Part shown: one piece after another, positions 1 to 44,282 of the stretch
How positions within the stretch are numbered: position 1 is the stretch's first letter
Layout: the number at the start of each line of letters is the position of its first letter
From: Nocardioides pocheonensis
GTDB lineage: Bacteria > Actinomycetota > Actinomycetes > Propionibacteriales > Nocardioidaceae
Direction of reading: 5' to 3'
DNA: 44,282 nucleotides
Assembly: GCF_003725535.1 (NCBI RefSeq)
Contig: NZ_RJSF01000030.1
Span: forward strand, 1 to 44,282
Notes under the pieces: generated by a model
The model's input: the letters and a program-made list of their open reading frames with translations, nothing else
Told to the model about the DNA's origin: nothing
The model's database searches: none
Position numbers and translations under genes: made by a program

Positions 1-500
1 GGTGGCTGGGTCCGTGCCGGCGGGTGGTTTCGAGGCTCGCTTGCGCTCGCACCTCAACCACCAGACGACGCCGCAGAGCTGCGGCCGAGAGCGAGACCCA
101 GACCGACGTCGTACCGCCTCGTCGCTGCCGGTGCCCCCGGCACCGACCGCAACCCGACGAGCGTGGTTTTGAGGCTCGCTGGCGCTCGCACCTCAACCAC
201 CAAGCAACCGCAGACCGGCGGCCGAGAGCGTGACCCGGCCCGACGCCGTACTCCGTCGTCGCTGCCCGTTCCCCTGGCACTGACCGCAACCCGACCGTGT
301 GGTTTCGGCAGGCTCAACCACCTGTGGCTGGTTCTGTGCCCCGGGGTGGCCGAGGCTCGCTGGCGCTCGCACCTCAACCACCGGGAACCCCGCGCCCGAC
401 AGCGAGACCGAGCCCCACGCCGTACCGCCTCGTCGTCGCTGCGGGACCCCGGGCCCAGACCGGAACTCGACGACCCAGACGGCCCTCAAAACCGCCCCCG
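1..500. repeat. composite repeat array (left edge): dyad elements alternating with ~100-bp units
   Basis: There is no supportable gene here. Dyad elements lie at 23-62, 163-201, 299-322 and 345-382. Most begin GGTGGTTT or GTGGTTT and end CTCAACCACC. Between them lie three related units of about 100 bp (63-162, 202-298 and 383 to about 480) that share the blocks CGGCCGAGAGCG, GACGCCGTAC and CGTCGTCGCTGC in the same order. The period is about 138 bp. Three dyads are a long form with interior GAGGCTCGC and GCGCTCGCACCTC; the one at 299-322 is a short form with loop TCGGCAGGCTC. The same ~100-bp unit recurs in inverted orientation at 42495-42880. Frames that stay open across this stretch are products of the GC-rich repeat, not genes. 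Confidence 0.85.
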
Positions 501-2012
501 TCATCGCCGCCGCGGCAGCCGCAGCTTCGCCCGCACCGAGAACGCGAGGCCGTCGTCGGCGCTTAACCCGGCACAGGAGTACCGGTCGGCGGGGTCCGTG
601 CCGCAGGTGGCCATGCGCGTGCTGGCGTTGGTGAGCGTGACCACGACGGAGGAGAGCCGGCGCGGGTCGAAGCGGAACCGGATGGTGCCGTGGCCGCGTC
701 CGTCGAGAGGTACGTCGAGCACCTGGACCGCGCCGTCACGACGGCGCAGCTGGACGGTCGCGTGCGCCATGCGCGCCGGGGGAGGCCCGTCGACGAGGAT
801 CCGGAGACGGGTGCGCCTCGGGAGGCGGCCGGTCGGCACGACGAGCATGGCGGCGTTGGTCAGGTGGTCGAGCGTGACCGCGCGGGTCCCGGTGTCGCGC
901 GCGTGCCGTCCGAGGCCGACGACCTGCCACCACGTCGGGCCGGGGTAGAGGCCGGCGTCGTCGTACGACCCCGCCGGCAGGGTGTTCCAGACCCCGAACC
1001 GGGCGAACGCCGCGGGGAACGACCAGCCGCGCTCCGCGAGCGCCGACGTCACCGCCTGGAGCGAGTACGCCGGGCCGTCGGCGTACTCCCACACCCGCCG
1101 CACGATCCCGGGGTCGCCGAAGGCACCGGACAGGAACTTCCAGAACAGCACGGCGCCGTAGCGGTAGTAGAGGTCCGACCCGTCGACCCCCTTGTAGTCC
1201 ACCGGCGTCAGCGGGTGCGTGATCGCACTGAACGGCAGGTACTGGACGTAGTCGTTGACCTCGCCGTACACCTGCTCCTCGGCCCACACCGCCGTGCCCT
1301 CCATGAACCAGGTGTCCTCGGTGGTGTCGTAGGCGAACTGGATCGCGTGGAAGAACTCGTGCGCCGCCGTGACCTCCAGCGAGTTGATCGCGGGCGCGCC
1401 GTGGAACTCGGCCGGGTCGAAGTCGTCGTCGAGCAGGCACGAGGCGGTCGAGTGCGCGCTGTCCTGGGCAGGCGCGCACGCGCCGTACAGGCCGGGGCTC
1501 AGGTTCTGCAGGTAGACGTCGAACAGGCCGTCACCGTCGGCGACCGGCGGCCGGAAGTGCAGCGTGTCGACCTCGACGCTCCAGACGTGCTCCAGCGTCT
1601 CGGCGGTGGTCGTCGCCCAGGCCGGATCGGCACTGCCGTCGTGCACGCAGAAGTGCGTCGTGCGGATCACGCCACCGCTCAGCAGGCCACCGCACGTCGA
1701 GCTCGGCGGCGGGAACGTGCCGAGCAGCGCGGTCGCCGACGCCCGCTCGGCCGGGCTCAGCGCCGGCAACGCGAGGCGCAGGTCGCGCAGCTCCATCGTC
1801 AGGTCGGTACGCCGGCTCGCGACCCTCCGACCCGGGCTCCCCGGCACGAGGGCCGCCCGCACGTCGGCGAGCAGCGCCCGGGCCTGCGCCCGAGCGAGGC
1901 GGTGCCGCCCGTCGTGCCCGGACGACGGCTGCGCAGCCGTCAGCGAGGGGAGGGAGAGGACGAGTGCGATCGCTACCCCTGCGACCGCGCCTGCCCGCAG
2001 CGGGGAGCGCAC
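501..2012 (-). CDS. secreted MXAN_6640-like putative zinc metalloprotease
   Basis: Predicted 503-residue exported zinc protease. A signal peptide of about 28 residues (hydrophobic core AGAVAGVAIALVLSLP) follows the GTG start at 2012. The zinc-binding motif HEFFH begins at residue 218, and EGTAVWAEE downstream supplies a likely third ligand, as in the MXAN_6640 family of putative metalloproteases. The C-terminal ~130 residues look like a beta-rich non-catalytic domain. An upstream ATG at 2096 would overlap the DUF445 start and put 28 charged residues before the signal peptide. The GTG is preferred because TACGCT lies 6 nt upstream and it gives a classic export signal. The substrate is unknown. 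Fold and catalytic class are well supported by the motif; the physiological role is not. Confidence 0.82.
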   Translation of the reverse strand: MRSPLRAGAVAGVAIALVLSLPSLTAAQPSSGHDGRHRLARAQARALLADVRAALVPGSPGRRVASRRTDLTMELRDLRLALPALSPAERASATALLGTFPPPSSTCGGLLSGGVIRTTHFCVHDGSADPAWATTTAETLEHVWSVEVDTLHFRPPVADGDGLFDVYLQNLSPGLYGACAPAQDSAHSTASCLLDDDFDPAEFHGAPAINSLEVTAAHEFFHAIQFAYDTTEDTWFMEGTAVWAEEQVYGEVNDYVQYLPFSAITHPLTPVDYKGVDGSDLYYRYGAVLFWKFLSGAFGDPGIVRRVWEYADGPAYSLQAVTSALAERGWSFPAAFARFGVWNTLPAGSYDDAGLYPGPTWWQVVGLGRHARDTGTRAVTLDHLTNAAMLVVPTGRLPRRTRLRILVDGPPPARMAHATVQLRRRDGAVQVLDVPLDGRGHGTIRFRFDPRRLSSVVVTLTNASTRMATCGTDPADRYSCAGLSADDGLAFSVRAKLRLPRRR

Positions 2013-2018
2013 CTGCCG

Positions 2019-2024
2019 AGCGTA
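2019..2024 (-). promoter_or_regulatory. -10 hexamer TACGCT, metalloprotease (leaderless)
   Basis: TACGCT on the minus strand ends 6 nt before the GTG at 2012, which supports that start and leaderless transcription. Confidence 0.55.
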
Positions 2025-2078
2025 GGCGCGGTACCGGGGCGCGGGAAGGCGTCTCACGGTTTCGCGAGGCCGGTCCGG

Positions 2079-2084
2079 TAGCGT
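2079..2084 (+). promoter_or_regulatory. -10 hexamer TAGCGT, DUF445 gene
   Basis: TAGCGT ends 10 nt before the ATG at 2095, so the 5' leader would be absent or only a few nucleotides long. Confidence 0.5.
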
Positions 2085-2094
2085 CGCTGGGGCC

Positions 2095-3354
2095 ATGTCC
2101 CTGTCGATGATCCTGCCCGAGGGTGCCGCCGACGCCGAGCGCCGGCGGCGGCTGCGCCGGATGCGGTCGCTGGCCGTCGCGCTGCTGGTGTTCGCCGCCG
2201 TCGTCTACCTCGTGACGCTCCACGGCGACGGATTCTGGGGCTACGTCAACGCGGGCGCCGAGGCCAGCATGGTCGGCGCGATCGCCGACTGGTTCGCAGT
2301 CACCGCGCTGTTCAAGCACCCGCTCGGCCTGCCGATCCCGCACACCGCGCTCATCCCGAAGCGCAAGGACGAGTTCGGACGCAGCCTCGAGGACTTCGTG
2401 CAGGAGAACTTCCTGCAGGAGGAGATCATCCGCGAGCGTCTCACGGTGGCCCAGATCTCCGCCCGCGCGGCGGAGTGGCTGCGCGACCCCGCCAACGCCG
2501 CCCGCGTGGTCGAGGAGGGCTCCTCGATCCTCACCCTCGCGCTGAACCGCCTCCGTGACAGCGACGTCGAGGCTCTGGTCTCGGAGGTGCTGCTGCCCCG
2601 GCTGCTGCTGGAGCCGATCTCGCCGATCGCCGGCAACCTGCTCGCCGAGATCCTCAAGGACAACGCGCACCACGGCCTGGTCGACCTCGCCCTCGAGGAG
2701 GGCCACCACTGGCTGGTGCACAACCAGGAGACGTTCACGCAGGTGATCGGGGAGCGCGCACCGTGGTGGGCGCCCGACCGCCTGAACGAGCTGGTCACCG
2801 AGCGGCTCCACCTGGAGGCCGTGCGCTGGCTCGCCGACATCCGGGCCGACCCCGACCACCGTGCCCGCAAGGCCCTCGACAGCCTGCTCGAGCAGCTCGC
2901 CCGCGATCTGCTGAGCATGCCGCGCACCCAGGAGCGTGCCGAGCGGCTGAAGACCCGGCTCCTGGAGCACCCGCAGTTCCTCGCCAGCGGCATGGCGGTC
3001 TTCGACGCGATGCGCCAGGCGCTCCGGGACGCCCTCGCCGACGACGACGGTCCTCTGCGCGCCCGCGCCACCGCCGAGGTGGTGAGGTTCGGCGAGCGGC
3101 TCGCCAGCGACGCAGCGCTTCGGGCGCGGCTGGACAGCTGGGGCGCGGACGCCGCCGTGTTCGTCGTACGCCGCTACGGCGGCGAGCTCACCGCCGTGAT
3201 CACCCACACCGTGGAGCGCTGGGACGGCAAGGAGGCCGCGCAGCGGATCGAGCTGCACGTCGGCCGCGACCTGCAGTTCATCCGGATCAACGGCACCATC
3301 GTCGGTGGCCTGGTCGGCGTGGTCATCCACGCCGTGACGACGGCGGTGGGCTGA
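2095..3354 (+). CDS. DUF445 family membrane-associated protein
   Basis: 419-residue DUF445 (YjiN-like) protein. An N-terminal membrane segment lies at about residues 25-45 (LAVALLVFAAVVYLVTL). It is followed by the conserved block with EASMVGAIADWFAVTALFKHP and IPHTALIPKRKDEFGRSL, then a long alpha-helical region rich in charged residues, and a terminal hydrophobic helix (INGTIVGGLVGVVIHAVTTA). The family is widespread and its biochemical function is not established. The stop codon overlaps the start of the S4-domain gene by one base (TGATG), so the two are probably co-translated. The ATG at 2095 has a -10 hexamer just upstream. Length is normal for the family. Confidence 0.88.
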   Translation: MSLSMILPEGAADAERRRRLRRMRSLAVALLVFAAVVYLVTLHGDGFWGYVNAGAEASMVGAIADWFAVTALFKHPLGLPIPHTALIPKRKDEFGRSLEDFVQENFLQEEIIRERLTVAQISARAAEWLRDPANAARVVEEGSSILTLALNRLRDSDVEALVSEVLLPRLLLEPISPIAGNLLAEILKDNAHHGLVDLALEEGHHWLVHNQETFTQVIGERAPWWAPDRLNELVTERLHLEAVRWLADIRADPDHRARKALDSLLEQLARDLLSMPRTQERAERLKTRLLEHPQFLASGMAVFDAMRQALRDALADDDGPLRARATAEVVRFGERLASDAALRARLDSWGADAAVFVVRRYGGELTAVITHTVERWDGKEAAQRIELHVGRDLQFIRINGTIVGGLVGVVIHAVTTAVG

Positions 3355-3590
3355 TGGGGCAGACGCCCGAGCCACGGACCGTCGAGATCCGCGACGCCTC
3401 GATCCGCCTCGGCCAGCTCCTCAAGCTGGCCGACCTGGTCGACGACGGCAGCGAGGCCAAGGTGGTGCTCCTGCAAGGGCTCGTCGAGGTCAACGGCGCG
3501 GTCGAGACCCGCCGGGGCCGCCAGCTCGTGCCGGGAGACGTGGTGTCCCTCGCCGGGCAGACCGTTGGCATCACTTCCCGCGGACACTAG
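3354..3590 (+). CDS. S4-domain RNA-binding protein (small, YbcJ/YaaA type)
   Basis: 78-residue protein made almost entirely of one S4 fold. The conserved core IRLGQLLKLADLVDDGSEAK is followed by GLVEVNGAVETRRGRQLVPGD, the loop that contacts structured RNA in S4 domains. Small stand-alone S4 proteins are thought to bind rRNA or act in translation; the RNA target here is unknown. The ATG at 3354 overlaps the DUF445 stop (TGATG), showing translational coupling. It lies inside a longer frame that opens in the DUF445 gene, so the coupled ATG is the sensible start. The S4 assignment is confident, the role is inferred. Confidence 0.88.
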   Translation: MGQTPEPRTVEIRDASIRLGQLLKLADLVDDGSEAKVVLLQGLVEVNGAVETRRGRQLVPGDVVSLAGQTVGITSRGH

Positions 3591-3593
3591 ATT
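3565..3593 (+). promoter_or_regulatory. sigma-70-type promoter of the CBS-domain gene
   Basis: TTGGCA (3565-3570), a 17-nt spacer, then TAGATT (3588-3593), 6 nt before the ATG at 3600. This is one of the clearest -35/-10 pairs in the window and implies a leaderless mRNA. The -35 lies inside the end of the S4 gene. Confidence 0.65.
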
Positions 3594-3599
3594 CGAACC

Positions 3600-4031
3600 A
3601 TGAAGATCAGGGAAGTCATCGCGCACAAGGCCATCCAGGACATCGTCACGATCAGCCCCGATGCCACCGTCCGCGAGCTGCTCGCCCTGCTCGCCCAGCA
3701 CAACATCGGCGCGGCCGTCGTGAGCACCGACGGCTCCGCGGTCGAGGGGATCGTCAGCGAGCGCGACATCGTGCGCCGGCTCGACGGCAACGACGCGGCG
3801 CTCGAGGAGACCGTCGCCCAGATCATGACCTCCGACGTCCAGACCTGCGAGGCCTCCAGCAGCCTCGACGAGGTCCGCAAGACCATGACCGAGGGCCGCT
3901 TCCGTCACCTCCCGGTCTGCGAGGGCGAACGCCTCGTCGGCGTGATCAGCATCGGCGACGTCGTCAAGGCCTACATCGACCAGGTCGAGTTCGAGCGCGA
4001 TCAGCTCGACTCCTACGTCCACCAGACCTGA
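3600..4031 (+). CDS. CBS-pair domain protein
   Basis: 143-residue stand-alone CBS-pair protein. CBS1 spans about residues 5-65 (TISPDATVRELLALLAQHNIGA, then VSERDIVRRL). CBS2 spans about residues 72-132 (IMTSDVQTCEASSSLDEVRKTM, then RHLPVCEGERLVGVISIGDVVK). Such proteins bind adenine nucleotides or other adenosyl ligands and act as energy sensors or accessory regulators. No effector domain is fused, so the partner is unknown. The start is set by a leaderless promoter 6 nt upstream. It stands alone between the S4 gene and the FKBP gene, each with its own promoter. Confidence 0.9.
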   Translation: MKIREVIAHKAIQDIVTISPDATVRELLALLAQHNIGAAVVSTDGSAVEGIVSERDIVRRLDGNDAALEETVAQIMTSDVQTCEASSSLDEVRKTMTEGRFRHLPVCEGERLVGVISIGDVVKAYIDQVEFERDQLDSYVHQT

Positions 4032-4056
4032 TCGCGCCGCGATACGTCCCGCCGGT

Positions 4057-4062
4057 TAGGCT
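4057..4062 (+). promoter_or_regulatory. -10 hexamer TAGGCT, FKBP gene (leaderless)
   Basis: TAGGCT ends 7 nt before the ATG at 4070. No convincing -35 was seen. Confidence 0.5.
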
Positions 4063-4069
4063 CGGCCGC

Positions 4070-4441
4070 ATGACCGAGAAGCCTGAGATCGACTTCCCCG
4101 ACGGCCCGCCGCCCACCGACCTCGAGGTCACCGACCTGACCGAGGGCTCCGGCGCCGAGGCGACCGCCGGCAGCACCGTCTCGGTGCACTACGTCGGCGT
4201 GGCCCACTCGACCGGCGAGGAGTTCGACGCGTCGTACAACCGCGGCACGCCGCTGGACTTCCGGCTCGGTGTCGGCCAGGTCATCGCCGGCTGGGACCAG
4301 GGCGTCGAGGGCATGAAGGTCGGCGGCCGGCGCAAGCTGGTCATCCCGCCGCACCTCGGGTACGGCGACCGCGGTGCCGGCGGCGTGATCAAGCCCGGCG
4401 AGACGCTGATCTTCGTCGTCGACCTGCTCGGCGTCCGCTAG
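4070..4441 (+). CDS. FKBP-type peptidyl-prolyl cis-trans isomerase
   Basis: 123-residue cytoplasmic FKBP isomerase with a single domain. It catalyses cis/trans isomerisation of X-Pro peptide bonds. Recognisable FKBP blocks are VSVHYVGVAHSTGEEFDASY, PLDFRLGVGQVIAGWDQGVEGM, RRKLVIPPHLGYGDRG and the terminal strand LIFVVDLLGV. The active-site aromatic and acidic residues (Y41, F52, D53, W75 and Y98, approximately) are present. There is no signal peptide or lipobox, so it is probably cytosolic. It is convergent with the HisN-like gene, with a bidirectional terminator hairpin between them. Confidence 0.93.
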   Translation: MTEKPEIDFPDGPPPTDLEVTDLTEGSGAEATAGSTVSVHYVGVAHSTGEEFDASYNRGTPLDFRLGVGQVIAGWDQGVEGMKVGGRRKLVIPPHLGYGDRGAGGVIKPGETLIFVVDLLGVR

Positions 4442-4467
4442 GGCGGCGTCGACGCTCGGACAGGTCG

Positions 4468-4489
4468 CGCGTCCGCCAGGGCGGACGCG
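4468..4489. terminator. bidirectional hairpin between FKBP and HisN-like genes
   Basis: Perfect 10-bp inverted repeat (arm CGCGTCCGCC, centre AG) between two convergent genes. There is no U-tract, as is common for actinobacterial terminators. Confidence 0.6.
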
Positions 4490-4495
4490 TCCGGC

Positions 4496-5386
4496 TCAGT
4501 CGCGGTCGTCGACCGGCTGCGCCTCCTCGAGCAGCCGCCGACGCTCGGACAGGTCGTGCACCTGCCCGCCACCACGCTGGGCCTGCCGCGACTCCTCGTC
4601 GACCGAACCGAGGAAGGCCAGCGCCTGGTCGTGGAGCTTGCCGTTGCTGGCGAGCACGTTGCCGCCCGTCGGCCCGGGTTCACCGTCCAGCGAGGTGAAG
4701 ATGCCTCCGGCCTCGCGCACGATCACGTCGAGCGCGGCCATGTCGTAGAGCTCGAGCTCGGGCTCCACGGCGAGGTCGACCGCCCCCTCGGCGACGAGCA
4801 TGTAGGACCAGAAGTCGCCGTACGCCCGGGTGCGCCAGCAGCGCCGTGCCAGGGCCAGGAAGTCCTCCAGCCGGCCGCGCTCCTCCCAGCCGCCCAGCGA
4901 GGAGTAGGACAGCGAGGCGTCCTCGATCCGGGAGACGTCCGAGACCTGGCACTGGGACGCCCGGAGCAGCGACTTCCCGGTCCACGCACCGCCGTCCCGC
5001 ATCGCCCACCAGCGCCGGTTGAGCTGGGGCGCGGAGACCACGCCGACCACGACCTCGCCGTCGACCATGAGGCCGATCAGCGTGGCCCACACCGGCACCC
5101 CGCGCACGAAGTTCTTGGTGCCGTCGATCGGGTCGACGACCCAGCAGCGCTGGCCGTGGCCCGTGGTGCCCTGCTCCTCGCCGTACACCGCGTCGCGCGG
5201 GCGGGCGCGGGACAGCGTGCGCCGGATGCCCTCCTCGACCGCCTGGTCGGCGTCGGTCACCGGCGTGAGGTCCGGCTTGGTCATCACGTGCAGGTCGAGT
5301 GCCTTGAACCGCGCCATGCTCAGCGCGTCCGCGTCGTCGGCCAGCACGTGTGCGAGCCGGAGGTCGTCGGTGTGGTCAAGGGGCAT
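4496..5386 (-). CDS. hisN: inositol monophosphatase family protein, probable histidinol-phosphatase
   Basis: 296-residue Mg-dependent phosphatase of the inositol monophosphatase superfamily. Metal and phosphate motifs are present: GEEQG near residue 80, the block WVVDPIDGTKNF near residue 93, and the C-terminal AYGDFWSYMLVAEG and YDMAALDVIVREAGG. In actinobacteria this subgroup supplies histidinol-phosphatase (HisN), the step before HisD in histidine synthesis, and homologues often sit near aroA/rsgA. Inositol-1-phosphatase or another sugar phosphatase remains possible from sequence alone. The ATG at 5386 was chosen because TACCCT lies 6 nt upstream; the longer open frame upstream has no RBS and poor codon character. 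Confidence 0.8.
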   Translation of the reverse strand: MPLDHTDDLRLAHVLADDADALSMARFKALDLHVMTKPDLTPVTDADQAVEEGIRRTLSRARPRDAVYGEEQGTTGHGQRCWVVDPIDGTKNFVRGVPVWATLIGLMVDGEVVVGVVSAPQLNRRWWAMRDGGAWTGKSLLRASQCQVSDVSRIEDASLSYSSLGGWEERGRLEDFLALARRCWRTRAYGDFWSYMLVAEGAVDLAVEPELELYDMAALDVIVREAGGIFTSLDGEPGPTGGNVLASNGKLHDQALAFLGSVDEESRQAQRGGGQVHDLSERRRLLEEAQPVDDRD

Positions 5387-5392
5387 GGGCAC

Positions 5393-5398
5393 AGGGTA
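5393..5398 (-). promoter_or_regulatory. -10 hexamer TACCCT, hisN-like gene (leaderless)
   Basis: Minus-strand TACCCT ends 6 nt before the ATG at 5386 and decides that start. Confidence 0.55.
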
Positions 5399-5506
5399 TG
5401 CGCAGCGCGACCTCGAGCCGCTGACCGGCGTGCTGAACCTCGCCGCCGCCGGATCCGTAGGGCAGGCTGGTGACCCGTTCCGGACGACTCTCGAAAGGCT
5501 GCACCC

Positions 5507-5980
5507 ATGGAGTTCCACGGCATCCCGCTGCACCCGCTCGTCGTCCATGCCGCCGTCGTGTTCACGCCCCTGGCCGCGCTCGCGGCTCTCGTGTTCGTCC
5601 TGGTCGCCCGGTGGCGCGAGCTGCTCCGCTGGCCCGCGGCCGTCCTGGTGGTGGTTGCCGCCGGCTCCTGCTGGGCGGCGCGGATCACCGGTCGGAACCT
5701 GTTCGCCAAGCTCACCGCACAGGGCCTGCACAACAAGTGGCTCAACATCCACCAGCAGCGCGCCAACGTGCTGGTCTGGCTGGTGCTCGGCCTGGCTGTG
5801 GTCGTGGTGCTGGCCGCCCTGACGATGCCCGCGGGTGACCGGCTGGCGAGGCTGCAGGTCAGCCCCGTCCTCGTGCTCGGCCTGCAGGTGGCCGTCGTCG
5901 CCGTCGCGGTCGCGTCGCTGGTCTACGTCTACCTGACCGGCGACGCCGGTGCCCGTTCGCTCTGGGCACCGACGAGCTGA
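5507..5980 (+). CDS. DUF2231 family integral membrane protein
   Basis: 157-residue protein with four predicted transmembrane segments (about residues 10-33, 40-58, 85-107 and 120-143). It opens with the DUF2231 signature FHGIPLHPLVVHAAVVFTPL; the histidine-rich first helix and the later LNIHQQRANVL are typical. Distant relatives are predicted to coordinate haem or metals through these histidines, but the function is unproven. A purine-rich GAAAGG sits 7-12 nt before the ATG, unlike many neighbours that look leaderless. It is convergent with rsgA with a single base between the coding regions, so there is no room for a dedicated terminator. Confidence 0.85.
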   Translation: MEFHGIPLHPLVVHAAVVFTPLAALAALVFVLVARWRELLRWPAAVLVVVAAGSCWAARITGRNLFAKLTAQGLHNKWLNIHQQRANVLVWLVLGLAVVVVLAALTMPAGDRLARLQVSPVLVLGLQVAVVAVAVASLVYVYLTGDAGARSLWAPTS

Positions 5981-5981
5981 C

Positions 5982-7007
5982 TCAGTACTCCGACGACTCG
6001 CGGCTGGCGAGGAGCCGCCGGAACGACGCGACCCGGTCGGCCTGGTCGCCGGTGGCCTCGTCGAGCCCGCACTCCGGCTCACCGGACGCGTGCGTGCACC
6101 CGCGCGGGCACGCCGCGGTCAGGTCGTGGAGGTCCGGGAACGCCTCGATGAGGTGGTCGGGGTCCACGTGGGCGAGGCCGAACGACCGGATGCCCGGGGT
6201 GTCGACGATCCAGCCGTCCACTCCGCCGCCCCCGCCCTCACGGGGCAGCGGGAGCATCAGCACGTTCGTCGAGGTGTGCCGTCCGCGACCCGTGACGGCA
6301 TTGACGACTCCGGTCGACCGTCCCGCGTCGGGCACGAGGGCGTTGACCAGCGTCGACTTCCCGACCCCGCTGTGACCCACCAGCACGCTGGTGCGGCCGA
6401 CCAGCCGCTCGCGCACGTTGGCCGGGTCGGCGCCGCGTTGCGTCACGACGTGCTCGACGCCGAGCGGCCGGTAGATCCCGATCAGCGTCGCGGGGTCGGC
6501 GAGGTCGGCCTTGGTCAGGCACAGCAACGGCTCCATGCCCGCGTCGTACGCCGCCACGAGGGCCCGGTCGATCAGCCGCGGTCGAGGCTCGGGGTCGGCC
6601 AGCGCGGCGACGATGACGAGCTGGTCGGCGTTCGCGACGATGACGCGCTCGACGGGGTCGGTGTCGTCGGCGGTGCGGCGCAGCACCGTGCGCCGTTCGT
6701 CGACGAGGACGATGCGGGCCAGCGAGCCCTCGGCGCCCGAGGTGTCCCCGACGATCCGGACCCGGTCGCCGACCACGACCGCCTTGCGGCCCAGCGGGCG
6801 TGCCTTCATCGCGGTGATCACGGTGCCCTTGTCCGGGCCGTCGTCGAGCAGGCAGGTGAACCGTCCCCGGTCGACCGTGACCACGATGGCCGGCACCGCG
6901 TCGTCGTACGCGGGCCGCTCCTTGGTGCGCGGGCGGGTGTGCCGCCGGGGCCGCTCGTAGGACTCCGGGTCGTGGGAGTCGTAGCGCCCGACGGACCGCG
7001 GGGTCAT
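5982..7007 (-). CDS. rsgA: ribosome small-subunit-dependent GTPase A
   Basis: 341-residue circularly permuted GTPase that acts in late 30S subunit maturation. An N-terminal OB-fold (about residues 40-115) precedes the permuted GTPase domain. G4-like TKAD is at 165-168, the P-loop GHSGVGKST at 211-219 and G3 DTPG at 269-272. The C-terminal zinc site uses C300, C304, H306 and C313. The P-loop after the TKAD motif shows the circular permutation that defines the family. The ATG overlaps the aroA stop (ATGA at 7004-7007), making it the last gene of the sigma-aroA-rsgA operon. An aroA/rsgA pairing is common in actinobacteria. Confidence 0.96.
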
Positions 7008-8293
7008 CGCGTGAACAGCCCCGACCAGACCCCGGCGAACCCGGGGAACGTCTTGGCCGTGGTGTCGACGTTCTCCACGAGCACCCCCTCCACCGCGGAG
7101 CCGATCACCACCGCGGCCTGGGCCATCCGGTGGTCGGCGTAGGTGTGGAAGGTGCCGCCGTGGAGCGTCGCCGGGCGCAGCGACAGCCCGTCGTCGAGCT
7201 CGGTGACGTCGCCGCCGAGCGCCGTCAGCTCCGCGGCGAGCGCCGCCAGCCGGTCGGTCTCGTGGCCGCGGATGTGCGCGATCCCGCGGAGCCGCGAGGG
7301 TGAGTCGGCCAGCGCGGCCAGCGCGGCGACCGCGGGCGCGAGCTCGCCGACGTCGTGGAGGTCGACGTCGATGCCGTGGACGGCACCGGTGCCGCGGACG
7401 GTCAGGCCGGCGTCGTCGAGCGTCACCTCGGCCCCCATCCGGGCCAGGATGTCGCGCAGGGCGTCGCCGGCCTGCGTGGTCGCGGTCGGCCAGTCCGCGA
7501 CGGTCACGCTGCCGCCGCTGGTCATCGCGAGCATGAGGAACGGCGCCGCGTTGGAGAGGTCCGGCTCGATCGCGAGGTCACGCGCCGCGATCGGGCCCGG
7601 CGAGACCACCCAGCGGTTCGGGTGGCTGTCGTCGACGTCGACGCCCCGCGCCCGCAGGCACTCGACGGTCATCTCGACGTGCGGCACCGAGGGAAGCTCG
7701 CCGCCGTCATGACGCAGGTCCAGACCCTCCTCGAACCGGGGTGCGGTGAGGAGGAGCGCCGAGACGAACTGGCTCGAGCTCGAGGCGTCGACGGCCACGC
7801 GCCCGCCGCGCACGCGGCCGCTGCCCACCACCGTGAACGGCAGCCGGTCGGTCTCGCTGCGGACGGTGACCCAGAGCGAGCGCAGGGCTCCGAGCACCTC
7901 GGCCATCGGCCGGTTGCGGGCGTGCGGGTCGCCGTCGAAGGCCGTTTCACCACCCCGGAGCGCCGCGACCGGCGGCACGAAGCGCATCACGGTGCCGGCC
8001 AGGCCGCAGTCGACCGCCACCTCGCGGTCGTCGTCGGCCGAGATCCCCGGCGTCACGGCCCAGTCGTCTCCCGAGGTGTCGACCGTCGAGCCGAGCGCAG
8101 TGAGGGCGGCCGCCATCAGGTCGGTGTCGCGCGAGCGCAGCGCACGGCGTACGACGCCCGGTCCGTCGGCCAGCGCGGAGAGCACCAGCTCACGGTTGGT
8201 GAGCGACTTCGAGCCGGGCAGCGACACGCGTGCCTCGATCGGGGCGCGCGCCAGCGGGGCCGGCCAGGGGTCGGTCACGGGAGCACGCGTCAC
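7004..8293 (-). CDS. aroA: 3-phosphoshikimate 1-carboxyvinyltransferase (EPSP synthase)
   Basis: 429-residue EPSP synthase, the sixth step of the shikimate pathway. It transfers enolpyruvate from PEP to shikimate-3-phosphate. Landmarks are the N-terminal [35 protein letters not shown], the substrate-binding [11 protein letters not shown] near residue 170, and the C-terminal [17 protein letters not shown] and [12 protein letters not shown] blocks. Length is normal. It overlaps the upstream sigma factor by ATGA at 8290-8293 and the downstream rsgA by ATGA, so the three genes are translationally coupled. A housekeeping enzyme placed directly under a sigma/anti-sigma fusion is a notable arrangement. 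Confidence 0.96.
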
Positions 8294-9897
8294 CGGTGAA
8301 GGCTACCGAGCCTGAGCAGCCCGAGGAGGACGGTGTCGCTGTTGTTGGACATCGTCGGGTCGGTCCAGCCTCCGGGCACCGAGACGGTCGCCGTGGCGCT
8401 CACCGGGACGCCCATCACGTTGAACTCCAGCGGCGGGGCGCCCGGGCCGATGTCGCAGGTCGCCGACGACCCGGTGGCCCGGCAGGCGCCTGCGCGGGAC
8501 ACGAGGCGACCGCCGACGACGCGAACGGTGACGGTCGCCTTCTGGCCGGCAGGGACGCCGCCGATGCTCGCGTTGAGGTAGCCGAGCAGACCGTCCTGGG
8601 CCTTGGTGAGGGGGCCGACGCGGACCGAGAACGTCAGCCGCATGCTGAGGTCGGCGGTGCGCACCTGCGGGGCCGGCACCGACGAGACGGTCGGGTGCGG
8701 CGGCAGGACCACCGGGCGCGTGGTCGGCTTGCTGGTCGGCTTGCTGGCCGGGTGGCTCGTGGTGGCGGTGTGCTGGGCGGTCGAAGGCGTGGGGGTCGAC
8801 AGCGGCGTCGAGACGACCTGCGGTGCCGACGTCGTCCTCGGAGCCGCCGGCCGGACACGCTGGGTCCGGTGGTGCGGCGTCGGCTGCGGGCTCGACGGCT
8901 GCGAGAGCGCTCCAGTCACGGCCGGGCGCGGCGGTGAGGCCGTGGGGGTGCCGGTGCCGGCGTTGGCGAGCACGACCGCGACGGTCGCGACCCCGGCGAC
9001 GCCTGCGGCAGCACCGACGGCCGCAACCGCCTGGCCGTTGGCGAGCACGACGTCCTTGGCGCGGTCGAGCAGGGCCAGCACGCCGCCGGCGGCGGCGCTC
9101 GCGCCGCCCGTCGACGCCAGGTAGCCGGTCGCGGCGCCGCCGAGCACGAGCGGGCCGAGAAGGGCGGCCAGCGAGGAGTTGACCTCGTCCAGCTCGAGGT
9201 ACATCGCGGTGCACTTGCGGCAGCCGTCCAGGTGGTTCTCCACCTTCTGCACGTCGCGCCGCGAGAGCCCCTTGCGCACGTAGGCGCCGAGCTTGGCGTG
9301 CGTCCACTGGCAGTCGGGGTCGACCAGGTCCGCGGTGTGCATCTGGAGGTAGGCCTGCCGCAGCCCCTCGCGGGCCCGGTAGGCGAGCGCGGACACGGAG
9401 TTGGCGCTCATCCCCAGCAGCGGCGCGATGTCGGCGGGCTTCTGGCCCTCGACCTCGAGGTGCCACAGGACCAGCTGCCAGCGCTCGGGCAGGCTGGCGA
9501 ACGCCTTGGCCGCGGCGCCGCCCTCGAACCCGGCGATGACCGTGTCGGCGAACGGCTCGGGGTTCTCGTACGGCGTCAGGTCGTCGGTCGGGGTCGCCCG
9601 CGAGGTGGCCCGGATCTTGTCGACGTGCAGCCGACGTACCGCGGTCAGCAGGTAGGCGCGGAACGCGACGTCGGGGCCGCCGCCCGCAAGGAGCACGTTG
9701 AGGACCTTGGCGAAGGCCTCGGAGACCAGGTCGTCGGCGTCCGGGCCGGGGACCAGCTGACGGGCCAGCCGGGTGGCGGCGTCGCGGTGCCGGGCGAAGA
9801 GGTCGCCGTACGCGGACACGTCACCGCCGCGAACGCTCGAGATCAGCTCGGCGTCGCTCAGCTCCCGGCGGGAGGTCATCTGGTCGATAACGGTCAT
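8290..9897 (-). CDS. ECF sigma factor fused to zinc-finger anti-sigma-like and membrane-anchored extracellular region
   Basis: 535-residue single-chain protein. Sigma-70 region 2 lies at about residues 15-95 ([30 protein letters not shown]) and region 4 at 135-185 ([20 protein letters not shown], then an HTH with [17 protein letters not shown]). A ZAS-type zinc motif follows with H222, C226 and C229. Two hydrophobic segments lie at about 243-262 and 288-311. A Pro/Thr/Ser-rich linker at about 315-405 resembles a wall-spanning region, and a C-terminal beta-rich domain of about 130 residues has a likely disulfide pair (GAC and TCDIG). This suggests a sigma factor tethered to the membrane by its own anti-sigma domain. 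It is first gene of the operon with aroA and rsgA. A second in-frame ATG at residue 7 is an alternative start. Confidence 0.85.
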
Positions 9898-9912
9898 TTG
9901 TCTCGATAACGG
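9884..9912 (-). promoter_or_regulatory. direct repeat CCGTTATCGA x2 at the ECF sigma start
   Basis: Two identical 10-mers (CCGTTATCGA on the minus strand) lie at 9903-9912 and 9884-9893, 19 bp apart. Each is followed within 4-5 nt by an ATG: the annotated start at 9897 and the second in-frame ATG at residue 7. They could be a regulator site or a duplicated promoter/start segment. The surrounding 200 bp are unusually AT-rich for this genome. Confidence 0.4.
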
Positions 9913-10100
9913 ATTTGCGGACGATTGGTAACGCCATCTTCACACCAAATCGCCTCCGGGTGATCCGGAGTCGCTCAGAAAAAAATTCTGGGACCGGCCT
10001 GAAATTCCGCGTCATGAACGCCGCGGACCCCCGTTTCCTGTGCGAGTTCGGACGGGAGGGGCCGGACCGAGCTGGACGTGAAACCGGGAAAGGAGTGGTG

Positions 10101-10862
10101 ATGGGTCTCTTCACGACGCCGTTGCGTCCGCGCAAGAGCACGCTCACCACCCGCGACGATGGCCAGGAGATGCGCGAACGCCTGCGGTTCCCCGCACGCT
10201 TCGAGGCAGTTGGGGAGGCTCTGGTCGCGGGTTCCCGGGTGCACGCCGCCTGTGCAGTGGTGGGCCGGGAGCTGGCCCGAGACGGGGTCGACCTCAGTGA
10301 GGCGCTCGACAGCCTCCGGTCCACCTTTGCGCAGGCGCTCGGCAGCGAGCCGGACTTCGCCTCGACGGAGGCGATGAGCGTGGCGTGGAGCGACGAGACC
10401 CTGGGCTACCTGCACCAGGTCTCGTGCGAGAACCCGCTCACGGGGCTGGCCACGCTCGCGCACCTGCGCGCGCGCCTGGCCGAGCTGCAGCGCGGCGCGG
10501 AGCAGAGCGGGACGCCGGCAGCGGAGGGGCACGCGCTCGTCGTGCTCGACCTGCCGGCACTCGAGTGGGAGCGCGACCCGGCGCAGGGGGAGCGGCAGAT
10601 CAGCCGCGCGCTGGTGATGGCCCGCATCGCCGATCGTGCGCGCCTGGTGTTCCCGGGGGAGGAGAGCATCGGCGAGGCGACGCCCAGCCGACTGCTCGTG
10701 CTGGCACCGCGCACCGACGACCTCGGCCTTCGGGTCGTGGTCCTGCGAGACCTGATCGCGGACACCGCATCGCCGGGAGGGGCGGTACGGGTCTGGATCG
10801 AGGGCCTGCCGTCGTCGCACGCCGCCACGGCGGCGCTGCTCGACGAGCTGGCCCGCACCTAG
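10101..10862 (+). CDS. degenerate GGDEF-like (diguanylate cyclase fold) protein
   Basis: 253-residue protein. The N-terminal ~110 residues are helical with no recognised domain. The block ENPLTGLATLAHLRARLAEL at about residues 113-132 matches the DPLTGLxNR entry helix of GGDEF domains. It is followed by a strand ALVVLDLPALEW and later RLLVLAPRTDDLGLRVVVLRDLI. The signature GG(D/E)EF loop is absent; FPGEESIGEA lies near the expected place. Cyclase activity is therefore unlikely and a nucleotide-binding or signalling relic is more probable. The ATG at 10101 has a good RBS (AAAGGAG at 10090-10096); upstream in-frame ATGs lack one. It is divergent from the ECF sigma gene across about 200 bp. Confidence 0.7.
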   Translation: MGLFTTPLRPRKSTLTTRDDGQEMRERLRFPARFEAVGEALVAGSRVHAACAVVGRELARDGVDLSEALDSLRSTFAQALGSEPDFASTEAMSVAWSDETLGYLHQVSCENPLTGLATLAHLRARLAELQRGAEQSGTPAAEGHALVVLDLPALEWERDPAQGERQISRALVMARIADRARLVFPGEESIGEATPSRLLVLAPRTDDLGLRVVVLRDLIADTASPGGAVRVWIEGLPSSHAATAALLDELART

Positions 10863-10895
10863 GGAGCGCCCCGCAGGGGGAGCACAGCCCTGAAG

Positions 10896-10942
10896 AACGG
10901 GGTCGGACCGCATGGCTTGGGGGCACGCGGTCCGGCCCCGTT
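10896..10942 (+). terminator. strong hairpin terminator after the GGDEF-like gene
   Basis: 16-bp stem (AACGGGGTCGGACCGC at 10896-10911 against 10927-10942, with one G-U wobble) and a 15-nt loop, 34 nt after the stop. There is no U-tract. The loop contains an ATG at 10912 that opens a spurious extension of the SRAP frame. Confidence 0.7.
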
Positions 10943-10974
10943 CCGGTGCTCGGTACCGGACCGGTCGGTTCCCG

Positions 10975-10980
10975 TACGCT
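10975..10980 (+). promoter_or_regulatory. -10 hexamer TACGCT, SRAP gene (leaderless)
   Basis: TACGCT ends 6 nt before the GTG at 10987, the codon that places cysteine at position 2. Confidence 0.6.
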
Positions 10981-10986
10981 GACCGC

Positions 10987-11760
10987 GTGTGCGGTCGCTA
11001 TGCCTCCAGCCGGGATCCCGAGGACATCGTCGAGGAGTTCGAGATCCACACCGCGCTCCCGGAGCGCCTCGAGGCCGACTACAACGTCGCCCCGACGAAA
11101 GAGGTGTACGCCGTCGTCGAGCGGCCGCCCCGGCGCGCGTCGGACGACGAGCCGGAGGAGCCTGCGGAGCGGCAGCTGCGGGTGGTCACCTGGGGCCTGG
11201 TGCCGTCGTGGGCCAAGGACCCCAAGATCGGCAGCCGGATGATCAACGCCCGGATGGAGACGGTCGCGGAGAAGCCGGCCTTCCGGCGGGCGTTCGAGCG
11301 GCGCCGGGCGATCCTGCCGGCCGACGGTTACTACGAGTGGTACGAGCCCGAGGGTGACTCCCCGCTGGGCCGGACCAAGGCGGGGAAGCCGCGCAAGCAG
11401 CCGTTCTTCATCCGGCCCAAGGACGGCTCGATCCTGGCGATGGCCGGGCTCTACGAGCTCTGGCGCGACCCCTCCAAGGCCGACGACGACCCGAGCCGCT
11501 GGCTCTGGACCTGCACGGTGATCACCACCGACGCCGAGGACGACCTCGGCCGGATCCACGACCGGATGCCGTTGATGCTGACCCCCGACAAGTACGACGC
11601 GTGGCTCGATCCGGACAACCACGACCGCGACTCCCTGCTCGGCCTGCTCCAGCCCGCGAAGCCCGGACTCCTCGAGGCCTACCCGGTCTCGACCCTGGTC
11701 TCCAACGTGGCCAACAACGGCCCGGAGCTGGTCGAGCCGATTGCGCTGGAGGAGAGCTGA
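10987..11760 (+). CDS. SRAP domain protein (abasic-site DNA crosslinker, YedK/HMCES family)
   Basis: 257-residue SOS-response-associated peptidase (SRAP) protein. SRAP proteins form a thiazolidine DNA-protein crosslink with abasic sites in single-stranded DNA through Cys2. The GTG at 10987 gives V/M-C-G-R-Y, so Cys2 is exposed after Met removal. Other conserved residues are N33 in YNVAPT, the block [19 protein letters not shown]117 in YYEWYEP and H191 in [10 protein letters not shown] longer frame from 10912 begins inside the preceding terminator and would bury Cys2, so it is rejected. The stop overlaps the next ATG (TGATG). It is near sigR and aroA, as in mycobacteria. Confidence 0.95.
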
Positions 11761-12404
11761 TGCCCCCGGAGCGACTCGTCCCGACGCCGCAGGGCGACGC
11801 CCGCCTGGTCGTCCGCCGCGCGAAGCGCCCCGTGGCGACGCTGGTCCTCACCCACGGAGCAGGCGGCGGCATCGACGCCCCGGACCTCGTCCGGCTCGCC
11901 CGGACGCTTCCCCAGCAGGAGATCTCGGTGACCCTGGTGGAGATGCCCTGGCGGCTGCAGGGCAAGCGCGTGGCGCCGCGCCCGGAGCTGATCGACCAGA
12001 GCTTCCTGGCCGTGATGAACGCGATGCGCATGCGCACCCCGCTGATCGTCGGCGGCCGCAGTGCCGGCGCGCGGTCGGCCTGCCGGATCGCGCGGTCGGT
12101 CGGCGCGAAGGGCGTGCTCGCGCTGTCCTTCCCCCTGCACCCGCCGGGCCGGCCCGAGAGCTCTCGGCTCACCGAGCTGCTCGGTGCCCGGATGCCGACG
12201 CTGGTCGTGCAGGGGGAGAACGACCCGTTCGGCACGCCGGCGGAGTTCCCGAGCCACCTCGACCTGGCCGTCGTACCGGCTGCGGACCACTCCCTGCGGG
12301 TCCCGAAGTCGGCCCCGATCAGCCAGGAGGACGCCCTCGCGGTCGTGCTCGAGGCCACCCTGGAGTGGATCGTGCGCGAGATCGTGGGGAATCCTCCCGG
12401 CTGA
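11760..12404 (+). CDS. small alpha/beta hydrolase (KANL3/Tex30 type)
   Basis: 214-residue alpha/beta-hydrolase fold protein. Features are an early strand with [13 protein letters not shown] (oxyanion region), the nucleophile elbow GGRSAGARS with S101, an acidic residue in [10 protein letters not shown] and the catalytic histidine in PAADHSLRV. The block [12 protein letters not shown] after the nucleophile strand is typical of the Tex30/KANL3-like group, often annotated as dienelactone-hydrolase-like. The substrate is unknown. Its ATG overlaps the SRAP stop by one base, so the two are co-translated; longer upstream frames lie within the SRAP gene. A SigR-type promoter for the next gene begins inside its 3' end. 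Confidence 0.87.
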
Positions 12405-12413
12405 GCGGTTGTT
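12388..12413 (+). promoter_or_regulatory. SigR/SigH-type promoter (GGAAT-18-GTT) upstream of sigR
   Basis: GGAAT at 12388-12392, exactly 18 nt, then GTT at 12411-12413. This matches the actinobacterial SigR/SigH consensus GGAAT-N18-GTT. It sits 54 nt before the sigR start, as expected for autoregulation. It overlaps the stop of the hydrolase gene. Confidence 0.7.
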
Positions 12414-12452
12414 CTCACACCGTGACCGCCACTGCCCTGCTCGAGCGCTCGG

Positions 12453-12458
12453 TAGGCT
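12453..12458 (+). promoter_or_regulatory. -10 hexamer TAGGCT, second (basal) sigR promoter
   Basis: TAGGCT ends 8 nt before the sigR ATG at 12467. It suggests a basal leaderless transcript in addition to the stress-inducible one. Confidence 0.45.
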
Positions 12459-12466
12459 GGGAGACG

Positions 12467-13093
12467 ATGACTGACTCCCAGATCCCCGAGATCGACCCCG
12501 CGACCGAGAGCGAGTCCGACCGCCAGCTCCGGTTCGAGCGGGACGCCCTGCCCTTCCTCGACCAGCTCTACTCCGCGGCGATGCGCATGACCCGCAACCC
12601 GCAGGACGCCGAAGACCTGGTCCAGGAGACGTTCGCGAAGGCGTTCGCGGCGTTCCACCAGTTCAAGCCGGGCACCAACCTCAAGGCGTGGCTGTACCGC
12701 ATCCTCACCAACACCTTCATCAACAGCTACCGCAAGAAGCAGCGCGAGCCCCAGCAGTCGATGGCCGAGGACGTCGAGGACTGGCAGCTCCACCGCGCGG
12801 AGTCGCACTCCTCCAGCGGGCTGAAGTCCGCGGAGATGGAGGCGCTCGAGCACCTGCCGGACTCCGACGTGAAGGACGCCCTGCAGCGCCTTCCGGAGGA
12901 CTTCCGGCTCGCGGTCTACCTCGCCGACGTCGAGGGATTCCCGTACAAGGAGATCGCCGAGATCATGGACACTCCGATCGGCACCGTGATGTCCCGGCTG
13001 CACCGCGGCCGCCGCCAGCTGCGCGAGATGCTCTCGCACTACGTGCGGGAGAACGACCTGCTTCCCTCGGACACCGTCGGGAGCGCGTCATGA
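12467..13093 (+). CDS. sigR: ECF RNA polymerase sigma factor SigR/SigH (thiol-oxidative stress)
   Basis: 208-residue ECF sigma factor of the SigR/SigH group. Region 2 spans about residues 22-90 ([60 protein letters not shown]). Region 4 spans about 135-190 ([20 protein letters not shown], then [20 protein letters not shown]). It directs transcription of thioredoxin, mycothiol and related genes under disulfide stress and is held by RsrA. The start at 12467 fits a -10 element 8 nt upstream and the family's usual length; the frame opens far upstream without coding support. The stop overlaps the rsrA start (ATGA). Confidence 0.94.
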
Positions 13094-13389
13094 CCGAGGG
13101 CCACAAGGACTGCTCGGAGGTCATCCACCAGATCTTCGTGTTCATCGACAACGAGCTCGACCAGGCCAGCTGCGGGGAGATCCAGCAGCACCTCGACGAG
13201 TGCGGGCCGTGCCTGGCCAAGTACAACCTCGAGCGCACCGTGAAGGCGCTGGTCGCCAGGTCCTGCACCGAGCACGCGCCGGACGACCTGCGGCAGAAGG
13301 TGCTCATGCGGATCCGCGAGGTCCACGTGACCCTGACGGAGACCGAGACCACGCTCGGCCCGGGCACGATTCGACCCCTGGGGTCCTGA
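13090..13389 (+). CDS. rsrA: mycothiol-system redox-sensing anti-sigma factor RsrA
   Basis: 99-residue zinc-binding anti-sigma factor that sequesters SigR and lets go when oxidised. The ZAS motif is H34-x3-C38-x2-C41 (HLDECGPC), with an additional N-terminal cysteine C8 positioned for the redox disulfide. C28 is an extra cysteine in DQASCGEIQ. The ATG at 13090 overlaps the sigR stop by four bases (ATGA), the standard coupling that matches sigma and anti-sigma amounts. A longer frame in the same phase starts within sigR and is rejected. It is followed by bL37, the usual actinobacterial order. Confidence 0.95.
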
Positions 13390-13471
13390 CCTGAGAGACT
13401 GCTGGCTGCTCCGCGCGAATCCGGCGGGGTGAGTCTCGGACTCAGCACGACCACCGACGTTGGAGGACCAC

Positions 13472-13546
13472 ATGGGCAAGACCGGCCGCAAGCGCCGCGC
13501 GCGCAAGAAGAAGGGCGCGAACCACGGGAAGCGTCCCAACGCCTGA
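13472..13546 (+). CDS. 50S ribosomal protein bL37 (24 aa)
   Basis: 24-codon gene, easily missed because of its size. Its product begins MGKTGRKRRARKKKG and ends ANHGKRPNA. It is extremely basic and ends in the HGKRPNA tail of actinobacterial bL37, a 23S rRNA-binding peptide known from mycobacterial ribosome structures. A strong RBS (GGAGG at 13462-13466) precedes the ATG. Position after sigR-rsrA is typical, which suggests it is co-expressed with the redox operon. The last 20 bases of the gene recur 80 bp downstream (see the repeat entry). Confidence 0.9.
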   Translation: MGKTGRKRRARKKKGANHGKRPNA

Positions 13547-13642
13547 CGGCGTTGCACCGCTCCCGTGGTCCGCGCCAGGCGCACTGTCCTGATTCGGGAG
13601 ATGCTCCGCATCTCCCGGACGGGAAAGCGTCCCAACGCCTGA
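13525..13642 (+). repeat. duplicated 3' end of the bL37 gene
   Basis: The segment GGGAAGCGTCCCAACGCCTG at the end of bL37 (about 13526-13545) recurs at about 13621-13641 as GGGAAAGCGTCCCAACGCCTG, with one extra A. The second copy carries the same TGA but no upstream bL37 body. The copies flank a region with two hairpins (7-bp arms CAACGCC at 13538-13555 and a 10-bp stem at 13595-13617). Confidence 0.75.
13595..13617 (+). terminator. 10-bp perfect hairpin downstream of bL37
   Basis: CGGGAGATGC, loop TCC, GCATCTCCCG. It is the likely end of the sigR-rsrA-bL37 transcript. There is no U-tract. Confidence 0.6.
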
Positions 13643-13646
13643 GCGC

Positions 13647-14054
13647 GTGACAGGCAACGATTCCACCGAGCTCCTGGGTCGCAGTGCGACCCGGGAGTTC
13701 GTCGTCTCCGGGGACGACACCGCCGAGGCGGTCGGCTCCGGCAGCCTGCCCGTGCTCGGCACACCGGTGCTGCTGGCCTGGTGCGAGGCGGCGACCTGCG
13801 CCGCGCTCGACCTCCCGGACGGCTCCACCTCGGTCGGCACCCGGGTCTCGCTGGAGCACCTGGCGGCGTCGCCGGTCGGCGCGACCGTCACGGTGAGTGC
13901 GACGGTCACGTATGCCGACCCTTCGGCAGGCTCAGGACGACGCGCCCGCCTCCTCCGGTTCACGGTCGAGGCGCGGATGGGCGAGGTCCTGGTGGGCTCC
14001 GGCGAGATCACCCGGGTCGTCGTCGACGCCGAGCGATTCCTCTCCCGGCTCTGA
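13647..14054 (+). CDS. hotdog-fold thioesterase (FlK-like)
   Basis: 135-residue hotdog protein resembling fluoroacetyl-CoA-thioesterase-like (FlK) proteins. The hallmark is GTPVLLAWCEAATCAALD at about residues 38-55, followed by GTRVSLEHLAASPVGATVTV and strands TVTYAD and LLRFTVEARMGEVLVGSGEITRVVV. It probably hydrolyses an acyl-CoA; the substrate is unknown. The start is GTG at 13647, soon after the duplicated bL37 tail. Oddity: residues DPSAGSGRR (about 91-99), between two strands where relatives have a tight turn, are encoded by a copy of the CCTTCGGCAGGCTCAGGACG repeat. This looks like an in-frame repeat insertion tolerated in a loop. It is convergent with the following gene, 6 bp apart. 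Confidence 0.82.
   Translation: MTGNDSTELLGRSATREFVVSGDDTAEAVGSGSLPVLGTPVLLAWCEAATCAALDLPDGSTSVGTRVSLEHLAASPVGATVTVSATVTYADPSAGSGRRARLLRFTVEARMGEVLVGSGEITRVVVDAERFLSRL
13919..13941 (+). repeat. interspersed repeat inside the thioesterase CDS (loop TCGGCAGGCTC)
   Basis: CCTTCGGCAGGCTCAGGACG carries the loop TCGGCAGGCTC flanked by a short CCT/AGG stem. It is in frame and adds about eight codons to the hotdog domain. Confidence 0.65.
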
Positions 14055-14060
14055 GAGCCC

Positions 14061-15770
14061 TCAGATCCCGAACGTGGTCCTCGGGTACGCCGCGGCCACG
14101 TCGGTGATCACGTTGACCAGGTAGGGCACGTTCGCCTCGAACGCCCGGTCGAGCGCCGGCCCGATCTGGGCCGGGTCGGTGACCTTCTCGCCGGCACCGC
14201 CGAGCGCCTTGACCACCTCGTCGTAGCGGGTGTGCGGCGCGAGGTCCGCGGCGACGTCGTACCCGTAGAGCATCTGCATCGGGCCCTTCTCCAGGCCCCA
14301 CGCCGAGTTGTTGCCGCACACCATCACGACGGGCAGGTCGTGGCGCACCAGCGTGTCGACGTCCATCAGCGACATGCCGGCCGCGCCGTCGCCGTACAGC
14401 AGCACGACCTGGCTCGACGGCCGGTGCAGCCGGGCCGCGATCGCCGAGCCCATGCCGGCCCCGAGGCAGCCGTAGGGGCCCGGGTCGAGCCAGCCGCCGG
14501 GTCGCTTCGGCTCGACGAACTTGCCGGCGAAGGAGACGAAGTCGCCGCCGTCGCCGATCACGATCGCGTCCTCGGCCAGGCGCGGCACCAGCTCGCCGTA
14601 GATCCGGGCCGGGTGGATCGGGTCGGCCGTCGCGCTCAGCAGCGTCGCGTCGCGGGCCGTGGCCTCCGCCACGGTGTGCTGCAGGCTCGTGACCCACTCG
14701 GCCCACCGCGGCTTCGCCGGCAGTCGCTCGACCGACTCCCGCAGGCCGTCGAGCACCAGCGTGAGGTCTCCGTACGCCGACCCGGCGAGCTGCGCGTGCC
14801 CGGAGACCTGACCGGCGGAGTCGGCCACGTGCACGACCGAGGCCTGCGGCGCGCCGTCCTTGCCGCCGAAGACGCCGTAGGCGAGGCGGAAGTCCAGCGC
14901 CGTGCCGACCACGATCGCGACGTCGCAGGTGCCGAATGCCTGACCGCGCGCCTTGGTCACCAGCAGCGGGTGCCCGCCCGGGACGACGCCGCGGCCCATG
15001 CCGTTGGTGATCGTGGGGATGCCCAGCTCCTCGACCAGCCGGAGGGCGGCGTGCTCGGCGCCGTCCGCCCAGACGTCCGTGCCCAGCACCAGCACCGGTC
15101 GGTGTGCTTCGCCGAGCAGGCGCGCGATCGCCTGCAGGGCCTCGCCGTCCGGCTCGACGGCGGCCGCCGGGGCGACGGTCGGACGCACGGAGGCCGCGGT
15201 GTTGAAGAACTCGTCCATCGGCACGTCGACGAAGACCGGGCCGCGGTGGCTGGAGCCGGCCAGGGTGAAGGCCTCGTGCAGGCCCGGGGTGACTTCCGCG
15301 GCGGTGTGCAGGGTGCGGGCCAGCTTGGCGACCGGCTCGAGGATCGGCGGCTGGTCGAGCTCCTGCAGCGAGCCGGTGCCCCACCGGTTGGCCGGAGCCC
15401 GCCCGCCGATGACCACCATCGGAGACCCGGCGAACTGCGCCTGGGCGACCGCGCTGACCCCGTTGGTGACACCCGGACCGGCGGTGAGCACGGCCAGCCC
15501 CGGCTTGCGGGTGAGCTTGCCGGTCGCCTCGGCAGCGAACGCGGCCGTCTGCTCGTGGCGCACGTCGAGGATCCGCATCGTCGGCTCGGCGGTCACCGCG
15601 CCGTCGTACATGGGGAAGACGTGCGCGCCCGACAGCGTGAACATCGTTTCCACGCCGTGCGCGCGGGCGACCGCGACGGCGTGCTGCCCGGCGTGCGCCT
15701 CGACGGCGTCGCCGGAGGGTGAGCCGGAAGAGGGGGAGGGAGCGTCGGGGGTGGTCTCGGCCTGCGTCAT
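14061..15770 (-). CDS. thiamine-pyrophosphate enzyme, acetolactate-synthase-like
   Basis: 569-residue three-domain TPP enzyme. The N-terminal Pyr domain has TLSGAHVFPMYDGA and the catalytic glutamate in DVRHEQTAAFAAEA. The central Rossmann-like domain spans about residues 200-340. The C-terminal PP domain has the TPP/Mg motif GDGAAGMSLMD followed by CGNN about 25 residues later. Annotated acetolactate synthase large subunits are the nearest named family, but no regulatory subunit (ilvN) or ilvC lies nearby, so another ThDP carboligase or decarboxylase is equally possible. The ATG at 15770 is fixed by a TAGCCT 6 nt upstream. Residues before about 25 are a low-complexity tail. Confidence 0.82.
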   Translation of the reverse strand: MTQAETTPDAPSPSSGSPSGDAVEAHAGQHAVAVARAHGVETMFTLSGAHVFPMYDGAVTAEPTMRILDVRHEQTAAFAAEATGKLTRKPGLAVLTAGPGVTNGVSAVAQAQFAGSPMVVIGGRAPANRWGTGSLQELDQPPILEPVAKLARTLHTAAEVTPGLHEAFTLAGSSHRGPVFVDVPMDEFFNTAASVRPTVAPAAAVEPDGEALQAIARLLGEAHRPVLVLGTDVWADGAEHAALRLVEELGIPTITNGMGRGVVPGGHPLLVTKARGQAFGTCDVAIVVGTALDFRLAYGVFGGKDGAPQASVVHVADSAGQVSGHAQLAGSAYGDLTLVLDGLRESVERLPAKPRWAEWVTSLQHTVAEATARDATLLSATADPIHPARIYGELVPRLAEDAIVIGDGGDFVSFAGKFVEPKRPGGWLDPGPYGCLGAGMGSAIAARLHRPSSQVVLLYGDGAAGMSLMDVDTLVRHDLPVVMVCGNNSAWGLEKGPMQMLYGYDVAADLAPHTRYDEVVKALGGAGEKVTDPAQIGPALDRAFEANVPYLVNVITDVAAAYPRTTFGI

Positions 15771-15776
15771 GCCGCG

Positions 15777-15782
15777 AGGCTA
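15777..15782 (-). promoter_or_regulatory. -10 hexamer TAGCCT, acetolactate-synthase-like gene (leaderless)
   Basis: It ends 6 nt before the ATG at 15770. Confidence 0.55.
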
Positions 15783-15800
15783 CAAGCCGACCGCGGTCGT

Positions 15801-15827
15801 CGGGCCGGGAAGGCTCGGCCCGGCCCG
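15801..15827 (-). terminator. hairpin after the DUF2785 gene
   Basis: 9-bp perfect arms CGGGCCGGG and CCCGGCCCG with a 9-nt loop, 5 nt beyond the DUF2785 stop on the minus strand. Confidence 0.6.
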
Positions 15828-15831
15828 AGGC

Positions 15832-16692
15832 TCAGTGGTTGACCGGCGTGCGGAAGTACGCCGGGTTGGTGGCTCGCAGCTTGTCGGCCAGCACGAGCAG
15901 CAGGTCGGAGCGCACCGCGGGGTGGCCCGACGCGACGGTGTTGAGCGAGAGCTGGAGGTGCAGGCTGCGCAGGTAGCCCTGGACGTTGCCGGAGACCATG
16001 TAGGGGTTGCGGTTGATCGAGCCGCGGCCGACCGCGCCGGCCGCGAGGCGTGCGATCCAGGGCTCGAGCACGTCGATGCCCAGCACGTCGCGGCGCAGCA
16101 GGTGCATGGTCGCGTAGGCGAGCCGGTCGCCCTCGCCGCACACGAAGAACGCCTCCGTGGGTGTCAGCAGCCGGTCGGCGATGACGTCGAGGATCACGGT
16201 GAGCTCGAGCCGGCCCATCACGGGGGAGCGCGCCAGCGCGCCGAGGGCGTCGGCACCGTGCGCCACCGCGTGCGCCCAGCCCTTGCCCGGCACGAAGCCG
16301 CGCAGGTCGCGCTCGCGGGAGTACCAGCTCATGATCCGGTCACCCCAGCGCAGCACGACGTTCGGCCCGCCCAGCGCGGCCCGGGTGGTGCGGTCGATGC
16401 ACTCGGTGAGGATCAGCGCGGAGAAGCTGCGCCGGAAGACGGTGTCGCTCTCCACCTCGCCGAGTCCGATGTCCAGGCCGTGGCACATGCCGTCGCCGAG
16501 GCCGACCAGCAGGTCGTCGTACACGCCCTCGTCGATCCAGGTCGCCATCGTGGGGAACGCGATGCCGTCGCGGACCTCCGGATCGGGGTCGCCGAGCATG
16601 CGCGTGAGGTCCTCGGTCATCTCGACCAGGGGGCGATCCTGCGGCACCTTGAGGCCGTCCGCGACCACTTGTTCCCAGAATCCCGAGGGCAT
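15832..16692 (-). CDS. DUF2785 family protein
   Basis: 286-residue, mostly alpha-helical soluble protein with repeat-like helices, matching the DUF2785 group. Recognisable blocks are VRDGIAFPTMATWIDEGVYD, DTVFRRSFSALILTECIDRT, SRERDLRGFVPGKGWAHAVA and the C-terminal YMVSGNVQGYLRSLHLQLSL. The function is unknown; helical-repeat folds of this kind often bind proteins or ligands. Three in-frame starts exist (16731, 16701, 16692). 16692 is preferred because the two upstream ones run into the promoter of the divergent histidine kinase. The intergenic gap is only 32 bp, so the two genes share a promoter region. Confidence 0.8.
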   Translation of the reverse strand: MPSGFWEQVVADGLKVPQDRPLVEMTEDLTRMLGDPDPEVRDGIAFPTMATWIDEGVYDDLLVGLGDGMCHGLDIGLGEVESDTVFRRSFSALILTECIDRTTRAALGGPNVVLRWGDRIMSWYSRERDLRGFVPGKGWAHAVAHGADALGALARSPVMGRLELTVILDVIADRLLTPTEAFFVCGEGDRLAYATMHLLRRDVLGIDVLEPWIARLAAGAVGRGSINRNPYMVSGNVQGYLRSLHLQLSLNTVASGHPAVRSDLLLVLADKLRATNPAYFRTPVNH

Positions 16693-16712
16693 GCGGAGCA
16701 TTCTTGCACCCG

Positions 16713-16718
16713 TACCCT
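16713..16718 (+). promoter_or_regulatory. -10 hexamer TACCCT, PdtaS-type kinase (leaderless)
   Basis: It ends 6 nt before the GTG at 16725 and supports that start over an ATG at 16704. Confidence 0.6.
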
Positions 16719-16724
16719 TGGGTC

Positions 16725-18212
16725 GTGCCAACGCTCCCCGAGCTCGCCCGCGACCACACGGATCTGGGCGCGGACGACCTGGCGTGGCTGGCTCTCCTGC
16801 AGGCCGACTGGCAGATCATCGCCGACCTCTCCTTCGCCGATCTGGTGCTCTGGCTGCCCGACCGGGAGGGCACCGGCTACTGGGCGGCGGGGCAGATGCG
16901 GCCGACCACCGGGCCGACCGCGCTGGTCGACGACGTGGTCGGCACCTTCGTCGCGGCCGGCCGCCGGTCGCTGCTCGACGCGGCCCTGCGCGACGGCCGG
17001 ATCGCCCGCGAGGGCGACCCGGAGTGGCGCGACGACGTGCCGGTGCGCGTCGAGGCGATCCCGGTGCGCCGCGGGTCCCGGATCATCGCGCTGGTCGCTC
17101 GCAACACGAACCTCCACGGGGTCCGCACCCCCAGCCGGCTCGAGCTGGCCTACCTGCAGACGGCCAGCGAGCTCACCCAGATGATCGCCCACGGCAGCTT
17201 CCCGTACGCCGGCCAGCGCTCGGACCACGCCGACTCCCCGCGCGTGGGCGACGGGTTCGTCCGGGTCGACGCGACGGGCAAGGTCACCTACGCCAGCCCG
17301 AACGCGATGTCGGTCTACCGCAAGCTCGGCCTGACCCGCGACCTGACCGGCGAGCACCTCGCGGACGTGACCCGGCAGCTCGTGCCTCCCGAGCTGCGCC
17401 TCGACGAGGAGTCGATCACCGCCGTGCTCGGCGGCCGGATGCCGAGGGACACCGAGATCGGCAATCGCACGGGCACCGTGATCGTGCGGTCGATCCCGCT
17501 GCGGCCGACCGGCGAGCACACGGGCGGGCTGATCCTGCTGCGCGACGTGACCGACCTCCGTCGCCGCGACCGGGAGCTGGTGACGAAGGACGCCACCATC
17601 CGCGAGATCCACCACCGGGTGAAGAACAACCTGCAGACGGTCGCGGCGCTGCTGCGGCTGCAGGCCCGCCGGATCGGCTCGGCGAGCGGGCGCGAGGCGC
17701 TGGAGGAGGCGGTCCGCCGGGTCGGCGCGATCGCCGTCGTGCACGAGACGCTGAGCCAGACCTACGAGGAGGAGGTCGAGTTCGACGCGGTCGCCGACCA
17801 GCTGCTCGCCCTGGTCAGCGAGGTCGGCGCCCAGGCGGGCGCGGTGCGGCTGCGCCGTACCGGCAGCTTCGGCACGATCGGCTCCGACGTCGCCACCCCG
17901 CTCGCGATGGTCCTGACCGAGGTGCTCCAGAACGCCATGGAGCACGCGTTCGGCGAGGGCTCCGGGGGCAACGTCGAGGTGCACGCCACCAACACCGGGG
18001 GACAGCTCCGGGTCAGCGTGGCCGACGACGGGGTCGGGCTGCCGGCAGGGTTCGACCTCGACGCCTCGAGCAGCCTGGGGCTGTCCATCGTCCGCACGCT
18101 GGTCGGAGAGCTCGGTGGCACCCTGCGGATCCTCGGACGTGCCGAGGCGAGCGAGGGTCAGGAGTCCGGCACGCTGGTCGAGCTCTGCCTGCCCACGCGG
18201 TCCGGCGCCTGA
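16725..18212 (+). CDS. pdtaS: cytosolic histidine kinase, PdtaS type
   Basis: 495-residue soluble sensor kinase. An N-terminal GAF-like domain (about 1-140; LADLSF-like ADLSFADLVLWLPDREG) is followed by a PAS domain (about 170-280). A HisKA_2 dimerisation domain carries the phospho-acceptor in EIHHRVKNNLQTVAALLRLQ (H296/H297), and a HATPase domain has N-box LTEVLQNAMEHAF and G boxes VADDGVGLPAGF and SSLGLSIVRTLVGELGG. M. tuberculosis PdtaS (Rv3220c) has the same architecture and the same neighbours (whiB1, sigH/rshA); it phosphorylates the RNA-binding antiterminator PdtaR. No PdtaR gene is in this window, so the partner is encoded elsewhere. GTG start. Confidence 0.9.
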   Translation: MPTLPELARDHTDLGADDLAWLALLQADWQIIADLSFADLVLWLPDREGTGYWAAGQMRPTTGPTALVDDVVGTFVAAGRRSLLDAALRDGRIAREGDPEWRDDVPVRVEAIPVRRGSRIIALVARNTNLHGVRTPSRLELAYLQTASELTQMIAHGSFPYAGQRSDHADSPRVGDGFVRVDATGKVTYASPNAMSVYRKLGLTRDLTGEHLADVTRQLVPPELRLDEESITAVLGGRMPRDTEIGNRTGTVIVRSIPLRPTGEHTGGLILLRDVTDLRRRDRELVTKDATIREIHHRVKNNLQTVAALLRLQARRIGSASGREALEEAVRRVGAIAVVHETLSQTYEEEVEFDAVADQLLALVSEVGAQAGAVRLRRTGSFGTIGSDVATPLAMVLTEVLQNAMEHAFGEGSGGNVEVHATNTGGQLRVSVADDGVGLPAGFDLDASSSLGLSIVRTLVGELGGTLRILGRAEASEGQESGTLVELCLPTRSGA

Positions 18213-18226
18213 GTCGGCGCGGTCTG

Positions 18227-19153
18227 ATGTCATCATCGGGTGGTGCATCGCAACCCTCGCCCCTCGCGGCGGATCCCGTGACGACCCGAGAGGACGACAG
18301 CCAGGTCGTCCGCGCTCGGCGGTGGGCGTCCTCCCGGACCCGGCCGCTGGTGGTGGGCGAGCTCGTCGTCATCGTCGCGCTGCTGGTCGTCTACGACCGC
18401 GTGCGCGCGCTCGCGGAGGTCCACGCCTCGGTCGCGGTCGCGCACGGCTGGGCGATCCTCGACCTGGAGCGGACGCTGCACGTGGAGGTCGAGGGCGGCC
18501 TCAACACCTGGCTGAGCGGGCAGGGCTTCCTCCGGCTGCTGGCGGTCGACTACTACCAGTACGTGCACGTGACCGTCGCGCTCGGCGTGCTGGTGGCGTG
18601 CTACTGGCGCAGCCCGGCGGCGTACCGGCCGGCGCGGAACGCGCTGCTGCTGACAAACATGGTCGGGCTCGCGGTGTTCGCGCTCTACCCGGCTGCGCCT
18701 CCTCGGCTGCTGCCCGGTGGAGGCTTCGTCGACCTCGTCGCCCAGGCGGGCTTCGGCACGAACCACGGACCGGTCCCGGCCGACCAGTACGGCGCGCTCC
18801 CGTCCCTGCACCTGGCCTGGGCCACGTGGGTCGCCGTCACCGGGTTCGCCCTCACCCGGCGCCGGGTGCTGCGCGTGCTGCTGGTCGCGCACCCGGTCGT
18901 GACGGGGGTCGTGGTGGTCGTCACCGGCAACCACTACGTGCTGGACGTGGCGAGCGGCACGCTGCTCGGGCTCGCGGCGGTCTGGGCCACCGGGCTGCTG
19001 GCGCTGGGCGCGGCTCGCCCGGACGTGCTCGTACCGGCGCGGCGGCCGGCCCGACTCGCACCCAGTCCCGCAGCGGTCGTCCTGGAACCTCGGTTCCCCG
19101 AGCCTCGACCGCTCGGAGCGTGGGCCCTGGAGCCGGAGTCCCCGGAGCCCTGA
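18227..19153 (+). CDS. PAP2/Aur1-like inositolphosphotransferase family membrane protein
   Basis: 308-residue polytopic membrane protein with about six transmembrane segments between residues 45 and 270. Acid-phosphatase-type signatures are present: SLHLAWAT in ALPSLHLAWAT (C2 motif) and the C3 motif HYVLDVASG, with the upstream RLLAVDYYQYVHV region. This combination fits the PAP2_3/Aur1-like family, which moves inositol phosphate or phosphate on lipid head groups at the outer face of the membrane. The C-terminal ~35 residues are proline-rich. The start is uncertain: ATG at 18227 or GTG at 18278; no clear RBS or -10 decides. It is convergent with whiB1 with a 3-bp gap. Confidence 0.82.
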   Translation: MSSSGGASQPSPLAADPVTTREDDSQVVRARRWASSRTRPLVVGELVVIVALLVVYDRVRALAEVHASVAVAHGWAILDLERTLHVEVEGGLNTWLSGQGFLRLLAVDYYQYVHVTVALGVLVACYWRSPAAYRPARNALLLTNMVGLAVFALYPAAPPRLLPGGGFVDLVAQAGFGTNHGPVPADQYGALPSLHLAWATWVAVTGFALTRRRVLRVLLVAHPVVTGVVVVVTGNHYVLDVASGTLLGLAAVWATGLLALGAARPDVLVPARRPARLAPSPAAVVLEPRFPEPRPLGAWALEPESPEP

Positions 19154-19156
19154 CGC

Positions 19157-19408
19157 CTACGCCGTGCGCACGCGGGCGCGGGCGTTGCGGCGCTTGAGAG
19201 CGCGCCGCTCGTCCTCGCTGAGCCCTCCCCAGACGCCGTGGTCCTGCCCGGCCTCGAGCGCCCACGCGAGGCACTGCTCGCGGACGTCGCATCGGCGACA
19301 CACCTGCTTGGCCTCCTCGATCTGCAGGATCGCCGGCCCGGTGTTGCCGATGGGGAAGAACAGCTCCGGGTCTTCGTCGAGACACGCGGAGCGGTGGCGC
19401 CAATCCAT
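19157..19408 (-). CDS. whiB1: WhiB1-type iron-sulfur transcription factor
   Basis: 83-residue Wbl protein. The four [4Fe-4S] ligands are C9, C37, C40 and C46, the same numbering as M. tuberculosis WhiB1. GVWGG (59-63) and the C-terminal basic stretch RRALKRRNARARVR contact sigma factor and DNA. N-terminal MDWRH and DEDPELFFPIGN are WhiB1/WblE hallmarks. WhiB1 is an essential NO-sensitive partner of the primary sigma factor. The ATG at 19408 has an AGGAG about 7 nt upstream, one of the few genes here with a clear RBS. A CRP-like palindrome lies 27-42 bp upstream. Adjacent to pdtaS, as in mycobacteria. Confidence 0.96.
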   Translation of the reverse strand: MDWRHRSACLDEDPELFFPIGNTGPAILQIEEAKQVCRRCDVREQCLAWALEAGQDHGVWGGLSEDERRALKRRNARARVRTA

Positions 19409-19434
19409 GGCGAGGAACTCCTGTTCTAGAGGTG

Positions 19435-19450
19435 TGTGAACGCGTTCACT
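19435..19450 (-). promoter_or_regulatory. CRP/FNR-like operator upstream of whiB1
   Basis: The sequence TGTGA, 6 nt, TCACT matches TGTGA-N6-TCACA in nine of ten positions. It contains a perfect 14-bp palindrome, GTGAACGCGTTCAC (19436-19449). Mycobacterial whiB1 is controlled by the cAMP receptor protein, so conservation of the circuit is plausible. Confidence 0.55.
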
Positions 19451-19592
19451 AGGTCGCTCCCAGCGACGGGCCGATCGGGTCCGGGCGCAGGGGAGTCACT
19501 ACGTCACGGGATCAGGCGCAGTTACCTGGTGATGCTTTCAACAACCGCGCCCGGAAACAAGACCCAGGGCGGGTCGGGTTCATCACAGACGT

Positions 19593-19598
19593 TACCGT
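19593..19598 (+). promoter_or_regulatory. -10 hexamer TACCGT, membrane protein gene (leaderless)
   Basis: It ends 7 nt before the GTG at 19606 and favours it over the GTG at 19597, which lies within the hexamer. Confidence 0.5.
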
Positions 19599-19605
19599 GC
19601 GGTAC

Positions 19606-20034
19606 GTGGAGACCCGACCCGACGCCGGCTCGCCGTACTCGCGCCACGGCGCCCCGGCCCCCCTCGTCGCCGCGGCCGGACTGGTCCTGGTCGAGGGGCT
19701 GCTCACCGTGATGTACGGCGTCGGCGAGGCCGTGCACCTCACCTCTGCGCGGCTGGTCATGGGCATCACGACATCGCTTTTCTTCGTCGGGTACGGCGTC
19801 GCGATGATGTTCTGCGCCTGGGGCATGAACCGGCTGCGGACCTGGGCCCGCGGGCCGGTGCTGCTCGCCCAGCTGATCTGGCTGGGGCTCGCCTGGAACT
19901 TCCGGGAGGGTGACACGCTGCCGCTCGCGATCGGCCTGGCCGTGCCCGCGGTGCTGGTGCTGGTCGGGATGCTGCTGCCGGTCTCGGTCGACGCGCTCGA
20001 GCACGGGCCCGGGCACGACGACGACCAGGCGTGA
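19606..20034 (+). CDS. small integral membrane protein, unknown function
   Basis: 142-residue protein with four predicted transmembrane helices, at about residues 20-42 (PLVAAAGLVLVEGLLTVMYG), 48-72, 78-100 and 106-127. A short acidic C-terminus ends GPGHDDDQA. No family was recognised; similar uncharacterised membrane proteins are common in Nocardioidaceae. The GTG at 19606 was chosen by the leaderless rule; 19597 would add three residues. The stop codon lies inside the terminator stem. It is convergent with the GNAT gene. Confidence 0.72.
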   Translation: METRPDAGSPYSRHGAPAPLVAAAGLVLVEGLLTVMYGVGEAVHLTSARLVMGITTSLFFVGYGVAMMFCAWGMNRLRTWARGPVLLAQLIWLGLAWNFREGDTLPLAIGLAVPAVLVLVGMLLPVSVDALEHGPGHDDDQA

Positions 20035-20054
20035 CCGCCCGTCCCGGTCACGCC
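20028..20054. terminator. bidirectional hairpin between membrane protein and GNAT genes
   Basis: 10-bp perfect arms GGCGTGACCG and CGGTCACGCC with loop CCCGTCC. It overlaps the upstream stop codon. Confidence 0.65.
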
Positions 20055-20061
20055 GCTCCGG

Positions 20062-20481
20062 TCACATCGCCGTCTGCCTGCCCGGCCTGACCAGGGCGGA
20101 CTGGTCCGGGGCGACGAAGCCGAAGCGTCGGTACAACCCGTGGGCGTCCGCGGTGAAGAGCCACCAGCGCAGGTCGGCGCCCGGCCCGTCCTCGACCATC
20201 CGGGCGACGAGCGCCGTGCCGAGGCCGTGCCCGCGGTGCTCGGGCAGGACGTAGACGTCCGCCAGGTAGGCGTCGCAGATCCCGTCGGAGAGCGCGCGGG
20301 CGAACCCGACCTGTGCGCCGGTGCTGTCGTCGTACACGCCCACGACGCGCCAGGCGCCGGTGACCTGCGCGACCACCTGCTCCCGGGTGCGCCAGCGGTG
20401 CCAGTAGGCCTCGGTGGAGAGGAAGTCCCAGATCGCGTCGAGGTCCAGGCGTGACGGGTCGTCGTCGAGCGTGTAGGTCAC
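20062..20481 (-). CDS. GNAT family N-acetyltransferase
   Basis: 139-residue GNAT acetyltransferase that uses acetyl-CoA to modify an amine substrate. Core elements are the strand and loop DAYLADVYVLPEHRGHGLGT (the R/Q-x-x-G-x-G/A acetyl-CoA loop is HRGHGLGTAL), followed by a DLRWWLFTADAHGLYRRFGF-type C-terminal motif. That ending resembles the group annotated as probable N-acetyltransferase with YRRFGF. The start is GTG at 20481; a GAGACT lies 7 nt upstream. The substrate is unknown. It lies 13 bp downstream of sigF on the same strand, so read-through from sigF is likely. Confidence 0.87.
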   Translation of the reverse strand: MTYTLDDDPSRLDLDAIWDFLSTEAYWHRWRTREQVVAQVTGAWRVVGVYDDSTGAQVGFARALSDGICDAYLADVYVLPEHRGHGLGTALVARMVEDGPGADLRWWLFTADAHGLYRRFGFVAPDQSALVRPGRQTAM

Positions 20482-20494
20482 GGCGCCGAGTCTC

Positions 20495-21271
20495 TCAGTG
20501 GATCGAGTCGCGCAGCTCCGCGAGGGTCCGGGTGAGGAGGCGGGACACGTGCATCTGGGAGATCCCCACCTCCTGGGCGATCTGGGACTGCGTCATCTGC
20601 CGGAAGAACCGGAGCAGCAGGATCTGCTTCTGCCGCGGCGGCAGCGCCTCGATCAGCGGCCGGATCGACTCGCGGATCTCGACGTGGTCCAGGGCCTCGT
20701 CGAGCGCGCCCATCGTGTCGAGCATCGAGCCGAGGCCGTCCTCGCTGCCCTCCCCGGCGTCGAGCGACAGCGTGGCGTAGGCGTTCGCCGACTCGATGCC
20801 CTCCAGGACGTCCTCGACCTCGACGCCGAGCCGCTCGGCGATCTCGCGCGGGGTCGGTGAGCGGCCGAGCTGCTGCGACAGGTCCCCGGTGGCCGAGGCG
20901 ATCGACATCCGCAGCTCCTGCAGCCGGCGCGGCACGCGGATCGCCCAGCCCTTGTCGCGGAAGTGTCGCTTGATCTCGCCGAGGATCGTCGGGGTCGCGT
21001 ACGTCGAGAACTCCACGCCGCGCTCGCTGTCGAACCGGTCGACCGCCTTGATCAGGCCGATGGTGCCGACCTGCACGAGGTCCTCCAGCGGCTCGCCGCG
21101 GTTGAGGAAGCGGCGGGCACAGTGCTCGACCAGGGGGAGGTGCAGCTCGACCAGCTCGCCGCGCGCCCGGGACCGGTCGATCGCAGAGCTGTGCGCAGCC
21201 CCGAGCTGTGCGAACAGCGCGCGACTGCGTTCCCGAGTGGTGGAGGAGACGTCCCCCGAGTGGTCCGTCAT
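20495..21271 (-). CDS. sigF: alternative sigma factor of the SigB/SigF group
   Basis: 258-residue sigma factor with regions 2-4. Region 2 has LPLVEHCARRFLNRGEPLED, VGTIGLIKAVDRFDSERGVE and TYATPTILGEIKRHFRDKGW. Region 3 has LPRRL-like VPRRLQELRM and LGRSPTPREIAERLG. Region 4 has LPPRQKQILLLRFFRQMTQS and a HTH with VGISQMHVSRLLTRTL. This layout is that of SigB/SigF/SigG stress and developmental sigmas. The upstream gene, 5 bp away on the same strand, is its probable anti-sigma, as in the mycobacterial usfX-sigF pair. A longer frame in another phase is a shadow. No GGGTA-type SigF promoter was recognised upstream of the pair. Confidence 0.92.
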   Translation of the reverse strand: MTDHSGDVSSTTRERSRALFAQLGAAHSSAIDRSRARGELVELHLPLVEHCARRFLNRGEPLEDLVQVGTIGLIKAVDRFDSERGVEFSTYATPTILGEIKRHFRDKGWAIRVPRRLQELRMSIASATGDLSQQLGRSPTPREIAERLGVEVEDVLEGIESANAYATLSLDAGEGSEDGLGSMLDTMGALDEALDHVEIRESIRPLIEALPPRQKQILLLRFFRQMTQSQIAQEVGISQMHVSRLLTRTLAELRDSIH

Positions 21272-21276
21272 CAGCG

Positions 21277-21660
21277 TCAGGCAGGCGCGCTCGATGTCGT
21301 CGAGGTGACGGTGAGGCTGATCGTGAGCACGTCCTCACCGGTCTCGGCACTCACGTCGCTGGCCGTCGTGGTGAGCACCTGCCAGGCGAAGCTGTTGGTC
21401 TCCGGCGGCGTGGGTTGGACCGCGTCGACCGAGATGCGTACGGCGACCCGGTTCTCGCCGAGGAAGTAGCGGGTGATCAGCTGCCCTCCCGGTCGGGCCC
21501 GCTCGAGCAGCATCGCGCTCGCCTCACCGACCGCCATCCTGAGGTCCTCGATGTCGTCGAGGGTGAAGTCGAGCCGCGCGGCGATGCCTGCCGTGGTCAT
21601 CCGGAGCACCGCGACGTAGGCGCTGTCCGCCGGTAGGCGGACCTCTGCGTCTGGCTGCAT
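21277..21660 (-). CDS. rsbW: anti-sigma factor, RsbW/UsfX-like ATPase fold
   Basis: 127-residue GHKL-fold anti-sigma. The block DDIEDLRMAVGEASAMLLER at about 39-58 is the N-box helix, and TNSFAWQVLTTTASDV is close to the matching UsfX segment GSFSWHVLTALADDV of M. tuberculosis (recalled). The N-box asparagine of canonical RsbW/SpoIIAB kinases is replaced (EASAM in place of E-x-x-x-N), and a clear G1 motif is missing. It probably binds the sigma factor, but kinase activity on an anti-anti-sigma factor is doubtful. No rsbV gene is adjacent. Start set by a TAGGCT 7 nt upstream. Confidence 0.82.
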   Translation of the reverse strand: MQPDAEVRLPADSAYVAVLRMTTAGIAARLDFTLDDIEDLRMAVGEASAMLLERARPGGQLITRYFLGENRVAVRISVDAVQPTPPETNSFAWQVLTTTASDVSAETGEDVLTISLTVTSTTSSAPA

Positions 21661-21667
21661 GGACGGA

Positions 21668-21673
21668 AGCCTA
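21668..21673 (-). promoter_or_regulatory. -10 hexamer TAGGCT, rsbW-sigF operon (leaderless)
   Basis: It ends 7 nt before the ATG at 21660. Confidence 0.55.
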
Positions 21674-21727
21674 GGCGACGCCGGACGGAGCCGGACCCGA
21701 ATCGCCCGGCTGCGGGGGCACGCGCAA

Positions 21728-21760
21728 CGGCCGGCGTGCGGGTGATCCGCACGCCGGCCG
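21728..21760 (-). terminator. 14-bp perfect hairpin between sodN and rsbW
   Basis: Arms CGGCCGGCGTGCGG and CCGCACGCCGGCCG, loop GTGAT. It is probably a second terminator insulating rsbW-sigF from sodN. Confidence 0.65.
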
Positions 21761-21827
21761 TGGTGATGAGGTTGTGACGGTCAGCCGTGAGCCGAGGCAC
21801 CGAGACGCTGTGGTCGCCTTGGACGGT

Positions 21828-21851
21828 TGCGGCTTCGCAGGCTCAGCCGCA
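21828..21851. repeat. stem-loop repeat (loop TCGCAGGCTC, stem TGCGGCT)
   Basis: TGCGGCT and AGCCGCA arms pair perfectly around the loop TCGCAGGCTC. It is a member of the interspersed family with a stem sequence not shared with the edge copies. It lies between the two sodN terminators. Confidence 0.65.
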
Positions 21852-21870
21852 CTCAGACCATCAGCATTGG

Positions 21871-21901
21871 GCCAAAGCAACGACTCCGTCGATGCTTTGG
21901 C
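21871..21901 (-). terminator. terminator hairpin at the end of sodN
   Basis: GCCAAAGCA pairs with TGCTTTGGC, then an A-A mismatch and an inner 4-bp CGAC/GTCG stem with loop TCC. It starts one base beyond the sodN stop codon. Confidence 0.7.
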
Positions 21902-22303
21902 TCAAGCCTTCTTGGTCTCCCAGAAGATCTCCGCGATCTCGTCGATCTTGGCGAGCAGCTGGTCGGCGACGTCGGCGTCGAGGGTGCCCTTGGTGCCGGA
22001 CGCCCCGGCCAGCTTGGTGGCCTCGTTGAACAGCGTGTGCAGCTGGGGGTACTTCTCGAAGTGCGGCGCCTTGAAGTAGTCGGTCCACAGCACCCAGAGG
22101 TGGTGCTTGACCAGCTCGGAGCGCTGCTCCTTGATGATCACGGCGCGGGTGCGGAAGTCGGGGTCGTCGCTGTCGGCGACCTTGGCGATGATCGCCTTGA
22201 TCGACTCGGCCTCGATGCGGGCCTGCGCGGGGTCGTAGACACCGCAGGGCAGGTCGCAGTGGGCGGAAACCTCGACAGTGGGTGCGAGCAGTCGCGCGAA
22301 CAT
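21902..22303 (-). CDS. sodN: nickel superoxide dismutase
   Basis: 133-residue Ni-SOD precursor that dismutes superoxide in the cytosol. A 14-residue propeptide (MFARLLAPTVEVSA) precedes the nickel hook HCDLPCGVY. After cleavage His15 becomes His1 and Cys16 and Cys20 become Cys2 and Cys6, the nickel ligands. The C-terminal ~110 residues form the four-helix bundle (YDPAQARIEAESIKAIIAKV, EKYPQLHTLFNEATKLAGAS). The ATG at 22303 follows AGAGGACC. A longer frame from 22432 would overlap sodX and is rejected. It is divergent from the maturation protease sodX, which removes the propeptide. Confidence 0.97.
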   Translation of the reverse strand: MFARLLAPTVEVSAHCDLPCGVYDPAQARIEAESIKAIIAKVADSDDPDFRTRAVIIKEQRSELVKHHLWVLWTDYFKAPHFEKYPQLHTLFNEATKLAGASGTKGTLDADVADQLLAKIDEIAEIFWETKKA

Positions 22304-22430
22304 CTCAGGTCCTCTCTGACACTGGTGTGGTGCTTCTGGTGGGGGCCCGCGATCCGGACCCACGAGCCGGATCGCGTTCGACCGGGCTCCCGGGATGACC
22401 ACGGGGTCGCTGGCGACGACACTACTCCGC

Positions 22431-22778
22431 ATGGAACAGCCGGCCCGGTGGGGTCTCGCGAGGGTGCACGGCCGCTCGATGGCGCCCGTGCTGAGCCCGG
22501 GCGACCGGCTCCTCGTCGACTACCGCCGACGGCCCCGCCCGGGTGACGTCGTCGCGGCGCGGTTCGCGGACGGCACGCTGGCGGTCAAGCGGGTGGACTC
22601 GGAGCGGACGACGCGGTCCGGGGGCCGTGGGTGGTGGCTGGTCAGCGACAACCCCGAGGAGGGGGTGGACTCCCGTCACCGGGGGCCGGTGGCGGACGAG
22701 GACGTCCTGGGCGTCGTACGGGTGCGAGTGTGGCCGCGGCCGCGCCGTCTGTCCCGCCGCGTGACCCAGCCCGGCTGA
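22431..22778 (+). CDS. sodX: nickel-type superoxide dismutase maturation protease
   Basis: 115-residue S24/S26-type signal-peptidase-like protease. The catalytic serine is in VHGRSMAPVLSPGDRLLVDY at about residue 16, and the general-base lysine is in GTLAVKRVDSE at about residue 51. It cleaves the Ni-SOD propeptide to expose His1. There is no transmembrane anchor, unlike classical signal peptidases, consistent with a cytosolic substrate. The ATG at 22431 gives the usual length; an ATG at 22395 adds twelve residues and cannot be excluded. Divergent arrangement with sodN across 127 bp suggests shared control, but no clear Nur box was seen. Confidence 0.92.
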   Translation: MEQPARWGLARVHGRSMAPVLSPGDRLLVDYRRRPRPGDVVAARFADGTLAVKRVDSERTTRSGGRGWWLVSDNPEEGVDSRHRGPVADEDVLGVVRVRVWPRPRRLSRRVTQPG

Positions 22779-22790
22779 GCGGTGTCGCAT

Positions 22791-22808
22791 TCGCCACATC
22801 TGTGGCGA
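22791..22808. promoter_or_regulatory. palindrome TCGCCACA-TC-TGTGGCGA
   Basis: Perfect 8-bp arms with a 2-bp centre, 13 bp after sodX and 150 bp before the malic enzyme. The tight centre suits a dimeric DNA-binding protein better than an RNA hairpin. It is a candidate operator for the malic enzyme gene. Confidence 0.4.
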
Positions 22809-22958
22809 TCACTGGGCTCGCCCACCGCCCTGTGAGACCATGAACGCCGGGTCATCCCCCAGTCCTGGCCACTCCGCAGACTCACGCAAGGTCGGCGTCG
22901 AGCAGCTCAGCACCGCCGATACTCCCTGCCTTCCCGATGTCACGAGAGAGCCAACCTC

Positions 22959-24191
<1,233 letters not shown>

Positions 24192-24194
24192 TCA

Positions 24195-24236
24195 GCCTCC
24201 CCGCGCCGGGCCTCCGCCGTCGGCCCGGCTAGGGTC
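24195..24236 (+). repeat. 42-bp direct repeat, copy 1 (terminator hairpin + orphan -10)
   Basis: Identical to 24294-24335 at 40 of 42 positions. It contains a hairpin with arms GCCGGGCC and GGCCCGGC (24205-24229) and TAGGGT (24230-24235). No start codon follows this copy, so its promoter half is an orphan, while the hairpin lies at the right place to end the malic enzyme transcript. Confidence 0.8.
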
Positions 24237-24239
24237 TCT

Positions 24240-24292
24240 GGTTTCGGCGCGCCGTTGCGACCTCGCAGGCTCGGTCGCAGGCTTGCTCAACC
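24240..24292. repeat. stem-loop repeat between the duplicated promoter copies
   Basis: It begins GGTTTCGG and ends GCTCAACC like the edge dyads. It contains an inner stem-loop with arms TGCGACC and GGTCGCA around the loop TCGCAGGCTC, a third stem sequence on the same loop. Confidence 0.65.
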
Positions 24293-24293
24293 T

Positions 24294-24335
24294 GCCTCCC
24301 CACGCCGGGCCTCCTCCGTCGGCCCGGCTAGGGTC
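24294..24335 (+). repeat. 42-bp direct repeat, copy 2 (hairpin + functional -10)
   Basis: Second copy, with hairpin at 24304-24328 and TAGGGT at 24329-24334. This -10 lies 6 nt before the ATG at 24341. Confidence 0.8.
24329..24334 (+). promoter_or_regulatory. -10 hexamer TAGGGT, zinc-type oxidoreductase (leaderless)
   Basis: It ends 6 nt before the ATG at 24341. The expected -35 region is occupied by the hairpin. Confidence 0.55.
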
Positions 24336-24340
24336 GGCAC

Positions 24341-25309
24341 ATGTTCGCCGTGTACGCCGAGAAGTTCTCCTCCGACGACCCCCTGTCCGGCCTGGTGGTC
24401 GGCGAGCGGCCGGACCCGGAGGTGCCGCCGGGCTGGGCGAAGGTGACCGTGAAGGCCGCGTCGCTGAACCACCACGACCTGTGGTCGCTGCGCGGCGTGG
24501 GCCTGCGCGACGAGGCCCTCCCGATGATCCTCGGGTGCGACGCCGCCGGCTACGACGAGGACGGCAACGAGGTCGTCGTGCACGCGGTTGTCAACGACCC
24601 GCACTGGCAGGGCGACCAGACGCTCGACCCGAAGCGCTCGCTGCTCAGCGAGCGTCACCAGGGCACGTTCGCCGAGTCCGTGGTGGTCCCGCGGGGCAAC
24701 GTGATCCCGAAGCCGGCGTCGCTGTCCTTCGCGGAGGCGGCGTGCCTGCCGACCGCGTGGCTCACGGCGTACCGGATGCTGTTCACCCAGGGCGACCTCA
24801 AGCCCGGCGACACCGTGCTGGTGCAGGGCGCCGGCGGGGGCGTGGCGACGGCCCTGATCATGCTGGCCCGGGCCGGAGGCCTGAAGGTGCTGGCCACCAG
24901 CCGTGACGAGGCCAAGCGCGCCCGCGCCCTCGAGATCGGCGCGCACGAGGTCTTCGAGTCCGGCGCCCGGCTGCCGGTGAAGGTCGACGCGGTGATGGAG
25001 ACCGTGGGCCGGGCGACCTGGTCGCACTCGATCCGCTCGCTGCGTCCGGGCGGCGCGATCGTGATCTCCGGCACGACGTCCGGCCCGAACCTCGACGACG
25101 CCGAGCTCACCCGGATCTTCTTCCTCCAGCTCAAGGTGATCGGCTCGACCATGGGCACCACCACCGAGCTGGCCTCGCTGGTGAACCTGATGGACGCCAC
25201 CGGCGTGCGGCCGCTGATCGACCGCGAGCTGCCGATGGACCGGGCACCGGAGGGCTTCGCCGCCATGGCCGAGGGCGACGTCTTCGGGAAGATCGTCTTC
25301 ACGCGGTGA
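24341..25309 (+). CDS. MDR-family zinc-binding/quinone oxidoreductase-like dehydrogenase
   Basis: 322-residue medium-chain dehydrogenase/reductase. The N-terminal GroES-like domain has VTVKAASLNHHDLWSLRGVG and LPMILGCDAAG. The Rossmann domain has VLVQGAGGGVATALIMLARAGG with a GxGGGVA nucleotide motif. The typical structural-zinc cysteine cluster is missing, so it may be a zinc-independent quinone-reductase-like enzyme despite the family label. The C-terminal block is FFLQLKVIGSTMGTTTEL. The substrate is unknown. The next gene starts within its last codons (GTGA overlap at 25306-25309), making a two-gene operon with the SDR. Confidence 0.88.
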   Translation: MFAVYAEKFSSDDPLSGLVVGERPDPEVPPGWAKVTVKAASLNHHDLWSLRGVGLRDEALPMILGCDAAGYDEDGNEVVVHAVVNDPHWQGDQTLDPKRSLLSERHQGTFAESVVVPRGNVIPKPASLSFAEAACLPTAWLTAYRMLFTQGDLKPGDTVLVQGAGGGVATALIMLARAGGLKVLATSRDEAKRARALEIGAHEVFESGARLPVKVDAVMETVGRATWSHSIRSLRPGGAIVISGTTSGPNLDDAELTRIFFLQLKVIGSTMGTTTELASLVNLMDATGVRPLIDRELPMDRAPEGFAAMAEGDVFGKIVFTR

Positions 25310-25959
25310 CCGGGCAGCCCGAGCGGACCCACTTGGTCACCGGAGCCGGCTCCGGGATCGGCGAGGAGCTGGCCGACCGCCTCGCCGAGCGTGGCGACCG
25401 CGTGGTCAGGCTGACGCGCGACGTGGTCGACCTCGAGGACGCCGTGGCCGTGGCGCGCTGGGCGACCGACTTCGCCGACGACCTCGAACGCCTCGACTCC
25501 CTGCTGCACGTGGCCGGCACCGTCGACCTCGGCACCGTCGCCGAGCTTGACCTCGACGTCTGGCAGCGGCACCTCGACGTGAACCTCACCGCCCCCGCGG
25601 TGCTCACCTCGCACCTGCTGCCGGCGCTGCGTGCGGCCGGCGGGACCGTGGTGTTCGTGAACTCCTCCGCCGGCCTGGTCGCGAACGCGCAGTGGTCGGC
25701 GTACGCCGCCTCGAAGTTCGGGCTGAGGGCGCTGGCCGACTCGCTGCGGGCCGAGGAGGCGGGCAACGGTGTGCGCGTGACGACCGTGTTCCCGAGCCGC
25801 ACCGCCACCCCGATGCAGGAGAAGGTCCACGAGCAGGAGGGCCGCACGTACGACGCCTCGCGCTGGATCCGGCCCGCCACGGTGGTCGACTCGATCCTGC
25901 ACGTGCTCGACCTGCCTGCCGACGCCACCATCCCCGAGCTGGTGATCCGCCCGCGCTGA
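25306..25959 (+). CDS. short-chain dehydrogenase/reductase
   Basis: 217-residue classical SDR. The cofactor motif TGAGSGIGEEL is near residue 13, HVAGT near residue 69 fills the role of the NNAG motif, the catalytic serine is in FVNSSAGL and the Y-x-x-x-K pair in YAASKFGLRALAD. The early motif lacks an obvious Arg after TGAGSGIG, so the NADH/NADPH preference is unclear. The start is GTG at 25306, overlapping the upstream dehydrogenase stop. An internal basic loop (MQEKVHEQEGRTYD) may cap the active site. The substrate is unknown, and coupling with the MDR enzyme suggests consecutive redox steps. Confidence 0.9.
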   Translation: MTGQPERTHLVTGAGSGIGEELADRLAERGDRVVRLTRDVVDLEDAVAVARWATDFADDLERLDSLLHVAGTVDLGTVAELDLDVWQRHLDVNLTAPAVLTSHLLPALRAAGGTVVFVNSSAGLVANAQWSAYAASKFGLRALADSLRAEEAGNGVRVTTVFPSRTATPMQEKVHEQEGRTYDASRWIRPATVVDSILHVLDLPADATIPELVIRPR

Positions 25960-26000
25960 CCGGCACCGGGCTGCCCCCGCGGGTGCCGAAAATCGGTCGA

Positions 26001-26027
26001 GGAATGTCGGCGCGCTCCCGTAGCGTT
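26001..26027 (+). promoter_or_regulatory. possible SigR-like promoter (GGAAT-19-GTT) before the MFS gene
   Basis: GGAAT 26001-26005 and GTT 26025-26027, one base longer than the consensus spacing. It overlaps TAGCGT (26021-26026), so a housekeeping -10 is equally possible. Confidence 0.3.
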
Positions 26028-26135
26028 CTTGGTGCCGCGCCGATGTCGTGATCGCCCGCCGCCGTTCGTCGTCTCAGTGACAGACGGTCTCGGGTGCAGG
26101 CTTCTGGTCGCGCCCACGAGCAGCGAAGGACACAC

Positions 26136-27644
26136 ATGTCACACGACACCCCGACGACGGCCACGCCGGCTCCCACGTCCGCCGGCGACATCGCCGTGCT
26201 GCGCTGGCTGGTCGGCGCGACGTTCATCGTGATCCTGAACGAGACGATCATGATCAACGCGATCCCGCGCCTCATGGTCGAGTTCCAGGTCTCCGAGCGC
26301 ACGGCGCCGTGGCTGACGACGGCGTTCATGCTGACGATGGCCGTGGTCATCCCGATCACGGGCTGGTTCCTGCAGCGCGTGACGACGCGACAGGCGTTCG
26401 CCCTGGCGATGATCGTGTTCTGCACCGGCACGCTGATCGCGGCGGCAGCGCCGGTGTTCTGGGTGCTCCTCCTCGGGCGGATCGTGCAGGCGTCCGGCAC
26501 GGCGGTGATGATGCCGCTGCTGATGACCACGCTGATGTCGGTGGTGCCCGAGCACGACCGCGGCCGGGTGATGGGCAACGTCACCCTGGCGATGTCCGTC
26601 GCCCCGGCGCTCGGTCCGGCGGTGTCCGGCGTGATCCTGGAGTACCTCTCCTGGCGCTGGATGTTCGGCCTGGTCCTCCCGGTCGCGGCCCTGATCGGGG
26701 CCGCCGGCCTGCTCCGGCTGCGCAACGTGGGCGAGCCGACGGCCGGGTCCGTCGACGTGCCCAGCGTGGTGATCTCTGCGATCGGCTTCGGCGGCCTGGT
26801 CTACGGGCTCAGCCTGATCGGGGCCGACCACCAGCCGCTGCCGCCCGGAGTGCTGATCCCGGGCGCCCTCGTGGTCCTCGCGCTCTTCGTGTGGCGGCAG
26901 ATCGCGCTCCAGCACGGTCGTGGTCCGCTGCTGGACCTCCGCACGTTGACCCACCGCACCTACGCGAAGGCGCTCACGCTGATGGTCGTGGCCTTCATGG
27001 GCTTCCTCGGCTCGATGGTGCTGCTGCCGTTCTACCTCCAGCAGGCCCGCGGCCTGACCATCCTGCAGACCGGTCTGCTGATGATGCCGGGCGGCCTGGC
27101 GATGGGGCTGCTCGGTCCGCAGGTGGGCAAGCTGTTCGACCGGTTCGGCGGCCGGCCGCTGGTGATCCCGGGCTCGATCGGGATCTTCGTGGCGCTCGTG
27201 CTGTTCTCGCAGATCGGGCTGAGCACGCCGTACTGGCAGGTGCTCGGCATGCACATGCTGCTGATGATCAGCCTCGCCGCGGTGTTCACGCCGGTGTTCA
27301 CCCTGGGCCTCGGTGCCGTGCCGCCCCAGCTGTACTCCCACGCGAGCTCGCTGCTGGGTGCGCTGCAGCAGGTCGCCGGTGCGGCTGGCGCGGCGGTGTC
27401 CACCGCGGTGCTCTCGTCGCGCTCGGCGACTCTGATCGCGGGCGGCTCCAGCCCGGAGGCAGCACTGGCCGGTGGCCTCGGCCGGGCGTTCGTGGTCAGC
27501 GCGGGCCTCTCCCTGATCGTGATCGCCCTGGCCGTCGTGCTGCCGGGCCGGCTGCCGGCGCCGCAGGGCGGCCCCGAGGAGGGCGGGCCGCGCGGCGACC
27601 TGGACCTCGACGACGGCATCGCCGACCCGGTCGCGGCGATCTGA
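26136..27644 (+). CDS. MFS multidrug efflux transporter, DHA2 family
   Basis: 502-residue transporter with about 14 transmembrane helices, the DHA2 (EmrB/QacA) topology. TM1 is LRWLVGATFIVILNETIMIN, carrying the family's LxxxLDxTIVNVA-like segment here as ILNETIMINAIP. Motif C is in TM5: MSVAPALGPAVSGVILEYLS. Expected substrates are lipophilic drugs or metabolites exported by proton antiport. The ATG at 26136 has a good RBS (CGAAGGA). An in-frame ATG at 26094 has none. The C-terminus is hydrophilic and glycine-rich. It is convergent with the TetR gene, 9 bp apart, so that regulator need not control it. Confidence 0.92.
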   Translation: MSHDTPTTATPAPTSAGDIAVLRWLVGATFIVILNETIMINAIPRLMVEFQVSERTAPWLTTAFMLTMAVVIPITGWFLQRVTTRQAFALAMIVFCTGTLIAAAAPVFWVLLLGRIVQASGTAVMMPLLMTTLMSVVPEHDRGRVMGNVTLAMSVAPALGPAVSGVILEYLSWRWMFGLVLPVAALIGAAGLLRLRNVGEPTAGSVDVPSVVISAIGFGGLVYGLSLIGADHQPLPPGVLIPGALVVLALFVWRQIALQHGRGPLLDLRTLTHRTYAKALTLMVVAFMGFLGSMVLLPFYLQQARGLTILQTGLLMMPGGLAMGLLGPQVGKLFDRFGGRPLVIPGSIGIFVALVLFSQIGLSTPYWQVLGMHMLLMISLAAVFTPVFTLGLGAVPPQLYSHASSLLGALQQVAGAAGAAVSTAVLSSRSATLIAGGSSPEAALAGGLGRAFVVSAGLSLIVIALAVVLPGRLPAPQGGPEEGGPRGDLDLDDGIADPVAAI

Positions 27645-27653
27645 CCGGGAGGG

Positions 27654-28289
27654 CTACTTCTCCTCGGCTGGTCGTGAGCGCCAGTTCAGGGCGCCCACGA
27701 TCAGCATGAGCAGCTGGGTGCGGGCCCGGTCGCGGATCGCCGAGCCCTCCCGGTCGGGCAGCTCGAGGATCTCCTCGGCGACCGCGATCATCGCGACCAC
27801 GATCAGCCGCGACAGGATGTGCAGGTCCTCGGCGGACCAGTGGTCCATCGGCAGGCGCGCGAGGTCGGTGGCGAGCTCGCGCTCGAACAGGGCGAGCTCC
27901 TGGCGCACCGCTGCTCGGACCACTGCGGACCCGCCGTTGCGCTCACGCGCGATGAAGGAGAAGTGCGCGCGCTGACCGCGGACGTGCTCGTCGAGCACCT
28001 GCACCGACCGGTCCACGATCTCCTCGATCTGCGGGTTGCCCCGCCGGACGTCGCGGATCATCGCCCGCAGCGACGAGAACGACTCCTGCACGAGCGCGAG
28101 GCCGAGCTCGTCGATCGAGGCGAAGTGCCGGTAGAACGCGGTCGGGACGATGCCGACCTCCTTGGCCACCTGGCGCAGCGACAGCCCGCCGAGGCCGGTC
28201 TCCTCGCTGAGCCGCAGCGCGGCGTCGAGGATGGCGCGTCGGGTGCGCTCCTTCTTCTCACCTCGGGTGGACAGGCCGGCCTCGGTCAC
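27654..28289 (-). CDS. TetR-family regulator, FabR/DesT type (unsaturated fatty acid control)
   Basis: 211-residue TetR repressor. The N-terminal HTH is ERTRRAILDAALRLSEETGL then LSLRQVAKEVGIVPTAFYRH. The ligand domain has FSFIARERNGGSAVVRAAVR near residue 110, a stretch very like E. coli FabR ([20 protein letters not shown]) and Pseudomonas DesT. FabR and DesT sense acyl-CoA or acyl-ACP saturation and repress unsaturated fatty-acid genes. The divergent neighbours are a desaturase reductase and an acyl desaturase. The GTG at 28289 is fixed by a TACGCT 6 nt upstream; an ATG at 28322 is rejected. It probably represses the desaturase operon. Confidence 0.85.
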   Translation of the reverse strand: MTEAGLSTRGEKKERTRRAILDAALRLSEETGLGGLSLRQVAKEVGIVPTAFYRHFASIDELGLALVQESFSSLRAMIRDVRRGNPQIEEIVDRSVQVLDEHVRGQRAHFSFIARERNGGSAVVRAAVRQELALFERELATDLARLPMDHWSAEDLHILSRLIVVAMIAVAEEILELPDREGSAIRDRARTQLLMLIVGALNWRSRPAEEK

Positions 28290-28295
28290 CGGGCC

Positions 28296-28301
28296 AGCGT
28301 A
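28296..28301 (-). promoter_or_regulatory. -10 hexamer TACGCT, FabR/DesT-type gene (leaderless)
   Basis: It ends 6 nt before the GTG at 28289. Confidence 0.6.
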
Positions 28302-28316
28302 GTGACCACCGGCACA

Positions 28317-28332
28317 GTGCACACATGTGCAC
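28317..28332. promoter_or_regulatory. palindrome GTGCACA-CA-TGTGCAC between regulator and desaturase operon
   Basis: 7-bp perfect arms, 28 bp upstream of the regulator start, where its -35 would fall. It may serve autoregulation or a second factor. Confidence 0.45.
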
Positions 28333-28358
28333 CGTGGTCGGCGTCACGTGCGATCTGC

Positions 28359-28388
28359 TTGACCCGCGTTCCAGGCCGCCGTCATAGT
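28359..28388 (+). promoter_or_regulatory. sigma-70-type promoter of the desaturase operon
   Basis: TTGACC (28359-28364), an 18-nt spacer, CATAGT (28383-28388). The transcription start should fall inside the adjacent operator. Confidence 0.65.
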
Positions 28389-28413
28389 TTCAGTGTACGC
28401 ACGTTCACTGAAA
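28388..28413 (+). promoter_or_regulatory. FabR/DesT-like operator (26-bp dyad) over the desaturase transcription start
   Basis: The arms TTTCAGTGTACGC and ACGTTCACTGAAA are inverted repeats with two mismatches per 13-bp arm. The core CAGTG..CACTG resembles the DesT operator half-site AGTGAAC (recalled). Its place immediately after the -10 fits repression by steric block. Confidence 0.65.
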
Positions 28414-28427
28414 GGAGGTCACCTGGA

Positions 28428-29525
28428 ATGGGCATCGCCACCACGCTTCTCGGCTCCCGGGCCGTCGCCGCGCTGACCGCACCGCACGGTGTGGACCGCT
28501 ATCTCGAGATGTTCAACCCGATGTGGGCCGCCACGGAGGTTCGAGCCCGCGTCGTCGACATCCACCGCGAGAACCCCGACGCCGTCGGCTCGGCGCCGGT
28601 CGCGACCCTCACGCTCCAGCCGACCGCCACCTGGCGCGGCCACCGCGCGGGCCAGTACGTCCAGGTCGGAGTCGAGCTGCCGGGCACCGCGCGCCGGATG
28701 ACCCGGTGCTTCTCGATCTCCTCGGCCGCCTCGCTCCCCGGAGAGCGGTTCACGCTCACGATCCGGGCCCACGACGAGGGCCAGGTCAGCAGGTTCCTGG
28801 TCAACGAGGCCCGCCCGGGCCAGATGCTGCACCTCAGCCAGGCCGAGGGTGACTTCACGCTGCACGAGAGCGCGGCGACCCCGACCAACAACCGCCTGCT
28901 GATGATCTCCGGCGGGTCCGGGATCACGCCGGTGATGTCCCAGCTGCGCACTCTGCTGCGCGACGGGTACGACGGCCACGCCGGTCGCAAGGTCACGTTC
29001 CTGCACTTCGCCCGGTCGACCGAGGACCAGATCTTCGCCGACGAGCTCGCCGCGATCGCGGCCGCCGACAACGGCGTCGACGTCCACCTGCGTCACGGCG
29101 ACCAGCGGTTCAGCGAGTTCGAGCTGCGCCGCCTGGTGCCGGACTTCAAGGACACCGACACCTGGGCCTGCGGGCCGGCCGGCCTGATCGAGCTCGTCCG
29201 CGCGGCGTACGCGGACTCGCCGCGCCTCCGGGTCGAGTTCTTCAAGCCCCCGGCCATCGCCGCCGGCTCGGCCGAGGGTGACGTCTCGTTCGCCCGCACG
29301 GGTGCGAGCGCCGAGAACTCCGGCGCGACGCTCCTCGAGCAGGCCGAGGCGCTCGGCCTCCGGCCCGAGTTCGGCTGCCGGATGGGCATCTGCTTCACCT
29401 GCACCTCGCGCAAGACCGAGGGCACCGTCCGCAACGTCCTCACCGGCGAGGAGTCCTCGCTGCCCGAGGAGGACATCCGGATCTGTGTCTCCGCCCCGGT
29501 CGGCGACTGCGTCGTCGACCTCTAG
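28428..29525 (+). CDS. ferredoxin reductase with 2Fe-2S domain (desaturase electron donor)
   Basis: 365-residue modular reductase. The FAD-binding barrel spans about residues 35-140 (RCFSISSA is the R-x-Y/F-S flavin motif). The NAD-binding domain spans 145-260 (MISGGSGITPVMSQLRTLL; TWACGPAGLIELV). A C-terminal plant-type ferredoxin domain spans 280-365 with the cluster cysteines in CRMGICFTC and a later cysteine in ICVSAPVGDC. It transfers electrons from NAD(P)H through FAD and 2Fe-2S to the adjacent desaturase. M. tuberculosis Rv3230c has the same job beside DesA3. The ATG at 28428 follows a strong AAAGGAGG. It is cotranscribed with the desaturase 28 bp downstream. Confidence 0.93.
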   Translation: MGIATTLLGSRAVAALTAPHGVDRYLEMFNPMWAATEVRARVVDIHRENPDAVGSAPVATLTLQPTATWRGHRAGQYVQVGVELPGTARRMTRCFSISSAASLPGERFTLTIRAHDEGQVSRFLVNEARPGQMLHLSQAEGDFTLHESAATPTNNRLLMISGGSGITPVMSQLRTLLRDGYDGHAGRKVTFLHFARSTEDQIFADELAAIAAADNGVDVHLRHGDQRFSEFELRRLVPDFKDTDTWACGPAGLIELVRAAYADSPRLRVEFFKPPAIAAGSAEGDVSFARTGASAENSGATLLEQAEALGLRPEFGCRMGICFTCTSRKTEGTVRNVLTGEESSLPEEDIRICVSAPVGDCVVDL

Positions 29526-29553
29526 ACCATCCCCCCACGAGCAGGAGAAACCC

Positions 29554-30717
29554 ATGGCCACCATGACCGCTCCCCGCACCGTCCGCACGAAGAAGCGTGC
29601 GACCGTCGCCGCGACCGACCCGAAGAGCCCGAACCTCACGGCCGATCAGCTCGAGGAGTTCGGCAACGAGCTCGACGCGCTCCGGCAGCGCGTGTTCGCC
29701 GATCTCGGCGAGGCCGACGCGGCGTACATCCGCATGATCGTCAAGCGCCAGCAGCAGTTCGAGATCGCGGGCAGGGCGCTGTTCTACCTGCCGCCCGCGT
29801 GGCCGCTCGCCGTCGCCGCACTGAGCATCTCCAAGATCCTCGAGAACATGGAGATCGGGCACAACGTGATGCACGGCCAGTACGACTGGATGGGTGATCC
29901 GAAGCTGAACTCGAGGATCTACGACTGGGACACCATGGCCCCGGGCGAGAACTGGAAGTACGGCCACAACTACATCCACCACACCTACACGAACATCCTC
30001 GGCAAGGACCGCGACATCGGCTACGGGATCCTCCGGATGGACGAGGACCAGAAGTGGCACCCCGCCTACCTGGGCAACCCGCTCTACGCGTTCCTGCTGA
30101 TGGTGTTCTTCGAGGAGGGTGTGGCCCTGCACGACCTGGAGATCGATCGGATCCGGACGGGGGAGCGGACCTGGGAGCAGACGAAGAAGGTCGGCAAGCC
30201 GATCATCCGGAAGGTGAGCAAGCAGGTCCTCAAGGACTACCTGCTGTTCCCGGCGCTGACCGGTCCGCTGTTCCTGAGCACCCTGGCCGGCAATGCCGTG
30301 GCCAACGTGATCCGCAACATCTGGGCGTTCAACATCATCTTCTGCGGCCACTTCCCGGCCGGTGTCGCCACCTTCACCGAGGAGGAGTGCGAGAACGAGT
30401 CTCGCGGGCACTGGTACTACCGCCAGCTCCTCGGGTCGGCCAACATCACCGGGGGCAGGCTCTTCCACATCCTGTCGGGCAACCTCTCGCACCAGATCGA
30501 GCACCACCTGTTCCCGGACCTCCCGGCCCGCCGGTACCCGGAGCTGTCGGTCGAGGTGAAGGCACTCTGCGAGAAGTACGGCATCGAGTACAACACCGGC
30601 CGGCTGAGCAAGCAGCTGTTCAGCGTCGCCCGCAAGATCTGCAGGCTCGCGCTGCCGACCCGGCGTACGCCGGCTCCCGCTCCCGTGCCGGTCGCCGACG
30701 ACCCGCTGGCCGCCTGA
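29554..30717 (+). CDS. desA3: membrane acyl-CoA delta-9 desaturase (DesA3-like)
   Basis: 387-residue membrane fatty-acid desaturase. Three di-iron histidine clusters are seen: HNVMHGQ near residue 109, HNYIHH near residue 142 and HQIEHHLFP near residue 316. Hydrophobic segments lie at about 70-95 and 225-265. M. tuberculosis DesA3 (Rv3229c) converts stearoyl-CoA to oleoyl-CoA with the reductase Rv3230c; the gene order here is the same. The product tunes membrane fluidity. Start ATG at 29554 with RBS GCAGGAG. Control is most likely by the divergent FabR/DesT-type repressor. Confidence 0.94.
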   Translation: MATMTAPRTVRTKKRATVAATDPKSPNLTADQLEEFGNELDALRQRVFADLGEADAAYIRMIVKRQQQFEIAGRALFYLPPAWPLAVAALSISKILENMEIGHNVMHGQYDWMGDPKLNSRIYDWDTMAPGENWKYGHNYIHHTYTNILGKDRDIGYGILRMDEDQKWHPAYLGNPLYAFLLMVFFEEGVALHDLEIDRIRTGERTWEQTKKVGKPIIRKVSKQVLKDYLLFPALTGPLFLSTLAGNAVANVIRNIWAFNIIFCGHFPAGVATFTEEECENESRGHWYYRQLLGSANITGGRLFHILSGNLSHQIEHHLFPDLPARRYPELSVEVKALCEKYGIEYNTGRLSKQLFSVARKICRLALPTRRTPAPAPVPVADDPLAA

Positions 30718-30725
30718 GCCCGGCG

Positions 30726-30731
30726 TAGCAT
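30726..30731 (+). promoter_or_regulatory. -10 hexamer TAGCAT, DUF1801 gene (leaderless)
   Basis: It ends 7 nt before the ATG at 30739. Confidence 0.5.
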
Positions 30732-30738
30732 CGCCGGC

Positions 30739-31083
30739 ATGCCGGACCCGTACGCCGTCGAGCGTGCCGTCGAGCACGTGCGTGCGCTCGCCCGGGCACT
30801 CGTGCCCGAGGCGGTCGACGGCCTCGGGTACGGCATGCCGGCGCTGCGCTACCGCGACCGGCCCCTGCTCAGCGTGATGCCGGCCAAGCACCACATCGGG
30901 CTGTACCCGTTCAGCCCGGCGGTCGTGGAGGCGGTGGCCGGGCGGCTCGACGGCTACTCCTTCGCCAAGGGCACGATCCGGTTCACCGAGGACCACCCGC
31001 TCACCGACGACCTGGTCGAGGACATCGTGCGGCTGCGGCGCGACGAGATCGACCGCGCCATCGACGGGCCCCCGACCCGCTGA
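30739..31083 (+). CDS. DUF1801 family protein (YdhG/frataxin-fold-like)
   Basis: 114-residue small alpha/beta protein of the DUF1801 family. Conserved blocks are EAVDGLGYGMPALRYRDRPL, MPAKHHIGLYPFSPAVVEAV and GYSFAKGTIRFTEDHPLTDDLVEDIVRLR. The last, with invariant K-x-T-I-R-F, is the strongest family mark. Relatives in Firmicutes adopt a frataxin-like fold and one was described as an iron chaperone, but this is not established for actinobacterial members. It starts 21 bp after the desaturase with its own -10, so it may be both leaderless and part of a read-through transcript. Confidence 0.85.
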   Translation: MPDPYAVERAVEHVRALARALVPEAVDGLGYGMPALRYRDRPLLSVMPAKHHIGLYPFSPAVVEAVAGRLDGYSFAKGTIRFTEDHPLTDDLVEDIVRLRRDEIDRAIDGPPTR

Positions 31084-31132
31084 GACCGCACTCACGTTGC
31101 GGGTGCCCGGGTCTCGGTCGAGACTGGGCACC

Positions 31133-31447
31133 ATGAACGAGCGACTGAGCAAGGCAGAGATCCGCAAGGACGCCGTGCAGAACACCGTCGAGGCGGCCGC
31201 AGGCGCCGTCGGGCAGGTCGCCACGATCATCACCGGTGCCGTCAAGGACGTCGCCGGCACCGTCGGCGGCTTTGCCACGGAGCTGTTCGAGATCAGGGAC
31301 GCGGCTCGTCGCGCCGCTGCCGACCACGAGGACGACGCTGCCGAGGAGCACGCCGGCCCCGCCGCCGGGAGCCTCCACCTCGACCCGGACGCACTGGTCG
31401 CGACGCAGCCCGACGTGCACCCGGACCCGGACGCGCCCTCCGCCTGA
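31133..31447 (+). CDS. small hypothetical protein, amphipathic/low complexity
   Basis: 104-residue protein not matched to a family. Residues 1-60 form alanine/valine-rich helices (TVEAAAGAVGQVATIITGAV, KDVAGTVGGFATELFEI) that may be amphipathic. The C-terminal 35 residues are acidic and proline-rich (DDAAEEHAGPAAG; DPDAPSA). Third-position GC bias and codon use look coding. The ATG at 31133 was chosen because GAGACT lies 7 nt upstream and residues before it (from 31097) look non-coding. It is convergent with the next gene. Possibly membrane-peripheral; function unknown. Confidence 0.6.
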   Translation: MNERLSKAEIRKDAVQNTVEAAAGAVGQVATIITGAVKDVAGTVGGFATELFEIRDAARRAAADHEDDAAEEHAGPAAGSLHLDPDALVATQPDVHPDPDAPSA

Positions 31448-31455
31448 GCGGTCGG

Positions 31456-31929
31456 TCAGGACCCGCTGCTGACCTTGGTGTGCGCTGCGGCCAGCAACGG
31501 CTTCACCAGGTCGAGCACATCGCGCACCGATGCGGGGAGGAAGCGGTCCGAGGTTGCGTAGTCGCTGCCCCGGTAGGCGAACGTGTAGAAGAACAGGTCG
31601 CAGCAGTCGTCCTGGTAGCCCCGCCGGGGGTGCCGGTGCGGCAGATCCGCTCGGTCGAGAGCTCTGACGAGTTGATGCCGCTCGGCGTCCGACAGCGTGC
31701 CCTGCGCCGGCTCCCATCCGTTCCGGACGGCGAACCACGTGCCGTCCGGAAAGACAACCAGGCGCTCTTCGCCGCCGGCGAAGCCCCCGCTCTGCATCAG
31801 CACGAGAGTGCCGGCCAGTGCGGTGGGGTTCGGATCCGGTGCGACCATCCGGGACACGCCAGTCAGGACCAGGGCGACCGCTCCGACGGCCAGCGCCGCC
31901 CACGCCACGGTGGTGCGGTTCAGGTCCAT
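31456..31929 (-). CDS. membrane-anchored hypothetical protein
   Basis: 157-residue protein. One N-terminal transmembrane segment (about residues 8-30, VAWAALAVGAVALVLTGVSR) probably anchors an extracellular domain of about 125 residues. That domain has GGFAGGEERLVVFPDGTWFA, a beta motif, and YQDDCCDLFFYTFAYRG with vicinal cysteines. No family was recognised. The end is SSGS. The ATG at 31929 has TAGCGT 9 nt upstream. The CC pair could form disulfides or bind metal. Its neighbours share no pathway with it. Confidence 0.7.
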   Translation of the reverse strand: MDLNRTTVAWAALAVGAVALVLTGVSRMVAPDPNPTALAGTLVLMQSGGFAGGEERLVVFPDGTWFAVRNGWEPAQGTLSDAERHQLVRALDRADLPHRHPRRGYQDDCCDLFFYTFAYRGSDYATSDRFLPASVRDVLDLVKPLLAAAHTKVSSGS

Positions 31930-31938
31930 GGCACTGGG

Positions 31939-31944
31939 ACGCTA
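31939..31944 (-). promoter_or_regulatory. -10 hexamer TAGCGT, membrane-anchored hypothetical
   Basis: It ends 9 nt before the ATG at 31929. Confidence 0.45.
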
Positions 31945-31999
31945 CCCGGGCGCGCCCGGTTCCCGTCGAAGACCGGCCCTACCGACCTCCCGAGCTCGA

Positions 32000-32653
32000 T
32001 CAGCCGAAGGACATCTGGAAGTCGGCCTGGCGGAAGGACGCGAGCGTGCGCTTCCCGTGGAGCCAGCCGAGCGGGCCGTCGGGGTCGAACGACCAGCTGC
32101 CTCGGCAGGCCATCGCCTTCGACGAACCGGTCAGCGAGGCGGTGACCTCCTCGCCCGCCCGCGGGTCCGGAGCAGTGCGCCGCTGCCAGGTGTCGCCCTT
32201 GAACCGCAGCCGGGGAGCGAACCGCGACACGTCGGTGAACCACGCCGAGGCGATCGGCCGGCCGTCGATCGCGGTGGTCCACGCCGTCCGGGTCAGCAGG
32301 CCGTGCTGCTCGGTGCGCAGGGTGAAGTCGCAGAGATCCTTCGGGATCGCCCAGAGCTCGCGGCCGCCGGCCATCGAGGCGGGGGAGTCGACCCAGATGT
32401 CGGTGATGTTGACCGCCTTCGGCGGGGTCGAGCCCGTGGAGACGAGATGGGCGACCAGCAGCTCGCCGTACGTGAGCGGGCTGGGCTCCTCGTACTTGAC
32501 CAGCGCGACCCCGTAGACGCCCGGCTCGCGCTCCGGGTGGTCGCCCTTGCCCACCCGGAACAGCGACAGCCAGAGCTGGCCGTGCATCTGCCAGGGAGCG
32601 GGCGGATAGGTGAGGTCGACGTCGGTGGGGAGGGGCATCTGACCGGTGCTCAT
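32000..32653 (-). CDS. acetoacetate decarboxylase family protein
   Basis: 217-residue protein of the acetoacetate-decarboxylase superfamily. The start PPAPWQMHGQLWLSLFRVGK and the central block VSTGSTPPKAVNITDIWVDS, then GGRELWAIPKDLCDF, match the family; the Schiff-base lysine is probably K123 in WAIPKDL. The beta-rich C-terminal half includes SWSFDPDGPLGWLHGKRTLA. True acetoacetate decarboxylase activity is not assured, since many actinobacterial members have other roles. Start ATG at 32653 with TAGGCT 6 nt upstream. It is divergent from the GH43-like gene across about 155 bp. Confidence 0.87.
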   Translation of the reverse strand: MSTGQMPLPTDVDLTYPPAPWQMHGQLWLSLFRVGKGDHPEREPGVYGVALVKYEEPSPLTYGELLVAHLVSTGSTPPKAVNITDIWVDSPASMAGGRELWAIPKDLCDFTLRTEQHGLLTRTAWTTAIDGRPIASAWFTDVSRFAPRLRFKGDTWQRRTAPDPRAGEEVTASLTGSSKAMACRGSWSFDPDGPLGWLHGKRTLASFRQADFQMSFG

Positions 32654-32659
32654 GGCGGC

Positions 32660-32665
32660 AGCCTA
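32660..32665 (-). promoter_or_regulatory. -10 hexamer TAGGCT, acetoacetate-decarboxylase-like gene (leaderless)
   Basis: It ends 6 nt before the ATG at 32653. Confidence 0.6.
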
Positions 32666-32808
32666 GAGGCCGTGCGGAGGAAGGGAGCCTCCACGCGAGA
32701 ACGTGTTGCAGTTTGGGACGACCTCGGCGATTTCCCCTACCTGGCGGGACATTCCTGCTCATACTGGGCGCGCCCTGGCCATCTGCAAGCCGAAGGACCA
32801 GCTCTCTC

Positions 32809-33858
32809 GTGCGCTCTCGCTGGACCGTCCCCACGGTCGCTCTGACCTCCCTGCTCCTCCTCCTGGCCCTGGTGGTCGAGCCGGCCCTCGCGGAGCCCCC
32901 GCGCAGCCACCGCTTCCACGACGGCAAGGTCTACCGAGGGGCGTTCCCCGATCCCGACGTCTTCCGCCTCGGCCACCTGTGGGTGGCCTCCGGTACGACG
33001 ATCGGGCACCGCTCGCTGCCCATGCTCACCTCCGTGGACGGGCGGACCTGGCGTGCCCGCCGTGCACGAGGTGCCGGGGCGCGACGGACCAACGACGCGA
33101 TGGTGGGCCTCCCGCGCTGGGCGGCCCGGCGCCGGGCCGGCTCCCACCGGTTCGTCGCCACCTGGGCGCCGGCGATCGGACGGACCGGGAGGGGCCGCTG
33201 GCTCGCGGCGTACGCCGCCCCGCTGCGGCACCAGCCGCGCAAGCGGTGCATCGGCATCGCGATCTCCTCCCGTGCCCTGGGCCCGTTCCACAACACCCGC
33301 CGGCGGCCGCTCGTGTGCCCGCGCCACCAGGGCGCGATCGACCCGGACGTGTTCCGTGACCGCGGCCGCACCTACCTGCTCTGGAAGACCGAGGGCATCT
33401 GGGGAGCGCTCCCGACGATGCTCTGGGTCCGGGAGCTGCGCCGCAACGGCCTCGGGTTCCGCCCCGGCTCGCACGCCCACCGGCTGCTGACCACCGCGGA
33501 CGGCTGGGAGCGCCCGGTCATCGAGAACCCCTCGATGATCCGCTACCGCGGCCGGCTCTACCTCTTCTACTCCGCGAACCGCTGGTACAGCCGGCACTAC
33601 GCGATCGGGTACGCCGTCTGCCGCTCGGTGCGCGGACGGTGCCACCGCGTGCGCCACCGCCCGCTGCTCGCCAGCGGCCGGCGCGTCGTGGGACCGGGTG
33701 GGGAGTCGGCGTTCATCGGGCCGCGCGGTCAGCTGATGCTGGCGTACGCCGCCTGGCCGGCGGGCCACGTCGGCCACGAGCGCCGGCTGCACGTGGCCAC
33801 CCTGAAGCCGCGCCGGCACGGACGGCTCGTGGTGGTCAAGCGGCTGCGCCAGCGCTGA
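32809..33858 (+). CDS. secreted glycoside hydrolase family 43-like protein
   Basis: 349-residue secreted protein. A signal peptide occupies about residues 1-28 (RWTVPTVALTSLLLLLALVV, then EPALAEPP). The mature part is a five-bladed beta-propeller of the GH43/62/32 type: GAFPDPDVFRLGHLWVAS carries the general-base aspartate, TWAPAIGR the W-A-P motif, GAIDPDVFRDRGRTYLLWKT an acidic pair, and ENPSMIRYRGRLYLFYSA a later blade. GH43 enzymes act on arabinan, xylan or galactan. The protein is very arginine-rich, which is unusual for a secreted hydrolase. The GTG at 32809 follows CGAAGGA; a longer frame from 32713 has no RBS. Confidence 0.8.
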   Translation: MRSRWTVPTVALTSLLLLLALVVEPALAEPPRSHRFHDGKVYRGAFPDPDVFRLGHLWVASGTTIGHRSLPMLTSVDGRTWRARRARGAGARRTNDAMVGLPRWAARRRAGSHRFVATWAPAIGRTGRGRWLAAYAAPLRHQPRKRCIGIAISSRALGPFHNTRRRPLVCPRHQGAIDPDVFRDRGRTYLLWKTEGIWGALPTMLWVRELRRNGLGFRPGSHAHRLLTTADGWERPVIENPSMIRYRGRLYLFYSANRWYSRHYAIGYAVCRSVRGRCHRVRHRPLLASGRRVVGPGGESAFIGPRGQLMLAYAAWPAGHVGHERRLHVATLKPRRHGRLVVVKRLRQR

Positions 33859-33861
33859 GCC

Positions 33862-34509
33862 TCAGCGGGCCTCCGGGCCGCCGGCGAGCCCCCGGACGAC
33901 CATGTCCAGGGTCGACTCGATGAGCGTCTCGCGCTCGGCCTGGGTCAGCGCCCGGTAGGGCCCGTCGAGGAGCAGCAGGCTCAGGCCGTGGACCGTGGCC
34001 CAGGCAGCGGTCTCCGCGTTCGGCCGCAGCGCGGGGTCGAGCCAGCCGACCCGGACCAGCTCGTCGAGCGACTCGGTGAGGAACGCGTACGGCGGGGCGT
34101 CCGCCAGGGTCTCGTCGGCACGGGTCAGGTCGTCGTGCTCGGACTTGCAGAACGCCGTGCGGAAGAGGCCCGGCTCGGCCAGGGCGAACCGGACGTAGCC
34201 GCGACCCCCCGCGCGCATGTGGTGCAGCGCCGCCTCCACCGGTGTCGCGTCCGTCGGGGGCTCACCGAGCACGTCCAGGATGACCACGGCCATCCGCTCG
34301 AGGGCGTCCGCCTTGGCCGCGTCGAGCAGGTCGGCCTGACCCGCGAAGTGGCGGTAGGCGGCGGTCGGAGTCACCCCGACCTCGCGCGCGGCCGCCCTGA
34401 TCGTCACCGCGTCGGGGCCGCCTCGCTCGGCCAGGTCGGCCGCCGCCCGCACCAGGGCGTTGCGGAGGTCGCCGTGGTGGTAGGTCGGCCGATCGCGCGT
34501 CGTGGTCAC
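33862..34509 (-). CDS. TetR-family regulator divergent from MmpL transporter
   Basis: 215-residue TetR-type repressor. The HTH lies in the first 60 residues: TYHHGDLRNALVRAAADLAE and AVTIRAAAREVGVTPTAAYR. The ligand domain includes YVRFALAEPGLFRTAFC and a C-terminal TetR_C-like helix bundle with AAWATVHGLSLLLLDGPYRA. It most likely represses the divergent MmpL gene and perhaps itself. The GTG at 34509 is preferred; an in-frame ATG at 34536 would place the start in the operator palindrome and add nine residues. The long open frame upstream on this strand is an antisense shadow of the MmpL gene. The ligand is unknown. Confidence 0.87.
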   Translation of the reverse strand: MTTTRDRPTYHHGDLRNALVRAAADLAERGGPDAVTIRAAAREVGVTPTAAYRHFAGQADLLDAAKADALERMAVVILDVLGEPPTDATPVEAALHHMRAGGRGYVRFALAEPGLFRTAFCKSEHDDLTRADETLADAPPYAFLTESLDELVRVGWLDPALRPNAETAAWATVHGLSLLLLDGPYRALTQAERETLIESTLDMVVRGLAGGPEAR

Positions 34510-34519
34510 GGAATAGATG

Positions 34520-34548
34520 TTGACATGTGTACACATCCATGCCAAGTT
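34520..34548 (+). promoter_or_regulatory. MmpL promoter with TetR operator ATGTGTACACAT
   Basis: TTGACA (34520-34525) and a weak CAAGTT (34543-34548) with a 17-nt spacer. The perfect 12-bp palindrome ATGTGTACACAT (34525-34536) lies in the spacer, a usual place for TetR-type repression. Confidence 0.55.
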
Positions 34549-34590
34549 AACACCCACAAAGTTTACGCACGCACACATCGAGGAGACGTC

Positions 34591-36738
34591 ATGTTCCAGC
34601 GGATCGGGGCCCTGGTGGTCTCTCGGGCGAGGTGGGTGCTGGTCCTCGGCACCCTCGCCGTCATCGGCGCCGCGGTCGTCGGCGTCGGCGCGTTCGCCAA
34701 GCTGCAGACCGAGGGCTTCGACGACCCCGCGTCGGAGAGCTCGCGGGCCGCGCAGGTGCTCATCCACCAGTTCGGCGGCGACGCCGACTTCGTGTTCCTG
34801 GTGAACGCCGACCGCGGGGACGTCGACTCGTCGACCGCGAAGGCCGCGGGAGCGGCCCTGACCGACCGGATGCGTCGCGACCCCGGCCTGACCGACGTCG
34901 TCTCCTACTACGACACCGCGTCGTCCGGCCTGCGCTCCGAGGACGGGCGGTACGCGCTGGTGCTGGCGAGCCTGTCGCCGCACGCCGCGGACGGCACGTC
35001 GGCGAAGGTGATCGACCGGTATGCGGGCGACCACAGCGGCGTCCGCGTCCGGGTCGGTGGATCGGAGGCGATCTCCGAGGGCATCGGCGGACAGATCGGC
35101 AAGGACCTGGCGCGCGCGGAGAGCATCGCGATCCCCCTCATCCTGGTGCTCCTGCTGCTCGCGTTCGGCAACGTCGTGGGAGCGCTCGCCACCCTGACGG
35201 TCGGCATGATCGCGATCCTCGGCACGTTCGCCGAGCTCTCGATCCTCGGCAGCCTCACCGACGTGTCGATCTACTCCGTCAACCTGACCACGGGGCTCGG
35301 GCTGGGTCTCGCCGTCGACTACGGGCTCCTGATGGTGGCGCGCGTGCGCGAGGAGCGGGCCGCCGGCCTCCCGGGCGACCAGGCGGTGCGCCGGGCGGTG
35401 GAGACGGCCGGACGGACCATCGTGTTCAGCGCCACCACGGTGGCCACCGCGCTGGCCGCGATGCTGATCTTCCCGCTGTACTTCCTGCGCAGCTTCGCCT
35501 ACGCGGGCATCGGGGTCATGGTGATCACGGCCGTGAGCGCGGTCGTGCTCCTGCCGGCCGCGCTCACGCTGCTGGACCACCGGGTGGACGCCTGGCGGCT
35601 GCCGCGGGTGCGCGGCATCCGGGGCGGTGAGGCGCCGTTCTGGGCGCGGGTCGCCCGAGCCGCCACAGGCCGCCCGCTGGCCGCTGCCCTGCCGGTCGTC
35701 GCGCTGCTCCTGCTGGCCGCTGCGCCGCTGCTCGGGATCTCGTTCGGCACCCCCGACGACCGGGTGCAGACGACCGCGGCGCCGAGCCGCCAGGTCGGCG
35801 ACGTGCTGCGCAGCGACTTCGCCGGTGACCAGACCACGGCGATCGACGTCGTGACGACCACGCCCGTCTCGAAGCCCGCCCTGGACGCGTACGCCGGCCG
35901 GGTGGCGCACCTGCCGGGCGTCGTACGGGTCGACGTGGCGCAGACCGCCCGGGCCGCGCACGTCTCGGCGGTGACGGCGCTCGACCGCCGGTCGCAGGGT
36001 GCTCGCGACCTGGTGGCGCAGATCCGGGCCCTGCCCGGCCCGTCGGGCGCGGAGACGCTCGTGGGCGGCCCGACCGCCCGGCTGGTCGACAGCCTGCACT
36101 CGATCGGCAGCCGGTTGCCCTACGCCCTGGGCTGGATGGCGCTCGCGACCTTCGTGATCCTGTTCCTCTTCACCGGCAGCGTGGTGCAGCCGCTGCGGGC
36201 GCTGGTCCTGAACGCGCTCAGCATGGGCGCCACGCTCGGGGCCATGGTCTGGATCTTCGATAAGGGCCACCTGTCCGGGCAGCTCGGCTTCACCCCGATG
36301 CCGATGGACACCAGCATGACCGTGCTGCTGTTCACCGTCGCGTTCGGGCTGTCGATGGACTACGAGGTGTTCGTGCTCGGTCGCATCACCGAGATGCGCG
36401 ACCTCGGGCACGCGCCGCAGGAAGCGGTCGTGCGCGGCCTGGCCCGGACCGGCCGGATCGTGAGCACGGCGGCCGGGCTGATCTCGATCAGCTTCCTCGC
36501 CTTCGTGATCAGCGACATCTCGTTCATCCAGCTCTTCGGCCTCGGCACCGGCCTGGCCGTGCTGGTCGACGCCACCCTGGTCCGGGGCGTGCTGCTGCCG
36601 GCCTCGATGCGGCTCCTGGGCGAGGCCGCGTGGTGGGCACCGTCACCCCTGCGGGCGCTCCACCGACGGATCGGTCTCTCCGAGGCGTCCGGACCGGACC
36701 GCCGCCGGACGACCGAGGTGCCCGTGCCGGCGACCTGA
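34591..36738 (+). CDS. MmpL-family RND transporter
   Basis: 715-residue RND/MMPL transporter with 12 predicted transmembrane helices in two halves. TM1 is at about residues 13-33 (WVLVLGTLAVIGAAVVGVGA). A large periplasmic-side loop separates it from TM2-6 (about 190-330), and the pattern repeats in the second half (about 360 and 520-690). TM4 carries GLGLAVDYGLLMVAR, with the D-Y pair used in proton relay, matched in the second half by GLSMDYEVFVLGRI. It probably exports lipids or lipophilic compounds. The ATG at 34591 has AGGAG 8 nt upstream. Transcription is likely repressed by the divergent TetR protein. Confidence 0.92.
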   Translation: MFQRIGALVVSRARWVLVLGTLAVIGAAVVGVGAFAKLQTEGFDDPASESSRAAQVLIHQFGGDADFVFLVNADRGDVDSSTAKAAGAALTDRMRRDPGLTDVVSYYDTASSGLRSEDGRYALVLASLSPHAADGTSAKVIDRYAGDHSGVRVRVGGSEAISEGIGGQIGKDLARAESIAIPLILVLLLLAFGNVVGALATLTVGMIAILGTFAELSILGSLTDVSIYSVNLTTGLGLGLAVDYGLLMVARVREERAAGLPGDQAVRRAVETAGRTIVFSATTVATALAAMLIFPLYFLRSFAYAGIGVMVITAVSAVVLLPAALTLLDHRVDAWRLPRVRGIRGGEAPFWARVARAATGRPLAAALPVVALLLLAAAPLLGISFGTPDDRVQTTAAPSRQVGDVLRSDFAGDQTTAIDVVTTTPVSKPALDAYAGRVAHLPGVVRVDVAQTARAAHVSAVTALDRRSQGARDLVAQIRALPGPSGAETLVGGPTARLVDSLHSIGSRLPYALGWMALATFVILFLFTGSVVQPLRALVLNALSMGATLGAMVWIFDKGHLSGQLGFTPMPMDTSMTVLLFTVAFGLSMDYEVFVLGRITEMRDLGHAPQEAVVRGLARTGRIVSTAAGLISISFLAFVISDISFIQLFGLGTGLAVLVDATLVRGVLLPASMRLLGEAAWWAPSPLRALHRRIGLSEASGPDRRRTTEVPVPAT

Positions 36739-36769
36739 GACCGGGCGGCCTGGCGGCCCCGGCGACGGA

Positions 36770-36949
36770 CTACTCGTCGTCGGGGTCGTCGCCGCGCGCC
36801 AGCCAGGTGGCCAGCCGCTCCACGGCAACCTCGAACTCAGGATGCACGTCGACGAAGTCGCGCAGCTGGTCTGCCAGCCACGCCAGGCTGACCTCCTCGT
36901 CGCCCCGGCGCTTCTCCAGCTCCTCGATGCCGCGATCGGTGAAGTACAT
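36770..36949 (-). CDS. DUF6104 family small protein (59 aa)
   Basis: 59-residue acidic protein beginning MYFTDRGIEELEKRRGDEEV and ending RGDDPDDE. The pattern matches the DUF6104 family of actinobacterial proteins, normally found immediately downstream of kgd. It is predicted to be a short helical bundle with SLAWLADQLRDFVDVHPEF in the middle. The function is unknown; the constant linkage to kgd hints at a role with the 2-oxoglutarate complex. A strong RBS (GGAGAGG) precedes the ATG and directly abuts an interspersed repeat that fills the gap after kgd. Codon use is normal. Confidence 0.87.
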   Translation of the reverse strand: MYFTDRGIEELEKRRGDEEVSLAWLADQLRDFVDVHPEFEVAVERLATWLARGDDPDDE

Positions 36950-36958
36950 ACCCTCTCC

Positions 36959-36993
36959 GGTGGTTGAGGTGCGAGCCTGCGAGCCTCGAAACC
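36959..36993. repeat. interspersed dyad element touching the kgd stop codon
   Basis: Long-form dyad (GGTGGTTGAGG ... CTCGAAACC) with the nested core TCGCAGGCTC on the minus strand. Its last base (36993) is the G of the kgd TAG stop. On the other side it abuts the DUF6104 RBS. Confidence 0.75.
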
Positions 36994-39900
36994 TACGCGA
37001 ACGCCTGGTCCATCAGCGACTTCTGCTCCTCCACGTGGCGGGAGTGCTGGCCGACCGACGGCGAGGAGGACTCCGGCCGCGAGATCACGGCGACCTCCTG
37101 GTCGAGCTGGGGGAAGAGGTTCAGCCGGAAGTGCGGCGCCGGGCCCATGTTGGTCGGCTCGTCCTGGATGTAGCGCACCTCGCGCAGGTTCGGGAAGCGG
37201 CCGAGCTCGGTCTTCAGCTCCTCGAGGGGGCGGGGGTAGAGCTGCTCGATCCGCACGATCGCCGTCGTCGGTTCCTCGCCCTCCCGCTTGCCCCGCTCGA
37301 CCGCGAGGTCCCAGGTGATCCGGCCGCTGCAGAGCAGCACCCGGGTGACCTTGTCGGGGTCGACGATCGAGTCGCCGATGACCGGCGCGAACGAGCCCTG
37401 GGTGAAGGCCTCGGGCTGTGAGGCCGCCTCCTTGCGCTTGAGCATCGACTTCGGGGTGAAGATGATCAGCGGCTTGTGCTCCTCGCCGAGGGCGTGCCGC
37501 CGGAGCAGGTGGAAGTGGCTCGCCGGCGTCGACGGCTGGGCGACCACGAAGGCCTCGTCGGCCGCCATCTGCAGGAACCGCTCGATCCGGGCGGACGAGT
37601 GGTCGGGACCCTGGCCCTCGTAGCCGTGCGGCAGCAGCAGCACGACCCCGGACTGCTGGCCCCACTTGGTCTGCCCCGCGGTGATGTACTCGTCGGTGAT
37701 GATCTGCGCGCCGTTGACGAAGTCGCCGAACTGCGCCTCCCAGCACACCAGCGCGTCGGGGCGAGCCACCGAGTAGCCGTACTCGAAGCCGAGCGCGGCG
37801 TACTCGCTGAGCAGCGAGTCGTAGACGTGGAAGGGCGCCTGGTCCTCGGTGAGGTTGGCCAGCGGCGTCCACTCGTTGGCGTTGCGCCGGTCGATGATCG
37901 TGGCGAACCGCTGCACGAAGGTGCCGCGCCGGGAGTCCTGGCCGGCGAGGCGCACCGGGCGGCCCTCCATGAGCAGCGAGCCGAAGGCGAGGATCTCGCC
38001 CGTGCCCCAGTCGATCGGGCCCTCGTTGATCGCGGCGGCCCGGCGCTGCAGCTGCGGGAGCACCTTGGGGTGCACGGTGAAGCCCTCGGGCGGGGTGACG
38101 TAGGCGTCGGCGATGCGCTTCATCGCCTCGACCGAGATCGCGGTCGTGGTGGTCGCCCCGATCTTCTCCGGGTACGCCGGGACCGTGGTCCACTCGTCGG
38201 GGCGGGTGTTGGCCTCACGGACCTCGGTGAAGACCCGCTCCAGCTGCTGCTGGTAGTCCTTGAGGACCTGCTCGGCCTCCTCGACCGTGATGTCGCCACG
38301 ACCGATCAGGGACTCGGTGTAGAGCTTGCGCACCGAGCGCTTCTGCTCGATCAGGTCGTACATCAGCGGCTGCGTGTACGACGGGTCGTCGCCCTCGTTG
38401 TGACCACGCCGCCGGTAGCAGACCAGGTCGATCACGACGTCCTTGTTGAAGGCCTGGCGGTACTCGAAGGCAAGCCGTGCGACGCGGATGCACGCCTCCG
38501 GGTCGTCGCCGTTCACGTGGAAGATCGGCGCCTGGACCATGCGGGCGACGTCGGTGCAGTAGAGCGAGGACCGGGACGACGCGGGCGAGGTGGTGAAGCC
38601 GACCTGGTTGTTCACCACCACGTGGATGGTGCCGCCGGTGCGGTAGCCACGCAGCTGGGAGAGGTTCAGCGTCTCGGCCACGACACCCTGGCCGGCGAAC
38701 GCCGCGTCACCGTGGATCAGCAGTGGCAGCACCGGGTAGGCGGCACCGCGGTTGAGCACGTCCTGCTTCGCGCGGGCGATGCCCTCGAGGACCGGGTCGA
38801 CCGTCTCGAGGTGGGAGGGGTTCGCCGCGATCGAGACCTTGATCTTGTCCCCCGAGCCCGCGACGAAGGCGCCCTCGGCGCCGAGGTGGTACTTCACGTC
38901 GCCCGAGCCCTGGACCGTGCGCGGGTCGATGTTGCCCTCGAACTCGCGGAAGATCTGGTTGTAGGACTTGCCCACGATGTTCGCGAGCATGTTCAGCCGG
39001 CCGCGGTGGGCCATGCCGATGCAGACCTCGTCGAGCGCGGCTTCGGCGGCCGCCTCGCAGATCTCGTCGACGAGGGGGATCGTGGTCTCTCCGCCCTCGA
39101 GGCTGAACCGCTTCTGCCCGACGAACTTCGTCTGCAGGAAGGTCTCGAACGCCTCGGCCTGGTTGAGCTTGAGCAGGATCCGCAGCTGCTCCTCGCGCGG
39201 CGGCTTCTGGTGCGGCTGCTCCACCCGCTGCTGGATCCAGCGGCGCTGCTCGGGGTCCTGGATGTGCATGTACTCGATGCCGACGGTGCGGCAGTAGGAG
39301 TCGCGCAGGATGCCGAGGATGTTGCGCATCTTCATGAACCGGCGCTCGCCGCCGAAGGATCCGGTGGCGAACTCGCGGTCGAGGTCCCACAGGGTCAGGC
39401 CGTGCGACTCCACCTCGAGGTCGGGGTGGCTGCGCTGCTTGTACTCCAGGGGGTCGGTGTCGGCCATCATGTGGCCGCGCACCCGGTAGGCGTGGATCAG
39501 CTCGAGGACGCGGGCCTGCTTGCTGACGTCGTCGTCGTGGCTGGCCGAGACGTCCTTGCTCCAGCGGATCGGCTCGTAGGGGATCCGCAGGGAGCGGAAG
39601 ATCTCGTCGTAGAAGTCCTCCTCGCCCAGCAGCAGACCGTGCACGCGGCGGAGGAACTCCCCGCTCTGCGCTCCCTGGATGACCCGGTGGTCGTACGTCG
39701 AGGTCAGCGTCATCACCTTGCTGACCGCGTTGCGGGTGAGCGTCTCGTCGGAGGCGCCCTGGAACTCGGGCGGGTAGTCCATCGAGCCGACGCCGATGAT
39801 CGCGCCCTGCCCCTTCATCAGGCGCGGCACCGAGTGGTTGGTGCCGATCGTGCCCGGGTTGGTGAGGCTGATCGTGGTGCCCTGGAAGTCGGAGACCTCG

Positions 39901-40778
39901 AGCTTGTTGTTGCGCGCCTTCTTGACGATCTCCTCGTACGCCGTCCAGAAGTGCGCGAAGCTCATCGTCTCCGCCGCCTTGATGCTCGGCACGAGCAGCT
40001 GGCGGGTGCCGTCGGGCTTGGCCAGGTCGATGGCGAGGCCGAGGTTGATGTGCGCCGGCTGGATGAGGGTCGGCTTGCCGTCGATGACGTCGTACCCGAC
40101 ATTCATCTCGGGCATCGACTTGATCGCCTTGACCAGGGCGAAGCCGATGATGTGGGTGAAGGACACCTTGCCGCCGCGTGCGCGGGCGAGGTGGTTGTTG
40201 ATCACGATCCGGTTGTCCCACAGCAGCTTGACCGGGACCTGCCGGACGCTGGTCGCGGTCGGCACGGTGAGGCTGACGTCCATGTTCTGCGCCGTCCGGG
40301 CGGGTGCCCCGCGCAGGACGGTGTAGGTCGGCTCGTCGGACGCCTCGGCGGCCTTCGGCTTCGACGGCTCCTTCGGCACCGGCTTGCTCGCCGGAGCGGC
40401 CGCCGCGGGCGTGGCCGAGCGGGCGGAGGGGTCACCGGCCGCGGCCGGCGTGGCGGCGTCCGACGGCTTCGCCACCGGGGTGGGCGCCGGCTTCGCCTCG
40501 GCGGGGGCCGTGCTGGCGGGGGCAGGGGTGGCCGCTCGGGCAGGCGCCTGGGCGGGGGCCTGGCTCGCCGTCGGGGCCGAGGCGGGCTTCGGGTCCTGGG
40601 TGGGCGACTGGTTCGTCGCCTGGTTCGCAGCCTGCTTCGCCGTGCCGCTGGTCGGCGCATCGCCGTTGCGATACTGCTTGAAGAAGTCCCACCAGGCGGG
40701 ATCCACGTTGTTCGGATCCTTCTGGTACTGCTCGTACATCTCGTCGACGAGCCACTCGTTGGCTCCGAACGCGGACAT
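36993..40778 (-). CDS. kgd: multifunctional 2-oxoglutarate metabolism enzyme (2-oxoglutarate decarboxylase/dehydrogenase E1-E2 fusion)
   Basis: 1261-residue actinobacterial Kgd/OdhA fusion. An N-terminal segment ([20 protein letters not shown]) is followed by an Ala/Pro-rich linker (about 50-150). An E2-type succinyltransferase domain follows ([20 protein letters not shown]; catalytic DHRVIQG). It lacks a lipoyl domain. The E1 domain then has [20 protein letters not shown], the TPP region [20 protein letters not shown] and [10 protein letters not shown]. It decarboxylates 2-oxoglutarate and forms part of the TCA-cycle complex. Start uncertain: ATG at 40778 fits the family's N-terminus; in-frame GTGs at 40790 and 40796 and an ATG at 40868 are alternatives. 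An antisense frame of over 1100 codons is a shadow. Confidence 0.94.
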
Positions 40779-40843
40779 GGGGTCTTCGACGGGCACGGCC
40801 TGGATCGCCTCATTCTTCTTCGTGGCGCTGCGTTGACCTAGCA

Positions 40844-40849
40844 AGGCTA
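40844..40849 (-). promoter_or_regulatory. candidate -10 hexamer TAGCCT upstream of kgd
   Basis: TAGCCT lies 65 nt before the ATG at 40778, implying a leader of about 60 nt, or a start further upstream than chosen. No RBS was recognised. Confidence 0.35.
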
Positions 40850-40883
40850 GCCCGGCGCCGGGTGGCATATCAGTGGCTGGAAC

Positions 40884-40916
40884 GAGAATCGCGCCCGCGC
40901 CGCCGGGACGATTCTC
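40884..40916 (-). terminator. hairpin between the secreted hydrolase and kgd
   Basis: Arms GAGAATCG and CGATTCTC (8 bp) with an inner CCCG/CGGG pairing, 43 nt after the hydrolase stop on the minus strand. Confidence 0.55.
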
Positions 40917-40958
40917 TCGATATCAAGATAATGGATTCCGGCCCCGATCCCCAGCGGT

Positions 40959-42434
40959 TCAGGGGGTACAACCGCCGATGTCGCCGATGTCACCTTCCTC
41001 GCGGAGTGCCCCGTGTCCGTCGGCTCCGTCGTGGAGGGCGTACGCGGAGCAGTAGTAGAAGCTGAGGAGGCTGCCGCGGTCGAGGGTGACGGGAGCCCAG
41101 ACGCCCCTGCCGCGCGGCTCCAGGTAGCGCAGCGAGGTGCCGAGGAGCGCGCCGGTGTCACCGTCGTGCTTCAGGTACCGACCGAGCCAGGCCTGCACGT
41201 AGGCGCTGGTCAGGTCCTGTCCCCAGCGGCTGGCCGGGAGCACGTAGGGGATGTCGGCGTACTCGAGGTGGGTGGAGGCGCGGGGCACGACGAGCATGCT
41301 GTCGACCCCGGCGGCGCGCCAGTCGTCGAATCCGGTCCGGCGCTCCCGCATCGGGTCCGGGTTGCCCGGGGTGGGCATCAGCGAGCTGCCACCGCTCAGC
41401 GGGTACGGCGCGACCGTGAACCCGTACTCCGACTGCACCGCGAGTGCGGGCACGACGGGGCGGTTGTCGGCGTTGTCGCCGGCTCCGGGCAGCGCGGGGA
41501 AGCTGGGTCCGGCCAGCTTGTCCAGCGCGACGACGGTCTCGACCCGCGGATCGGTGGCCTGCAGCTTCGAGACCGCGAACGCGCCCATCGAGTGCCCGAT
41601 GAGCGCGATGCGGGTCGTCCGGCCCGGCGTGACGCCCGCCCGGTCCGGCGAGCGGTCGAGCAGCGCGGCGTACGGGTCGGCGGGGGAGAGGAAGAAGTCG
41701 AGCGCGTCCTCGGTGCCGGTGGTGAAGTTGGCGAGCTGCTGGAAGGGCACGCCCGGGCACCCGAGCACGTTGCCGTCGACGGGCGCGGCGAACGGGTTGC
41801 AGAAGGGGAAGACGCCGCCGGTCGTGTGCGGAAGCGTCTCGCTGGTGCCCTCGCCCTGCACGTCGAAGGTCAGCACGACGTAGCCACGCTCCGCCAGGTC
41901 CTCGGCCAGCCAGGTGTACATGCCCTCGGACCCCTGGACGGAACCCGGCGTGATCACGACGCCGGGGAACGGCCCGGTGAGCCGCGCCCCGGTGTAGGGG
42001 TCCGTGGCCCCGGCGAGCGGGGCGTAGACGGTGCCGCGGAGGAGGGCGCCGTACCGGTTGAGGAACGAGACCTTCTGCGAGCGTCCGCGCGTGCCGTTCC
42101 ACCCCGCGCGCAGCGGGTTGCCGACGTTCCATCCGGGCACGACGTTGCCCGGGTCGAGCGCCGGCCGCGTGGGCGTGGCTGCCTGCGCGAGCAGCTGGGA
42201 GGCGGTGAGCAGGCTCGACTCACGGATGAGCGCGGGCAGGTAGTTGGGGTTCGCCAGCTGCCCACCCGGGCCGGTGACCCGGCCGTAGGCGTCGGACATG
42301 TTGGCGAGATCGCGCGCTAGGTACGCCGGCGTGCCCGGCTGCGGTGCGTCGCTCGCGTGGGCCGGGTTCAGCGGGCCGAGGGTGCCGAGGGCGAGCAGGC
42401 AGGTGGCGAGGAGGAGCGCACGGATCCGAGGCAT
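40959..42434 (-). CDS. secreted alpha/beta hydrolase (chlorophyllase/lipase-like)
   Basis: 491-residue secreted hydrolase. A signal peptide covers about residues 1-27 (MPRIRALLLATCLLALG, A-H-A cleavage region). The mature alpha/beta-hydrolase core has PFPGVVITPGSVQGSEGMYT (oxyanion region), the nucleophile elbow LIGHSMGAFAV with S282, and a histidine in ASTHLEYADIP near the end; the C-terminal ~70 residues (GRGVWAPVTLDRGSLLSFYY) look beta-rich. The substrate is probably an ester or peptide. The ATG at 42434 gives the signal peptide; an in-frame ATG at 42494 opens inside a repeat copy and is rejected. Its upstream region is the repeat array, so its promoter may derive from repeat sequence. Confidence 0.83.
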   Translation of the reverse strand: MPRIRALLLATCLLALGTLGPLNPAHASDAPQPGTPAYLARDLANMSDAYGRVTGPGGQLANPNYLPALIRESSLLTASQLLAQAATPTRPALDPGNVVPGWNVGNPLRAGWNGTRGRSQKVSFLNRYGALLRGTVYAPLAGATDPYTGARLTGPFPGVVITPGSVQGSEGMYTWLAEDLAERGYVVLTFDVQGEGTSETLPHTTGGVFPFCNPFAAPVDGNVLGCPGVPFQQLANFTTGTEDALDFFLSPADPYAALLDRSPDRAGVTPGRTTRIALIGHSMGAFAVSKLQATDPRVETVVALDKLAGPSFPALPGAGDNADNRPVVPALAVQSEYGFTVAPYPLSGGSSLMPTPGNPDPMRERRTGFDDWRAAGVDSMLVVPRASTHLEYADIPYVLPASRWGQDLTSAYVQAWLGRYLKHDGDTGALLGTSLRYLEPRGRGVWAPVTLDRGSLLSFYYCSAYALHDGADGHGALREEGDIGDIGGCTP

Positions 42435-43020
42435 GTTCGGCTCAACGAGCGAGCGGGGGATGGGCGACGGTGTGGGCGAGCCTGCCGGAACCACGCTCGC
42501 AGCGTCGCGGTCGGAGCCGGGGGAACCGGCGGCGACGACGAGGGACGGCGTCGGGCTGGTCTCGCTGTCGGCCGCCGGTCTGGCGTGCGTTCGGTGGTTG
42601 AGCTTGCCTCAACCGCTCTCGTCGGCAGGGAGCCAACCACCGCTGGTTGAGCCTGCCGAAACCACGCTGTCGGGGTGGCGGACTGTGCCGGGGGGACGGC
42701 AGCGACGGCGCGGTACGGCGCGGGGCCCGGGTCCTGCTCTCGGCCGCCGGTCTGCGTCGCACTCGGTGGTTGAGCTTGCCTCAACCGCGCTCGTCGGCTG
42801 GCGGTCTGTGCCGGGGGAACGGGCAGCGACGACGGGGGACGGAGCACGGTTGAGTTCTGCTGTCGGCTGCGGCTCGGCGCCTGGGTGGTTGAGGTGCGAG
42901 CGCCAGCGAGCCTCGAAACCACCCGTCGGGCAGGGACCCAGCCACCGACCGCTGAGCCAACCTCCAGGTGGTTGAGCCTGCCGAAACCACCCGCACTGCA
43001 CGGGGCCCCGGTGGGTCGCG
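42435..43020. repeat. composite repeat array (right edge), inverted relative to the left-edge array
   Basis: There is no supportable gene here. Dyads lie at 42593-42614 and 42765-42786 (GGTGGTTGAG, CTTGC, CTCAACC), 42644-42664 and 42967-42991 (short form), and 42884-42923 (long form). A degraded copy spans about 42472-42493. Between them are three ~100-bp units (about 42495-42592, 42665-42764 and 42787-42883) homologous to the reverse complement of the left-edge units, for example the shared CGGCCGCCGGTCTG. Frames open here are repeat products. Confidence 0.85.
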
Positions 43021-43105
43021 GTGAGCCGCGAAAGATTCTCGAGAATTCTTCCGAATTCCCTTACCAGCAAGGGCATTCGGGCCCATTTCTGTCGGTGGTC
43101 ACCCC
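43021..43105. other. AT-rich spacer before the DUF222/HNH remnant
   Basis: Unusually AT-rich for the window, with GAGAATTC and GAATTC motifs, a short inverted repeat ATTCTCGAGAAT (43034-43045) and CCTTACCAGCAAGG. It is probably the upstream region of the DUF222/HNH gene. No gene seen. Confidence 0.4.
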
Positions 43106-43111
43106 TAGATT
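43106..43111 (+). promoter_or_regulatory. -10 hexamer TAGATT, DUF222/HNH remnant
   Basis: TAGATTCGAACC is followed at the expected leaderless start by AGG (43118-43120) rather than ATG. The CBS gene has the identical TAGATTCGAACC (3588-3599) followed by ATG. Confidence 0.5.
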
Positions 43112-43890
43112 CGAACCAGGAACCCGACCACCAGCACCGACCGCGGCACCGCGGCTGGTGCTGTGCTCGGGTCGATCCGGCAGGCCCGGGCCGAGGCGAA
43201 CGCAGCCGAAGCCCGCGTCCTCGCCACCGCCCTGGAGTGGGCGCACCTGCACGTGGTCGACGACGTCGACGACGCCTGCACGCTGGTGACCGGGACCGGT
43301 CGGGACACCGGGATCCCGATCGCCGGCGAAGGCGCACCCTGGTCAGTGAGTTCGCGGTCTGGGAGCTCGCCGCCGCCCTCGGGTTGTCCATCGAGTCGGG
43401 TCGGAACCTGGTGGCCCAGGCCCTCGAGCTGGCCCACCGGTTGCCGAAGACCTGGGCACGGGTGCAGGCCGGGTCGTTGGCGCCGTGGCGGGCCAAGCGG
43501 ATCGCTGATGCCACCCTCCACTTGAACCAGGAGGCCGCTGGGTTCGTGGACGCCCAGGTCGCTCCGTTCGCGCACAAGACCGGACCCACCCAGTCCCAAC
43601 GGCTGGTCGACCAAGCGATCGCGATGTTCATGCCGGAGCTGGCCGCCGAGCAACGCGACCGGTCCGCCGAGCAGCGGTACTTCACCATCGACCACGACCA
43701 GGTCTCCTTCGCCGGCACCAGCCGCGTCCACGGCGAGCTCGACCTCGCCGACGCCATCGACCTCGACGACGCCGTCCGCCGCGGAGCCGAACAACTCGCC
43801 GCGCTGGGCAACGAGGAGTCCCTCGACGTTCGCCGGTCACTCGCGGTCGGGATGCTCGCCCGGGGTCAGCAGGCGATCGAGTTCGAGGCT

Positions 43891-43919
43891 GGGGTGGTTT
43901 CGGCAGGCTCAACCACCCC
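43891..43919 (+). repeat. dyad element inside the DUF222/HNH coding frame
   Basis: Arms GGGGTGGTT and AACCACCCC (9 bp) around the loop TCGGCAGGCTC. It is read in frame as GVVSAGSTTP. Confidence 0.8.
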
Positions 43920-44075
43920 GTTGGGCGGCTCAACCAGCCCCAAGGCCCGCGACGTCGTGCTCTACGTGCACCTCTCCGAGGACGCCCTCCGCTCCGGTGA
44001 TCACAACGCCCCGGCGTGGCTGGAGAACGCGGGCGGACACCTCGTCACTGCTGGGCAGGTCGCCGAGTGGTGCGG

Positions 44076-44139
44076 GGTTTCGGCAGGCTCAACCACCGGG
44101 AACGGCTCAACCACCAGGAACGGCTCAACCACCGGGACC
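44076..44139 (+). repeat. dyad element expanded into three 18-bp tandem copies in the HNH frame
   Basis: GGTTTCGGCAGGCTCAACC at 44076-44094 is followed by GGCTCAACCACC-type 18-bp units at 44086-44103, 44104-44121 and 44122-44139. They encode GSTTGN, GSTTRN and GSTTGT. Confidence 0.85.
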
Positions 44140-44282
44140 ACGAAGATCACCGTCAGGCCGGTCCTCGACCTCGCCGAGACCCTGCAGTCGGCCGGCTACC
44201 AGCCCAGTCCCACCCTGACCGAGCAGATCGAGCTCCGCGATCGCACCTGCGTGTTCCCCTGGTGCAACCGGCCCGCCCGAGG

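What the first reader, a model, noticed from the sequence alone, without database searches (positions are those of the whole stretch)
13919..44139. Interspersed stem-loops with an invariant loop and covarying stems
Seen: one loop, TCGGCAGGCTC or TCGCAGGCTC, sits between complementary arms that differ completely from copy to copy. Arms are GGTGGTT/AACCACC at 299-322, 42967-42991 and 43891-43919; TGCGGCT/AGCCGCA at 21828-21851; TGCGACC/GGTCGCA inside 24240-24292; and CCT/AGG at 13919-13941. Pairing is kept while sequence changes, the signature of selection on structure. The loop is identical across unlike stems, so it is the likely recognition site. Inference: a structured element recognised by a protein or RNA and able to acquire new stems, or mobilised in a REP-like way. 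No REP-associated transposase (RAYT) is in the window.
Basis: partly seen in the sequence, partly recalled or inferred. Interest (0 to 1): 0.82.

Follow-up and report, generated by a model that had tools for sequence, protein, structure and literature searches.

The report
Mobile hairpins with a fixed head
Short DNA hairpins scattered through this soil bacterium keep the same tiny motif at the tip while their stems change in matched pairs; similar hairpins occur in several other bacterial phyla, and what moves them is not known.

Summary
The loop TCGRCARGCTC occurs 327 times in the genome against 65 for the reversed pattern. What stays fixed is only TCG...CTC (GAG...CGA on the other strand); stem and loop interior vary. 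It is the commonest loop signature among perfect hairpins in a 0.84-Mb sample: 24, against 0-4 in 20 Markov shuffles. Downstream of sodN, ten of 20 readable species of the genus carry the hairpin at the same site with changed but still paired stems: 21 double-sided changes against 6.4 in shuffles. The 13919 copy is a 24-nt in-frame insert that 22 of 23 relatives lack. The hairpin also occurs in Proteobacteria, Bacteroidota, Chloroflexota and other phyla, with unlike stems and clade-specific 3' feet. The RAYT family (Y1_Tnp) is absent from all 24 genomes of the genus. Nearest described relatives are the CGTC-tagged REPs, also without a transposase. I read these as REP-like non-autonomous elements recognised by a tandem G.A hairpin head. 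Insertion and covariation are shown; the head's structure is predicted and its recogniser unknown. New variant of a known kind.

The parts
299..322 (+). Element of the GGTT/AACC family (TCG strand +), near tRNA-Ser 443-525
13920..13943 (+). 24-nt in-frame insertion (CCT-TCGGCAGGCTC-AGG + 7 nt) in an FlK-type thioesterase gene (13647-14054), coding PSAGSGRR
   Evidence: absent in 22 of 23 other genus genomes
21828..21851 (-). Hairpin TGCGGCT-GAGCCTGCGA-AGCCGCA downstream of sodN (GAG strand = sodN sense strand)
   Evidence: orthologous hairpins, with other stems, in nine relatives
21902..22432 (-). sodN (nickel superoxide dismutase)
   Evidence: Pfam Sod_Ni 2.7e-45
24240..24292 (+). Nested element: outer GGTT-TCG...CTC-AACC, inner TGCGACC-TCGCAGGCTC-GGTCGCA at 24256-24279
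24196..24236 (+). First of two about 41-bp direct repeats flanking the nested element downstream of the malic-enzyme gene (22959-24191)
   Evidence: sequence
24295..24335 (+). Second about 41-bp direct repeat
   Evidence: sequence
42644..42664 (-). Element with 5-bp stem upstream of the DUF222 gene
42884..42923 (+). Long-interior form GGTGGTT-GAG-[20 nt]-CGA-AACCACC (GAG strand +)
   Evidence: sequence; class counted
42967..42991 (-). GGTGGTT-TCGGCAGGCTC-AACCACC element
43891..43919 (+). Element inside the DUF222 gene, coding GVVSAGSTTP
44076..44094 (+). Second element inside the DUF222 gene
43021..44282 (+). Open frame with a DUF222 (13E12-type) gene, cut off by the end of the window; start uncertain, and one base fewer than paralogues near 43339 suggests a frameshift
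   Evidence: Pfam PF02720 1.7e-8

Best explanation
The hairpins are short, non-autonomous, REP-like mobile elements of about 20-30 bp, of a kind close to the CGTC-tagged REPs. Each unit is: foot - short stem (4-7 bp, free to change as long as it pairs) - fixed head GAG...CGA - matching stem. On the GAG strand the head can form a tandem G.A / A.G step above the stem, then a G-C pair and a small loop. Shown: copy-number expansion, pairing under changing sequence, a conserved head and foot, insertion into a gene, and absence of the RAYT family. Inferred: a trans-acting enzyme or host process recognises the head (and foot) in single-stranded DNA or RNA rather than the stem, which is why stems drift while the head does not. 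Because no Y1 transposase is present, the elements are moved by something unidentified, or are remnants of a lost mover now maintained by tandem amplification and by selection on some copies.
For: Excess: 327 against 65 genome-wide; patchy in the genus, 13 of 24 genomes at least twice the reversed control and 9 of 24 at most 1.5 times. Head: TCG/CTC is the top signature of perfect hairpins (24 of 1139; 20 Markov-3 shuffles 0-4), also without a loop bait in Planctomonas (23 of 1834 at stem 5 or more, three shuffles 1-3) and Mucilaginibacter (12 of 1252, three shuffles 0; rank 1 at stem 5, 7 at stem 4, 2 at stem 6). Without TCG/CTC as bait it flanks paired RCARG cores in 23 of 87 (own), 11 of 21 (G047), 6 of 10 (G036) and 33 of 56 (G020) cases; the next type has 2 or fewer. 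Pairing under change: ten sodN-downstream orthologues, 92.9% paired (shuffled 62.9), 21 double-sided cells (6.4), covariation 0.819 (0.207; slid controls at most 0.143), 6 of 7 pairs changed on both sides. Movement: 24-nt insert in the thioesterase gene; a spacer of about 150 bp with the element in the window's genome where 15 relatives have 9-39 bp downstream of the malic enzyme. Foot: ACCG in 32 of 33 G020 elements over four different stems; GAACGG, GACA and others by clade (read from the listing, not counted). Outward-facing dimers 24, inward 4, same direction 8 in 80 loci. Loop copies with stem 3 or more: 4 genic, 11 between co-directional, 6 convergent, 1 divergent, 10 unassigned at edges, of 32.
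Against: No mover found: Y1_Tnp 0 of 24 in the genus; present in 14 of 30 other-phyla genomes, but only 1 of the 30 Y1_Tnp loci fetched carries the loop within about 1.5 kb; among 19 hairpin pairs 350-2600 bp apart no gene recurs except one overlapping the DUF222 copies. No clear target-site duplication. No strand bias in a 400-kb check (11 against 16). The sodN site keeps its hairpin in 10 of 20 readable genomes, which fits a host function as well as mobility. Decay occurs in the head too: G016 ends the head in CGT, one tandem copy in G015 has GGA for CGA while its stem is intact and another has a stem mismatch, and G014 has the head with only 2 paired bases. No GAG/CGA hairpin with stem 6 or more in 120 kb of G020, whose elements have 4-bp stems, and none at stem 5 or more in Ulvibacter (80 kb) or a Bacteroidetes genome (40 kb). 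Own-sample dimers are too few to show a preference (1 outward, 2 inward, 2 same) and the viral set is mixed (6, 5, 3). DNA folding parameters leave the head of the short forms as an open loop; only the RNA parameters give the 2x2 G.A step.
Confidence: 0.6

Rival explanations
1. The hairpins act in RNA: they are 3'-end hairpins (terminators, stabilisers or protein-binding sites) kept by selection on the host, and mobility is secondary.
For: Location at gene ends, retention at the sodN end with covarying stem in ten species, better RNA folding energy of the GAG strand in 5 of 6 forms folded.
Against: GAG strand is sense in 21 and antisense in 15 of 36 cases between co-directional genes (overlapping classes); copy number swings from none to about 260 above control within one genus; insertions inside coding genes; no Rfam family at gathering score in the window or in 18 other loci.
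Confidence: 0.2
2. Stem pairing is made by mutation, not selection: template switching within an imperfect palindrome copies one arm into the other, so stems look covarying.
For: Perfect stems, tandem amplification and near-palindromic structure are the usual substrates (general knowledge, no call).
Against: The same process should repair the mismatched TC/TC (GA/GA) step; instead it is the fixed part: 9 of 10 sodN orthologues keep it and the tenth (G016) changed only one base of it. It also does not explain the conserved foot.
Confidence: 0.1
3. Classical GTAG REPs moved by a RAYT.
For: Same scale, palindromic, paired units.
Against: Y1_Tnp absent from the genome and the 24 genus genomes; the feet seen are not GTAG; stems vary within a genome.
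Confidence: 0.04
4. The DUF222 (13E12-type, HNH) genes are the mobiliser or the carrier of the hairpins.
For: The window copy and close paralogues carry hairpins in frame, and there is an array upstream of the window copy.
Against: DUF222 copy number does not follow hairpin excess over 24 genomes (Spearman 0.11, p 0.6); G010 has 20 DUF222 hits and little excess (57 against 33), G020 has 4 and 305 against 44.
Confidence: 0.05

Closest known systems
CGTC-tagged REPs (Di Nocera, De Gregorio and Rocco 2013, PMC3733652; abstract, sections 6 and 15, first part of section 17 and passages read; figures and supplements not seen)
   Same: Short palindromes with an unpaired foot at one end, outward-facing dimers, mostly between co-directional or convergent genes, some in genes, uneven distribution, no associated transposase. 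CGTC-type elements with the head GAGCGAAGCGA exist: two patterns typed from recall, which included the head, found sites with CGTC or TGTC feet in 22 of 30 and 91 of 96 cases and CCA tails in 38 of 96. The feet and tails are thus a test; the head is not, as it was in the pattern.
   Different: Their text gives 8-9 bp stems almost always starting with AT, loops of 4-5, mostly a CCA tail, and five phyla without Actinobacteria. The window's elements have 4-7 bp stems not starting with AT, foot CGGT on the GAG strand, no CCA tail, and interiors up to 43 nt. The text I read does not describe GAG...CGA as the common head.
GTAG REPs, REPINs and RAYTs (same paper; Bertels and Rainey 2011 PMC3116915 and Nunvar 2010 PMC2817692, search listing and abstract starts only)
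   Same: Paired inverted hairpins, miniature mobile DNA.
   Different: GTAG foot and RAYT gene are missing here.

Membership tests
CGTC-tagged REPs | Unpaired CGTC (or TGTC, CCTC) motif at one end | tested here: not met
   Window's genome and G020: foot on the GAG strand is CGGT (ACCG on the TCG strand, 32 of 33 in G020; A 81%, C 84%, C 97% of 32 own copies with stem 3 or more). Bacteroidota relatives do show TGTC.
CGTC-tagged REPs | Stem of 8-9 bp beginning with AT | tested here: not met
   Stems mostly 3-7 bp in own copies and 4 bp in G020: GGTT, CGTC, GGTC, CATC and others.
CGTC-tagged REPs | Tail CCA | tested here: not met
   In own copies the tail position reads ACC in about half and is otherwise mixed; for comparison CCA in 38 of 96 CGTC-type sites.
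CGTC-tagged REPs | Head-to-head dimers predominate | tested here: inconclusive
   24 outward, 4 inward, 8 same direction in 80 loci of other genomes; viral set 6, 5, 3; own sample 1, 2, 2.
CGTC-tagged REPs | No flanking transposase gene | tested here: met
   For the Y1_Tnp family and for recurring genes between hairpins; other transposase families were not searched.
GTAG REPs / REPINs | GTAG foot and RAYT in the genome | tested here: not met
Autonomous or IS200/IS605-derived hairpin elements | Y1 (HUH) transposase acting on the hairpin | tested here: not met
   0 of 24 genus genomes; activity in trans of another enzyme not testable here

The most novel reading that the evidence does not exclude
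A bacterial class of mobile hairpins, spread over many phyla and including the CGTC REPs, is defined by one stem-independent recognition head, a tandem sheared G.A step (Py-GA-G...C-GA-Pu) capped by a small loop, and is moved by an undiscovered enzyme that reads this head in single-stranded DNA (or RNA) instead of the stem.
Probability: 0.3. Interest if true: 0.85.

Novelty: new variant of a known kind. Interest (0 to 1): 0.62.

Why it matters
CGTC REPs were left in 2013 as palindromes without a known mover (PMC3733652). A head that stays fixed while stems change gives a way to define the whole class by structure, to search for it without knowing the stem, and to fish for the protein with a bait in which only the head matters. 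It also adds Actinomycetota (Nocardioides, Microbacteriaceae) and long-interior forms. If the head is a G.A platform, it would be an unusual case of a mobile element recognised by a non-Watson-Crick motif.

Tried and rejected
RAYT/Y1 transposase as mover: absent in the genus genomes searched and rarely near hairpins elsewhere. DUF222 as mover: no correlation. A gene recurring next to or between hairpins: one cluster near the hairpin in 5 of the 8 loci that hold it, which I did not identify, and only one overlapping the DUF222 pair between hairpins. Strand bias as a sign of lagging-strand transposition: an apparent run of + copies in the G020 listing (100 of 182 places listed) was a listing artefact; the sequence itself gave 11 + and 16 - in 400 kb. 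Rfam at gathering score: nothing in the window or 18 loci. Literature by letter strings and by words: 0 papers; 40 of 80 listed; 15 of 49; 12 of 39; 0; 8 of 248; 8 of 35; 15 of 26; among the papers listed I saw no title or abstract start about this head. That is not proof that it is unpublished: subscription journals, figures and supplements are not searched. Broad Actinomycetota sample: of 118 genomes besides the window's, 22 have at least twice the control with 20 or more extra copies, the largest excess is 71 (own 262), and 66 have at most 1.5 times the control, so large expansion is not phylum-wide.
Full report
What is in the window. All six sites of the finding are there. TCGGCAGGCTC with up to one mismatch occurs 15 times against 3.2 expected, while TCGCAGGCTC taken alone is not in excess (7 against 8.7). 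The window is the first 44,282 of 90,666 bases of contig C34 of a 4.92-Mb genome in 50 contigs. In the whole genome TCGRCARGCTC occurs 327 times, the pattern read backwards 65 times.

The stems are real. In 0.84 Mb (window plus 40 stretches) there were 53 loop copies and 6 reversed-control copies, with Watson-Crick stems of 3 or more pairs in 32 of 53 and 0 of 6. Two main forms are GGTT-TCGGCARGCTC-AACC-ACC and CCT-TCGGCAGGCTC-AGG-AACC. A frame GGTY-TCG-[interior]-CTC-RACC occurs 94 times against 4 for the reversed pattern; 62 of the 94 have interiors of 5, 20, 23 or 39-43 nt, and many of the rest lie in genes and look like chance. The long interiors shown hold inner hairpins.

The fixed part is smaller than the loop. 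I listed all perfect hairpins in the sample without reference to any loop. With stems of 7 or more and loops of 8-15, 24 of 1139 have TCG...CTC (GAG...CGA on the other strand); 20 third-order Markov versions of the same sequence gave 0-4. The stems under these heads are unlike: GGTGGTT, CGCGGGT, CGACACCCTGC, TTCGGCT, CGACAGCCCT, TGCGGCT, TGCGACC and others. By the control, two or so of the 24 are chance. In a second unbaited test I asked which trinucleotides flank an RCARG core inside a paired stem of 4 or more: TCG/CTC in 23 of 87 (own), 11 of 21 (G047), 6 of 10 (G036), 33 of 56 (G020), next type at most 2.

Predicted head. On the GAG strand the order is stem - GA - G ... C - GA - stem', that is two G.A mismatches stacked as a tandem step and then a G-C pair. 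RNAfold draws exactly this 2x2 internal loop on the GAG strand of the three short forms folded; DNA parameters leave it open in the two short forms folded. The base pair below the step is pyrimidine-purine in 10 of 12 distinct inner stems (p 0.019 against one half), and the five loops with a three-base interior all read GNA. That Py-GA-Pu steps and GNA loops are unusually stable in DNA is recalled, not from a call (one search found no paper with those words).

Covariation at one place. The hairpin at 21828-21851 lies between sodN and the next gene. The malic-enzyme loci fetched from 24 genus genomes reach this place. The sodN end was readable in 20 of 24; ten of these have a GAG...CG(A/T) hairpin with 4 or more pairs within 260 bp, ten do not. 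The stems are TGCGGCT, CGGTCCT, CGCGCCT (twice), CGCGGCT, AGCACT, AGCGCT, AACGCC, AGGGCT and CGTGCT. For these ten (one copy each where tandem copies exist) pairing is 92.9% against 62.9% in shuffles, double-sided changes 21 against 6.4, covariation score 0.819 against 0.207, and slid partners score at most 0.143; 6 of 7 pairs change on both sides. In G003 the interior is GAGCGAAGCGA instead of GAGCYTGCGA: the head stays, the interior is exchanged. Against the rule: G016 ends the head in CGT; in G015 and G003 the unit is tandemly repeated about three times and some of these copies are decayed (a stem mismatch in one and GGA for CGA in another of G015); G014 has the head over its stop codon with only 2 paired bases.

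Insertion. The copy at 13923-13933 lies in a thioesterase gene (Pfam FlK). Orthologues were found in all 24 genomes. Aligned, the window's gene has eight extra residues, PSAGSGRR, that is a 24-nt insert at 13920-13943; 22 of 23 other genomes have no insert, and G023 has a different 24-nt insert at the same codon. Downstream of the malic enzyme the window's genome has a spacer of about 150 bp with the nested element between two about 41-bp direct repeats, while 15 relatives have 9-39 bp before the next start codon; G001 (42 bp) and G015 (about 85 bp) have longer spacers without it, and six (G003, G004, G014, G021, G022, G023) were not comparable. The DUF222 family has ten hits in the genome. 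Of the eight copies that could be compared, seven carry TCGGCAGGCTC at the same place and one (L357) a changed form; three more distant copies (L349-L351) did not align, so an empty paralogue was neither found nor excluded.

Distribution. In the genus 13 of 24 genomes have at least twice the control and 9 at most 1.5 times. Of 118 other Actinomycetota 22 have at least twice the control with 20 or more extra copies, largest excess 71. By record title, loci with stems of 4 or more come from Proteobacteria, Bacteroidota, Actinomycetota, Chloroflexota, Armatimonadetes, Eremiobacterota, Neomarinimicrobiota, Deferribacteres and candidate phyla; the Gemmatimonadales, Leptospiraceae and Treponema loci have the string but stems of 2 or less. 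These loci were chosen by the loop, so they show pairing and feet, not abundance. Whole-genome counts for 30 of them include 646 against 76 (Plantibacter), 510 against 44 (Planctomonas), 411 against 80 (a Sphingomonas MAG) and 76 against 0 (Ulvibacter), and weaker ones such as 104 against 71 and 5 against 1. Without bait the head ranks first in the Planctomonas sample (140 kb) and, at stem 5, in the Mucilaginibacter sample (140 kb); it is absent at stem 5 or more in Ulvibacter (80 kb) and one Bacteroidetes sample (40 kb).

Feet and dimers. After the stem comes a foot that depends on the clade: GAACGG (Sphingomonadales, Betaproteobacteria), GACA (Bacteroidota), ACCG (Nocardioides, Microbacteriaceae, Tannerellaceae) and others, as read from the listings. 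In G020 32 of 33 four-pair elements have ACCG over four different stems. Neighbouring copies face outward 24 times, inward 4, same direction 8 in the 80 loci; the viral set has 6, 5, 3 and the own sample 1, 2, 2.

Place relative to genes. With a crude gene caller, loop copies with stem 3 or more are 4 genic, 11 between co-directional, 6 between convergent and 1 between divergent genes, 10 unassigned at edges; 84% of the sample is called coding. In co-directional gaps the GAG strand is sense 21 and antisense 15 times over all, partly overlapping, classes.

Who moves them. Y1_Tnp, the RAYT family, is absent from the genome and from the 24 genus genomes searched. It is present in 14 of 30 other genomes with the hairpin, but 29 of the 30 loci fetched around such genes have no loop. 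DUF222 numbers do not follow the excess. Other transposase families were not searched.

Relation to known things. The CGTC-tagged REPs of Di Nocera and co-workers (PMC3733652) share foot-plus-palindrome layout, outward dimers, location, intragenic copies and the lack of a transposase. CGTC-type elements with the GAG...CGA head exist with CGTC or TGTC feet, but the head was part of my recalled search pattern, so this does not show how many CGTC REPs have it. The window's elements fail three defining features (foot, AT-first 8-9-bp stem, CCA tail), so I do not file them as CGTC REPs; they work like them and may share the head.

Verdict. Real, REP-like, with a conserved head and freely covarying stems, inserted recently enough to be absent from relatives, widespread, and without a known mover. 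The recognition step and the G.A structure are inferences.

Noticed in passing
43021-44282; L352-L357; C3 copy in L062: Multicopy DUF222 genes carry one or two in-frame hairpins (VVSAGSTT and GVSAGSTT in the window copy) plus runs of GGCTCAACCACC that differ in number between paralogues.
   Followed up: partly
24196-24236 and 24295-24335: About 41-bp near-identical direct repeats, each with its own GCCGGGCC/GGCCCGGC hairpin and a TAGGGTC end, flank the nested element; whether this is target duplication is open.
   Followed up: partly
L031 11095-11190, L045 9530-9611, L053 3036-3200 and similar: A composite of roughly 100-130 bp (nested GGTT frame followed by TCTTCGCGTCG and a CCCTGC-TCGTNCCTC-GCAGGG-like hairpin) recurs several times in the C23/C3 sample, often between convergent genes.
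   Followed up: partly
L570 (G023): A different 24-nt insert at exactly the same codon of the thioesterase gene; decayed copy or independent insertion.
   Followed up: no
G020 C1 1526425-1526695 and 877134-877351: Tandem arrays of the unit with periods of about 32 and 51 bp; similar arrays in G001 and in Microbacterium mangrovi (L200).
   Followed up: no
starts of contigs C1, C2, C3, C5, C23, C33, C34 and end of C2 of G000: Loop copies lie within a few hundred bases of several contig ends, so assembly breaks may fall in these repeat clusters and the copy count may be too low.
   Followed up: no
36973-36982: TCGCAGGCTC copy just downstream of the gene 36993-40868 without a stem beyond 2 bp.
   Followed up: no
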